Both the position numbers and the translations under genes were made by a program. Shown piece by piece: positions 1 through 64,000 of a stretch of DNA of 64,000 nucleotides; position 1 is the stretch's first letter, and each line of letters begins with the position of its first letter. Source of the DNA: Bryopsis sp. KO-2023. Taxonomy: Eukaryota > Chlorophyta > Ulvophyceae > Bryopsidales > Bryopsidaceae. The stretch lies in the NCBI GenBank assembly GCA_030272585.1, contig BSYQ01000005.1, forward strand, positions 2,418,001 through 2,482,000. Direction: 5' to 3'. The notes below the pieces were generated by a model. That model ran no database searches. It was given only the letters and a program-made list of their open reading frames with translations, and had not been told where the DNA came from.

Positions 1-2086
1 CTACAGCGTGGGAGAGTAAAGATCGACGGTGTACCCGAACGCGCAGGCGACTAGAAAGAGTGCGACCTGGCGCAGGGAAAAACGTCGTCCGGCGCGAAGT
101 CTTTCCGCCGACTGACGACCTTGTGACGACCTTGCCAGGAACACGAAAAAAAGTCGTTCTGGCGGGTGACTAATCGTCACTCTTTCCCAGTGCGCAGATT
201 CCGCACCGCCTGAGCCGCAATTCAATTGCAGGCTGAGTCACCGACTAAGACACTAGTCTAGTCGACTGTAAAAACGCGACCGAGAAAGTAACACCCGACT
301 TTACTACTATCTAATTCCGACCTAGTAAGGTTCACGGAAAAGATAGCGACTAGGATAGCAACCAGGACGACAATAAGTTAGCCTCCTGGATCGCATCTAA
401 GTCGCCGGAAAAGTTCCAAACTTTCCGGAAGCACTCTCCTACAGCCAAAATTCCAGGCGGATCAAAAGAAAGCATGTCCGGCCAAACACCACAACTACCA
501 CCTATTCCACCTCCCGAGGAGGAAGTGGTAGAGGATAACCAGCTAGTTCCAGTGGTCTATCCTGATGTGGTGTGCCCACTAGAACAAGTCGATCACTTGC
601 AGTGGGAAAGACATGTTCCCGACCGGGTTCAAGAACCAGACCAGGCTGGCAACCTGGACGCCGAAATGTCTGGAGACGAGGCGTATGACGAGGAAATGGA
701 TGATATCCCGACGATAGAAGTCACCAACATCCTACACCAAGAACGCCAGCAACTAAACGTTCACCAACAAGAGGTGCACGTTCATGGTGTGGATGAAGGG
801 CAACTGAGGGATACAGCCGAGCATGTATTTGCTGCGGTTTCCTCGAACGTGCATGAAGTTGCACAGAACCTGGAAGGACAAGTCCACGAGCAAGTCCAGC
901 GAGCGGAATCAAGTTTAAAAGTCGACCTGAAGGAGGAATATGAGCAGTTCGAGCTCTATATCCGGAAGGAGGCCCAGAAGCTAGTCAAGCATAACACCGA
1001 AGCTATCGAAAGACAGCAGAAATTGCTAGACTACCAGCAACTGTTGCTGGAAAAGAACATCCGGTCCACAGAACGGATCGACCGTAACTTGTTAGGAAAG
1101 TTCGACAACGAGCAAATTCTGGAAGCACAGATTGCACGTATGAAGGAAGCGGCCGACGCTAAGGCTGCAACCGACGAGGAACGAAACGAGTTGCGGGCAA
1201 AACAAGTTCTAGAGCTTCAGAATTCCGTTACAACGGTTGTAGAAGGCATGCACCTTCAACAAACCACGCTGGATAAACTTGCTACTGTTTCCAATGAGTC
1301 TCGGGGTGAAGCAGAGTACCACCAAGAACAGTTGGACACATTCGGAGGCCTGTTAAATCAGAGTCTTCACGTGCTGCAGAGCTTGGAAGAAGCCGAGGAG
1401 CAACGCAAACAGAGAAGAGCGGACCGAGGCAGTGTTAGCTCTGAGAGCACAGCAGGAGAACAGAGGTCGAAGCAGCTGATGGAAAAGTTTCTATCAGACG
1501 CGACAGCAAAGCAGCAGACTTTGGAAAGTACTCTCTCAAAGTATGTTGATTCCAAGTTTAAAGAGACTCTGGGCGCATGGAAAGAACGAGAAAAAGTTGT
1601 CGTTCCAGCACAAGACCCAGTTGTAGTTGGAATGATGGGAGTAGGAACTGGTACGGTGACTTTGCCGACCACGATAGCTGCACCCACGAGCGTTCCTCTG
1701 GGATTATCCACTCCTCTGATCAGTTTATCCACTCCGTTACCACCTGTTCCGGATTGGAATACGTTTACTGGTCTAACAACGTTAGGAGGACTGGGACCCA
1801 GCCCATCAATGACTGTCGCAGATTCTGCAAGCACACCAACCCCATTCTGTTGGGGCGAATTTAATTGGTGTCAATCCTGGTCTCCCAGGACGCAGCCACA
1901 AACTATGGCTATGGGAGTACCATTCGGCCAACCCGGTACACTGAGCACACCCTTATCGGGGCGAAGAGCTCAACCGATATTGAGTGCTCCTGCTACCGTG
2001 CGTGTAATGCCAACAACATCCCTGACAACACAACCACCGACGACAACAATACCTATGTCGGTCTTCCATCCGATTCCACTTCTAAA

Positions 2087-2498
2087 CAGTCATGGGCTGC
2101 ACAGGACAGACCCCTGTCCTGTGCACCGCACAGGACAGGGTTCTGTGCAGGTTCTGTGCACCGTGTGCTGTCCTGTCCTGTGCAGCGGAATTGCACAGGC
2201 CAGAACAGCACAGACTGTCTGTGCAGTGCACAGGGTCAGACCTGTGCTGCACAGGTGAGCAGACCTGCACAGCACAGCACAGATCTGCACAGAATCTGCA
2301 CAGAACTGCACAGAATCTGCACAGATTTGGCACAGAATCTGCACAGAACTGCACAGAAACTGCACAGATGTTGCACAGACCCTGTCTGTGCTGTGCTGTA
2401 CAGGTCTGTGCACCTGTGCAGCACAGGTCTGACCCTGTGCACAGCACAGACAGTCTGTTCTGTCCTGTCCTGTGCACAGGGGTCTCAGCCCATGTCTG
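2087..2498. mobile_element. hAT-like miniature element, CTGTGCAC family, copy 1
   Basis: A 412-bp insertion with inverted ends CAGTCATGGGCTG and CAGCCCATGTCTG and a perfect 8-bp duplication CTTCTAAA (2079-2086 and 2499-2506). The interior is almost wholly built from variants of TCTGTGCAG/CTGCACAGA and CCTGTCCTG/CAGGACAGG, so both strands and nearly all frames are open without being genes. The 8-bp duplication and CAG start fit the hAT superfamily. No coding capacity. It lies in the gag region of element A. Confidence 0.9.
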
Positions 2499-3703
2499 CT
2501 TCTAAACACCCAACCAGGTACCCAACCTGGCACCCAACCAAGTATGGGACAATCCGTGAATCAAGACGGAGCACTTCCATCGAGTAACCCGTATTACGGG
2601 TGGGGTTCGTATCCCTTACCTCCATCAAGCCAGCCACAGGGTGGTTATCGATCTGGCGGTGGTGGAGGTGGACCCGGAGGTGGACCTGGGGGTGGTGGAG
2701 GCGGAGGAGGAGGAGGACCACCCGGTAGTGGAGGGGGTTCATTCCCGTCTGTGCCGGGTGGCGGTGGGGGTGGAGGATGGCCATACCACCCAGGTGGTGG
2801 TGGTGGCGGTGGAGGTGGGGGTCCTCCGGACCCAAACCTAGGCTTTGCAGCCCCGCAAGATCGCCACGGACGGATTCCGTCATCCGTTCGTATCCCTTTC
2901 CCAAAGGCTTTCTCAGGAGATGGCCAACGATGGATCAGAGACTGGCAGCTGGAAATGACGGTCTACTGTCAAACTCTGGACCTCGACGAGAGCTTATGGT
3001 TCAGGCTCTTTCGCAGCAATCTGACCGGAGCCGCTGCTCAGTGGCGAAACGTTCAGGATCTGCGTACCAGGGAGGGGAAAAGACAACCAGTCGCGAACTG
3101 GATTGAGTTTGTTGAGGAACTGGTCCAAGCATTTGAACCCACTCGCATGTCTGATGTAGCCAGGCGCAAACTGCGAGGCCTGAAACAGACAGGGTCAGTG
3201 CATCAGTACATTGTCGCTTTCCGCGAACAAGTGCTGAGGATCCCAAACATGACCGACGAAGAACAGTACTTCTTCTTCGTGGACGGTCTTAAGTTCCATG
3301 TAAAACAACAAACCGTTGCTCATGTCCCGCAAGGAATTGAGCAGGCGATCGAGACCATACTATGGATCCGATCACGATCTAATCGGTCGTGGATTGATCG
3401 GTCCGACCGATTAAATCGTGATCGGGTTTTTCCGATCAGATCGATCGCCGATCAAATCGGTTTGGCCGATCATCGATGGAGATCGGCCGATCACCAATCT
3501 GATCGGCTGACCGATTTAATCGGCCAACTTTGATCGGCCGATCACGATCAAACCGATCAACGTCGGCCGATCAAGTGCCGACAGGTCGCGGCGCTTGATC
3601 GGGATCGAGATCGGGATCGGAGATGCCGATTAGATCGGATCATGATCGGTCAATTGATCGGTCCATCACAAATGCCGAGAAATCACCACCCGCAGGTGTT
3701 TCT

Positions 3704-3778
3704 GGGGTGCAGGGATTCGAACCTGGGACCTAACAGACTAGAGACAGACGCATTAACGCTTGGACCACTCGGAGCCAC
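3704..3778 (-). other. tRNA-like module, left partner of divergent pair
   Basis: Read on the minus strand it has a Leu/Ser-like A box (TGGCTCCGAGTGG) and a perfect B box (GGTTCGAATCC, at 3713-3723). TATATAA on the same strand (3801-3807) ends 23 bp before the module start, the usual place of an upstream TATA for RNA polymerase III. The acceptor strands do not pair well, so I call it tRNA-like, not a functional tRNA gene. Confidence 0.6.
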
Positions 3779-3864
3779 GGTCACTAGGTCATCCGTGTCA
3801 TTATATACCTCAGTTTGTCGGACTGACAGATCACCTATATAATGACACGGATCACCTACAAACC

Positions 3865-3939
3865 GTGGCTCCGAGTGGTCCAAGCGTTAGTGAGTATGCT
3901 TCTAATCCGTTAGGTACCCGGTTCGAATCCTTCCACCTC
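3865..3939 (+). other. tRNA-like module, right partner of divergent pair
   Basis: A box TGGCTCCGAGTGG and B box GGTTCGAATCC (3920-3930). TATATAA at 3836-3842 lies 23-29 bp upstream, mirroring the left partner. It is followed by a short hairpin (CACC-TGCG-GGTG; TTCG loop in other copies) and a TTTT run at 3971-3974 that could end RNA polymerase III transcription. The acceptor stem is poorly paired. Similar pairs lie in the copies at 5742-7301, 9541-10565, 17579-33841 and 31728-32847. Confidence 0.6.
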
Positions 3940-4920
3940 AGAAACACCTGCGGGTGGTGACTTGTCGGCATTTTCGCGAGACCGATCAATTCATCGATCA
4001 AATGATCAATACCGATCATGATCGGATGCAGGTCCGATCACGATCGGCCGATGACGATCACACCGATCAAGGTCAGCCGATGAAGTGCCGACAGGTCGCG
4101 GCGCTTGATCGTGATCGGGATCGTGATCGGAACAACCGATCAGATCGGTGATCGGCGAACCGATCACGATCACGATCAACATGTGATCGGACGATCAAGA
4201 GCACGATCAACATTTGATCGGCCGATCACGATCACGATCACCGATCAGCCAAAAATGAAAAAAAAAAAAAAAAAAACCGATCATTGCTAAAATCGGTTCT
4301 AGGACGCAGTTATGATGTCGGATTACTGCTGTGACCTAATATTACCTTAGTTTTGGAAGATCGATCAGATCCATAGTATGATCGAGACGGCGGCGAGATT
4401 GGATGCCATTGCCTCAACCGACGGAGGAAACTTTCGCGGCCGTGGAAACTGGCGCGGAGGTAAAGGCCTAGGCCAGAACAAAAAGCAAAACCAACCCCAG
4501 ACTGATGACACAAACCAGATGGGTAATCAGCAGCAACCTCAGCCAGACCAGGCACAAAATATTGGCCAGGGGCGAGGTAGCGGAAGGGATGGTGGCCGAG
4601 GTCGCGGACGAGGTGGTGGGAGGAACCAAGGACGTGGAGGTGGAGGCGCGAATCCTAAATGCTTTATGTGTGGAAAAACGGGGCATATCCAAAGTAATTG
4701 TCCAGAGAGCGATAAGTTCAGGAAATGGTTAAACGAAAAAGCCGAATGAACAGAGCCCAGACTCGTTCGGCGAGACGTAAAAGGGCACGCCGCCACAAAT
4801 ATAAGCAGCGCCGAAAACTTCTAAGAAAAGAAAGGGAAGCTCAAAAAGCACATGAGAATAAAAGAGCACTGGGTGAAAAAGAAAAGAATGCTACCCAAGG
4901 TGCAGAGGGATCGATAATGA

Positions 4921-5741
4921 GTGCTACGTTGGAAGCTCGATCCAGTAAGTGCAGCACGCTTGCTAGGACAAGTTCGGACGCAAGTTCTGAATCTGTCAAC
5001 TCTGTTCATGGAGACCTTGGTAGTCCTGAAGGAACCGAAGGTTCGGTATCGTTTCCGCCTCAAGGAACGAAACGAATTCCTGAAGGAAAAGCACCGGAAA
5101 AGGATCCGGAAAAGCCTGCAACTCGCTCACCACCAACTGACGAGAGGTCCAGAAGTGGAAGAAGGTCAGCATTCACCTTCAGAGCGTATTTTACCACTGG
5201 GAGGACCTAGTCACATGAAATTCATGGGATATGAAATTCAGGCACGATTGGGAGGAGTACCGATCTCCGCCTACGTTGATTGTGGTGCGACGGAGAATTA
5301 CATCAACAAGAAACTTTCAGCGAGACTGAAACTACCGACTACTGGGTGTCAAAAAGGGGTCACTTTGGCGGACGGAACCCTATGTTCACTTGACCAGCGT
5401 TGCGAAAACTTGCAGATCCGGATGGGTACTTATACTACAACCCTTTCCGCAGACGTTTTCCCCAACCTGTCATATGACCTGATACTAGGGCTTCCTTGGT
5501 TGATGCAAACCAACCCTAAACTGGACTTGCCAAGTGGTACGCTCAAAGTTCCAGTAGGAGCTGGATGGACAACTGTTCCCATGAAGGAACGACCATCAGA
5601 CTACTTACAGCTTCTGACCCCAGAAATAGAGTCGATTTCAGCGAAAAAGATCTTCTCGCTAGTGAAGAACAGTCCGGAAGTAGATCAGGCATACCTTGTG
5701 GTAGTGCGGAACACCACACCGGAGGACATGTCGCATTTAAT
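4921..5741 (+). pseudogene. Protease region of element A
   Basis: A low-complexity charged stretch is followed by a retropepsin-like domain (about 5215-5560) with the active-site context YVDCGATENYIN and a later hydrophobic ILGLPWL motif, the usual pair of landmarks of a Ty3-type aspartic protease. The coding sequence is cut by the DNA element inserted at 5742. Part of the fossil element A. Confidence 0.8.
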
Positions 5742-7301
5742 CATACTATGGACGTGATCGGAAATGATCGGCCGTCCATTTTCAATGTCAGGACAGGTCG
5801 TTTCACTGATCTGACCTGACACGATCTCGTTCCACATGATTCTAAAAATGATCGGTTTTTTTTTTTTTTTTTTTTACCGATCATGATCGATGATCGTGAT
5901 CGTGATCGGCCGATTAAAACCTGATCGATGATCGTGGTCGGCCGATCAAAGCTTGATCGTAATCGGGATCGGGCTTCCGATTATCGATCTAATCGGTTGC
6001 TCCGATCACGATCCCGATCACGATCAAGCGTTGCGACATGCAGACGCCTAATCGGCCGATCAAGATCGGTGAAACGCCGATTAATCGGATGTTGATCCGA
6101 TCACCTCCGACCATGATCGGCCATGGATCAATTGATCGGAATTTAATTTAAGATTCCGATCATGATCGGTCCCATGATCAATTGATCGGTCAATTGATCG
6201 GTCTTACGAAAATGCCCACAAGTCACCACCCGAAGGTGTTTCTGGAGGTGTAAGGACTCGAACCTAGGACCTCACTGACTGGAATCAAGCAAATCAACGC
6301 TTGGACCACTCTGAGCCACGATTAGAGTGTGCTCCGTGTCATTATATACCTGATCACTCAGTCCGACAAACTGAGGTATATAATAACACGGATGACCTAG
6401 TGATCGTGGCACAGAGTGGTCCAAGCGTTGATTTGCTTGATTCCAGTCAGTGAGGTCCTAGGTTCGAGTCCTTACACCTCCAGAAACACCTTCGGGTGGT
6501 GACTTGTGGGCATTTTCGTAAGACCGATCAATTGATCATGGGACCGATCATGATCGCAGCTCCGATCCCGATCACGATCTCGATCAAGCGTCGCACCCTG
6601 TCAGCACCTGATCGGCAGCAGAGATAGGACTTGGGCCAAATTTTTGGTCCGACTCCGGTCCGGTCCGGTTACGGTCGGGTTACGGTCACCGTACTACGGC
6701 CGTAACTCCGTACCGTAACCGGAGTAATATGTTGTTTTTACGGTACGGAACAGGTACGGTATAACTACGGTAGGCCCTAAATCACCGTGAAGTAGCGTGG
6801 TTCAGTGGTAAAGCGTTAGGCTGCAGTTAGTAGGGTCGCGGGTTCGAATCCCCCTGGGTTCCTTTGGAATCGCGGGACCCTGCGGGGGTCACTTTCTACG
6901 GTTTACGGTTGTTACGGCCGTTACGGTCGTTACGGTCCGGTACGGAGCGGTACGGAGTGGTACGGTGCTACGGTTACGGCCGTAAAAGTACGATTTTCTG
7001 ACGAAAATTGTACTCCGGTTACGGTCCGGTTACGGTGGTTACGGTCCGGTTACGGTGACCGTAACCGTAAAGTCCTATCTCTGATCGGCAGTTTTTGATC
7101 GGCCGATCACGATCAGGCCGATCAAAAACTGCCGATCAGGTTGGGCGACCGATCAGATCGATGATCGGCCGATCGTGATCGATGATCGGCCCTGCCAGAC
7201 CTGATCGGCGACCGATCAGATCGGTGATCGGCCGATCACGATCATGATCGGTCTCCCGGTTGATCGGAGACCGATCTGATCGTGATCGGATCCATAGTAT
7301 G
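5742..7301. mobile_element. GATCGG-rich hAT-like element, copy 2, with nested element
   Basis: Inverted ends CATACTATGGA and TCCATAGTATG; 8-bp duplication CATTTAAT at 5734-5741 and 7302-7309. It contains a divergent tRNA-like pair (B boxes near 6253-6263 on the minus strand and 6461-6471 on the plus strand, the latter GGTTCGAGTCC) around a TATATA-bearing palindromic spacer. A different hAT-like element is nested at 6619-7083. The left arm differs from copy 1 and matches the copy at 31728-32847, so there are subfamilies. Confidence 0.9.
6619..7083 (+). mobile_element. GTTACGG-rich hAT-like element with one tRNA-like module, copy 1
   Basis: A 465-bp element with inverted ends CAGAGATAGGACTT and AAGTCCTATCTCTG and 8-bp duplication ATCGGCAG (6611-6618 and 7084-7091). 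The interior is composed of GTTACGGT/ACCGTAAC variants. A tRNA-like module at about 6792-6862 has A box TGGTTCAGTGG and B box GGTTCGAATCC, with TATAACTA at 6760-6767 about 25-32 bp upstream, and is followed by hairpin GGGACCCTGCGGGGGTC. A second copy of the same length lies inverted at 22627-23091. Confidence 0.92.
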
Positions 7302-9540
7302 CATTTAATGCACTATCCTTATCCGGGAATTCCAGAGGAGCAGTTGAACGCCACTGGAACCACACCAGCTTATCTGCAAACGGATGTGGAAAAGGTAATG
7401 CACCCGGGTATTGACCCGAAGATCAAGACTATTCTCACGAGTTTCAAGGATGTTTTCCCGAAAGATTTACCACCCGGCATCCCTCCAGTCAGGAAAGGCC
7501 ACGAATTTAAGGTGGACCTGGAGGATGAACAAATGACCCCAATCCACCGTCCTTTGTACAAACTCTCTCCAGCCGAGCTGGATGAAGTGAGGACGCAGGT
7601 GGATTATCTCCTTGAGCAAAGGAAGATCCGACCCTCCGAGAGTCCCTGGGGCGCACCCATACTCTTTGTTCCCAAGAAAGACGGAGGTTTGCGGATGTGT
7701 GTGGATTACCGGTGGATAAACGCGTTCACCGTTAAAAACAGGTATCCACTACCTCTTCCTGAGGAGCTTATGGATCGTCTCGCGAAGGCAAAGATCTATA
7801 CGAAGATCGACCTTCGATCGGGCTACTGGCAGTTCCCCGTTCGACCCAAGGACACCCCAAAGACAGCATTCCGGACGAGATACGGACACTTCGAATTTCT
7901 CATTTGTCCGTTCGGAATGACCAACTGTCCAGAACAGTTCCAGACCATGGTTCAGGACTTGCTGGGGGAGTTCCTTGACGACTTTGTCGTGGTGTTTATC
8001 GACGATATTCTGGTGTTTTCCAACTCAGTGGAAGAACACGTCGAGCACCTAAAATTGGTCTTTGAACGGTTGCGAAAACACAAGCTGTACGCAAAAGCCA
8101 GTAAGTGCGAGATAGGGGTATCCGAGACGGACTACTTGGGGTATCATTTGTCCGGAAAAGGCCTCCAACCGATGCAGGATAAAGTTGAGGCTATTCAACG
8201 CTGGAAGGAGTTAACTTCGGTAACTGATGTACGAAGTTTCCTGGGAATGGTTTCTTACTATCGTAAGTTCATTCCTGAGTTCGCTAGGATTGCGAGTCCT
8301 CTGACAGATCTAACGAAGAAAGATACTGTTTGGGAATGGGGACCGAACCAACGCAATGCCTACAACGAGCTTAAGGATCGGATTAGCCGTGCACCGATCT
8401 TACTCCTTCCCGATCCTGCCAGAGAATACACCGTGATAACGGACGCATCCGGAACTGCATATGGAGCAGTTCTGACCCAGGATCACGGGAAAGGTTTGCA
8501 ACCTATTGCCTACCTTTCCAGACGATTAAAACCAGCTGAGACACGTTACTCCGCATACGAGCGGGAGCTGGGGGCAATCGCGTATGCGTTAGCCCAGTGG
8601 CGACATTACCTTGAGGGGTGCGATGGGGGTGTGAAAGTGCTGACTGACCACAAGCCACTCACCCACTTCATGAGCCAGAGCACAATGTCGCGGACGCAAA
8701 CCCGGTGGTTGAATTCAGGGTTTTTTCAATCCATACGTCCAAAGATCGTCTATATCCAGGGGAAAGCCAACGTGTTGGCAGATGCGTTATCCCGGAGCCT
8801 TCCTGGTCAAACAGACCAGATCAATAACCTCTCCACTTGGGAAGTGGTAGAGAAGGAGGCGTGGAAAGAGGCTTTGAGAGCTGACAAAAAGCTCAAGCCT
8901 ATCTTTGAAAAAACGGAACGAGGGGTTTCTCCGCAATACCAGCTTGAGGACGGTTTTCTGTATTATACCAGAACAGAAACTAGCCCAAGTTTACTTGTCG
9001 TCCCCGAAGCGTCCCAAAAACGGATTTTGGCAGAGCACCATGACGTGCCAAGTGCCGGTCATGTTGGAGCAGACCGCATGACTGAAGTACTTACCCGCAG
9101 TTACTGGTGGAAAGGCGTTGGGTTGGACATTAAGGCATACGTGAAAACGTGCCCTACATGCCAGCTTAACAAATCGGACTTGCAAAGACAGAAAGGTCTT
9201 TTGCAGCCGTTGCCTATCCCAGACCAGAAATGGGAACAAATCACGACGGATTTGGTTACGGACCTACCGTCTTCCCACGGCTTCACAGCAATCGCAGTCT
9301 TTGTAGACCGATTGACGAAGTATGCGAGGTTTGTACCCTGCAACAAAACTATCACGGCGCCGGAATACGCAAAGCTGTTCGTGGAGAACATATACAAACA
9401 CTACGGACTGCCTAAAATCATAGTTTCGGATCGGGACCCAAGGTTCACAAGTCTCTTTTGGACCTCCCTTTTCAAGACTTTAGGTACTCAACTCCGGATG
9501 AGCACTGCATACCATCCCCAGACGGATGGGCAGTCAGAGG
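7302..9540 (+). pseudogene. Reverse transcriptase, RNase H and integrase region of element A
   Basis: A long open stretch encodes the Ty3-type reverse transcriptase (landmarks VPKKDGG, FPFGM-like FICPFGMTN and the FIDD active site), RNase H (DASG, YELGA-like ERELGA, DHKPL) and the integrase start: an HHCC zinc finger (about 9040-9170) and the core domain with conserved acidic residues (TDLV, SDRD). In the family these copy element RNA to DNA and insert it. A DNA element at 9541 separates it from the integrase end. Fossil part. Confidence 0.93.
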
Positions 9541-10565
9541 CATACTATGGATCCGATCACGATCTAATCGGTCGTGGATTGATCGGTCCGACCGATTAAA
9601 TCGTGATCGGGTTTTTCCGATCAGATCGATCGCCGATCAAATCGGTTTGGCCGATCATCGATGGAGATCGGCCGATCACCAATCTGATCGGCTGACCGAT
9701 TTAATCGGCCAACTTTGATCGGCCGATCACGATCAAACCGATCAACGTCGGCCGATCAAGTGCCGACAGGTCGCGGCGCTTGATCGGGATCGAGATCGGG
9801 ATCGGAGATGCCGATTAGATCGGATCATGATCGGTCAATTGATCGGTCCATCACAAATGCCGAGAAATCACCACCCGCAGGTGTTTCTGGGGTGCAGGGA
9901 TTCGAACCTGGGACCTAACAGACTAGAGACAGACGCATTAACGCTTGGACCACTCGGAGCCACGGTCACTAGGTCATCCGTGTCATTATATACCTCAGTT
10001 TGTCGGACTGACAGATCACCTATATAATGACACGGATCACCTACAAACCGTGGCTCCGAGTGGTCCAAGCGTTAGTGAGTATGCTTCTAATCCGTTAGGT
10101 ACCCGGTTCGAATCCTTCCACCTCAGAAACACCTGCGGGTGGTGACTTGTCGGCATTTTCGCGAGACCGATCAATTCATCGATCAAATGATCAATACCGA
10201 TCATGATCGGATGCAGGTCCGATCACGATCGGCCGATGACGATCACACCGATCAAGGTCAGCCGATGAAGTGCCGACAGGTCGCGGCGCTTGATCGTGAT
10301 CGGGATCGTGATCGGAACAACCGATCAGATCGGTGATCGGCGAACCGATCACGATCACGATCAACATGTGATCGGACGATCAAGAGCACGATCAACATTT
10401 GATCGGCCGATCACGATCACGATCACCGATCAGCCAAAAATGAAAAAAAAAAAAAAAAAAACCGATCATTGCTAAAATCGGTTCTAGGACGCAGTTATGA
10501 TGTCGGATTACTGCTGTGACCTAATATTACCTTAGTTTTGGAAGATCGATCAGATCCATAGTATG
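9541..10565. mobile_element. GATCGG-rich hAT-like element, copy 3 (appears identical to copy 1)
   Basis: A 1025-bp insertion with ends CATACTATGGA and TCCATAGTATG; 8-bp duplication GTCAGAGG at 9533-9540 and 10566-10573. By eye its sequence equals copy 1 (3356-4380) throughout, shifted by 6185 bp, with the same tRNA-like pair, poly-A tract and ends, while the flanking duplications differ. That supports two independent and very recent insertions rather than a duplicated block. Confidence 0.92.
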
Positions 10566-11388
10566 GTCAGAGGTCACCATCCGGGTGTTAGAGGATTTCC
10601 TGCGTCCGTACGTGGAACGGTACCCAGACCGTTGGGTGGATTATTTGCCGACGGCTGAGTTTGCCGCAAATAATTCACGAAATGTTTCCACAGGCTACGC
10701 GCCAGCCCACTTACTGTATGGACAGAATATGGGACAGATAGTTGTTGCTAGGAAGAAAGTTCGAACGGGTGATGATTCGGAAATGGCGGCTGAGATGGTC
10801 CGTAAGATGAACGACCAGATGCGAACGGCAAAAGCCAAGTACGCAGAGGCACAGAACCGCATGTGCACCTCAGCAAACAAACGTCGTAGGGCAGTGGATT
10901 TTCAGGTTGGAGACGAAGTGCTGGTGAAAAGCAAGTTTATTCCCCTTGCTTCACTTCAGAAAATCCCTCCGAAAATCCGCCGACGTTTTGTTGGTCCATT
11001 CCGGGTAGCGTGTCGAATAGGCGCAGTTGCCTACCAACTCGAACTACCAGAGCACTGGAAAATCCATTCAACTTTCCATGTGTCAAAGTTGAAGGCTTAC
11101 TCTCGGCTTGATGACGATCAGCGAGAGATAGAAGTTCCGGAGGGGGAACTAGTGGATGGAACCATCGAGTTCGAGGTCGAGCGCATCCTTAGAGATCGGG
11201 GCACTACTCGCAAGGAGTACCTGGTCCTTTGGAAGGGCTACGACTTGATGGAGTCCACCTGGGAGCCAGAACGCCACCTGGCCAATGCCCAAGACTTGCT
11301 TCAGGAGTACTTAGCCAACAAACCGGAGAACCGACAAGCTACCCAGTCTCAGAGAAAGACTAGGGCCCAACGCAGAACCCGAACCTAA
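10566..11388 (+). pseudogene. Integrase C-terminus and chromodomain of element A
   Basis: Continues the integrase core and its GPY/F-type module (VGPFRVACRIG), then ends with a chromodomain (about 11165-11315; EVERILRD, EYLVLWKGY, STWEPE). The aromatic positions W/Y typical of methyl-lysine binding are present. Chromodomains define chromoviruses and steer integration to marked chromatin. Fossil part. Confidence 0.9.
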
Positions 11389-13365
11389 ACAGGGATCATT
11401 ACCACCCTGGTCACGTTTTACTTGAGACTATCTTTCTAGCTAGGAGAAACATCTTAAGTAGAGGAAGTCGATCTGGAACACAATCCAAACGGGATACCAG
11501 AAAGACTTAGGAAAAGAAGCGCCAAGAAGAACTCGCAGAAAAGCCTAAGGAAAAGTATCCATCTTTTCTAGCGAACGGGCAGCACTCTTTTCCCGTGATT
11601 AGGACTGTGGAGGTTTGTAGGACGGGTCAGGGGTCAGTTCTAACTCCGGGAAGGCTTACCTAAGGCACAGACCACACGCTTGTAGCAAATGACGGCGGGT
11701 GATGGCGACATTGGATCAAGTGATGGGTTAATGTCGGACCTGTACGTCACGTGCTTGTGCCACAGGTGAGACTGAGTGGACTAAGGCAAGTTGGGGTAGC
11801 ATCAAACAGGCGTAAACCCGCGAGGTGATGGTGACCTCAATAGAGTGTTACATTGCCTAAGTGCGTTAGTTAATACGCCTAGCGTATCTTAAGCGGTAAA
11901 CTCATCAATTCGTCCTGACATTTCTCAGGCGCGCATACGGAAAAGTTGGAGACTAAACGGAACCGAGCGCAGACCGGAAAAAGAGAATGTCAAAGCACAG
12001 CCCGATCATGTGGCGCGGTGGTGATAAGGCGGACAAAGGGAAGGAGTTGAGTGGGAAGAGGAAGACAGTGAAAAAGACGCAAGCGGAGGCGGCAAGAAAG
12101 GCGGGAGCCTTGGCGGAAAAATTGCCGGAAAAAGCCTTGCCGACGCTTGTCCACCCAACAAACCACCGGAACCCCTTGTCCCACCACCACACCTAAAAAC
12201 TCTCTTGACGCCAGAAAAAAAAAAAAAAGAGGAAAGGCTGGCAAGCAGACAGCGTTAGCACGACTTCAAAACTTTGAAGCTTCGTTGCTGAAGGGCACTC
12301 CAAAGCTCGCGATCCACCCACCGGAAAAACCTAGTTCCAGAACAAGAAAAATACTCGACCGGGACTCCGACCCGGCGATGGTCCTAGCCCGATATCAACG
12401 GTGACAGGAGCGATGTGTTGGAACTACGTGCAGAACGCGACGCTCAACGCGCGCGGGCGGATCAGGCAGAGCAGCAGCTGAGCAAATTCAAAAGCGTCGC
12501 TAAACGACTTTGCGACCAAGTGTCCGGGCTCGAACACGAACTGGACATTGCGCAGCAAGCAAAGGGCACAGCCGAACAGGAGTTGCGACAAATGCAGAAG
12601 GAGCTTGACACTGCCAACCAGGCCAAGAAAAAGCTTCAAGCGCAAGTCGCGAAACAGCAGCCACACCTTGTGTCCACGGCGACTACGAACGATGTTATCG
12701 GACAAGGTGTTGGACCTGCTGCTGCTAACAGAGACGGAGAGGAACCCGTGTATCATGGCATAGGAAGCGTACCGGTTAACCACCGGCTGGCCGGATATGA
12801 TTACGGGTGGTGGACAAAACTCTGGATCGAATTAGGAGTCGAGCACCAGGGACACTTTCCGGTACCTGATTTGCCAGCGGAGCTGCAAGACAACCCATAA
12901 CCAAGGCGCATACGCGACCTGACCGAGGGGAAGCATGACGAAAAATGGCGAACCGGAGAAGGAATATGAGGACCAAGCCGAATCAGAGAAACAAGTCGAA
13001 GAAGGCGAATTGCCAGACCCGGGAACAAAACCAAAACCAGATGACGATAAAAAGTCCGTCGGAGCCAAGCTCACGTTCATCAAGATGTACTTTAGAGTTG
13101 GAGAAAAGCGCAGACCAAGAAACCGACCAAGCACGAGACCAAGCTAGAGAACAAGCCTCGAGACCGGACGGGGTTTTCTTGCAGGGTTTTTCATAGAACT
13201 GGTTTGGGACTTTTCGTGGGATTAATAGTGGTTTAGTTTGACGTTTGTTTGGGTTTTTTGTTGGGGTTCATTCGGGTTTCTTTTCTAGTTTAGTTCGACC
13301 TTTTTCTTTCGCACTTCCTAGGTTGTGACGGGTGTGGACACCCTCTCGTGGGGGGGGGGACAAAT
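11389..13365 (+). other. Long 3' region of element A with extra small reading frames
   Basis: Nearly 2 kb between the pol stop and the 3' LTR, unusually long for a chromovirus. It holds several lysine- and proline-rich small open frames between about 11987 and 12404, the coiled-coil frame listed separately at 12415-12900, and another charged frame at 12935-13147. I cannot match any to a known domain. The end carries the polypurine tract. Confidence 0.6.
12415..12900 (+). CDS. Unrecognised coiled-coil reading frame downstream of pol in element A
   Basis: A 161-codon frame. The first 85 residues or so form a heptad-like Glu/Lys/Gln/Ala-rich coiled coil (LRAERDAQRARADQAEQQL at the start); the rest is a compact globular-looking tail with several Trp, Tyr and Gly (YDYGWWTKLW). 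No recognised domain. Possible readings: an added structural ORF of this retrotransposon lineage, or a chance open frame. It has no obvious start context. Position between pol and the 3' LTR means it would need a separate message or re-initiation. Confidence 0.35.
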   Translation: MLELRAERDAQRARADQAEQQLSKFKSVAKRLCDQVSGLEHELDIAQQAKGTAEQELRQMQKELDTANQAKKKLQAQVAKQQPHLVSTATTNDVIGQGVGPAAANRDGEEPVYHGIGSVPVNHRLAGYDYGWWTKLWIELGVEHQGHFPVPDLPAELQDNP

Positions 13366-13521
13366 TGATAGTGTGAGTTCCTGGGTTTTCGGGTGTAGTA
13401 CGACTTAGGATGTACGACAGGGTTTAAAGGGCAGGGGGCCCTCCTGTAAAAATTATTCCTAGTGATCTCTCTCTCTCTCCTTGTGTGTGTGCCTGTGTCT
13501 CGGGGGCCTACGGCCCTATCA
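13366..13521 (+). repeat. 3' LTR of element A
   Basis: A 156-bp LTR starting TGATAGTG and ending CCTATCA, just after a G-rich polypurine tract. It contains a TC/TG simple-repeat stretch and shares a segment with the LTR at 31400-31574, including a GATGTACGACAGGGTTTA block. The partner 5' LTR would lie left of the window. Confidence 0.8.
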
Positions 13522-13934
13522 GAGCCACTTTAGAGGCACGCGGCTCTTCCCTAACTGGCTCTCTCAAGACCAACAGTTGTCTTGAACGAAAGGTCTGTGG
13601 TTCTTTTGGGGTCGTCGACCCTTGTTTTCCGCGCATCCAAAACTTCGCGACACGAAGTATTTTGCGGGGTCGTCAATTTCGCGACTTGCACCGAATCTCG
13701 AAATTTTAAAACGCGAAATTTTCAATGAACCAAGGGTGGGCGCGAAGGCTTCTTGAGTACTCCCCCTGATACAACCTATTAACACCTTTCAATGCTCCCA
13801 GTTGTACCAAAGTGGACCTCCACTATCCACTCACTACCTCGTGAGCTGACTTGTGGTACTACTGTACCGCCAATCTCACTTGTCGGTGATGTACCACACA
13901 AGCGTTACAGGTATCACGTTATGACACGTGATAG
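13522..13934 (-). repeat. Truncated LTR scrap and unassigned sequence
   Basis: The part from about 13690 to 13909 is a diverged inverted relative of the solo LTR at 34752-35048 (shared GGGTGGGCGCGAAGGC block and the CTCACTACCTCGTGAGCTGA block). It ends in GTTACA as expected for an inverted LTR terminus. The stretch 13522-13690 is unassigned. Confidence 0.6.
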
Positions 13935-14697
13935 CATACTATGGATCCGATCGCCGACCAGACCTGCCAGGGCCGATCACTGATCTAATCGACCCATCCG
14001 ATTAATCGGCGGTTTTTGTTCGGCTGACCATCGATCAAGCCGATCAGATTTCGCCGATCAGGTGCCGACAAGGCGCGGCGCTTGATCAATCGGATCATGA
14101 TCGGTCATTTTCGATGAATTGAACGGTCTCACAGAAATGCCTACAAGTCACCACCCGAAGGTGTTGACATACGTGATCAGTCGGTACGACAAACTGAGGT
14201 ATATAATGACACGGATGACCTAGTAACCGTGGCTCAGAGTGGTCCAAGCGTCGATGCGCTTGCTTCCACTCTATGAGGATTCTGGTTCGAATCCTTCCAC
14301 CCAAGAAACACCTTCGGGTGGTGACTTGTAGGCATTTTCGTGAGACCGATCAATTGATCATGATGCCGATCAATGACAAGGTACCGACCATGGTCGGAGC
14401 AGATCGGATCAACGTCCGATTAATCGGCGTTTCACCGATTATAGTCGGCCGATCACGTGCCGGCAGGTCGCAGCGCTTGATCGTGATCGTGGTGGTGATC
14501 GGAAGACCGATCCCGATTACGACCAAGCATTGATCGGCCGATCACGATCATGATGATCGATCAAAAGTTAAAAAAAAATAAATTCGATCATTTCTAATCT
14601 TGGACGGAACGAAATCGTGTCAGGTCAGATCAATGAAACGACCTGTCCTGACATCGGTTCTGGACGACCGATCTTTGACGATTACGTCCATAGTATG
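13935..14697. mobile_element. GATCGG-rich hAT-like element, copy 4 (one tRNA-like module, no matching flanks)
   Basis: Ends CATACTATGGA and TCCATAGTATG are present, but the 8 bases on either side (CGTGATAG and AGTACAAC) do not match. Only the right tRNA-like module remains (B box GGTTCGAATCC at 14284-14294); the left is missing although its flanking CACCACCCGAAGGTG block survives. It may have arisen by recombination between two copies, or a flank was lost. Confidence 0.85.
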
Positions 14698-14741
14698 AGT
14701 ACAACAGTGCAGCGGTACAATAGTGTGACACCCTTGGAGCC

Positions 14742-14973
14742 CAGAGTTGTGCCGACGTCGTTTTTGCGACAACGACAACGGCCGTTAACCGTTAACGCCG
14801 TTAACGGCCATTGTCGTTGTCGCAAAAACGACTTCGGCACGACTCTGATACGTTTTCCGATGATGGGATGTGAGTGCTACTTGTTTTTCGCACCAAAGTG
14901 TGAGCGAAATCTACTATTCAGTGAGTGTGACTTGATGCAGAGTTGTGCGCCGTTGCAACGGCGCACAACTCTG
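14742..14973 (+). mobile_element. hAT-like miniature element, CAGAGTTGTGC family, copy 1
   Basis: A 232-bp element with inverted ends CAGAGTTGTGC and GCACAACTCTG and 8-bp duplication TTGGAGCC (14734-14741 and 14974-14981). It starts with a long near-perfect hairpin (GTCGTTTTTGCGACAACG and its complement) and ends with a short one (GCGCCGTTGCAACGGCGC). No coding capacity. An inverted copy of the same length lies at 42962-43193. Confidence 0.9.
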
Positions 14974-14981
14974 TTGGAGCC

Positions 14982-15399
14982 ACGACTGCAACCAAGCTTG
15001 ATGGAGTTGATGGATGATGATGTGGCAGCCATCAAAATCGGGTTGTCAATCGGACGTGTGAATTCTCGTGGAATAGGGGCACGTTCACAATTGAGGTGGC
15101 AAGGAGAGGTGTGAATTCCTAGTGAATAGTGACACGTCGACAGGAACAAGGGTTTGATGCGTTGTGGTGCTAGGGGATAAGAGTGTGGAAGGAAAAGGTC
15201 GTATCTTGTTTATAACTTTATTCGTGTAAGGAATTCTATCTAACGAGACGTTTGTGGAAGGCACTCGTCCTCCTCTAGGAGGGCGAGGGGACCTTGAAAA
15301 AGTAGCCTCGTTGGGATCAACAAAAGACCAAGGCAGTAATATGCAAAGGTGTATCAAAGCTCTCGATGACATCAAAAAAAAAGTGGAAGTGTCCATATT
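14982..15399. other. Unassigned stretch before hAT transposase remnant
   Basis: No reliable domain. A short frame (MELMDDDVAAIKIGLSIG region) and its surroundings may be the 5' part of the hAT element, but I see no landmark. Confidence 0.3.
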
Positions 15400-16250
15400 G
15401 TGGACAGTCTCTCATCTCTTCTAACTAGATTTGATGGGACGTGCTATGCCCATCTCGTCCGTACGACGCTGTTCAAGGTTTTCACGAAGCATCAAGAGAA
15501 AGAGAGTCACATTGATCATGGTTTCAGCACCATCAAGTTTTTCGAGTTGAAGACACAACTTCAGAGTCAAATCACGTACACCAAAAAAAGTAGGGGTCGA
15601 CAGCTCTGGAACAACGCACAGGTATGCATTAGTTCGCAGTTGTACCCAATCATTGTTGACGTGAAAGAGAAAAAAAAAGAAGCCGTACAATTGTTTCCGC
15701 GCTAACCTTGCACGTGCACCCGCAGGAAAAGTGCAATGAGAGCCCCATCACATTGATCACTCCAGTGAAAACTAGAATAGGATCGACTTTGGCGATGTTC
15801 GAGCAATGCTTGAGGAAAAGGAAGAGCTTGCATGTGCTCTGCACAGACCTAGTTGAGGCAAAGTATCAAGATTGTCGCCTCTGTCGAAATCAATGGATGA
15901 TCATCTCCGCCGTTTGCGACGTTTTCAAGCCAGTACACATAGTCATTGTCAAACAACAAACCCGGGCGTCAGAATATTGGTTGCTTTCTGATGCGGTGGC
16001 AACCATGACGGAGTTATGTATAAACTTGAGGGATGAGCCGCCACCACTCCAGGACATGGAAGAGTTTGACGACGAAATCTTTAAAGAAGAAATTCGTGAG
16101 CTACGAAAGAGGGTCACCAAAGTTGTTCGTGATACTATCTTTCCATCAGTAATACCTTTGATTTCTTTCTCAGCCGGGAAGGGCCACTTGATGCTAAGCC
16201 CAATGCTTGACCCGAAGTACAAGAGTATGAGGGTTGTCTCATAGCTGATC
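15400..16250 (+). pseudogene. hAT-family transposase gene remnant with an intron
   Basis: The reading frame carries hAT landmarks: CYAHLV near the start, TRIGSTLAMFE (the family's TRW-S-MLER region), a central WxxxxxVCDVFKPV helix region and LDPKYKS near the end. An intron fits at 15622-15725 (CAG|GTATGC to CCCGCAG|GAA), phase 0, joining NNAQ to EKCNES. After LDPKYKS the frame stops at about 16244; the following GHAKAIIEMYE and AERFFAF pieces look like further transposase but the dimerisation end is not visible. The N-terminal BED finger is not seen. It is a dead copy of a plausible driver for the hAT-like miniature elements, though no terminal repeats link it to them. Confidence 0.7.
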
Positions 16251-17244
16251 AGCGACAAAGGGCACGCAAAGGCAATCATTGAGATGTATGAGACGATGTT
16301 GTTAATCCCTCTTCTAGCAGTCATCGCTGAGCGGTTCTTCGCATTTTTGGTTTGGTTTGGTTTGGTTTGAAGTGTTTCAAAAATCAACTACGACCAAAGA
16401 TTCAACACGCAATAAATGATCAATTATGATTATACGGGTCCGTCAATTACCCTGTAATAGGCCCTTTCCCTGACCTTCGCCAACGAACGTTCACACTCGA
16501 GCACGCACACAAAGCTGACAAGGTTGTTCTTACAAAAAAACCCCAAACTCCGAGAGGTCTAAGTTTCGAATCCCTAAGTACGCGGGATTCGATGACAGAA
16601 ACTAAACCGACTGCCCGACTTCCAACTCCTTCTAGCCAATCAGCATTCAATAAATCGTGTTCACTTGGTCAGTACCTTCAGAGTGCATGAGACCCTTTTG
16701 TTATTGCGCGTTTTATTCGTGCCTGTTATCATTGTCGATCGTTGTATCTTTGAAATAGGTGGTCGACGACGGCTGCCTCTCAAATGTAATCATTGATTGA
16801 TTGATTGATTGATTGAGAGTGCATGATTGTAGCTCTAGCGGTGGTGGGTTCGAATCTTGTTGGGCTCTCAATTTTGTTCTTTCTTTCTTCCTTCTTTCTT
16901 TTCTTTCCGTTTCTTTCGTTATTTTCCTGCTACATACCCGGTAATTATCCACCTATTATTCAGGTCCGTGGATAATGGGTTCAACGGATATCCGGTATTG
17001 CGATTATCCGCTGATAGTCTGCCTGGATGCTACGCCTAGAGGGCGTAAAGGGAGTTGAAACAAGGATAAAACGAAGTCGGAAAAAAGTTACAATGAGTGT
17101 CCAAATACAAGAGAATATATACCCAAGCGTGCTGTGAACTGGGAGGTATCGGGAACCTGGATAACTGTGAATTCCCCGTGAACTTTCCAGTGGGAACTGA
17201 GAACTTCCCAGTTCTAGAACGTTCGAGACCTTCTAAGCCTTCTA
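16251..17244. other. Unassigned region with simple repeats and a partial tRNA-like sequence
   Basis: Holds a TTTGG repeat (about 16345-16370), a GATT repeat (about 16791-16817), and at 16815-16869 a short tRNA-like piece with TAGCTCTAGCGGT and GGTTCGAATCT whose ends (GAGAG and CTCTC) pair. The A-to-B-box spacing is too short for a whole tRNA. The rest is AT-rich with no gene I can support. Confidence 0.4.
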
Positions 17245-18528
17245 CAGTGAGGTCACCCAATACCGCCGGTGTGTGTTAGCTCAAAAAAACCGGCAGTGTA
17301 TCGAGTACGACGGTATTCACATTATAGGTCAAGAATGACACAAAAGTCTAATCGAATGAAATCGCTGGCAAGCAAATTCGCAACCGCAGTCACATCGAAG
17401 ATTTAGTCCCAATCGCCGCGTACCATTTCGCCGCATCCCACTACGCCGCCGTCAGACAAGCGCATTTCAACACGTGGCTATACTTTTCAAACTTTTCAAG
17501 TCACTTTCGCGACGACTACGGCGCTTGAGAACGAACGTCTGTTGCCCTCGCGCGAACGGATGGGTGTGCACCAATGGCCATACTATGGATCCGATCACGA
17601 TCAGATCGGTCGCCGATCAGGTCTGGCAGGGCCGATCATCGATCACGATCGGCCGATCACCGATCTGATCGGTCGCCCAACCTGATCGGCAGTTTTTGAT
17701 CGGCCTGATCGTGATCGGCCGATCAAAAACTGCCGATCAGGTGCGACGCTTGATCGAGATCGTGATCGGGATCGGAGCTGCCGATCAGATCGGTATCATG
17801 ATCAATTGATTCCGATCATGATCGGTCCCATGATCAATTGATCGGTCCATCACAAATGCCCACAAGTCACCACCTGAAGGTGTTTCTAGAGGTGTAAGGA
17901 TTCGAACCCAAGACCTCACTAACTGGAATCAAGCAAATCAACGCTTGGACCACCCTGAACCACGATCACTAGGTCCTCCGTGTTATTATATACCTCAGTT
18001 TGTCGGACTGACTGATCAGGTATATAATGACACGGAGCACACTCTAACCGTAGCTCAGAGTGGTCTAAGCGTCGATTTGCTTGATTCCAGTTAGTGAGGT
18101 CCTAGGTTCGAATCCTTACACCTCCAAAAACACCTTCGGGTGGTGACTTGTGGGCATTTGTGATGGACCGATCAATTGACCGATCAATTGATTATGGGAC
18201 CGATCATGATCGGAATCTTAAATTAAATTCCGATCAATTGATCCATGGCCGATCATGGTCGGAGCTGATCGGATCAACGGCCGATCAATCGGCGTTTCAC
18301 CGATCTTGATCGACCGATCACGTGCCGACAGGTCGCGACGCTTGATCGTGATCGTGGTCGTGATCGGAGCTGCCGATCAGATCGATAATCGGAAGTGATA
18401 GTGAAGCTTGTGGGTGACGCAATAGCGGTCGGCTGTGTTGGTTGGATTCGTGATAACTTGCTGGCTAACGCAAGTATACTTGTGGGGTTCGTTGCTTCAG
18501 ACAACTCTCTAGCTAGCGCGGTTGTGAA

Positions 18529-19181
18529 CAGACCTGGGCCCGACCGGACCGGCAGCGAAAAACCGGTCCGGTCCGGTCCAACCTGTCCATGGACCGGCTG
18601 ACCTGTCCGGTCCAGCGAAAAAACGCCGGTCCTTGCAAGACCGGACAGGTTGTGACCTGTCCGGTCCTGTCCACTCCGGTCCAGTCAACCTCGGAAATCT
18701 GCAGAAATCTGGACCGGTTTTCTGACAGATTTTCCGTTTTTAGACAGGTCACACCCACATTTCGCCTTTATTAGACCGGCGATGTGACCTGTCTAAAACC
18801 GGAACGACCCTGGCTTGACAGGGTTGTTCTCCTGTTTTAGACCGGCTCCAGGTCGGTCTGGACAGGTGGGCTGCCTGTCCAGACCGACCTGGAGCCTGTC
18901 TAGAACAGGTCACACAATTAAGCACTTTTTAATGTGTTAACCGACTGAGAACTGATTCAATTGATTAAAGAACGAAGTATTATTTATTATTTGCATTTTT
19001 AATGCATGAATGACGTGAGCCAAGCCCACCAGCCACCGACTAGAGGGAGTCGGTCGACTCAAGGAGGATTCGAACCCGGGTTGGCTAAGCCCGAGTCGAA
19101 GACACTATCACTAGTGGACCCCACCACAGGGACGCTCAAAAGGGGGCCGTTACTTTTAAGTACCCGTTTAATTTTGGAAAA
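18529..19181 (-). repeat. ACCGGTCC-rich dispersed repeat with tRNA-like B box, copy 1
   Basis: Starts CAGACCTGGGCCCG inside the 3' LTR piece of element B. The arm is dense in ACCGGACCGG, CCTGTCC and AGACCGGC motifs. Near the other end the minus strand holds a B box GGGTTCGAATCC (19066-19077) and a Ser/Leu-like arm. A second inverted copy lies at about 45990-46641. The CAG start resembles the hAT-like ends here, but no flanking duplication was found because the surroundings are rearranged; the far end is uncertain. Confidence 0.65.
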
Positions 19182-20062
19182 TTACGGGTTTGCCAACATT
19201 GCTCTCTTTGAGCTTGGTGTAATCGACAACCCGAGATCACGCGCTACCTTGTCATTGATATAGTTTGCGGTACTTCCACAATCAATGAATGCATAAAGGT
19301 CCGTGGTCTTGATCCGTGCTTTTACTTCGTACCCTCTCACAGGCACTTCTTGAATTTTTAACAGAGGGCATGTGTCACCCTTGGTTGACGAAGTTGATCG
19401 AACTTCTGACACATTAACTCGCTCTGTGGTAGACCGCTGGGTTGTTTCTGACCCACTATCGTCTACGTCTGCAGGCAGGGACTCCTGTAGACTACTCTGT
19501 GACTCCAATGAGCCCACAGATTCACTAACAGAGGGAAGAGATGTAGATGACGCATGAGGCGCGTCCATCTCATCCGGTGTGCTTTCCTTCTGTTCATTTT
19601 TCCAATCGCAGTTGTCATGTGCCGATTGGGTAGATGTGGAGAGTGTCTCTGTTCTCTCTTCACGCGGTGTACTAGTCCGCTCCTCAGGTTTTCCGCTGTG
19701 AGTACAAACCTTTTTCGAGGCACCTACTTTTGATCTTAGCTTCCTACGCCGCCTACGAACTCTGTTTCGCTTACGACGTTTGCGTCGGCCAGGCTCAGAC
19801 GAAGCAGTTTCCTGCCTGGCGGTCAGTTTAACATTTGTTTTACATTAGGGAGGTTTTTCACCTCCTCTAACTTAGGACATTGCCTCACAGGATGACCCTT
19901 TTTTCCACAAAGATAACAATCATATCCCCCTCCCCCCTGGGGGTTCTGTCTTCCCTGATTGGCTTGTCCTCTTCCACGGTTACCACCACCGCGTCCACGT
20001 CCACCACCACCACGTCCTCCTCCTCTACCTTGTTGCTGTTGCTGCTGCTGTTGTACTCCTGC
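19182..20062 (-). pseudogene. Zinc knuckle and protease part of element B (fossil)
   Basis: On the minus strand: poly-Gln and RGG-rich stretch, a CCHC knuckle (CYLCGKKGHPVRQC, about 19895-19940), a charged linker, then the start of a retropepsin domain with FIDCGSTANYIN (about 19255-19290). Equivalent to 4560-5300 of element A. Separated from the gag region by LTR element C. Confidence 0.78.
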
Positions 20063-20067
20063 GGCAG

Positions 20068-20707
20068 TGTAAGGATTCGGCAGAATCAAAGGAGATTCAG
20101 GCAGACCTGCAGGCTTGCAGACTGGCAGTGATTGGGCTGACAGGTTAGAGCTGCAGGTTGACTGCTATGATTCTGCAGAAGCAGGAATGGTTCAGGTCCT
20201 TCAGACCTGCAGACTAAAGGACTGGTAGTCAGCAGATTGGCAGACTGACGAAGTGGCAGAGTAGTCGGGCTGACAGGGTTGCTGATGGCAGACAGGTGCT
20301 GGCAGCGTTGCAGAACGTGGGCTGCAGAGCTGGCAGGCACAAGGTTCTAGAAGGTCTTAGGTGGCAGACTCAGGACCGCAGTACCGTGCAAGGTGTCTGA
20401 GGCTGCATGTCATGAAAGGGGACTGAAAGGAACTTATTAGTTTGATGGTCTGCAACACTGATGCAGACTGATGTTATGGCTTAGGATCAGTTTGGATCAG
20501 GGTTGGAAGAAACGGTATAAGTTGTTGGGGTTTGGACATTCTTGTAACCTTAGTTTGGAACCTGATCTCGCCCTTGAACCTTGCTAGGTTCAAGTGTCTC
20601 TCCCATGGTCGTTCAATAGAACGGCAGTTCAGACTGGCAGACCGGCAGGGTCGCAGTCTTCAGTGTATTGAAGCAGAAAAAGCGATCTGCAGGGCAGATT
20701 CGTTACA
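20068..20707 (+). repeat. 5' LTR of element C
   Basis: A 640-bp LTR from TGTAAGGATTCGG to TTCGTTACA, rich in GGCAG and CTGCAG-type motifs. It appears to match 28681-29320 base for base. Confidence 0.93.
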
Positions 20708-20723
20708 TTGGTTTCGGAGCAGG

Positions 20724-23700
20724 CTTGTGACAAGATCACAAACGAGCCTGGCAGGCTGCAGAGGCAGCAGTGTGCGCGGCAGTCGCGCAGTAAGAAGGCG
20801 CAGAGGCGCAAGACACTAGCAGGCACACAGCACAGTGCAAAGCAGAGGTTTGCAAGGCAGACAAACGCCAGTGCTTTGCAGATTTGCAGTTATCTATTGG
20901 AGTGTTCGAGTGTGCTGTGTGAAGGAAAGTCGCTGAATCAGCGACAGGAGTAGAATGGGCGCAGTGTGTGTAAGAACACTGCGGCAGACAGATTTCGCAG
21001 AAGTGATGTGTAGAGCGCAGGGCAATACATTGGAGTATGTAGAAGCGCAGCTTACACACAGGCGCGCAGCATTGTCAAGCGCAGCACGACTATGCAGCGT
21101 CGCAGGAGACGTTGGGTGGCGCAGCATCTGGAGGATTGCGTCGCAGGTGTAGAACTGCGCAGCAGATCCAGGAATGCGCAGCAGATCCAGGATTGCGCCG
21201 CAGATGCAGAGTTGTACCGCAGATGTGGAATTACGCTGTTGATACAAGGTTGCGCAGCGAATATGGAAATGTACCGCGTGCAGGATTGCGTCGCAGACAG
21301 AAAGTGCGCAGGTTTGCTGGAAATGGCGCAGCGAATGTTGGCACTGCGTAAGTGGATGATGTGACGCGCAGCAGCCACCGGAAAGCGCAGCACATGCGAA
21401 ATTGCACTGCAGACGACAGAGTTACGCTGCGTGCAGTGGATTGCAATGTTGATGGGACTTCTACACGCAGATGCAGAATGATGCAGGGACTGCGCAGTGT
21501 TTATGGAACTGTGCAGCTCTTGATGGAAGTTCGCAGACGATGTTGGGACTGCGTGTCGATTGAAGGAACAGCTGATGCAGGGATCGCGCAGCTGATGCAG
21601 GGATCGCGCAGCTGATGCAGGGATCGCGCAGCTGACGCAGGAACGCGCAGCTCTGTGCAAGGTCAGCACAAGGTGCAGGATCTGATGGACTTGCACAGAA
21701 CGTGGCAGGATGTGTGCAAGAGTGAGAATTGCGCAGCACACATTAAGTTGCTGCGACCAGGAAGAGTTGCAGTGTACGCAGTGAGTGCGACTGGTGCAGG
21801 CATCGCTTAACTGACTCAGGTTGAGCGCAGGTTGAGCGTAAGTTGAGCGCAGACGCGAGATGCAAGAGTGTTACGTGCTTGCAGGGTTACATTTGAGTGA
21901 TCTGATCATTTCGTTGGTTGATAGAAGTGACTTTAGAAGTAGTGAGCTGCAGATTGATTGCAGGATCAGGTGATCTATGATCTTCTGATTGCAGTACACA
22001 TTCTGGAAAAGATGTTTGATCACTTTATAAAGGATTTCAGAGTTGCAGTCAAATTTTCAGGCTGAAGTGAGGGAGATGTTCTGAAAGGCTTTGATTGATT
22101 ACAAGTCAGTGGTGAAAATTCTGGAAAGAGTCTTTGAGACCAGGCAGATTTTTCAGGAAGTTTTGATATATTCTTTCAAAAGTCTGGTGTTGATATTTGA
22201 CAGCTTTATCGATCAGAAGTTAGGATTTTTCTGATCAGGAGTTCCTCCTTGTTTGCTTGGATTTGTGCATTTGTTAGTGGAGATTTATCCTTGGCTCAGT
22301 GGATTTGGGCAGTAGTGGTGACTTATCATTTCAGAGTGTTGAAGGTTGCAGTGGAAAAATTCTTGGCTTTAGTGGCAGGTCAGAACATGTGTCACATCAG
22401 CTTTGATGTGATTGTGCATACATATTTTGGATGTTTGTACATCAGGAACACTTGCTACATTTGTGTTGATTGTGGGAACATTTTCAGGTGTTTCATTGAA
22501 TGCACAATAGCTTGAGGGAATTTTTCAGAGTCGTTTCTGAACTTGAACTGAAGGTCAGAACTTACTTTAGAGTTGCTTGCAGAAAGCTAAGGCACTTTCA
22601 GTTCTACTCTATTGGTCAGTTGAGGTCAGAGATAGGACTTTACGGTTACGGTCACCGTAACCGGACCGTAACCACCGTAACCGGACCGTAACCGGAGTAC
22701 AATTTTCGTCAGAAAATCGTACTTTTACGGCCGTAACCGTAGCACCGTACCACTCCGTACCGCTCCGTACCGGACCGTAACGACCGTAACGGCCGTAACA
22801 ACCGTAAACCGTAGAAAGTGACCCCCGCAGGGTCCCGCGATTCCAAAGGAACCCAGGGGGATTCGAACCCGCGACCCTACTGACTGCAGCCTAACGCTTT
22901 ACCACTGAACCACGCTACTTCACGGTGATTTAGGGCCTACCGTAGTTATACCGTACCTGTTCCGTACCGTAAAAACAACATATTACTCCGGTTACGGTAC
23001 GGAGTTACGGCCGTAGTACGGTGACCGTAACCCGACCGTAACCGGACCGGACCGGAGTCGGACCAAAAATTTGGCCCAAGTCCTATCTCTGGTTGAGGTA
23101 TAGTGTTTGTGTTTCTGTTGAAGGGTTGTCTTGTCTTTTTCTTGATGGACCCTATGGTATATTGCTCTGATTTCTGAATAGACCAGTGGCAGGTTATTCT
23201 CAGAAGAATGTCAATGACATGAAGTTTTCGTTCTATAATAGACTAGTGGCAGATTATTTTCTGTTGTTTGGTGGGACAAATGACAGAGTATCAGTCTTTT
23301 TATAGATCAGTGGCAGATCATTTTCTGTTGTTGGCAGGGCAGATATTAGGTGTGTTGGCAAGGTATTTTTCTGTGGCAGCCTTGCTTGGCAGGTCAGAAA
23401 AAGATGCAGATTTTTGAAGGGACCAATAGGTCCATGGAACTCTTCGTTAGTAGGCTGAGTGATAGTGGTGAATTGAAGAAATGTTTGGTATAGCAGTAGC
23501 TGGTCTTTTCTTCTATTATGGGTGTTCTGAGATAGGACATTTGTTATTTTCCGCTAGCAGAAAGTTTTCAGTCAGATACTTTGATATGAGGGCAGATTAT
23601 TTTATTAAAGGATGCCCCTTATTGAGCAGAAAACAGTTGCTAGTGATTAGAGAATTTTCTGGAAGGGAACAATACTCAATTGTGGTAGTATTGTTAGAGA

Positions 23701-26700
23701 CTGAATTTTCAAAGATAGTCTAGGGAATTCTGGAAATTAAGCTGTTTGAAAATACTGATTGTCTTTCAAAGAGAAAAGAAATCAGATGGGGAGGTTGAAG
23801 TGTCAAAGCAGTCACATCCTACCCATTGATTAAGAGGGTATTTTCTTTGGTTGATGGCAGCATTTTCTCGGTACTAGGTTTTTATTTCAACAAGACTTTG
23901 GTGGTAGCAGAGTTGGTTGAAGAAGCTTGGTCTTAGAGAAAAGAAATTTCTGGTTACACTCTTGGTTATTTGTCTTTGAGGTGTTGGAAAATAGGTTTTC
24001 AGGTTATATCTCATTCTGGAAGTTTATTCAGGTTTCCAGAAAATTTCAGGACAGTTATTGAATTAGCAGTGGTACTCTGGAGGCATAGAAAAAGTGCAGC
24101 AGACTATAGGGCAGATGGCTGAACAAAAGAGAAGTTTTCTTTGCTTGTTTGGTATAGTTCTGTTCTTCCTTTTTCATTTGGATGAAGAGTGGTTGCTGAT
24201 TTTCAAAGGGAGTATATTTCTGACAGTTAATTTGGTAGAGTTTCTATCCTGTTGGAAGCAGAAAGTATATTAGTGATATGCTGGAGTCACCTGAAGTTTT
24301 CAGGCATTCTTTACACAAAGAAACTGTGGCAGATTTTTGTGTTTGGACTGCCATAATATACTTAGTGGTTTGTTGTGACAAAGGAAAGAGGTGCACTCAG
24401 TAATTTGCTGATTTGTTAACGTAAAAACAGGAGGAAAAAGAAGGAAAGTGAAATGTGGCAGATTTTATATCCTTGTGCAACCACATTATAGTTAGGTGCT
24501 TTTTACGAGAAGAGTACAAGTTGAAAAGAGAAAACAAAGGAAAGAGTTTAAGGTGATAGCACCAGGTGGTGCTTATGGGTTGTGAAGTGAGAAAAGGAGA
24601 GCAAGACTTGCAGATATCTCTTGCAGATGAAAAGCCATGTGTAGCTACATCTGAGGAGATGGTGCATGAGTGGAGTGCCATGGGAAGCATACACTCATGT
24701 AGGACAACTGAGCGGGGAAGCTAAGATCAGCATCCCTCAAGAGAGTTGCTCAGCCCCAAGTTTTCGCGGGGATGGAAGTCCAGGGAGGACTTGCAGGAGT
24801 GACAAAAGAGGCGAAGGTGGACAGAAGTGGAGTGTGAGAAGGCCGGCGTAGCCACTCACACAGGGTGTTACCTCAGGGGAGGGTAGCCTATGGGCGCGGA
24901 GTCCATTCCGTAGTTGGAGTGCCGGTGCAGCCGCAACACGGAGAAGTAAGTCTGGAGGATGGAATTTCTGCAGGTGGTGGTCCGGGCAAGGACACTGGTG
25001 CAGGGAATTCTGGAGACCTTGAGGAGAAGGTGAACAGTGTTACAGGTGGTGTACCGAGCGACGGGTGAGCGGAGACCTGTGGGCTGTTCAGTTAAAGTTC
25101 TGAGGTGCAGTGCGGGGAGTACTGACTTGCAGAATTTTTGGAGGAGGATTCTGAGCTTGAGGGGGTTGTTGGGCCGAGTGTAGCCACGACTGCTCAGCTC
25201 TCGGAGGCAGGGGGTGTGTGGTCATGTGGGGCCACACCTGACCTGCATGATGTGTTCTGCAGGCACATCAGATTTGTTTTTGTGAGCGAGGAGTTATGGG
25301 CTGGGTAGACCTAATGAAGTCTACTTTCAAGGACATAGTCCAAACTTCGTTCTATGGAAGATGTAGAATTGGAATATCTACATCTTGCCTATAACTAGAA
25401 GCTAGCTGGGGTTCTGAAATTGGCTAGAGCAATTTTCAGTGGATGCAGTACCATGTGAACTGCATCTGATATCACCTTTTCAGATTGATGAAGGAATGTA
25501 GTTGAGTCGAAGGAAAATACAATGATCTTTTCTAGGAGTTGCAGAGTGTGAAGAGACCTCAGCTCTAGAGGAAAGAGGATCAGAGTATTGGTTTAGAGAA
25601 AAATATCTGATGCATTGTGAGATTTATCTTCGTGGTGTTAGTATTTGTCGCCACTTGAGTATGGCTAATTAAAATGTGCAGATACAGAAACCTACAGAAG
25701 AGTTTTCATTTCAGTTTTGTTGATGGAAATTAGTTTGGCAAATCAGTGGCAGAATTACAACATTTGAAAGGCTTGAAAATGAGAGATTTGGGCTCTATTT
25801 CAGACTGCAGATGGAGTTGCAGTTTTTGCTTGAAAGGAGGACTCTGATTTCTATTTTACAGGTCCATAGACTGGTTGTTGAGCTGAAAATTTTCTGAGGG
25901 AAATTCAGGGTTCCCTGTGAAAGATATGGTTGTGTCAAACTGCATCAGAGATAGCAATTTTCAGTGACAGAAGTTGGTATTGTTGCAGTCACTTTTGGAC
26001 TTAATTGGCTGTGACTGAAATCTGGAAAATGCTTTATTTTGATTCGATACATTAGATCTGGTTTGAGTTGCAGATTTTCAGGAGATCAAGAAAGAAAATC
26101 AGGGGTGAAGTCTATATTTCTGATTTCTTTGAGAAGTCTAAATATACATGGACCAGCGGTAGTTCAAATATTATTGTGAGAAATATAAAGCTCAGAAGGA
26201 AAAGCAAAAGGATTTTCAATTTCTGAAGATCTATCTCTGATTTTGTGTTTGAGTCAGTGGAAATCAGCAGAGTTAGAGAAAAGAAAAGAAAGGTTTTCTC
26301 GGACTTTCATTCAGGATTCAGATTTTCAGGTGGATTTCTTCTTGAGTTTGTTTGCAGTGGTTAGACATGAAGTAGCATGAGTTGGCAACTCTTTTATTTC
26401 ATGACGATGTACTAGTAAACACAATGGGCTAGTGTTTGAACTTGATGCATGGATAGCATGGTGTCAAAGATCAGGAGCTGAAGGTTATGACATTCGATGG
26501 TCAGGTTCAGCTTTACATACAAAGAAACAAAAGGGACAGTGAAAATTTTTGCAGGAGATCTGGACATTTGTTATGGGCAGTTGGTACATTGCAGGTGCAG
26601 AACCTGTTAGCTGCAGGAACACTTTGCAGGGCTGCAAAATTTTCTGTGTTTTCTTTCTTTTCTATTTCTTTTCTAGTCAATGAATCAGAAATAGCTTTGA

Positions 26701-28668
26701 TCTTTGGTGACGTAGTTGGTGTATATTTGTGTGAGAACAAAACAAATCAGAAAGGTTGAGAACTGAACGTTTGGTTACAATCTGGGGCAGCAGATTATTC
26801 TGACTTTGGCAGAGCAAATTCAGGCCTTCAGTTTTTCAGGCTTGTTTTCTGAAGTAGTTTGTTCAGTTGTTTGGGGTTATTTTGGCTGCTCCGAACAGCT
26901 CAACTTTCTGTAGCTGGTACAGTGATATGGTTTTGCATGGTTGCATGGTTGCTTGAGGACAAGCTCCATTTCAGATGGGGAGGGGGCCTCGGTTCAACCG
27001 ATGCGTTTCATTTTTGTTTTTCCAAAATTGCATTTGTTTCAGTAGGTGTTGCAAAGAGACACACACCTTCATTAAGGTTTCTGAGAAAAGGAAGAGGTTG
27101 TTAGTAATACTCTTTCAGAGCTGATGGGAATTCATGGATAGTGTTTGCAATATCTTGGTGGTCAGTAAATATGTGTTTTCAGTTCTACAGTTCTTGCAGA
27201 GTGGATTAAGGAACTAGGCATAGTTCACTACTTTAGGACGATGCAGAAGTGAACATTTGCAGTCTTGGCAAGGGTGTTTCTGGTGGACTGAAATATTCTG
27301 GTTCACGACACATATTTTGTTGTGGATTTAGTTGGTTTGGAATTTACAGAAGTTTGCATGACCATTGATTGAATCAGTTAGATCGGTGCTTACTTGAGGT
27401 TTACTGAATTTCAGAGGGTACATTGGTATGGATTCTTTCAGCACTCAGTTGTTGGATATTTATCAAAGAAAAAGGAAATATCACTGAGTGAAGTCTTGCT
27501 GGTTGAAAGAAAGGGTTGATTTCATTAAGTCAGGATAGGCCAAGTGGAATTTCTGGGTTTTCATATACTCTGGTTTGTATAGATTCATATATGGGAAAAC
27601 CGGAGAAGGCATAGAAGAACTCGGGAACAATTAATGCAATCAATCTTTAGGTACTCTGAACATTCTTGACTCAGGAGAGAGGAAGCAGGAACAGAAGGGA
27701 GCATGCTTCAGGGAAAAATTGAGGAGCAAGCTCACTTCTTCATTGAAGAACATCTGGAGACTTGTTGTTGCAAGATCCTATCGCTCGCTTTTCATTGCTA
27801 TGCGGAAGGCTAACTTGGTGGAGACATGTGGCAGCTCACTATGCAGCAAGGAGCTTCAACTCTGAGGAGCTGCTGGAGTGACTGGTGATCTCTTGGTTTT
27901 CAAAAGGTTGGAAACTTCTTTTGGGAGACAGAACTTCAGTCATTCAACCTTCTTCTTTACTCCAAGACAGTTTGCATATTGTGAAAGTGGCATTTTGCTG
28001 AGTTGCAAATTTTGGCAGCAACAGTTTGTAGAGTTCTGGATTGTGGTAGTACCAGTTTGCAGGGTTGCAGACTGTGGCAATAGTTGCAGAGATAATTTGC
28101 AGACAGTGGTGGCAGTTTGCAGGTTTTCAATATGCAATTGTTGAGTTGGAAATTATGGGACACTATGAAGTTTCAGAAGTTTTGGTAGTTGCAAAATATT
28201 TGGTGTCTTTCTTTTATCATTGAAAAACGATATTTGAGCAGAAAGGTGAATTGCTGAGACTCTAAAAGCTGCAACAGATTTTTGCTATTTTTCTGTTGGC
28301 TTCTCAAATAGTCAATATTAAAATCTATGGAGTTTATAGGCTGCAGAAAGGAATTGAATTTTGTTCAGTAGCACATTACAATTCCGAAAGGGAAGTTCTT
28401 CGGTTTTCTTATTTGTGTTATTGGGATTTTTCTGAGTAGTTTTCTAGGCAATTCAGAGGTATGCTCCAGAATGTTGAGAAAGAAGCATATATTTTTCGAA
28501 AGGATATTTTTAGTTGGTCAGTCCTTCCAAAAGGTGTTTGGTAGTTGGCAAGATGGGATAGCAACTTTTCAAACTGAACTTTGAGGCAGAAGTTCCTTTG
28601 GGTATTTGAAATCCAAGGGACAAGGTTGTTATAAGTCTCTTAGGGCAGTAAGGGACTACTGCCAACTA
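20724..28668 (+). other. Non-coding interior of element C
   Basis: From about 20760 to 21870 the sequence is dense in GCGCAG-type motifs (GATGCAGGGATCGCGCAGCT occurs in three tandem units near 21575-21635). From there to 28668 it is G/T-rich on the plus strand, with recurring CAGATTTTC, GGCAGATTATTTTCTG-like and TGGCAG motifs and stops in all frames. It probably serves as packaged but untranslated RNA; that is inference from the class. Confidence 0.7.
22627..23091 (-). mobile_element. GTTACGG-rich hAT-like element with tRNA-like module, copy 2
   Basis: A 465-bp inverted copy of the element at 6619-7083, with 8-bp duplication GTTGAGGT (22619-22626 and 23092-23099). Very few differences from copy 1 (one in the tRNA-like module, GTTAGT against GTCAGT). 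The tRNA-like module lies on the minus strand at about 22845-22920. It is the innermost level of the nest. Confidence 0.92.
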
Positions 28669-28680
28669 GATGGGGAGGAA

Positions 28681-29320
28681 TGTAAGGATTCGGCAGAATC
28701 AAAGGAGATTCAGGCAGACCTGCAGGCTTGCAGACTGGCAGTGATTGGGCTGACAGGTTAGAGCTGCAGGTTGACTGCTATGATTCTGCAGAAGCAGGAA
28801 TGGTTCAGGTCCTTCAGACCTGCAGACTAAAGGACTGGTAGTCAGCAGATTGGCAGACTGACGAAGTGGCAGAGTAGTCGGGCTGACAGGGTTGCTGATG
28901 GCAGACAGGTGCTGGCAGCGTTGCAGAACGTGGGCTGCAGAGCTGGCAGGCACAAGGTTCTAGAAGGTCTTAGGTGGCAGACTCAGGACCGCAGTACCGT
29001 GCAAGGTGTCTGAGGCTGCATGTCATGAAAGGGGACTGAAAGGAACTTATTAGTTTGATGGTCTGCAACACTGATGCAGACTGATGTTATGGCTTAGGAT
29101 CAGTTTGGATCAGGGTTGGAAGAAACGGTATAAGTTGTTGGGGTTTGGACATTCTTGTAACCTTAGTTTGGAACCTGATCTCGCCCTTGAACCTTGCTAG
29201 GTTCAAGTGTCTCTCCCATGGTCGTTCAATAGAACGGCAGTTCAGACTGGCAGACCGGCAGGGTCGCAGTCTTCAGTGTATTGAAGCAGAAAAAGCGATC
29301 TGCAGGGCAGATTCGTTACA
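28681..29320 (+). repeat. 3' LTR of element C
   Basis: Copy of the 5' LTR, offset by 8613 bp, directly after the purine tract. No difference from the 5' LTR was noticed, implying recent insertion. Confidence 0.93.
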
Positions 29321-31399
29321 GGCAGCTTGTGGTGGTGCTTGGGCTGGTGGTGTAGGGTTCTGCTGCTGCTGACCCTGATTCTGGCCTTTCTTTTTCTTTC
29401 CACCACGCCAGACTCCTTTCTTCTTTTGATTGGCTTGCCCTCCTTGGCCTTGTGTTCCAACTCCAAGGGCTTCCAATCGTTCGGCGGCTATGATGGCAGC
29501 CTCGACATCTCGAGGTACCGTTGCAGCGACCAGCTTCTGAACTTCACTCTTGAGTCCATCAACGAAGAGCAAATACTGGTGATCCTCTTCGAGGTCTGGA
29601 ATTCTCAAGATCAAGCGCTGAAACTCTTTGACGAACTGTTTCACCGTTCCAGTCTGCTTGAGTTTGTGGAGGTCACGCCACGCTTCATCTCGATCACTAC
29701 TGAATTCGAAAGCTGTAGCTAAGCCATCCATGAAGTCCATCCAGCCACGGAAGGGTGGTCTTTCACCTCGGTGAATTTTCAATTCTTGCATCGTTAACCA
29801 ATCCGAGGCAGCCCCATAAAGGTTGGTGGCCATAATCGATTGCCACTGTGCTTCATGCACTCCGCAGGTTCTCAAGTACCGCGTCATGAGCACTTGCCAT
29901 TTACGGGCTTTTGGTTCTCCACTTCCGTTAAATGCGCGAGGCATTTGCAACTTGACGGTGCTAGGCAACCACTGTCCTTGCCTAGGAGGTCCTGGGCCTG
30001 CTGGTCCAGCGCCACCTCCACCTCCACCTCCACCAGGAGGTCCACCGGGAGGTCCACCGCCTCCACCATCTCCACCTCCACCACCACCTCCTCCGCCATC
30101 AGGCGCACCTGGAATGCGGGAAGGTGGGCGGTTTCGTCTGTCGCGGTAATCATCACCGCCATCATCATCTGGGTCGTCATCACCAGGGTCTCCAAAGTTT
30201 CCGCGCATGCGGGGAACTCGACTGGGTCCACCAGTAGACTCATATGAACCAAGTGCAGCAAAGGGATTATTTTCTACCCTTGCTCCCAATGCACTTAACC
30301 CAAGTCCCAATCTCCCAGTACGTGTGGGGATCTGCATGGGTTCTTTTCCTTTCTCTTCTCTGACCTGTGCCTTAGCACGCTCAAGGTCAATTTGATATAA
30401 CACTTCTGCTGAGGAGAGAACTCTTGGGTTAGTTCGTGTGGGTCTACGTGATCCATCGGCAGAGTCGGGTTCTGAGATGCGTATACCAGGCTGAGCTCTT
30501 GTACTTGGAGGTATCAACTGAGGGAATGTGAAATCAGCGCCTGGTGCGCTGTCCACTGCAGTGCATGGTGGTGCTTCTGCAGCAACAATTTCACCCTCCT
30601 CGGCCTGTACTGCTGGAGGAGCCGGTATTGTTGAGGTTCCTGCCCCAACCATTCCTACCGCGAAGCTTTGGTCTAGTGGCGGCCATGATGCAGCCAACTG
30701 CTTTACTGATTTCTTCGGCAGCGGCATCCCAAAGGCTGAGTCCTCAGGCTCAGGGGAAGTTGATTCTTCACGCTCTGGTGATACTGCACGAGCATCACTT
30801 CCACTTTGGGCACCCTGACTTCCGCCACTCACATCCTCCATGCTTTGTTCCAGGCCGGATAATCTTAAGGCAACCACATCAGCTGCATCTTGCTGCTGAT
30901 CCCAGGTTTTGGCTGCCTTTTTCTCCAAGGCAATCAAATCTTTTTGAATTGCTACTCTTGAGCTCTGCAAACGCTTCACCTCAGCACCTTGTTTATGCAA
31001 GGACTCCCGAAACAATTCTAGAGTCCGCTCGACTTTTTCGTTGGAATCTGCAACAGTTCCTAATAACCCTTCAATTCTCCGCCCTTGTACAAGGGATAAC
31101 TCGGAGAGTTGTTTTAACTGAAGTGCTGATGCTTCAGCCATGGTTTTTAGGTCAGCAAAACGAGAATCCGCTTGAATGTCTGCGGCATCCATTCTCATCG
31201 TTATTGCATCCACAGAAGCTCTGATCTCGGCTCTTTCCTTTCTATGATCGATATCTTGGCGTAATAGCCTCTGCTCATATCGACCATGTTGAGCCACCAC
31301 TGTATCCAGCTTCTCCTGTTGCGACAACACCGCATGCTGTGTGGCCTCGACCTGTTGCGCATGCTGATGCTGTGTTTCCAGCGTCTGCCCGATCACCTC

Positions 31400-31503
31400 T
31401 GATAGTAGTAACTCGGGTTTAGGGTTATTGTGTAGTACAATGGGATGTACGACAGGGTTTATAGGGCAGGGGGCCCTCCTGTAAAAATTCATCTTCCCAG
31501 TGA

Positions 31504-31542
<39 letters not shown>

Positions 31543-31574
31543 CTTGTGTCTCGGGGTCCTGGACCCCCTTATCA
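31400..31574 (-). repeat. Solo LTR related to element A, inside element B
   Basis: A 175-bp sequence beginning TGATAG and ending CTTATCA with 5-bp duplication ACCTC (31395-31399 and 31575-31579). It shares the GATGTACGACAGGGTTTA block and CT/TG simple repeats with the LTR at 13366-13521. A solo LTR is what remains after recombination between the two LTRs of a full element. The strand is nominal. Confidence 0.82.
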
Positions 31575-31727
31575 ACCTCTGATGCGCCAGCCAGCTGGTT
31601 CGACACAGAGGCCTCAGCATGAGCTAACCTCTGTCCCAGCGTCTGGTCAACTTGCTGCAGGTGACCCCTTAGCCCGTGGGCTAAATCGTCCACACGGTCA
31701 TGGACCGCATCCACATCCTCTCTTAAG

Positions 31728-32847
31728 CATACTATGGACGTGATCGGAAATGATCGGCCGTCCATTTTCGATGTCAAAAACAGGTCGTTTCACTGATCTG
31801 ACCTGACACGATCTCGTTCCACATGATTCTAAAAATGATCGGTTTTTTTTTTTTTTTTTTTTACCGATCATGATCGATGATCGTGATCGTGATCGGCCGA
31901 TTAAAACCTGATCGATGATCGTGATCGGCCGATCAAAGCCTGATCGTGATCGGGATCGGGCTTCCGATTATCGATCTGATCGGCAGCTCCGATCACGACC
32001 ACGATCACGATCAAGCGTCGCGACCTGTCGGCACGTGATCGGTCGATCAAGATCGGTGAAACGCCGATTGATCGGCCGTTGATCCGATCAGCTCCGACCA
32101 TGATCGGCCATGGATCCATTGATCGGAATTTAATTTAAGATTCCGATCATGATCGGTCCCATAATCAATTGATCGGTCAAATGATCGGTCTTACGAAAAT
32201 GCCCACAAGTCACCACCCGAAGGTGTTTCTGGAGGTGTAAGGATTCGAACCTAGGACCTCACTGACTGGAATCAAGCAAATCGACGCTTAGACCACTCTG
32301 AGCTACGGTAAGAGTGTGCTCCGTGTCATTATATACCTGATCAGTCAGTCCGACAAACTGAGGTATATAATAACACGGAGGACCTAGTGATCGTGGTTCA
32401 GGGTGGTCCAAGCGTTGATTTGCTTGATTCCAGTCAGTGAGGTCCTAGGTTCGAATCCTTACACCTCCAGAAACACCTTCGGGTGGTGACTTGTGGGCAT
32501 TTGTGATGGACCGATCAATTGATCATGGGACCGATCATGATCGGAATCAATTGATCATGATACCGATCTGATCGGCAGCTCCGATCCCGATCACGATCTC
32601 GATCAAGCGTCGCACCCTGTCGGCACCTGATCGGCAGTTTTTGATCGGCCGATCACGATCAGGCCGATCAAAAACTGCCGATCAGGTTGGGCGACCGATC
32701 AGATCGGTGATCGGCCGATCGTGATCGATGATCGGCCCTGCCAGACCTGATCGGCGACCGATCAGATCGGTGATCGGCCGATCACGATCATGATCGGTCT
32801 CCCGGTTGATCGGAGACCGATCTGATCGTGATCGGATCCATAGTATG
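31728..32847. mobile_element. GATCGG-rich hAT-like element, copy 6, inside element B
   Basis: A 1120-bp insertion with ends CATACTATGGA and TCCATAGTATG; 8-bp duplication CTCTTAAG at 31720-31727 and 32848-32855. Divergent tRNA-like pair with B boxes near 32241-32251 (minus) and 32449-32459 (plus). Closely related to copy 2 (5742-7301) minus the nested element there. Confidence 0.92.
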
Positions 32848-33185
32848 CTCTTAAGGCTTCCGCATCAGCTCCCATGTCTATGTCGACATCTGCTTGCTGG
32901 ACATTGTGGATGTTCTGGACGTTTGTTTGTTGGTACACAACATTGGGTGCGTCAGGCAATTCCTCATCGAACTCAGGTTCAATCCCTGGCTCTTCAACTT
33001 GAGGCTCGCGCACTGCCAATGCGTGTTCACGGTCAGCCATGGTCTCTCAGCCACTATTTGGGAGTACTCAACAACCACAGTTGGAGTTTCTCTCTACCAA
33101 ACAAACAAACACAAACGTTTGTTGCGCCACGTTCACAAGTTTCGATCTCAAGAACTTAAAGTTCTTGCCTCGCTCCGAAACCAAT

Positions 33186-33604
33186 TGATAGTGAAGCTTG
33201 TGGGTGACGCAATAGCGGTCGGCTGTGTTGGTTGGATTCGTGATAACTTGCTGGCTAACGCAAGTATACTTGTGGGGTTCGTTGCTTTAGACAACTCTCT
33301 AGCTAGCGCGGTTGTGAACGCTACTAGAGCACTTGGGTTGGGAAGTGATTGCGTCAGGCAAACACTTAACACACACACACACAAACACACACACAAGCGG
33401 GAACACACCAATCCCACGAATCCCGAGTCTTTACAAAGAATAAGAATGTCAAAACAACGAGTGGGCCTCTTAAGTACCCCTAAGTGTAGTACGCTGACGC
33501 ATGCCCCAAACTCTGAGTCTAATCTGTCTTACTCGCGAACCCACATGCGTCAGCCACCCTCGGCTCTATCCCAAACTACCTCGTATAGCGCTAAAAGACT
33601 AACA
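33186..33604 (-). repeat. 5' LTR of element B
   Basis: A 419-bp LTR; on the plus strand it runs from TGATAGTG to ACTAACA. It includes a CA-rich simple repeat. Its first 134 bases match 18396-18529 with one difference (TTGCTTTAGAC against TTGCTTCAGAC), identifying the remaining piece of the 3' LTR. Confidence 0.9.
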
Positions 33605-34751
33605 GGAAGCCCGATCCCGATCACGATCAGGCTTTGATCGGCCGATCACGATCATCGATCAGGTTTTAATCGGCCGATCACGATCACGATCATCGATCAT
33701 GATCGGTAAAAAAAAACCAAAAAAAAACCGATCATTTTTAGAATCATGTGGAACGAGATCGTGTCAGGTCAGATCAGTGAAACGACCTGTCCTGACATCG
33801 AAAATGGACGGCCGATCATTTCCGATCGCGTCCATAGTATGATGCCAATGGCAGGGTTTACTCCCACTAGCGCGTTTTTCCAGAAGTCGTCGCTAAGCCG
33901 ATTGTGGCGAACAGAAAAAGTTCGAAAAGTGTAGTCACGTGTTGAAATGCGCATGTCTGACGGCGGCGTACTGGGATGCGGCGAAATGGTACTCGGCGAA
34001 TTTGCTGGCAAATTCGTAGCCGCAGTCACATCGAAATCATTTGGCGCTGGCAAGCAAGTTCGTAGCCGCAACCATGCCTCCAAAGCGAAAACGTTTGAGC
34101 ATGGAGGACAAGAATAAGGTACTCGATGATGTTGAGGCTGGTATTCTAGCGAGAACAGGCATTGCTGAAAAATGGGGAATAGGCGAGAGAACATTGAAAG
34201 ATATTTTCAGGGAGAAAACGAAATGGAGACAGCTTGTGGGCGATGGTGGCAACAATGCCTCGAAATCCATGAGACCCACGCTCTCTCCTACACTGGAATT
34301 TGATCTCATCTCTTGGGTAGGCCTTGCTAGAAAACATGGCATGCCCATTATAGCTGAAATTATTCAAAGAAAAGGTAGAGATATAAGAGACAGATTATTA
34401 GGAGGGACTTCTATTTGTGAGGAGGAAAGAAAAAAGTTGGAATCGTTCAACGTCAACAAAGGATGGGTAATGAACTTTGCTAGGAGGAACATGTTAAGAT
34501 CCAAACTTCTTCACGGAGAAGCCGGTTCAGCTTCGAATGATGATGAAGAAATCAAGGTGCTTCGTGAAGAACTCTCCAACTTCGACCCGGAATACATTTA
34601 TAATGTTGATGAAACAGCATTGTATTTTAAACTCCTTCCGAGGCGAACATATGTAACGGAGGGGAAAGAGATGCAAAAAACGTTGAGAGGGACCAAACAA
34701 ATAAAGATGAAAGATCGTCTGACAGGTATTGTAGGGAGTAATGCAACTGGG

Positions 34752-35048
34752 TGTAGCGCTCGTGTGGTACAGCGCCGAGTCAGGTGAGACTGGCGGTACA
34801 ATAGTACCACAGGTCAGCTCACGAGGTAGTGAGTGGATAGTGGAGGTCCACTCTGGTACAACTTGGGAACATGATAGATGTTCATAGGTTGTATCAGGTA
34901 GAGTACTTAAGAGGCCTTCGCGCCCACCCTTTGTTCATTATTTCGTTCTTTAAAACGCTTTTCCTTCGTGACCCGTCCTGTGTGATAATAAGTGCTTCAG
35001 CCCAACAATCTACCACTGAAAACGGTGAAATCCACTAACACCGTAACA
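34752..35048 (+). repeat. Solo LTR inside the Tigger-like transposase
   Basis: A 297-bp LTR from TGTAGCGCTCG to CCGTAACA with 5-bp duplication CTGGG (34747-34751 and 35049-35053). A diverged inverted piece of the same family is at about 13690-13909. It belongs to none of elements A-D. Confidence 0.88.
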
Positions 35049-35238
35049 CTGGGTCGCATAAACTCCCCATGAGTATTATCTTCCGCATCAAAAGATGTCC
35101 GATAAAATACTTAATCAGAAAAACTCTTGGTCGGATACGCGCACATTCGTGCAGTGGTGGAGGGAACTTTTCTTGCCCGCCATTAAATCCCGCACGAATA
35201 AGAAGGTGTTGCTCTTGATGGATAACTGTGGGTCACAT

Positions 35239-35511
35239 TGTTATAAACCTCTCTCTCCTAGGAAAATAACCTCCCAGCGCCCTTCCTTGAAGTCCCTTTA
35301 ACCCATCAAACCCCCACTCCTTGATGGGACCCTTGAGATGACAGGGATCACCTCAGGGCGAGACACCTGGGCTTGCTATGAGTCATCCTTTCAGCACATG
35401 TGCTATAATGATCTCATGGACCTTAAGCATATGACTAGAGCCATGTTAGTGCCCACGACTAACCCTTGAGCTCTAGTAGTGCATAGACATACTCGGCGTA
35501 CACTTATAACA
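35239..35511 (-). repeat. 3' LTR of element D
   Basis: 273 bp; identical by eye to 40612-40884. The adjoining purine tract on the minus strand lies at about 35512-35530. Confidence 0.93.
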
Positions 35512-35660
35512 GTGCCCCCTCCCTAATGTGAAGCCGCCCTCGGCTTTACTAGGGAATCAAATGCTGATTGGCATCAAGCAAAAGATAGCTGTCTTTTGAC
35601 ATTTGCACTTTCAGAGAAAGAAGATCATCATCATCCAGTGGCCTACTGTGATATGATGTC

Positions 35661-38600
35661 TCAAACCTTCGCTTTTGATCTTCTACGGATCGTGCGAGGT
35701 ACTACAGTCGACTGTTCTTGCGATTGGTGAAATGCATCAACCAATTCCTTTGCATGCAAGACATTTTCTTCGGGTTCCCAAGAGTTATGTTCATGGCCAT
35801 AACCAAGCCACTTCACAAGGTATTCTGTATGGCATTTCTTCCCTCTGCGTCGCTCTCTGCGATCAAGAATGCGCTCAACCTCCCACTCCAGATCTCCCTC
35901 GATCTCAACAGGTGGTGGTGGTTGTACAGTTCCTTTAGCCCAATATGGCTTTAACAGTGAAGCATGGAACACCGGATGTATGGGCAAAGTTGCAGGAAGC
36001 TTCAGCTTGAATGCAACCTCATTTATTTCACGCTCAATTGGGAAAGGTCCTACCCATTTTGGCGTTAATTTACGTGAACCTGGGTGCTTGAGTCGAAGAT
36101 TTCTTGCATCTAATAATACAAGGTCTCCTACTTTGACTTGCACTGGTACACGATGGCGATCAGCTTGCGCTTTAAAGCGTTGCTGTGCGGCTTGAAGGCG
36201 TTTCTTTGCCTCAACAATCCCTTCCCGAATTTCATTCGTCATTTTCTGAACTTCTGGTACAGCCACTTGCTTCGACCCTTTTCTAGGGATCTGAGCAGTT
36301 AATGCTGTCCATGGATCTCTTCCATAATTCAGAAAGAAGGGTGTTTCACCAGTTGCTTCGGATTTAGAGTTATTTATTGCAAACTCCACAACCGGTAACA
36401 AATCCGCCCAATTCTTTTGGGATGGCCCGACAAAGTGGCGGAGTGTATCCTCCATGACTTTGTTCATAGCTTCGGTTTGCCCATCTGTTTGTGGGTGATA
36501 AGCCGAAGACAAGGCCTGTGAGATTTCCCATGTATAGCACAACTCCCTGAAGAAGTGCGATACAAATCTCGGGTCTCTATCTGTGACCAACTTCTTTGGC
36601 ATACCATGTGCTTTGAATACATGGTTCACAAAGAGTTTTGCTGCATCTACGGCTGAGCACTCTGTACTTGTTGCCGCCAAATGAACCATTTTGGTCAACA
36701 TATCCACAAATACGAGGATAGCATCATGACCTTCTCCTCTAGATGGTGGGAGATTAGTGACAAAATCCATCGAAACATTTTCCCATTGTGCATTCGGGAT
36801 AGGCAAGGGTTTCAGAGGGCCTTGTGGCTTTGTTCGCCTCCCTTTATGCCTTTGACATGAGTCACATCCTCGCACATAGGATTTGATTTGGTCCTCCATT
36901 TGAGGCCACCAGAAATGTTTCTTGATTTGCCGACTTGTCTTAGCCACTCCAAAGTGACCCGAATAGACAGTGCTATGGCAATCTTGGATTATTTCTTGTC
37001 TCAATGATCCATCATTTGGTACTGATATCACATTTCCATTCCACCAAATTCCATCTTGGTTCTGTAACATCTGGGCAGCTTCCAGAGTTTGATACCAAGG
37101 ATCTTTGGTGTACCCTTCAACCAGCCTTGACTTCAACTGGGTATGATAACCCCGAGGCAGAGATGGGACCTCAGGATCCCGCGGTCTAGAAACCAAGCCA
37201 CTCGATCTCACGGTCTCGCATAATACTCCAATTGAAGAAGGAGAAGACGGTATACGTGACAAGGGATCAGCCACATTTACTCGCCCTGGTCTATACTCCC
37301 ATTCAAATTGGAAATCATGGAGCAATTCTAGCCAGCGGACCTGCCGTCGATTCAAGGTCGATCGGGAATGAAAGAATGTGTTTGGACTATGGTCGGTAAT
37401 CACTCGGAATTTTCTGCCTTGCAAGTAGCATCTCCATAATTGAAGTGCATACACAGTAGCATACATTTCCTGATCACTCGTCGACCAATTGAGTTGTGGA
37501 CCTTGCAGCTTTTTGCTTTCATAAGCTATTGGGTGTCCTTCTTGCAGGAGAACTGCTCCAATTGCCTTTGTAGAAGCATCAGTGATTACTTCGAAAGGTT
37601 TAGAGAAGTCCGGCAAAACCAAACACGGTGCTTCCGTGAGTGCCGTTTTCACCCCTTCAAAAGCTGTCTCACACTCATGAGTCCATTCCCATGTCTTCCT
37701 CTTTTTGAGAAGATCAGTCATTGGAGAAGCCAAGGCTGAATACCCTTGTACAAACTTGCGAAAGTAATTGGCGAGTCCGAGGAACGACCTTAAGTCATCC
37801 ACCCCACTAGGACGAGGCCAATTTTTCACTTTAGCCGTTTTACTCGGGTCAACTGAGATACCATTGCGGCCCACCACGAACCCTAAATAGCGCAACTCAG
37901 TTTTGTTGAAGTCACATTTGGACTTCTTCAAGAACAATTTATGTTCTCGCAACCTTTGTAATACTTCTCGAAGATGTATCAAATGTTCCTTTGGTGTCTT
38001 TGAAAAGACTAAAATATCATCCAAGTAGATCAAGACATATTTGCCAATCATACCATGGAAGACTGAGTTCATCAGTGTCTGGAACACTGCCGGTGCGTTG
38101 GATAATCCCATCGGGAGCACCCGGTACTCAAATAAACCAAAGGGTGTTTTGAAGGCTGTTTTGGGGATGTCATCTTCCTTGACTCTGACCTGCCAGTATC
38201 CGGCTCTCAGGTCAAGAGAAGTAAAACATCTCGAGCCTTGTAACTCATCCAAGAGATCGTCGATCCGTGGAATCGGGAACTGATTCCGGATAGTTACTTT
38301 ATTAAGACCCCTGTAGTCTATGCACATCCTAAAGCCTCCATCCTTTTTCGGTACGAAAAGAACCGGAGCACCCCAAGGGCTAGAACTAGGTCTTATGAGC
38401 TTTTTGGCTAAGAGTTCGGACAATTGATCCTGAATCTCTTGCCGCTCTGCGGGTGAATACCGAAAAAGTGGCCGGTTTACAGGACGTGTACCTTCTTCTA
38501 AAGGAATGTCCACTTCTACGGCTCTTTCCGGGGGATATTCCGCCAAACCAGTTACAAACAAATCATCAAATTCCTCCAAGAGAGATTCCATCTCCTTCTC

Positions 38601-40058
38601 AGGGACTTGATCTGATTCACCGGTTTCCTCCGCTACACTTACATGTGCGGGTACGTCCTGTACTTCACGAATTACCACCAGAAATGGTTGAAGAGAGGAA
38701 TCCTTGAGTTTTCTCTTCACCTGTGGAATAGTGAGTAAGGAACCAACATTTCTGTGGGGAATTCTTTGTTCTCCACCAGTGGCCTTGGGCAAAAGACCCT
38801 GGCGTATCAAGATCCGTTGATTTGCGGAATTCGTCACGGCACACTTCTTCTCAAAGAAGTCCAAGACTGCCTTGCGATTTCGCAACCACGTATCACCCAA
38901 AATGATATCAAATTTCTCCATCAGATCAATCACCAAACAATTCAACTTCTCGCGGAAGCCTTGAATTTTCAGAGAGATCTTTGTTTCACCTAAGATATCA
39001 ATATAACTCCCATTGGCCAATTCGGCTTGCGAACTTGTGGTTACCTTGAAGGAAATCCCATTTTGTTCACAAAATCTCTTGGAAAGGAATGCTAATCCCT
39101 TAGCTCCTGAGTCCAAAAGACAATGGGCAGGAATGCCACTAAGAGTTCCCTCAAAGTGCATTGACATCCTGTCTTGGGTAAGTAAATCTTGAGTATCCTT
39201 TGGTACCAAGGGGACAGGTGGGTCATAGTATACATTCACTGGCCAAGGAAGACCTGGAAGTCTTTTCCGGCGCTTTCCTTTCATAGCGGTGAACAAAACC
39301 ATGCCCTTCTTGTATTGTGCAATTAGTCTCATAGAGGCCAAGGCCGGATGCGGCTCTTTATTCCACTGTGGAACCAGAATGCAACAAGAAGTATTGTGTG
39401 GAGACTTATTCTTTTCTCTCACATAGTGATCAATGTATTTGTGAAGCTCCTTGAATGGAGGATTCAGCCATACATGCTCACCCGAAAGAGTAGTCTCAAA
39501 AAACCCCTCACCAATACAAAACTTTGCACACAAGGCATTGGTTTGGTCTGAGTTAGCACACCCGTCCAAGCTAAACGCTTGTCCCGTGAGTGACTCGAGA
39601 CGCTGAAACTCTGCCTTGAGTATTGTTTTGTCTGATTGGATATTAGATCTTTCATTCACATCCTCTGGAGGGACAGAAGTTTGTGCTTCTTCCTGTTTCT
39701 CCTTTCTCTTTTGACCACGAGTCACGATAGGCGCTAAATGTGCACTATCTACTTCCATTGGGTCACAATCAGGATGGGAATTCAAATCTTGCCTCAGAAA
39801 TTTCCAGTCCTGGGGCTTGAACCTCTGAGAAACATGTGTAACAACCTCTTTGGGTTTTCCACATTTATGTCCTCGTGTCCAAGTCTCTCCACAAAACCAG
39901 CACAATCCCAACTGTTTGCGAGCTTTCAACTCTGCTTTGGTCAGTTGGCTGACTGATTTTCTCTTGGAAACTTGAGGTTTAGAGGAATGCTCAGTGGCAT
40001 TTTTCCTCTCATCAAAAGAATCACTTTGCCCCGTGTTCTTTTGGGTGGATTTCTGCAT
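35661..40058 (-). CDS. Polyprotein of element D: zinc knuckle, Dam-like MTase, protease, RT, RNase H, integrase, chromodomain
   Basis: One frame of 1465 residues. In order: a CCHC-like knuckle (CWFCGETWTRGHKC, 53-66); a domain at about 150-280 resembling phage-type DNA N6-adenine methyltransferases (FSLDGCANSDQTNALCAKFC and VWLNPPF, NPPF at 199-202); retropepsin (LLDSGAKG, about 314-321); reverse transcriptase (YLDD); RNase H (ITDAS, DHSPN); integrase with HHCC finger and DDE core; and a C-terminal chromodomain (EVERILDR, EYLVKWLGYG, SWEPEE). No capsid-type gag domain is recognisable before the knuckle, and the 0.5-kb leader holds none either. Whether the Dam-like domain is active cannot be told. 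Recorded as a recent fossil copy of an LTR element. Confidence 0.92.
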   Translation of the reverse strand: MQKSTQKNTGQSDSFDERKNATEHSSKPQVSKRKSVSQLTKAELKARKQLGLCWFCGETWTRGHKCGKPKEVVTHVSQRFKPQDWKFLRQDLNSHPDCDPMEVDSAHLAPIVTRGQKRKEKQEEAQTSVPPEDVNERSNIQSDKTILKAEFQRLESLTGQAFSLDGCANSDQTNALCAKFCIGEGFFETTLSGEHVWLNPPFKELHKYIDHYVREKNKSPHNTSCCILVPQWNKEPHPALASMRLIAQYKKGMVLFTAMKGKRRKRLPGLPWPVNVYYDPPVPLVPKDTQDLLTQDRMSMHFEGTLSGIPAHCLLDSGAKGLAFLSKRFCEQNGISFKVTTSSQAELANGSYIDILGETKISLKIQGFREKLNCLVIDLMEKFDIILGDTWLRNRKAVLDFFEKKCAVTNSANQRILIRQGLLPKATGGEQRIPHRNVGSLLTIPQVKRKLKDSSLQPFLVVIREVQDVPAHVSVAEETGESDQVPEKEMESLLEEFDDLFVTGLAEYPPERAVEVDIPLEEGTRPVNRPLFRYSPAERQEIQDQLSELLAKKLIRPSSSPWGAPVLFVPKKDGGFRMCIDYRGLNKVTIRNQFPIPRIDDLLDELQGSRCFTSLDLRAGYWQVRVKEDDIPKTAFKTPFGLFEYRVLPMGLSNAPAVFQTLMNSVFHGMIGKYVLIYLDDILVFSKTPKEHLIHLREVLQRLREHKLFLKKSKCDFNKTELRYLGFVVGRNGISVDPSKTAKVKNWPRPSGVDDLRSFLGLANYFRKFVQGYSALASPMTDLLKKRKTWEWTHECETAFEGVKTALTEAPCLVLPDFSKPFEVITDASTKAIGAVLLQEGHPIAYESKKLQGPQLNWSTSDQEMYATVYALQLWRCYLQGRKFRVITDHSPNTFFHSRSTLNRRQVRWLELLHDFQFEWEYRPGRVNVADPLSRIPSSPSSIGVLCETVRSSGLVSRPRDPEVPSLPRGYHTQLKSRLVEGYTKDPWYQTLEAAQMLQNQDGIWWNGNVISVPNDGSLRQEIIQDCHSTVYSGHFGVAKTSRQIKKHFWWPQMEDQIKSYVRGCDSCQRHKGRRTKPQGPLKPLPIPNAQWENVSMDFVTNLPPSRGEGHDAILVFVDMLTKMVHLAATSTECSAVDAAKLFVNHVFKAHGMPKKLVTDRDPRFVSHFFRELCYTWEISQALSSAYHPQTDGQTEAMNKVMEDTLRHFVGPSQKNWADLLPVVEFAINNSKSEATGETPFFLNYGRDPWTALTAQIPRKGSKQVAVPEVQKMTNEIREGIVEAKKRLQAAQQRFKAQADRHRVPVQVKVGDLVLLDARNLRLKHPGSRKLTPKWVGPFPIEREINEVAFKLKLPATLPIHPVFHASLLKPYWAKGTVQPPPPVEIEGDLEWEVERILDRRERRRGKKCHTEYLVKWLGYGHEHNSWEPEENVLHAKELVDAFHQSQEQSTVVPRTIRRRSKAKV

Positions 40059-40593
40059 TTTCTTGCAGTATCCCTCTACTTCAAGCCCGCGGCGAAGAAG
40101 TGAGTATGAGAGTTATTTTTAGACCAACACCTGTGTTGGGGGAAACCTCTGTGGATATTCCCTTTGTCCTTTAGACAAATCTGTAACCACCTCTTTGTGT
40201 GGATAACTCTTCTTTTCGTGGTGTTTCCTTGTAAACTGCTTTAATTTAATTTTTCTTTGGACACAACAAGCACCTCTAGGGTCTGCTTGAAAAATCTCTA
40301 AAAATCTCAAAATATCGTCCAATTCTGACGAAAAATATTAAGGACCTCTTGGGTCTCCTTAAAATAGACGAAGGACCTCTTGGGTCTCCTTCGCAACTCG
40401 AAAAACCACTATGCAGAAAGTCTGAAGCAATACCCTAACTTTGACAGAGCATAACTTTCCGCACACTGCTCGGAATAAACCCCAACTGGACTCAAACGAA
40501 GCGGATTTTTCTTAGCTTACTTTTTGACACCTTATTTGTCCAATTCAGACCTTAGACGCCGAAGTTATCGCCGTTTCCGTGACGGACTCTTCA
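40059..40593 (-). other. Leader of element D
   Basis: About 535 bp between the primer binding site and the polyprotein start. It contains a repeated AAGGACCTCTTGGGTCTCCTT motif on the plus strand, a small hairpin-forming pair. No gag-like frame. Confidence 0.5.
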
Positions 40594-40611
40594 CCTGCTC
40601 CGAAACCAAAC

Positions 40612-40884
40612 TGTTATAAACCTCTCTCTCCTAGGAAAATAACCTCCCAGCGCCCTTCCTTGAAGTCCCTTTAACCCATCAAACCCCCACTCCTTGATGG
40701 GACCCTTGAGATGACAGGGATCACCTCAGGGCGAGACACCTGGGCTTGCTATGAGTCATCCTTTCAGCACATGTGCTATAATGATCTCATGGACCTTAAG
40801 CATATGACTAGAGCCATGTTAGTGCCCACGACTAACCCTTGAGCTCTAGTAGTGCATAGACATACTCGGCGTACACTTATAACA
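40612..40884 (-). repeat. 5' LTR of element D
   Basis: 273 bp; the primer-binding-site candidate lies at 40594-40608 on the minus strand. Confidence 0.93.
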
Positions 40885-41275
40885 CACATGGAGCACACCT
40901 TGTGGACGAGCAAGTGGTCATCAAGTTCCTTCCACCGAACTCAACGAGTGTCCACCAGCCGATGGAGATGGGAGTGATTGCTGCCTTGAAGGTTCGATAT
41001 AGGCACTTGCTGTTGGATCGCATGTGTCTTGATCTTGAACAAAAAGAAAAATTACGAGAGGCGGCGAAAAAAAATCCACGGGGTATGAGAGGTGTCGGAA
41101 ATGAATTTTCTGCCCATTTGTTGGATGTGGCGGAAATCCTAAAAGAAGTGTGGGAAGGAATGAAAACCGAGACCATTGCGCGATGTTGGTTGAAGGCCGA
41201 TATCTTGCCGCCGGCAAGTTGCCGGTTGACATCCAAAATGACCTGGAGTCCATTTATGGGAAAGTGTCTTCACGG

Positions 41276-42475
41276 CAGAGTTGTGCCGAAGTCGTTTTTG
41301 CGACAACGACAACGGCCGTTGACAATTAACGGCGTTGTCGTTGTCGCAAAAACGACTTCGGCACGACTCTGATACATTCTCCAATAATGAGATGTGAGCA
41401 GAGCTGGGCTGTACCGTAACGACCCCCAAAACACGGTGCGAACCGTACCGTACCGTACCGTACCGTACCGTAAGGGGTCGTTACGGTACGGTACGGTATC
41501 GGATATTTTCACGTTACGGTACAACATCGGTACCGGGTCGGTACAATACGTTGTCGCCAACGGGCGCCACCCGTGTAACGGTCGTTGTTGCAACGTGTCA
41601 CTGGCGTTGTTGTACCGCCCTACACGGTTCGAGTAACGATGTTCGTTACAACAACGTAATGACGTTGCAATAACGTCATGTGGATGACGTACAAAGTGAC
41701 CCCCGCAGGGTCCCCAGAACCCAAGGGAACCGAGTGGGATTCGAACACCGTACCGCACGATGCCGAGTCATCTACACTCGCTAAGCCAAGTGGACCACGA
41801 TGATTTTGTGGTTGTTGCAATAATATACCCCAATTTCACAGAATTACAAACAGATTAAGGTATATCATCGCAACAGCCACAAAATCATCGTGGTCCACTT
41901 GGCTCAGCGCTCAGTGTAGATGACTCGGCATCGTGCGGTACGGTGTTGGAATCCCACTCGGTTCCCTTGGGTTCTGGGGACCCTGCGGGGGTCACTTTGT
42001 ACGTCATCCACATCATGTGGACCACATGACGTTACTGCAACGCCATTACGTTGTTGTACCGACCTGGCCGTTGTTGTAACGTGTTATCGTTACACGTAAC
42101 GCAACCGATCGTTGTTGTAACGTCTTGCCTCGGTGCGGACGTTATAGCAGCCGGCGTAGACGTTACTGATAACGTACTGCGTTACAACAACGCTTTGGCG
42201 TTACAGTAACGTCGGATCGTTGTTGTACCGGACTTGGACGTTGTTGTACCGACTGGGTCGTTGTTGTAACGTGTGCAACGTGTTGTAACGTCCGGTCGGT
42301 GCGTGCACCGACCGGACACGTTACTGTACCGACCCTGTGCGTTACGGTACGGTGCGTTACAAACGGGTTCCTGCCCAGCTCTGGATGTGAGTTGAAAAAC
42401 AAGTAGCTACCAAAATGGCGATGTATATCCTTGAGACTGATGTCCGAGTTGCATGCAGAGTTGTGCGCCGTTGCA
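41276..42475 (+). mobile_element. hAT-like miniature element, CAGAGTTGTGC family, copy 2 (truncated, with nested insert)
   Basis: Begins CAGAGTTGTGCCG with the GTCGTTTTTGCGACAACG hairpin as in copy 1; the far end stops within the short hairpin (CAGAGTTGTGCGCCGTTGCAAC), lacking the last 14 bases or so. No matching flank was found. A second hAT-like element (41399-42383) is inserted in its middle. Confidence 0.82.
41399..42383. mobile_element. GTAACG/TACCGT-rich hAT-like element with divergent tRNA-like pair
   Basis: A 985-bp insertion with ends CAGAGCTGGGC and GCCCAGCTCTG and 8-bp duplication GATGTGAG (41391-41398 and 42384-42391). Arms consist of CGTTGTTGTAACG, TACCGTACCGT and similar motifs. 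The centre has two mirror-image tRNA-like modules starting at 41798 (minus) and 41890 (plus), each with TATAT 24-29 bp upstream, and each followed outward by hairpin GGGACCCTGCGGGGGTC, which also occurs in the GTTACGG family. Confidence 0.92.
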
Positions 42476-42961
42476 ACTCCTTCGTTGTATGGAGGAGATG
42501 ACGTTGGTGTCTAGGGATGATCTCATTGATTGGGTTCTGATTGAGGAAAGGCAAGATGTTTTGGAGGCGTTTTCAAACGATGCTTTTGAGATTTTCGACG
42601 ATAATCAAGTGGAGGAAAATGATAAGAGTGACGACGGGAATGATGACGAGGAACAAGGAAATCAGGAAGAAGGAATTGTGGATCGGCCTCATCCATTTCC
42701 CTGTTATTCCCAAGTGGCGGGCCCACTATCGGCTTTGGAGGATGCTCCTCCCAGCGGGGGATCTTGAAGTCAACACTTGCTTTTGGAACTTACAACAAGC
42801 GATTCTGAAGAAGAGTTTCCAGAAGAAAAAGCAAATGACCTTGGAAGGTATGGGGTTCTTTTCAAGAAAGCGAGCTTACATTTCTGTGGTGTAATGGAAG
42901 ATTTTTGGTGTTTTTAAAGTTATTAACTTCCAGTTCATGAGTTTATGGGGTGGATCGGTAC

Positions 42962-43193
42962 CAGAGTTGTGCGCCGTTGCAACGGCGCACAACTCTGCAT
43001 CACACCACGCTCGTTGAATGGCGGGTTTCACTCACACTTTGGTAGCTACCAGTCCTCGCACCCACATCCCATCATTGGAAAATGTATCCAAGTCGTGCCG
43101 ACGTCGTTTTTGCGACAACGACAACGGCCGTTAACCGTTAAAACCGTTAACGGCCGTTGTCGTTGTCGAGAAAACGACTTCGGCACAACTCTG
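42962..43193 (-). mobile_element. hAT-like miniature element, CAGAGTTGTGC family, copy 3
   Basis: A 232-bp inverted copy of 14742-14973 with 8-bp duplication ATCGGTAC (42954-42961 and 43194-43201). The short hairpin is on the left and the long GTCGTTTTTGCGACAACG hairpin on the right. Confidence 0.9.
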
Positions 43194-43201
43194 ATCGGTA
43201 C

Positions 43202-43658
43202 TGGGCGGGTTTTGCTGGCACAGTCAGCCGCGGCTGACGCATTTGTGGCAGCGCTTGCCTGTTGTGTTTGGGCCAGCGTGCGCCTTGTTTTTTCTTCAGT
43301 CGTTTTTGGCCACTACTTTAGCTTTAAAAGGCGTTGTCCTTATGTTCTCGCCACCTTCTTGCTTTTCCCGCCCACCCGGCCCGTTTTTCTTTGGTATTTT
43401 GTGCAGTTTTTTGTTTAAATCCTGCACGGGGAAAAGAGAGTTACAGGAAAATGAATGAGGATTTTGTATAGGGGGTAATCTCTTTCGGACAAAGGCATAT
43501 TTGATTTTACAAACATATGGGACAGTTTTTTGAAAGTTGAATGAATGTTTATTACAGTTTCTTGGAGTGTCTGTGTGGTTGTGTGGTACTTCGAGCCAGT
43601 TTTTTCCATAAGCTTGCCTATGGTTTCACACTTCTGTCCTAGTTCTACAGTCTCTCAG
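43202..43658 (+). other. 3' non-coding part of the Tigger-like transposon
   Basis: About 450 bp between two inserted miniature elements, AT-rich at the end, no frame of note. Continues after the CTGTGCAC nest at 44836. Confidence 0.55.
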
Positions 43659-43908
43659 CAGTCATGGGCTGCACAGGACAGGGTTCTGTGCGGGTTCTGT
43701 GCACCCTGTGCTGTCCTGTCCTGTTTTTCGAAATTCCACAGGCTAGAACAGAACAGACTGTCTGTTCTGTGCACAGGTCGGACCTGTGCTGCACAGGTGC
43801 ACAGACTGCACAGCACAGCACAGAACTGCACAGAATCTGCACAGAATCTGCACAGAGTCTGCACAGAAACTGCACAGACTGTGCACAGACTTTGCACAGA
43901 CCTGCACA

Positions 43909-44275
43909 CAGACATGGGCTGAGACCCCTGTGCACAGGACAGGACAGAACAGACTGTCTGTGCTGTGCACAGGATCAGACCTGTGCTGCACAGGTGCACA
44001 GACCTGTACAGCACAGCACAGACAGGGTCTGTGCAACATCTGTGCAGTTTCTGTGCAGTTCTGTGCAGATTCTGTGCCAAATCTGTGCAGATTCTGTGCA
44101 GATCTGTGCTGTGCTATGCAGGTCTGCTCACCTGTGCAGCACAGGTCTGACCCTGTGCACAGCACAGACAGTCTGTGCTGTTCTGGCCTGTGCAATTCCG
44201 CTGCACAGGACAGGACAGCACAGGGTGCACAGAACCTGCACAGGACAGGGGTCTGTCCTGTGCAGCCCATGACTG
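43909..44275. mobile_element. CTGTGCAC-family element nested in its own family, insert 1
   Basis: A 367-bp copy in opposite orientation, ends CAGACATGGGCTG and CAGCCCATGACTG, 8-bp duplication CCTGCACA (43901-43908 and 44276-44283). Confidence 0.88.
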
Positions 44276-44338
44276 CCTGCACAGACTTTGTACAGACCCT
44301 GTCTGTGCTGTGCTGTACAGGTCTGTGCACCTGTGCAG

Positions 44339-44742
44339 CAGACATGGGCTGAGACCTCTGTGCACAGGACAGGACAGAACAGACTGTCTGTTCTGTGCAC
44401 AGGGTCAGACCTGTGCTGCACAGGTGCACAGACCTGTACAGCACAGCACAGACAGGGTCTGTGCAAAATCTGTGCAGTTTCTGTGCAGTTCTGTGCAGAT
44501 TCTGTGCAAAATCTGTGCAGATTCTGTGCAGTTCTGTGCAGATTCTGTGCAGTTCTGTGCAGATTCTGTGCAGTTCTGTGCTGTGCTGTGCAGGTCTGTG
44601 CACCTGTGCAGCACAGGTCTGACCCTGTGCACAGAACAGACAGTCTGTTCTGTCCTGGCCTGTGCAATTCCGCTGCACAGGACAGGACAGCACAGGGTGC
44701 ACAGAACCTGCACAGAACCCTGTCCTGTGCAGCCCATGACTG
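44339..44742. mobile_element. CTGTGCAC-family element nested in its own family, insert 2
   Basis: A 404-bp copy, ends CAGACATGGGCTG and CAGCCCATGACTG, 8-bp duplication CTGTGCAG (44331-44338 and 44743-44750). Confidence 0.88.
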
Positions 44743-45117
44743 CTGTGCAGCACAGGTCCGACCCTGTGCACAGAACAGACAGTCTGTTCTGTCCTGTCCT
44801 GTGCACAGGGGTCTCAGCCCATGTCTGTCTCTCAGCCACATCTAGGATCACATTCAAGGTGTGCCAAGATTTTCTCAGTCTCAAACCGGCGTTATGTCGA
44901 GTACGGCGCTATTCAAAGCGGCGGTATTGGGTGACCCGAATGTAATAGCTTCCCTTAGCTTCCATGACCAAACCTTACGTCCCATTACCGAATGAAGCTA
45001 CCCTAAAACTACCATATGTCTTTCACGCCCAGTTCTAACCGTTACAGGAACAACACATGTAACACTTGAGATATCCGGATCCGGTCTGGCAGGGTCAAAA
45101 GTGATATCCGTACAACA

Positions 45118-45957
45118 CTAGTCAAGACCATGCCTCATCTGGACCCACGTGCAGTCATGAAAGGACTCATACTCAACCCGTTCCTCCACACAATCCACAT
45201 ATTCGGTTGGGTCTGCCATGGACGCATCACGAGAAGGTCCTTTGGATGGGGGAATTAGGCCTAGTTTCATATTAGCCAATTGGGCCAGGTCATCATCATC
45301 ACTGGAATCAACATAGACAAGCGGGTCTATATCTTCAGCCGTATTCACATCATATCCAACATTGTCAGTTATGACGTTCGCCTCTGCCTCCTTAACCACC
45401 TTCGTTTTACAAACGTCCTTTTGTGACAAACGATCCAAGTGAGCAATTGATTCCCGTCGACATTCTAGGAAATTTTCAACCACACGTTTCCAGGCAATTA
45501 TCAGCATCTTATAATCATTGATATTCTCATAATTGATGCGTGATTCACTGAAAATTGGCTTCTTGTATGTCGCTCTTGCCGAAGTCTCAATATCCTCATC
45601 TTGATCAGTTCTGTCAATATGATTATTAGATACCGCATGCACATCCATATATTCTTGTAATGCTGGTTTTCATGGTCGTTCATCCACTAACATCTAGTTG
45701 AGGTAATTTCCCACATGATTCTTGATCCTTTTCAGCGGGCATTCTCTGAAGTCATAGATAGCCAACGTCTACCTCATTTCCGATGGTAACGCTCGAAACA
45801 GGATTTGAGCCGCCCTTTGTGTGTCGAGCTTTGTGGGAGTGTATTTGTTGACATGTCTAATGAATCTGCTAACGGGTGTGTTCAGTCTTTCATTCGGTAG
45901 TTTCTTCAATGTTCGAACTTTTCCTTCAGCATTCAATGTCGCTTCAAGTGGCAACAC
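45118..45957 (-). pseudogene. Unrecognised minus-strand frames, possibly a transposon remnant
   Basis: Two minus-strand frames: 45769-45957, a basic 62-codon piece (RAAQILFRALPSEMR), and 45118-45648, a 176-codon acidic piece with SSDDDDLAQLANMKLG. I recognise no domain. They sit directly beside the tRNA-bearing repeat at about 45990, so the repeat may have inserted into this gene. Could be an old DNA-transposon or retroelement gene; no claim of function. Confidence 0.35.
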
Positions 45958-45989
45958 TTAAAGGCTTTAAGTACCTATTTTTTGCAATA

Positions 45990-46641
45990 GTAACAAACGG
46001 GTACTTAGAGGTAACGGCCCCCAATTGAGCGTCCCTATGGTGGGGTCCGCTACTTCGTAGTGCCTTCGACTCGGGCTTAGCCAACCCGGGTTTGAATCCC
46101 CCTTGAGTCGACCGACTCCCTCTAGTCGGAGGCTGGTGAGCTTGGCTCACGTCATTCATACATTAAAAATGTATATAATAATATCACTTTGTTGTTTAAT
46201 CAATTAACTCACTTCCTGATTGATTAATACACAATTAACACACTAAATGCTTAATTGTGTGACCTGTTCTAGACAGGTGCCAGGTCGGTCTAGACAAGCA
46301 ACCCACCTGTCCAGACAGACCTGGAGCCGGTCTAAAACAGGAGAACCCCCCTGTCAAGACAAGGTCGTTCCGGTTTTAGACAGGTCACATCGCCTGTCTA
46401 ATAAGGCGAAATATTGGTGTGACCTGTCTAAAACCGGAAAATCTGTCAGACATCCGGTCCAGATTTCTGCAGATTTCCGAGGTTGACTGGACCGGACCAG
46501 ACCGGTCGCAACCTGTCCGGTCTTGCAAGGACCGGCGTTTTTTGCTGGACTAGACAGGACCGGACAGGTCAGCCGGTCCATAGACAGGTTGGACCGGATC
46601 GGACCGGTTTTTCGCTGTCGGTCCGGTCGGGCCCAGGTCTG
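45990..46641 (+). repeat. ACCGGTCC-rich dispersed repeat with tRNA-like B box, copy 2
   Basis: Inverted relative of 18529-19181, ending GGGCCCAGGTCTG. The tRNA-like part on the plus strand reads AACCCGGGTTTGAATCC (about 46083-46099; B box with one change) and the body carries GACCTGTCTAAAACCGG variants. It borders a scrap of the CAGAGTTGTGC family (about 46660-46682). Confidence 0.65.
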
Positions 46642-47185
46642 TTCATGACGGCAATGGGCCGTTAATAACGGCGCACAACTCTGGTCGAGAAGCGTTTGTG
46701 TGAAACATCTCACTTCAAAACCACCTTATCTACGGGGGGTGGGAAATTGAGAGATGGTAAAAAGGCTCGAATCGGGAACTACGAGGGGAAAAACTAAATA
46801 GTCTTTGGAAGAAAAACTTTCGAAATTAACAAAGGCTAACAATTCTGGGGGAAAAACAAATTTTTTTAGTTTAAAATGAAAAAAAGTTTGGTGCCTAACG
46901 AAAAAGTCAGGAACAAGAACAGAAAATTACGAAAATTCGAGAAATGCATATCAGTGTGTGGAGCCTGTACAGGGACACTAAAGGTGTCATCCATTGAAGA
47001 AGCTTTTTATTTCCCACTTCGAGTTGTTTCAGCTTGGTCGATTGTTAGATGCAATGGGTAGTTTTCCTAATAACAAATGTGTCGACCACAATCAAATTTA
47101 TTGATTTGCGGGTAGCAAACGACGTATAAAAACTTAAGAGTTTGAATGGTCATGTACAAAGTTTTTTTTGAAACAATAACAAAAT
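46642..47185. other. Transition from repeats to host genes
   Basis: A scrap of CAGAGTTGTGC-family terminus (about 46660-46682), then AT-rich sequence. The part near 47100-47185 is probably the 3' untranslated region of the LYR-ApaG gene. No gene I can support. Confidence 0.4.
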
Positions 47186-50100
47186 TTATCCCGTGCCCAT
47201 CAATAGAAATGGACCAACTTTGGCTTCAAATGCACCAACGGATAGACCCTTGGAATCCAACTTCTCCATCTAAAAGAAGAGCAATAAGAGTTTCAAGAAT
47301 TCTAAAGATTTAGAACTTTTCTCCAACTACTATTTTGTGGAGGTAATTTTTGGGGGGTACGAGCAAGTGTAAATCAATTCATTCATTCATCAGTATACAA
47401 ACACTGAGGAAAATCGACCATTTATACTTCAAACGGGTGAATAGGCTCAAAAGGAATTTTGAAAGTATGTTAATCAAGTTCTATATTCAGGTGGTTTTGG
47501 TTAGAAACTCCAAACCCATCATTCAGTCTAAGTGGCATCAACTACCTTCAATGACCAATATAGTACTCATTCCATCTATTGATGGATGACACGTTTTTTT
47601 TATTTATTGGAGAGGCGAACAAGGATTAGGGGGTGTTTGTTAAAACAACTACCAAAAGCTGGTAGGCCGAACACTCTTGATGATGATGAGAAACGAAGAA
47701 GATTTCCATTCAAACAAAATAAATAGTAATAAAAATAATAAATAAATTTTATGTATTAATCTCTTTGAAATTTACAAATGGTCGTGGGTTTTTGGATGCA
47801 AGAAACGAATCTGAAGTGATTATTGACGTTCCATGGATTCTTAGTTCTTAAAACACTCACCCCGAAACTTCCCCACATCTCTGCTGATTTTGACTTCGTT
47901 ACGCATCCACTAGTGTATTCAAAAATTTGCGCATTTTCTGGGTCGAACGTAGGTGTCTGGCCTAGGGCAGACGGAACAACATAAAAACTTAATCTTTGTC
48001 GGTTGGAATATCCCCCCCCCCCCCCCCCCCAAAAAAAAAAGCAAGAAAAAACAATTTACCCCAGAAAAATCAAAATAGTTTGCGAAAGAACAGAAACACC
48101 ATGTGGATGACTGATACATCACATGGAAAATGACTATATTGAAACTACATCAACATATGAAATACAAAAAAAAACATTATATATTTTCCAACGATATTCA
48201 CGTGCCCATATGTTCACATCGATCTAGTATTTTTAATACTTAATGAAAAGTACATTCAAGCGAGCGACAATAATAAGAAAAAACTTTCAAGAAATATTTG
48301 CTTAGTGCAATTTTCTTACCAACTACTCCATAGGAGCCCTTCGGAACGATGGTTTTGGTGTCTCCGCTTGATTCCTGAAAAAAGAATTCAAATATAAATC
48401 ACCACATTTATTTTTCTGGATGGGTACAGACCAATTTATCTATCTGTTTTTTATTTTTATTTATTTTTATTGACTTCACCAACATTTGGGCAAGATGGAT
48501 TTATCCGGAACAGAGGATATTATGACACTTGAATTTCTGAGTCAGTCTGTATGAAGGGGTGCACCTGGCAATATCATTTTCTTATGATATTTTTTAAACA
48601 TTTTTGAATTGAAAAATATGCCTGTGCCGGTGTCATTTTTAGAAAAGTTAAATTATTTTTTTTTGGAAACGATATAAAATTATGACAGTGGTGTTTTCGT
48701 TCTTGTTCCTCAAATATATCGAAGAAAAAAAAAAAGAGTTGAAAAAGATTCACCTTCAACATCCAAGACCTTGAAACCAGTCTGACTTTTTCTGTTGACC
48801 TACAAACATGATGCCAAGGCATTCAAATCAGTACATTTGTACAAAAACATATAAACTATAGCCGAATTAACTTTTCTTTTTCATATTAAAAAAAAAGGAA
48901 AACTCAATGAAATATTATTAAAAATCTGCATTTTTGCTTATTCTGAGTTGAATCACTAATTTATCGACCGAAACAAAGAAAAGGGCATGGAGAAATCCAC
49001 AGTGGTGTGGAAAGTCAAGCCAAACTACACAACATGACTACTGCGGAATAAGATTTTTTTAAATTTTTTTTCAAGTCAGCCAACTTTTCATTTTTTTTCC
49101 AAGGAGCGTGCCTGAAACAAGGGTGGAAGAAAAAAAAATCGAAATTTACTTTGAAAAAATTAAGTAATTATAATTTGCTTTCTCCGATGAAATGAAAAAG
49201 AAAAACATATGTATGTATATATATATTTCATATATATCGTGAACCATACCCAGGTGCAGGCCTATATTCCACTCGTATTCTATACGAAAAAATATTTTGA
49301 GGGCTTCCGCCATATTCATTAAAAGCCTGGAGCACCAGAAAAAAAAAAGGAAAAGTATACATAATTAACACAACATTATTTTGGAAAAAAAAATGCAAAC
49401 TAAAACCACCAAAAATGCAGTGGGGAAATCGATTTATAAACAAAGCGTGAATGCTTTAACAATTTGAAATCTTTCTACGAGACTTTCACAGTTTGTTCAA
49501 CACTTTTCTTTTCCTTGGGCTGGGGGGGGGGGTGTTTTTTTTTTGCTTCTTTATAAATCAATGTTCGGAAATAAAAAAATTTGAAACATGAATAATAGCA
49601 GTCCCACACCCCCTACGAAGCCAAAATGTATTTTTCCTAGGGGATTCACATCAAGGTGTCAGAATTTGGAGTCCTGAAATCAATAAATCCACTTCTGGCA
49701 TTCACTTCTCATGTGAAAACCACATTTGGACACCTACTCCACATCTATTTGAATCCTATTGAGTGCAAACCCTTTTTAGATTCACTCTGTTTGCCTTTCT
49801 CAACCCCCCAACCCCCCAAAAGCCTTGCAATTCCTCTCTTTTCTCAAGGAAATTTGGATGTGTGCATGTCACAAACAGAAGAAGGTGTCTGACATGGAAG
49901 TGAAATCATAAGCAACGTTTTGATGGAGGAGCCGATGTGTCCAAAAACTCACCCCGAGAAATTTTGGAGTCACATCCACTGAGACGCCCTGAGTGACGGA
50001 GTGGCTGGAACACAATTCCAATTGAAATTGTTCTCTCAATATTTTGAATGCACCTAGAGCCTTCAAAAAAAAAAAACGAACTTTGAAACGCAACGAAACA

Positions 50101-51241
50101 TGTATTCAAAAGACAACAGGAATGCTAAAGCCCAACAGGATATTGCCTTCCCCCCCCCCCCAAAAAAAACACTCTGTTGAATCAGCGAAAAACCATATTC
50201 ATTACAGCATTGCCAACAGAAAATGGCCCAGAATTGTTCCTGTTGATGCGATTTCTTTCAAGATCTTGAAAGTGTATGTTTTGATTTGGAATGGTGTTTT
50301 GTTTTGTTTTTCAGGGGGGGGGGGTCAATATATTTTTATGTTTTGCACCTGTGAGGTAGATTCATTGCTTGGATTCCCGTTTCTAAAATTCTTCTTGATG
50401 CACTCTCGCAATTCATTGTTGCTTCGGAGGGGCATATCCGGAAAATGCGACAGAAAAGGAAATAATTGTTGAACCACTGTAGCCTCACCTGTTAAACACA
50501 TTTTTTTTTTAACAAGAAGAAAATAAAATTTAAAAAAATTATCCTCACACAGAAAAAAAAGAAAAAAATTAACGAATCAAAAAATTATTAATAATTGGTA
50601 AAAAAAAGCAGCCCAGAAAAACAGATCAATGGAAATACTATGAATGCTTCTCGTTGTTTTTTTCAGATGGACTTTTTTTGGGTTTATGTGGGTGTTTTTT
50701 TGCCCATATCAAAATAATTGAAAGATTTTGGTTTATGTCTGAAAGAGAAATGAATTAATGAGGGTCGATATCACTGATTTCACAACACCACATTCCTCAG
50801 AGGGGAAAAAAAACAATGGTAAGTGACAATACAGTGGATATTTCAGATTTGCATAATTTATACAATTAAGCAAAACATAATAAAATTAAAAAATCAGGCA
50901 GCACATTCACAAGAAATTGGATTTCGTGTGTGTCCAGGTCAGACCCTTCTCATATATAAAAGCACATGCCCTTCTATAATTTCTTTTTTTTTGTTTCCAT
51001 GATTTATTTATTTCCAATATTTTATATATATATACATTTTTTATTTTTTTTAATTATTTTCAGAATGCACTTGATCTTGGCCCTCACCCTCAGCACCACT
51101 GGGAATCCAACGACAGGTCCCCCACTTCTCTCGGCCGCCCTCCATAGGCATGCGGCTTTTCAAAACGGCACCTCGTTTTTCCAAAGCCGCGGTTTGCCGA
51201 CACAAGGACCGATACATCGCGATGAACAAACTCGTCGACAT
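47186..51241 (-). CDS. LYR-motif/ApaG-domain fusion protein
   Basis: Eight exons on the minus strand: 51088-51241, 50349-50488, 49953-50060, 49250-49326, 48754-48799, 48320-48374, 47861-47961, 47186-47269; all GT-AG, all in phase, about 254 residues. An alternative first donor at 51172 gives 226 residues in the same phase. The start MSTSLFIAMYRSLCR carries an LYR-type motif, and NNELRECIKKNFR and ALGAFKILREQF complete a Complex1_LYR-like domain, whose members act in mitochondrial iron-sulfur and respiratory-complex assembly. Then comes a complete ApaG/DUF525 beta-sandwich (VSVDVTPKFLG, FSYRIRVEY, VRLVSRSW, GVVGQTPTF, FEYTSG, EMWGSF, FEAKVGPFLL). ApaG domains in eukaryotes are protein-interaction modules (FBXO3, POLDIP2). 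No F-box or YccV domain is present. The function of the fusion is unknown to me; a mitochondrial role is inference. It shares a 300-bp divergent promoter with the J-domain gene. Confidence 0.85.
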
Positions 51242-51541
51242 GGCTGGCTCCAACGAAAATTCCCAACCTTGGATTTAGAAATTAGCCAATCGGCGTGGGT
51301 CGACCGACTTCGATGCCAGGATGCCAAGCAGACCTCATCCAACGATGCGAAAATTCCCAGACTTGAGAAATCGACAAACGAAGGAACCGCCCCGCAGGCA
51401 ATGCATTTTCGTTTTCGGGAAGGGGGCGGCCATGTTCAGTAACAATCGGCGCTCCGTCAGACATGGAAGACAATCTTAAATCGCTGAATTCTTAACTTAA
51501 CCCACGGTTTTCTGTCCGAGAAAAATCGTGGTGTTGTGTCG
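51242..51541. promoter_or_regulatory. Divergent promoter between LYR-ApaG and J-domain genes
   Basis: 300 bp between two start codons pointing away from each other, notably more GC-rich and less T-run-rich than the introns and intergenic DNA around it. Both genes would have their 5' untranslated regions here. No TATA box stands out. Confidence 0.5.
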
Positions 51542-53192
51542 ATGGATGAGAGGTTGTTCAACCGAGCGTTCAATCGCGCTTTGAATGCGAATCGATCCGA
51601 TGAGGATGAAGCGGAGCCCAGAGTCGGTCCAACGGAGGAGACAGCGGAGCCCAGAGAACCCGCTGCTGTTATTTTGGAAGCCTTGAGGGAAAAAAACTAT
51701 TTCAGGTTGGTTTTTTTTTTGTTTTTTTTCTGAAATTCCCGTGTTTATATGCTTTTATCACGATGTGGAGGTGGTGTTGGTTCAAGAATTGAATTAAACG
51801 AAACAGAAAAATTACGTTGACAAAACAAAGATTATACATCAATGATGTCTTTTTGTTTTCTGAACTTCAGAATTCTAGGCTTGGAATTACCAACGGTGGA
51901 TGAATTGGGGAACCCTTGCTGGCCTTGCACTTCGAAAGATGTCTCCAGAGCTTATCGTCGGATCTCGTTGGCTGTTCATCCCGACAAAAATCCCACCGAA
52001 GAAGCTCGGAAAGCCTTCGAAGCCGTCAACAAAGCTCACAGAATGCTGACTAATCCCGGAGACCTGGTGGGTGGGGGGGAAAGAAAGGGAAAGAAAACAT
52101 CGATTGTAATGAAGAACATGTGTTTTCGGCGGAATTTGTGTAGAAAAAATAATATGTGTAGAAAAGGAAGACGGGGGTTATGAACAATGTTTGAGGATCG
52201 ATGGGGTGCCCTCCAGCGTTGCCTTGTATTAAAAAAAAAAAAAAAGGATAAGGTTATGTTGAATTGGTCATGGAATGATCCGCTCGGGATCGAATCCTGA
52301 TGGGTGCGATTCTGAGGGAGGGGAGACCTGGGGGGGGAAGCTGAGATTTGCTGTAGGATTCGGCATTTCAAAGATCTCATAATTTTTTTTTTCTTAAGCT
52401 TTTTTTTTCTCCTTACATCACAGGAATAACTTTTTTAAAGACCCGTCATATATGTATTTTTTTCTTTTGCTGACAAGAGAATGAACAGTCTCCAATTTGT
52501 ATTTTTTTTTTATTTTTTTTTTGTGCAGGAGACGATTTTGAGGGATTCCACAGAGCTTGCGAAAAGGAGGAAAGAAGAGCTGGAAGCTAGAGCGACCGTG
52601 GATGAGAGGGTGACCCTCAATGCGCAAAAAATCTCCCAACAGAAGAAACTACAAAAGATTCAGGTAAAAAGAGCTTTTTTTTTCCCGAGAAAATGGCATG
52701 AGAGAGGAGTGGGGTGGGTAGGGCGATTGCTGGATGTTTATTTTTTTTTCTCGTATCGATGTTGATCTAGTTAAGACGCATCAGAACGGGGAAAAAAAAA
52801 GAATGGTTTTCTGATGAATTGCCCCCATCTGATTTTTTTGAGCTGATTTCGTTCAGAGAGGGTTTTTTTCCCCGACTTCTGATTGGATAGGTCTCTGTTT
52901 GATTTCTTTTTTTTTTTTTGGTGTTTTTTTTTTTTAAATCCAGAAAAACGAATTCGAAGGGGAGATATTGAGACAAGTGAAATCTATGCGTGAACGGAGC
53001 AGCAAGAGAAAAGCCAGACAATCCACCACCAGGCGAAAAGGGGATAAGGATGGGAAAGATTTTGGAGAGAAAAAAATCACTGAGGATGAGGAAGATGGAG
53101 GGGAAGCCCAAAGCGAACCCGAAGAATGGGAGCATCGAAAAAATCTGAGAAAACAGGGTGCCAAGAAAAAAAAGCCAAAATTGATATTTTGA
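51542..53192 (+). CDS. J-domain protein (DNAJC8-like layout)
   Basis: Four exons: 51542-51705, 51871-52066, 52529-52663, 52944-53192; GT-AG, in phase, 247 residues. The start is the first ATG in frame (MDERLFNRAFNR). After an acidic linker comes a J domain (about 52-115) from YFRILGLELP through the HPD motif (AVHPDKNPTEEARKAF) to LTNP; between helix I and II it has an insert containing GNPCWPC. The remainder is a long charged helix and a very basic tail (KKKKPKLIF), a likely nuclear signal. J domains stimulate Hsp70. The order, short N-terminus, J domain, charged helix and basic tail, recalls the splicing-associated DNAJC8/SPF31, but similarity outside the J domain is too weak to name it. Confidence 0.85.
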
Positions 53193-53800
53193 TGCCCAGC
53201 GCTGCTGGTTTGCTGGTTTGTTGGGGTTGGAAGGGTAAAAAATAAATAAACAATCCTCGCAGAATAGATTTGATTTCCTTTCTAGGATGTGCGTATATAG
53301 CCATGGTGTAAATGTAAGTTGGTCGAGATGGTGTTACTTTTTCCATCGTTTTTTTTTTTATTTTTTTTCTCGAAACAGATTATTATCGATGGTTTATACT
53401 TTGATTGAAAACAGCGAATAGTAACGACATCTCCAAATCGTTGTCGTCAAATGATGATGTTTTTTCTATCTCATCTTCAAATTCTTTATTTTCTGTTTCA
53501 ATCTTGATTCCAGATACGATCCTCTCCGCTTCGAAAGTTACATTTGTAGTTTTTGGGTACACCCAAAAAAAACACTTGATGACGGTAAACACTCAAGAAT
53601 CAGGGACCCCCCCAAAAGAAAAGCCAACCAAATTCAAGCCAGCGACACAAGCAAGAAAAAAAACAACAAAACGCACGCAGCCCCCCAACTGGCGAGCGAC
53701 CCTTGAGAATTTCCACCGAGTTTCACACCTGCCCTTTTCCCGAAACGATACCCCTCCATCTTGAAAAAAAAAAGAATGTTACAATTTTTCCCAATCTCCA
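53193..53800. other. Convergent intergenic region
   Basis: Lies between the 3' ends of the J-domain gene and RAB23. A minus-strand frame at 53383-53592 is open but has no family landmark. AATAAA-like signals (AAATAAATAAAC near 53240) may end the J-domain transcript. Confidence 0.4.
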
Positions 53801-56559
53801 TTACCCGAGCGCACAGAACCTCTCGGAGAACTTTTTCTTTCCCCCAGTTCTACGTTTGGTGGGCGTTAAATCCACCGTTTGAGCTTTCACGGAATCGTCC
53901 TCCGTGGATGAAGAAGATCGTTGCCCAGCTTTGGGTTTCGGGGCGACCTCAGCGATTCGTGGCGGCGGGAGCGCCGCCAGAGCTTCCCTCGACTTGGACG
54001 TGTACAGATCCGTCAAATAGGAGAAAACTGCAAACCCAATAAGACATCAATTCTTCCCCTTGTGATGAGCTGTGTGTGTGCAGAAAACCAGGCACACCCC
54101 ACTACCCCATTTGACAAAAAAAGGGCTCATTATCCGGAAAATGGATTTTCAAAAATTGTGAATCAATCCTGGATCCAGTATCAGGTGTCAGGGCAGCAAG
54201 AACTATTTTCTCAAGCATCCATGAAACTTTTGCCATTTTACACTAGGAGGGGGGGGGGGGAATGTTGGTACTAGGTATTTTACAATGAGCTGAGATGAGT
54301 CATGAGATTGCGGCAAAAATCGCTTTTCCAGGATCGGTGTGAACTATCACAAACAAGAGTTGCAGTTTGAACTGATATGTAACACCAAGCTTGAATCAAT
54401 TGGCCAATCAATCAGGGACCTGACCTGGATGATTGACTGAATTGACCAGGATTTACTACTGTTTCTTGTGTGATTGGGGAAAAAATTGTGTAATTGTTTT
54501 CTCTCAATACTTGAATGAGCATTTTTTTTTTGCCATCCTGAACAAGTCGAAGATTGATGATAAGTTAACCTTACTATCGGTTCTTTTTTCAGTTTTTTCT
54601 ACTGATTCAATGATGGCTTCAAATTTTATTTTCTTTGTTTTTCTGTTCGGAAGTATTGTTCGCACTTGTTGCTTTCACCCCCCCCCCCTCCAAAAAAAAA
54701 AACTTTTGTGAGGATCTTGTATGTGTTTCTACTTCTCTTTCTGTTTTTTTTTTTCATAGATTTAGGTTTGTTCCAATCAAAATTTGCTAAAGCCAATTGT
54801 TTTTGTTTTTTTTAAATCACCTTCTGTGACATTGAGACTCTCCTTCACGCAGGATCGATAAACTCTCAACCCCAATTTCCTGGCCATATCCTCCGCTTCT
54901 TCGTTGCTCATCGCAGCCTGTGGCAATTGGCTTTCTTTAGTTTTCAAGTTTCGGTGTTTTTTCTTTCCTTCTCGCAATCACATCGTTTTCTTTTGGTTTG
55001 TTTTCATTCATAATTCTCAGATTTTATGACCCCAAAAATCTGTTTTCTGCCAGTTTTGATACTTTTTTTTTTTTTTTGGCCTCTGTTTTTATTAGGTTTT
55101 CGGTTCAATTCAGGAATTTGTTGGTTCCCGAAGAAGCAAGTGAAAAATTCCTCTTGCAGAACACAAAAACAATTAAAAAAAAAAAAATCCTTCACAATTC
55201 TTGCAAACATTTTTTATCAAAACACCACAAATACGATAATTTTTTTGAGCTTCACACAACACAGTTGCTTTGATTTTTCTTTCTATCGAACCAGTATTTT
55301 CTGGAGTAAATCACTCCCACCACAGCCGGCTTTTTGAAAAAAAGAATAAAAAAATACATAATGGAAACTCCCCTCACCTGGTCAATCAGGTCGACTTTGT
55401 TCTGAACAATGGCCATGGCGATATCACCACACTCAGCTTCGACCCTAGCTTTCCATCTGGGAATGGCATCGAAGGCTGCTCTATCAGTTGTAGAATACAC
55501 CAAAACCGCAGCTCCAGCCCCTGCGAATTGGTCCAGAATTCAGAAAAGAATTCCCCCCATAAAAAAACACAATTCAAAGAACAAATCTTCACAACTTTTC
55601 CATTAATCCAAATACTTCATTATGCACCCCTGACTCGGACGAGAAAAATCACAAGAAAGGGCTTTTGCTACTACAGACTTTTGTTGCAAAAATCGTCAAC
55701 AAAACGACGTTTTTTTCTTCTTTTAAATCATGAAATCTAGATAAGACCGGACGATTCCTGACTTTCAGTTTTGAAGGAATGCTGACCAGCGTCCCGTATT
55801 AAAATATTTGTCAGTGAACTTATTTTCGCATTGATTAGGCTACACTTGATTGTGAAGAGAAATACTAAAATTAAAAAATTAAAAAAAATCAATATTGTTT
55901 TGAGACCTCTGAAATACGTTCTGGTGATGGAATCGAACTCTTCTTGGCCAGCTGTGTCCCAAACCATCATTTTGAAATCCTCCTCCAAAGATTTGTTGTG
56001 CAATGTTCGTTCCAGGAAATCCACCCCGATCGTTTTTTTGTACTCATCCGTAAATATGCCTCTAAAATGGACCAAAAAAAGAAAAAAAAAGTAACTCATG
56101 TGCAAGGAAATCATTAATTTTCTCAGGAATCTGGTTGCGGCAAAGATCGCATGACTGACAAAGTTTAACAAGCAAAGGATGAACCACCCACTGCAACCAA
56201 GAAGAATGTGTTCTTGAGTTGCACTTAATTCTCAGCATGAATTTTGTTTTCGTTTTGGAACAAATTCCTTTCGCACACATTGAATCAGAAACTTGACTAA
56301 CGCCCAGGGTTTTGGACCGATGCTCGGAAGACTCACTCACTTGCAGAACCTCCGTATCAAACTCGTTTTCCCCACGCCTCCGTTTCCGACGACCAGCACC
56401 TTTATCTCTTTCTACAAAACGCGTATCGCCATCACGAGCAGACGTCAGGTCGAATCACTCCACACCCAAACTCGGAACCACAGGAGCCCATCTCGAGTCG
56501 TTCAACGGTCAACAGAGTTCGAGTTTCGTTCCGCTCACCTCGAGATCTTCCTCCTGCAT
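53801..56559 (-). CDS. RAB23: Rab23-type small GTPase
   Basis: Six exons on the minus strand: 56539-56559, 56341-56411, 55907-56061, 55378-55520, 54821-54917, 53801-54027; all GT-AG, all in phase, 237 residues, the same length as animal RAB23. The first exon encodes only seven residues (MQEEDLE), matching the animal start MLEEDME. G motifs: GNGGVGKT (P loop), TIGVDFLER (switch I, a Rab23 signature), WDTAGQEEF (switch II), QNKVDL (NKxD) and SCVKESLNV. The C-terminus CALG is a CaaX-type prenylation box, as in other Rab23 proteins, rather than the double cysteine of most Rabs. Rab23 is a membrane-traffic GTPase linked to cilia in animals and protists. The Ser/Lys-rich tail is the variable region. 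Confidence 0.95.
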
Positions 56560-57245
56560 TCTTCCACAATAGCTAAGAAGGAAACGAGCAGCCCCTCCCA
56601 AAGGAAAAAACACAAAGAACAACACCGAATTTCCTTGCGCGGTTTTACCGAAAAGCAGTTGTTTCTTTTCCAAAGTCGTCGCGCAGTGGGTGCGGACGCC
56701 GCCAAAGAGGGTCTATTCTTGAACACGATTGCGGCGTTGCTCCTCTGGTCGAGGGGGGCTAGGAGTGTTTGCGTTACGGGTGTAATTGGGCATCGAACCG
56801 CGCACAGCAAGTTGAAAGAAAACTGAACTGAACCACTGGCGGGGGGGTGTCAAAAGACGTCAAAATGGTGAATTTCATTGGTCTGGCCATATCGCCATAT
56901 AATCAGAGAAGACCCAAAAGGGAAAGAAGCCCCATCGACCCCTGGTTTCCCCAGTCGTCGAGCATCTGACCAGAAACGTACGTTGAAACGCAATAGTGTT
57001 ACGGCCGTCAGCCACTGTGGCAGACAGAGAGAAGATTGAACGAGCGGTCGATCGATCGTTGGCTTACTCCCTTCTCTTTGTTCCATTGGGGATGTTTTCG
57101 TTTCCTTACATTCTGTTTTTTCTCGATTGTGTGCAATCGTTTTCCTCCTCCTGGCAGTGTGTTTTTGAGGGGCTCACTTTTGCTGAGGGGCATGATTTAC
57201 GGTCGATTGTTTGATTGAAACATCAGCAGCTTGCATTGTGTTGAC
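56560..57245. other. Upstream region of RAB23
   Basis: GC-richer stretch at 56560-56800 probably holds the RAB23 promoter and 5' untranslated region. Further right is unassigned sequence up to a miniature element. No gene seen. Confidence 0.4.
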
Positions 57246-57626
57246 CAGTGTATATTTTTGTGGCCCATTGTGGCCCTTTTGGCCCATTTTGGCCCCCAAA
57301 AAAATCAGAATGGCAAATTTTGGGGCCACAAAAGGGCCAAAACGTTTTAATAGAAGATGAATTTGGGGCCACAAAAGGGCCACATTCCCCCGAAGTTTGT
57401 AAGGCCTGGGCCACATCCAAGAAATCAATCGAGTTTCCACAAAAATCAAAATCAACAACATTAAGTAAATGCTATATAAACACCAAGCCTTGTAATTTTT
57501 GTTTTTGAGGTTGGGGCCACATTCTATTTTTTTCGGACAAATTGGGCCACAAAAGGGCCACAACTGGATGAAACGGCCAAATTTAGGGCCACTTTGGGGC
57601 CAGTGAAATTGAAAAAAAATACACTG
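57246..57626. mobile_element. hAT-like miniature element, GGCCACAAAAGGGCC-rich
   Basis: 381 bp with ends CAGTGTATATTTTT and AAAAAAATACACTG and 8-bp duplication GTGTTGAC (57238-57245 and 57627-57634). The interior repeats TTTGGGGCCACAAAAGGGCC in both orientations. No coding capacity. It lies between RAB23 and VPS36; a diverged relative is inside VPS36 at 59839-60027. Confidence 0.88.
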
Positions 57627-57783
57627 GTGTTGACCCGAGTGTGTAGTGGGAGTGAGATTAGGCTCGGGGCGAAGCCCCTTTCAGACGAGAACTTGGATGG
57701 ATTACAATGACGGTCGTTCTAACTCTTGGTCCACTTTGAGAATGAATGAGTCATGCCCTAAGAGAGGGTGCCGACCACGAATA

Positions 57784-57885
57784 CAGTCGGGTCACCCAAT
57801 ACCGCCGTTTTGAATAGCGCCGTACTCGATATAACGCCGGTTTTTTTGAGCTGACACACACCGGCGGTATTGCGTGACCCGACTG
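57784..57885. mobile_element. Tigger/pogo-like miniature element
   Basis: 102 bp flanked by TA, with ends CAGTCGGGTCACCCAA and TTGCGTGACCCGACTG. Its left 65 bases match the inverted right end, and its right part the inverted left end, of the transposon at 17245-44942. It is thus a deletion derivative consisting only of the two ends. It lies about 195 bp upstream of the VPS36 start codon. Confidence 0.9.
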
Positions 57886-58079
57886 TACCCTGAACGTCCA
57901 CAATCGCAAGTCCCCTGAGGTCCCATCTAGCATCCCATCTCACACATTGTGGTGGATAATGCGTGATTTTCGAATTCAACCAGACGCAATCTGCTGTGCA
58001 ATCTGCTGTTGAACCAGGAAACTGGAAGGCGCTCCTTTTGTATCTGCGCACGAACCGATAAACTTTTTACGATTTCATC

Positions 58080-61000
58080 ATGATACTGGATGCTGTCCAG
58101 TTGAGCGGCAGCGGGCGCCCAGTGTTGCTCGAAGGCGAGGTCGAACGGTTGATGATAAACAAGGTACAGCAGTTTTCCCCTTGGTTTAGACACACACCCC
58201 CCAAAGAAAGAAAAAAAAAAATAGTTGAAAATTAAAAGAAAAGAAAAGTTTTATCACCCACTGCCAAAATTCCAAAAGAAAAAGGTGCCAAGACCTTGCA
58301 GCATCGTTGGCCACAGCACCTCCCATTAATGTTCCATCTGCAGCCAAAAAATGCTGAAAAAGAAAAATTAAACCAGCAAAAATTAAAATTTTGTTCATAG
58401 AAGTGTTCGATGATACAGGGACCCGGCCTTGAATCTCTTGATATTTACTAATTTTTCGAACTTTTCCTACTTTATTTTTCTGGATCTTTTTTTTTTTTGC
58501 TTGAATGAAAATTCTGTGGCTAGATCCTTGCTAATTTTGTGGAAATATTTTTCGTGGGGTCTGAAAGTGAGGGTAAAATTTCAGTGCAGGTGGACTTGGT
58601 GTTTCCAGGTGAAGGTGGCATAGAAGGAGCTGTTGCTGAAAAGTATAAGGTCAGTTTTGCTGCAACAGGTTTTTTTTTTATCAATTTTCTGGTGAAAGTT
58701 ATTCCTCTATTGCTTCATGAATTTTCGTTTTCTCCCCCAAATTCTTTATGTGCCAAGTAAGATGATCGGTGGTGGTTTTTTACTTTAAAAAGCAAGTATG
58801 TATGTTTCAAATCCAAGTCCACACCCTTGGCTTGAGGAAATATGCTTCCATCTTTTTGCTTTCCAAAACCCTTTTCTGAACTATTCAATGCGAGCATGCA
58901 GCTGTTTTTCCCTGTTTTCTGATTTTTTTTTTTCTCTTTTTTTTTTTTGGGGGGGGGGGTGGTGACATTAATGCTGAATTTTTTTTGGCTTATGTTTTTC
59001 CTTCTCTGTTGAAAACGACTGGGCAGGGAGGTCGCATTGTATTGACATCGCATCGAATTCTGTGGATCGACGTGGCAGCTTCCCCAAGCCCAGGCCTTTC
59101 TTGTTTCGTCCCTCTGTGTGCAGTTCACTCAGGCTCCATTTCAAAATCAATTTCTGCATGGGTGAAAACTCCGAAGCTGAAACTGCAAGTGCTCCATAAT
59201 GGAAACAGGAGGCCAGCCACAGGTAAAACTGATGCAAATTCTGGACGCGTATGGGTAAACAGATAGGCCAAATAACAATATTGAGCTCCTGATTGTTTTG
59301 TTGATCTGTTTTGCTGGCCAGTGTGTATAATAGAATATCCAACCTACCATATGATTGGCTTGTCATTTCAGTTTCTGCCATTTTCTAAATTCTTTTTGGG
59401 TATAATAGGAAAAAAAACGCCACTCCTTGCCATGCCCAGAATCTGTTGTTTTCCGGAAACCCCTTTCAAAAGTTCAATTAGGATTTTCGTGTACTGCTCT
59501 CTTTTTCCCCTGGCCAACAGATTTTGTTCTTTTGCTTCGGTGTCAGACATAGCTGATGCTGTCGGCACCGTCAAGCTCGCTTTGCTGTGCAACGATGGAG
59601 TGCCTGACACTTGGGAAAAACAACTGAACTCAGCCCTGGCGAAACGCGAGTGGCTAAACACCAGCGCAGCACAATCACCCCAGCCCACGATATCAACGAC
59701 AGCACCCCTGCCCTCAAAGCTCGATTCTTCTGGAGCCAACATCCAGATGGTGGAGCAGCTGGTTGGAATGGTAACCCCCCCAAAAAACGATCTCTAAGAA
59801 AATCCATTTTTTGTGGTTTTTTTTTTGTCAGGGATGTTCAGTGTGTGTTTTTTGTGGCCCTTTTTGCCCATTGTGGTCCCCCCAAAAAAATTCCTGGCAG
59901 TTTTTCGGACCACAAAAATGCGCCAGAACATTCTTTTGTGAAAGATAAACAAAAGCGCGACGGCCAAATAAATTAGTTAAATTTAGAACCGCTTTTGTGC
60001 TGGCGAAATTAAAAGAAAAATACACTGAGCCTGTCGCACAAAAACGACATCGATCGGGTGGGTTGATGAAATCCAAAGACCGCTGCTGGTAAAAAGCCCC
60101 CTTATTTTTGTTGCATTTCTTTTTTTGGAAATAAAAAACAGGGTTTTAACCGAAACCGGTCGATTCGAGCTCTTGTGGCGACGAACAATGAAAATTTATC
60201 AGCAGCGATGGACTGGATTCTGGCTTTCCAACACGATCCATCGTTGGATAATCCTCTGGGGGTGGCCGATAGAACCGGGGCTTGGGGAAACCCCTCCAGT
60301 ACGCCACCCCTGTCTTTGAAAAGTGTGGGGGTGGCTGCCATTATCAAGAAGCAAGAGGAGGCTGCACAACAAACTGATCAGTATGTGTGTTTTTATGGCT
60401 GTTTTTACTTTATTTTTTTTTTACTTTCATTTTTTTTCAATGATTATACGGATGTTTGTTTAGTAACTTTACTCAACAAAAGAAACTGGTAATAAAGGTC
60501 TATTACCACTTGGAGAAAGCGGAAATCTTGATTTGGCCTGACCGCTGTACGAACGAGTGTTTCTTTCGTTGTTTTTTTTTCCCTCCCCACAGCGTACCTC
60601 CATCGTGATTCTGTCATTTTTTTTCTCAAAAAAATTTTCCACCCATCCCCTTTTTTTTTTTTTTTTTAATTCCAGGTCACTGACGCAAGCGTTTCAAGAT
60701 CTGAGGGGGCTGATGGAAAAGGCTCAAGAGATGGTGAAATTGGCCGAAAAGTTTCGCAGCAGTCTGGGATCGTCCGGGATGGACAGCGATGCTCTGGACG
60801 AGGAAACCATGAGCGAAATGATAAGAATGGGAATAGCAAGCCCGGTCACCAAGGAAACCGCAGGTGCACCATTAAAAAAACAAAAAAAACGGTTGCTTTT
60901 TTTTGTCCTCTTGATTTTTCCTTTCCTAATCTTGTGTTCTTTTTTTTGGGGGGGGGGATTGCGAACAACGAGGGCAGAGTGTTGAAACAAAATGAAAATT

Positions 61001-62430
61001 CCCCTGTCTCATCCTCTCTTGTATTTTATTTCCCACTCTTTTTTTTTTCCCAATCATGAAATCTTCAATTTGAGCAAGTTTCTCACTTGTTCATTTTATG
61101 TTTTATTTTTTTGTGGTTTGTTATTCACATTAAATTCTGATTTAACTTTGTTGCTGATGTGCAGCAATTTTTTTTTTTCTCCTCGTTTGATATATGTTGC
61201 TTGCTACAATTCATTTTTTTTGTAATAACATTTTCAATTTTATTCATTTATTTTTTAATGTTTTCGGTGTCTTTGTTGCAGGGGCGCTCTATCATCAGGA
61301 GCTGTCTCGGCAATTGGCTGATTTCATAACGGAGCCCCTAGCCAAAGCTGGAGGAATGATGACCCTGCCTGACGTCTATTGCAGATTCAACAGAGCGAGA
61401 GGGGCTGAACTGGTTTCCCCAGAGGACCTAATGCAAGCTGCATCTCTTTTCCCCAAAATCGGAATGCCCTTGCAGGTGGGGTGGTTGGCAAAAAATTTGC
61501 TCTTTCTTTTCTGGTTTTTTGATCCCTTTTTTGTTTTTTTGAAATTAAAAACATGCTGAAAATGTGAATTGCTGTTTTGGAGAAAAACTGCAGTCGGAAG
61601 TTTTTTTTTGGGGGAGGGGGAGGGAGGGGATTATATCGTTCGTATATTTTTTTATCGATACGTTTCCAATGGGGAAAGGTCCAATGCGAGGATATTTCGT
61701 CACAAAAAACTTGCGCAACCCAATATTGAATCGAGGACTTAACCCCCCCCCCTTCCCTTTTGCTACTTCAACCTGATAGGCCTTAGATTCTGCCCCTTGC
61801 ATCTTTTCTCGGTGCTTTTTTCCTGGTTAACTGTACTGATGGGTTGTTCCCAGCAACACTAGTTCGAAGGATTGCTTTCCAGAAACTGCCAGAAGAGAAA
61901 ATAGGAACTCTGTCTCTATTTTCTTGAGGAGCGTAGACCTGGAAATTTAAGCTCTTGGAGCTAAATTTCACAGGAATCTCCAGAAAGGCTTGTTAAGGGT
62001 CCTTAAAAGCCCAAAACTAAGCCCTTACCACGAAGCAAACAAGAGAGCGTCCTTCGAATCATTCAAAAGGTCTCCATCAGAAAACTTCCAACCCAAGAAT
62101 GATCACATGTGATATGCCTGTTTGGGTTGGTTTTTTTCCCCACAGGTTAAATCCTTCCCCAGTGGAGTGACGGTAATTCAGTCCAGCGCTCATGACGAAT
62201 CAGAAGTGTGTCGAAAAATATCCGAAGTGGTGGAGAATGGTAAGAAAGAGGTCGGCGGTCTGGGAAGACCCATCACTGCATCTGACATAGCCACAGCTCT
62301 GTCAGTCCCTGTGACCATTGCCCAGGAACACCTTCTGACCGCTGAGAACCGGGGGGTGTTGTGCAGAGATGACGGACTGGAAGGATTGCGCTTTTTCGAC
62401 AATTTTTTCAAGTCTGCCCATGTTATGTAA
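58080..62430 (+). CDS. VPS36: ESCRT-II subunit VPS36 with inserted UBA domain
   Basis: Eight exons: 58080-58163, 58590-58649, 59027-59222, 59547-59770, 60142-60380, 60676-60863, 61282-61475, 62146-62430; all GT-AG, all in phase, 489 residues (human 386). The GLUE domain (about 1-150) shows [12 protein letters not shown] and [13 protein letters not shown]; it binds phosphoinositide and, in many species, ubiquitin. Residues about 181-225 ([20 protein letters not shown], then [15 protein letters not shown]) are a UBA domain, spliced across exons 4 and 5. The core from about 269 ([20 protein letters not shown]) to the end is the paired winged-helix region ([42 protein letters not shown]), which assembles with VPS22 and VPS25. 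ESCRT-II sorts ubiquitinated cargo at endosomes. The UBA insert is the unusual part. Confidence 0.95.
59839..60027. mobile_element. Diverged hAT-like miniature element in VPS36 intron 4
   Basis: 189 bp with ends CAGTGTGTGTTTTTTG and AAAAATACACTG, related to 57246-57626 (shared GTGGCCC and GGCCAAAT motifs). Flanking 8-mers (GGGATGTT and AGCCTGTC) do not match, consistent with an older insertion. It lies wholly within the intron 59771-60141. Confidence 0.75.
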
Positions 62431-63952
62431 TTTTGGGATTGAGTGGTTGGGAAAATGTGGAGGAAACTATTCGGGCCAGTGGAAAACGAACTCTGGACAA
62501 TTCTTGGTTATGGTGCTCGCAAAACATGACAGGGCCAACCCAGAAATTACACATTCAGAACTACAACGTTTTCGTCAGCCCACCATCAAACTAGCATCTC
62601 TTAGAATCTGAAACACATGCTATTCGTGTTTCTTTGGTTGGTTTTATTCAGACCCTCCAAAACAGTGTAACTATTTTTGCAGTTTCACTTTGCCCCTCCA
62701 GTTAGTTTTTTCTTCCAAATCTTGATTTATAACAAAACCTCACCGGAAAAAGATCCACCTCACTTTTCTTGCATTCTGCGCTCAGAATCGTTAGAAGTAA
62801 CATGTGTTGAGTTCAGAAATGTTGAGCGTTTCGCTGCACCAAACGAGAACCTGGGTTGGCCTAGTGCATTACCAACAAGCACCAGCCAACCTTGAGGGTG
62901 CATTACCATCTTGTCCGTCGCATTCCACTCGAGAGGTAAAGGAGAGTTTATCATTGATTCCAACCCAATCACAACCACAAGTACCCCCAACCAGCATCCA
63001 CCACCACCCTTGCCTCCCAATGATTTTCAACCACTGCATCCACTCCATTGATTTCAAATTATCAAAGGTACTGTTTTCATGATGATCATGAAGGAAGCGA
63101 AAACCGTTTTCTCATGAAAGCTCCACAACTTGAAACACTGCTTTGATGGACGTATGCATTCCCTGACATACATTCCCTGACCTCTAAAAAAACAGGCCAT
63201 CTTCAAAGAGAAACGAAAAGAAATACATGGTTTGAAGGACCAGAGTTGGCTTTTTTTCCGACTTTGGCTTCTCCATGTCTGGGGTATGGTAATGGTGCCA
63301 GTACTTGCCTTCTGCATGGTCTGTCGGTTTGCCATGGAAATGATGAAATGAAAATGAGTGAAGGTTAGTTGGGAACGACAAGTGACATTGACTTCAAAAG
63401 AATATTCTGGAATCATGGGTTTACAACAAGCCAGTTTATTTTCCTAATCCGAGACAGCGAATTCCTCAACATTCCCAGCTATGCAAGTTGGCTGTTATTT
63501 CGTCGGAACGAATTCGCTTCTCGTTTGTGGGTCAGTTCTTGACACCGCTAAGATACGATACTCCGCTACTGTCAAATTTGTCGAAACCAGGCAATGAAAC
63601 AATGACTTGCATTTTTTACATCCAGCATCATCCGTAATATCAACCATTTTTCCGGTGCATTATGTGTTACCATCCCCCCACCAGAAAGGAAAAAAGAAAA
63701 AGACCGAGAATGTGTGCGACAATCCTTTTCACGTTTCCGTATTTTCAGCACCTTTTTCTCTCTCTTTTTTTGTTTTGATCTTATCTGTTCTAAAATTTCC
63801 CATGCCCATAAGGTATTGTCGGAAAAAAACAAACACCGAAACCCTAATAAAACCTGCTGTGATTCACTTTTTCTATCATAGTACATCAAAAAGATAATTC
63901 AAAAAAAATTGCATCCCTCCACATTTTTTTCTTTTCTTTTTTTCCCTTCTAC
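62431..63952. other. Intergenic region after VPS36
   Basis: VPS36 3' flank, then about 1.4 kb without a gene I can support. Some less T-rich stretches (62780-63060, 63360-63560) carry short open frames with no family landmark and no convincing splice pattern. Confidence 0.4.
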
Positions 63953-64000
63953 TACAAATTCTTGATGTCCAGACCTTCCAACTCCAGAATTTTTCGGTGT
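63953..64000 (-). CDS. Possible C-terminus of a minus-strand gene cut by the window edge
   Basis: On the minus strand the last 48 bases read HRKILELEGLDIKNL followed by a TAG stop at 63953-63955, a plausible protein C-terminus next to T-rich non-coding DNA. Too short to identify; it may be chance. Confidence 0.25.

Follow-up and report, generated by a model that had tools for sequence, protein, structure and literature searches.

Transposons of the hAT family are recognized by 8-bp target-site duplications (TSDs), short terminal inverted repeats (TIRs), and subterminal repeats, and in the common view non-autonomous DNA transposons consist of little beyond ends that the transposase of another element recognizes. 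The elements described here resemble hAT non-autonomous elements and MITEs of the Hermes and Ac/Ds type in their 8-bp TSDs, short TIRs, subterminal repeats, and the presence of a hAT domain by the TIR, but differ from them in having as their core a cassette of the Pol III promoter type that is common to families. They are also like tRNA-derived SINEs, in that they occur in many copies and have A and B boxes of the tRNA type but no recognizable tRNA; unlike SINEs, they have TIRs, 8-bp TSDs, an added TATA, and, in three of four families, a back-to-back twin. What matters here is that the core carries a promoter-like unit of the SINE kind, present in many copies, conserved in its TATA and B box between subfamilies, and common to families with different ends.

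Two further systems offer partial analogies. Dada DNA transposons are reported to insert into small-RNA genes and leave 6- to 7-bp TSDs (PMC3706591); they too are DNA transposons tied to Pol III genes, but in the present elements the promoter lies inside the element and the insertion sites vary. The B2 SINE is reported to be a transposable chromatin boundary (PMC8136502), i.e., a mobile element of the Pol III promoter kind with a chromatin effect of the kind proposed below; however, it is a retrotransposon, and for the present elements that effect is one that we infer. Judged by title and the opening of the abstract, none of the papers listed in a literature search dealt with a Pol III promoter cassette common to families of such elements.

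Nine elements and their hAT affinity

The window (the whole 64,000-nucleotide stretch of DNA analyzed, from a 91-Mb eukaryotic genome) contains nine short non-autonomous elements, of which all but those at 13935 and 17579 have a perfect 8-bp TSD. Seven intervals proposed in the initial annotation proved exact in this respect. Three are GATCGG-I elements with subfamily assignments Ia (3356..4380; TIR CATACTATGG/CCATAGTATG, TSD ATCGAGAC), Ib (5742..7301; TSD CATTTAAT), and again Ia (9541..10565; TSD GTCAGAGG), the last being 100% identical to the 3356 copy across stretches of 300 bp and 239 bp; a fourth, If, has twin modules (31728..32847; TSD CTCTTAAG). Nested inside the Ib copy is a third-family element (6619..7083) with CAGAGATAGG ends, one type III module, and the TSD ATCGGCAG, and a second member of this family, with its single module on the minus strand, lies at 22627..23091 (TSD GTTGAGGT). 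The GTAACG element occupies 41399..42383 (TIR CAGAGCTGGGC/GCCCAGCTCTG, TSD GATGTGAG). The interval 17579..18395, listed as a GATCGG element in its own right, is indeed the left part of one (Ic) and holds both modules, but the whole element is cut by a probable LTR retroelement of ~15 kb, resumes at 33605..33841 with a second copy of GGAAG, and has no 8-bp TSD at its ends (17579..33841). Beyond the five GATCGG copies named at the outset, a sixth, Id (13935..14697; only a right module found, no TSD), had been overlooked.

Genome copy numbers came to 230 TIR 17-mers, 140 type I TATA 17-mers, 280 type II/III 19-mers, and 25 type III A-box 22-mers, with 0 in each control. An 8-bp TSD was found in 25/25 fetched GATCGG-I copies with both exact TIRs (30 loci sampled, five without an exact TIR) and in 4/6 copies in the window; in 14/19 GTAACG copies with both TIRs (22 loci sampled, three without a TIR match); in 6/8 GATCGG-II copies, whose flanks were inspected by eye; and in both third-family copies of the window, plus a copy at locus L041. 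Because both of their ends have a TIR and an 8-bp TSD, we rejected the classification of the elements as SINEs.

Among 100 GATCGG TIR sites listed, 19 have a PF05699 hAT transposase domain 1.5 to 5 kb inward of the TIR, 56 have a type I TATA inward, a single site has both, and 26 have neither. Together with the TSDs, this bears out the hAT-like character first suggested for the GATCGG family. The one GATCGG-TIR transposase examined is a 747-amino-acid open reading frame (PF05699 E value, 2.8e-18; Hermes E value, 2.5e-9). In this copy, a search across 10.2 kb did not reach the far TIR, a B-box word scan of the first 6.75 kb detected no cassette, a scan of the next 3.5 kb for TIRs and GATCGG words detected no arm, and the second open reading frame had no Pfam match up to an E value of 0.1.

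Promoter-like cassettes at the element centers

The type I cassette of the 3356 element extends from inverted repeat to inverted repeat at 3687..3956 (changes within copies were counted in a broader frame of 304 bp). Its left module, on the minus strand, has a TATA box at 3800..3807, an A box at 3765..3777 (aligned with tRNA-Leu; strict-consensus match, 3757-3767), a B box at 3713..3723, and a 3' inverted repeat, CACC-TGCG-GGTG, at 3687..3698. On the plus strand, the right module has its TATA box at 3836..3843, A box at 3866..3878 (aligned with tRNA-Leu; strict-consensus match, 3876-3886), B box at 3920..3930, and the same 3' repeat at 3945..3956, with a TTTT that starts 51 bp past the B box start. 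In 9/9 type I halves, TATA and B box are 84 bp apart, and there are two type I A-box candidates, the tRNA-Leu-aligned one 30 bp after TATA and the strict-consensus one 40 bp after it.

The type II cassette of the GTAACG element is a 328-bp twin (41682..42009). Its right module, on the plus strand, has TATA at 41861..41868, an A box at 41891..41902, and a B box, off consensus in this copy, at 41943..41955; its left module, on the minus strand, has TATA at 41820..41827, an A box at 41786..41797, and a B box at 41736..41748. The type III module of the 6619 element, on the plus strand, has TATA at 6760..6765, an A box at 6798..6808, a B box at 6841..6851, and the 3' inverted repeat GGGACCCTGCGGGGGTC at 6874..6890. 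TATA precedes the B box by 83 and 80 bp in the two type II halves and by 81 bp in type III, and it precedes the A box by 30 bp in type II and 38 bp in type III. The 23 to 29 bp originally given for the TATA position was close but not exact.

How similar are these centers? The initial annotation held that the GATCGG and GTAACG families have the same one. Their layout is indeed the same, yet between GATCGG-I and GTAACG there is no BLAST match longer than 12 bp, and sequence identity is found instead with GATCGG-II, a second GATCGG family, whose elements elsewhere in the genome match the GTAACG 328-bp cassette at 94.8 to 95.4% in 8/8 copies. GATCGG-II and GTAACG have unlike ends and arms despite this common cassette, which argues that cassettes move between families; the common core shows such passage, presumably by recombination. 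In all, four families of elements have cassettes (GATCGG-I, GATCGG-II, GTAACG, and the third family). Although the three types differ in most other columns, each has retained the TATA, the A and B boxes, the inverted repeat, and after it a GTSACTT-like motif.

The boxes are well beyond chance. A strict A-plus-B scan of the window returned 14 sites, against a mean of 0.04 in 100 first-order Markov shuffles: 11 of type I (GATCGG-I), two of type III (third family), and one stray. The stray site (19076, minus strand) was left out of the module count because it lies outside the elements and has just 11 bp between its A-box match and its B box. In the 13 others, the two boxes are spaced much as in tRNA genes, as in type 2 Pol III promoters, and the two GTAACG modules, which the strict scan missed, were taken from the alignment, giving 15 A/B-box modules at element centers, where the initial annotation had placed them.

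Upstream of the boxes, 11/11 type I and II halves have a TATA followed by a G at a distance of 29 bp. Host U6 genes are like types I and II in this regard, with TATATAA 29 to 30 bp before the start in 5/5 (counted by eye); the cassettes differ from them in the addition of tRNA-type A and B boxes, although the single U6 gene examined over its full length contains the word GGTTCGAG. Host tRNA genes have a TATA in 1/42 distinct upstreams examined. If the start is assumed to be 29 bp past TATA, the tRNA-aligned A box falls at +2 in types I and II (+12 for the type I strict match); an A box at +2 is closer to the start than in ordinary type 2 Pol III genes. Judged by their motifs, the modules look like hybrid Pol III promoters in which a U6-like TATA precedes tRNA-type A and B boxes, and Pol III transcription from the cassettes is predicted.

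Box conservation and alternative readings of the cassette

We posit that these are non-autonomous hAT-type transposons in which a portable Pol III promoter cassette, in place of a transposase gene, promotes spread, a reading that we hold to be evenly balanced between right and wrong. In this model, the unit would be a U6-kind TATA joined to tRNA-type A and B boxes, with a short inverted repeat at its end; TFIIIB would bind the TATA, and TFIIIC would bind the two boxes downstream of it; the cassette, being so bound, would stay clear of nucleosomes, escape silencing, and be transcribed outward. A hAT transposase acting in trans would then still be able to reach the element ends, and it is through this access that cassette-bearing elements would spread more, with RNA as a possible by-product. 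Against this model count the 26 TIR sites with neither a type I TATA nor a hAT domain and the closeness of the tRNA-aligned A box to the assumed start.

The main competitor is a passive origin, in which a SINE-like or tRNA-derived sequence entered an element, underwent a head-to-head duplication, and has been carried along unused ever since. We judge this unlikely, though it deserves serious weight. Type I aligns with host tRNA-Leu across both boxes, and it resembles tRNA-Leu(AAG) along its length, as a decayed tRNA copy would (Ia right half: score of 44; highest of 100 shuffles, 29). Ib, type II, and Id scored at or below the edge of this control (36 versus 34, 32 versus 31, and 28 versus 29, respectively), which is itself weak since plain shuffles destroy the boxes. 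Among the 47 distinct tRNAs compared, all from fetched loci, the nearest is tRNA-Leu for type I and a tRNA-Gly for type III. Against a passive origin stand the rarity of TATA at the host tRNA genes examined, the presence of cassettes in four families, and the set of motifs kept in three types whose other columns mostly differ.

Nor are the modules, introduced as tRNA-like, real tRNA genes, in that the cloverleaf is lacking: ARAGORN called 0 genes, and the Rfam tRNA model had no match at gathering or at an E value of ≤10, which implies that the boxes, not a tRNA, are what is kept.

Box decay bears directly on both readings. When the nine type I halves are aligned, 6/32 box sites are variable versus 31/63 other sites (TATA, 0/8; B box, 1/11; A box, 5/13), and a placement control gave P values of 0.010 for all boxes and 0.0006 for TATA plus B, values that overstate independence because the nine halves are related. 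(A wider box definition, picked after the alignment was viewed, gave a P value of 0.0001 and was not used.) This conservation of TATA and B between subfamilies is not what a passive origin predicts, but within young copies box decay is indistinguishable from that of the rest, which favors it. With changes counted as events and placed at random, the boxes were not significantly spared in young GATCGG-I copies (P = 0.16) or in young GTAACG copies (A plus B, P = 0.31; with TATA, P = 0.42), and we therefore do not claim selection there. Fisher tests on cells gave lower values for GATCGG-I boxes versus the rest of the cassette (P = 0.009) and versus the arms (P = 0.0006) and for GTAACG versus the arms (P = 0.0033), the comparisons with arms being biased in that the young copies were chosen by cassette similarity; GTAACG boxes plus repeat versus the rest of the cassette gave a P value of 0.72, and the GTAACG TATA, at 8/160 letters changed (5.0%), is above the arms (2.9%). 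Thus, the test set in advance, whether the boxes change less than the sequence around them, came out positive for TATA and B between subfamilies and not significant within young copies, and the proposal of Pol III promoters in unrelated hAT-like elements is supported in part, by promoter-like sequences, different arms, and a center common to two families, with the decay test divided.

A different possibility is that RNA is the product, i.e., that a Pol III RNA of ~110 nt acts in trans, be it by affecting transposase or silencing or by serving as a decoy; we consider this improbable. In all three types the module is followed by a short inverted repeat and then the GTSACTT-like motif, the repeat being CACC-TNCG-GGTG (once TTCA) in GATCGG-I and GACCC..GGGTC in GTAACG and the third family, rather than being confined to two families as first reported. 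A T4 terminator lies 51 to 52 bp past the B box start in 5/9 type I halves, for predicted transcripts of 110 to 111 nt. None of the two type II or two type III halves has a T4 within 60 bp of the B box, which weighs against the promoter model. Weighing against an RNA function, a terminator is missing within 130 bp of the B box in both halves of type II and in four of nine of type I, and that of type III is 153 bp away. The inverted repeat folds if taken alone, but just 1/13 halves includes the local hairpin in its predicted minimum-energy fold (pair probabilities of 0 to 0.41), and the predicted folds differ among cassette types; a conserved RNA hairpin was accordingly dropped, and we claim no RNA-level selection. 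No Rfam family reaches gathering, and 34 weak matches up to an E value of 10 (miRNA families and others) were read as products of the inverted-repeat arms.

Returning to a promoter that aids spread, we offer tentatively, and leaning somewhat against it, a broader version in which the Pol III cassette is a "propagation module" common to DNA transposons, derived from U6-type TATA and tRNA A/B boxes, possibly assembled repeatedly, kept for its outward and mostly twin layout, and traded among hAT families. Were this true, these would be cut-and-paste elements combining SINE promoter logic with hAT mobility. If the cassettes work at all, they would make available natural hybrid Pol III promoters from across a whole genome and would allow one to ask directly whether DNA transposons evade silencing more readily when occupied by Pol III.

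Twin layout and insertion sites

Could the layout itself be the point? Polar fork pausing at tRNA genes is familiar from yeast work, and an outward Pol III pair would meet any replication fork head-on, which might favor replication-linked transposition. The twin outward layout is kept in GATCGG-I, GATCGG-II, and GTAACG, and at least nine close minus/plus pairs, each 290 bp apart, were counted by eye among 100 of the 280 type II/III places listed; the third family, however, has one module only, and we regard a fork barrier as very improbable.

Less probable still, to the point that we give it hardly any credence, is that the modules draw the integration of other elements or steer their own element to Pol III genes. 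A third-family copy does lie within a tRNA-Leu gene that belongs to a tRNA array (L041; TSD GTTCCAGT), but this locus was fetched for its tRNA genes and is thus a biased sample; another is nested in the GATCGG-I copy at 5742..7301, though outside its promoter units. The target duplications of GATCGG-I vary in sequence in 25/25 copies, and its insertion sites include a telomere repeat and retroelement genes, so the attraction of integration raised in the initial annotation finds little support. As separate observations, one insertion has CCCTAAA repeats, and contig C27 contains a split cox1.

Short elements and their central modules

The genome studied here is eukaryotic (91.09 Mb in 28 contigs), and the window, positions 2418001-2482000 of contig C5, holds nine short elements bounded by terminal inverted repeats (TIRs), seven of them flanked by perfect 8-bp target duplications. 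Six belong to the non-autonomous family GATCGG-I (ends CATACTATGG/CCATAGTATG), including a copy at 13935-14697 that was absent from the initial annotation and another, at 17579-18395 plus 33605-33841, that is split by a probable LTR retroelement; the others are one GTAACG element (41399-42383) and two members of a third family, at 22627-23091 and, nested inside a GATCGG-I copy, at 6619-7083. The probable 15-kb retroelement (18396-33604), which has a GGAAG 5-bp duplication and sits in the GATCGG-I element, itself contains further insertions. Element arms are built from one short word per family, repeated in both senses (GATCGG in 3356-4380, GTAACG in 41399-42383, CCGGTCC in 18530-18910, and CTGTGCAG in 43655-44830), and these words are perhaps transposase-binding arrays. 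In three GATCGG-I copies, one of the arms contains a single run of 19-20 A (4258-4276, 5856-5875, and 31843-31862), each time A in the outward reading sense.

At their centers, the elements carry a cassette of one or two modules, or halves (TATA, A box, B box, and inverted repeat), which we call type I in GATCGG-I, type II in GTAACG and in GATCGG-II, a family found elsewhere in the genome, and type III, a single module, in the third family. A scan for a strict B box with an A box no more than 75 bp upstream returned 14 sites in the window, whereas 100 Markov shuffles averaged 0.04; 13 of the 14 lie inside elements, where the A box is matched 43-44 bp ahead of the B box, and the two GTAACG modules were identified by alignment. 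The TATA-to-B-box distance is 84 bp in 9/9 type I halves, 83 and 80 bp in the two type II halves, and 81 bp in type III. Type I offers two A-box candidates, a strict match 40 bp after TATA and a second 30 bp after TATA; the latter aligns with the A box of tRNA-Leu and is used in all type I box counts. The modules, initially annotated as tRNA-like, are rejected as tRNAs themselves: ARAGORN finds 0 tRNA genes in the window, and the Rfam tRNA model matches no module, neither at gathering nor at E<=10. The 14th scan site (19076, minus strand) lies outside known elements and has its A-box match 11 bp before the B box; the surrounding region (19050-19130, minus), with tRNA-like sequence upstream of the strict B box and an inverted repeat after it, is possibly a SINE.

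Comparison with host Pol III genes

The host tRNA sample comprised 208 genes with 60 bp upstream from 30 loci (best 63 of 8630 candidates scored). Its 42 distinct upstreams, mostly from tandem arrays but with one gene from C27, a contig also carrying cox1, contain TATAW between -45 and -10 in 1 case. A U6 search gave 5 matches among the best 47 scored of 6783 candidates, and in 5/5 of the U6 genes found, TATATAA stands 29-30 bp before the gene start (counted by eye). The base 29 bp past TATA is a G in 11/11 halves of types I and II and belongs to GTGG or GTAG. Because TATA is placed as at U6 and TATAW occurs in so few tRNA upstreams, the cassette looks, from its sequence, like a hybrid in which a U6-type TATA stands ahead of tRNA-type boxes. 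Should transcription start at that G, the tRNA-aligned A box would begin at +2; in ordinary tRNA genes, the A box is farther from the start.

The modules were also compared with 47 distinct tRNAs drawn from the fetched loci. Judged against shuffles that destroy the boxes and are a weak control, subfamily Ia (window copy 3356-4380) most resembles tRNA-Leu(AAG) (right half 44 versus a shuffled maximum of 29, left half 38 versus 28) and type III most resembles tRNA-Gly(GCC) of C27 (49 versus 30), with subfamily Ib (36 versus 34), type II (32 versus 31), and subfamily Id (28 versus 29) at or below the shuffle edge. These similarities suggest that the cassette types may have had different tRNA sources.

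Genuine tRNA genes occur in tandem arrays on contig C5 at about 2.78-3.14 and 3.67-3.77 Mb (loci L042-L060), with 10-13 ARAGORN genes on both strands in most 3-kb array loci examined, an arrangement resembling the tRNA arrays of Entamoeba. A further array, locus L041 (5.73 Mb), has similar tRNA matches up to 5.84 Mb; by eye, it holds a third-family element within a tRNA-Leu gene (121-582, target duplication GTTCCAGT) and, between tRNA-Lys and tRNA-Gly, a decayed relative (about 1605-1770). C27 is a probable mitochondrial contig, and its cox1 is probably rich in introns, since the matches fall in four pieces across 12.6 kb (134464-147043).

The predicted RNA, from start to first T4, is 110-111 nt in 5/9 type I halves. 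In the four remaining type I halves and in both of type II, the first 130 bp from the B box contain no T4; in type III the first T4 is at 153 bp. An inverted repeat follows the B box in 13/13 halves; in type I its arms enclose TTCG, TGCG, or, once, TTCA. The repeat folds when taken alone (-3.0 or -7.4 kcal/mol). Because it appears in the minimum-energy fold of only 1/13 predicted RNAs (pair probabilities of <=0.41), an RNA-level role is not supported by the folding models; the repeat may be a relic, or its role may lie in the DNA.

Exchange and conservation of the cassette

A genome search with the GTAACG center (best 40 of 493 candidates scored; 30 fetched) yielded 22 GTAACG elements and 8 GATCGG-II elements, the latter with ends CATACTAGGG/CCCTAGTATG and GATCGG arms. 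By BLAST, the window GTAACG element shares with all eight GATCGG-II copies one 328-bp block at 94.8-95.4% identity, and their arms do not match; since the block is an inverted pair, it also matches in the opposite sense (88.8-89.4%). The central spacer is reversed between the two consensus sequences. GATCGG-I (window 3356) and GATCGG-II differ in their cassettes and share arm pieces of about 18-107 bp (75-100%) among the matches listed. A common block with unmatched arms therefore indicates, at the level of sequence, that the cassette has moved from one element family to another, and we infer recombination as the route. The repeats of types II and III have a 19-bp word in common, of which the genome contains 280 occurrences versus 0 of its reversed control.

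The question of whether boxes decay more slowly than arms, raised in the initial annotation, receives a divided answer: among subfamilies, TATA and B boxes vary less than other sites of the unit, and within young copies the deficit of box changes is not significant when changes are counted as events. Across the nine type I window halves, variable sites number 6/32 in boxes versus 31/63 elsewhere (Fisher p=0.004), and TATA (0/8) and the B box (1/11) are spared more than the A box (5/13); under random placement, P is 0.010 for the boxes together and 0.0006 for TATA plus B, and all of these P values are optimistic because the halves are related. In the 25 GATCGG-I copies, the proportion of letters changed is 0/450 in TATA, 1/650 in A, 3/550 in B, and 3/600 in the repeat versus 178/17925 in arms and 46/5350 elsewhere in the cassette. 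The corresponding values for 16 GTAACG copies are 2/384 in A, 2/416 in B, 8/160 in TATA, and 11/480 in the repeat versus 293/10001 in arms and 68/3853 elsewhere in the cassette. Counted as events, box changes are not fewer than under random placement (GATCGG-I, P=0.16; GTAACG, P=0.31 for A plus B and 0.42 with TATA). A fair reading is that the boxes appear conserved along the lineages that founded subfamilies, which does not prove that single copies are under selection.

Transposase source and proposed mechanism

The GATCGG-I TIR 17-mer occurs 230 times in the genome versus 0 in the control. Among 100 listed TIR places, 56 are followed inward, no more than 800 bp away, by an exact copy of the type I TATA 17-mer, and 19 by a hAT dimerization domain that lies on the same strand at a distance of 1.5-5 kb (domain places being the best 150 of 185 candidates scored); 1 has both, and 26 have neither. 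One hAT-domain copy that was read encodes a 747-aa ORF (PF05699, E 2.8e-18) whose best solved relative is the Hermes transposase (E 2.5e-9) and whose closest relatives among the 8000 best candidates are two proteins at 39% identity; its far TIR was not found within 10.2 kb.

For elements with TIRs and 8-bp duplications, hAT domains adjoining the GATCGG-I TIR, a hybrid promoter layout, and a cassette common to two families, we posit a mechanism in which TFIIIC and TFIIIB would bind the cassette, Pol III would transcribe it, and the resulting open chromatin would benefit transposition. Titles and abstract openings, in a literature set that covers few subscription papers, revealed no DNA transposon that carries a Pol III promoter cassette inside it, an absence that counts as weak evidence; they do describe B2 SINEs as mobile elements with a chromatin-boundary effect (PMC8136502) and Dada as targeting Pol III genes (PMC3706591).

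Other mobile sequences also lie in the window. A pogo/Tc5-like transposase is present in two pieces (34041-34787 and 40902-41372; CENP-B_N below cutoff, HTH_Tnp_Tc5, and DDE_1) with a Ty3-type retroelement between them. Elements with CTGTGCAG repeats, at 2192-2528 and 43655-44830, have hAT-like ends (CAGTCATGGGC, CAGACATGGGC) and match several miRNA models below gathering.
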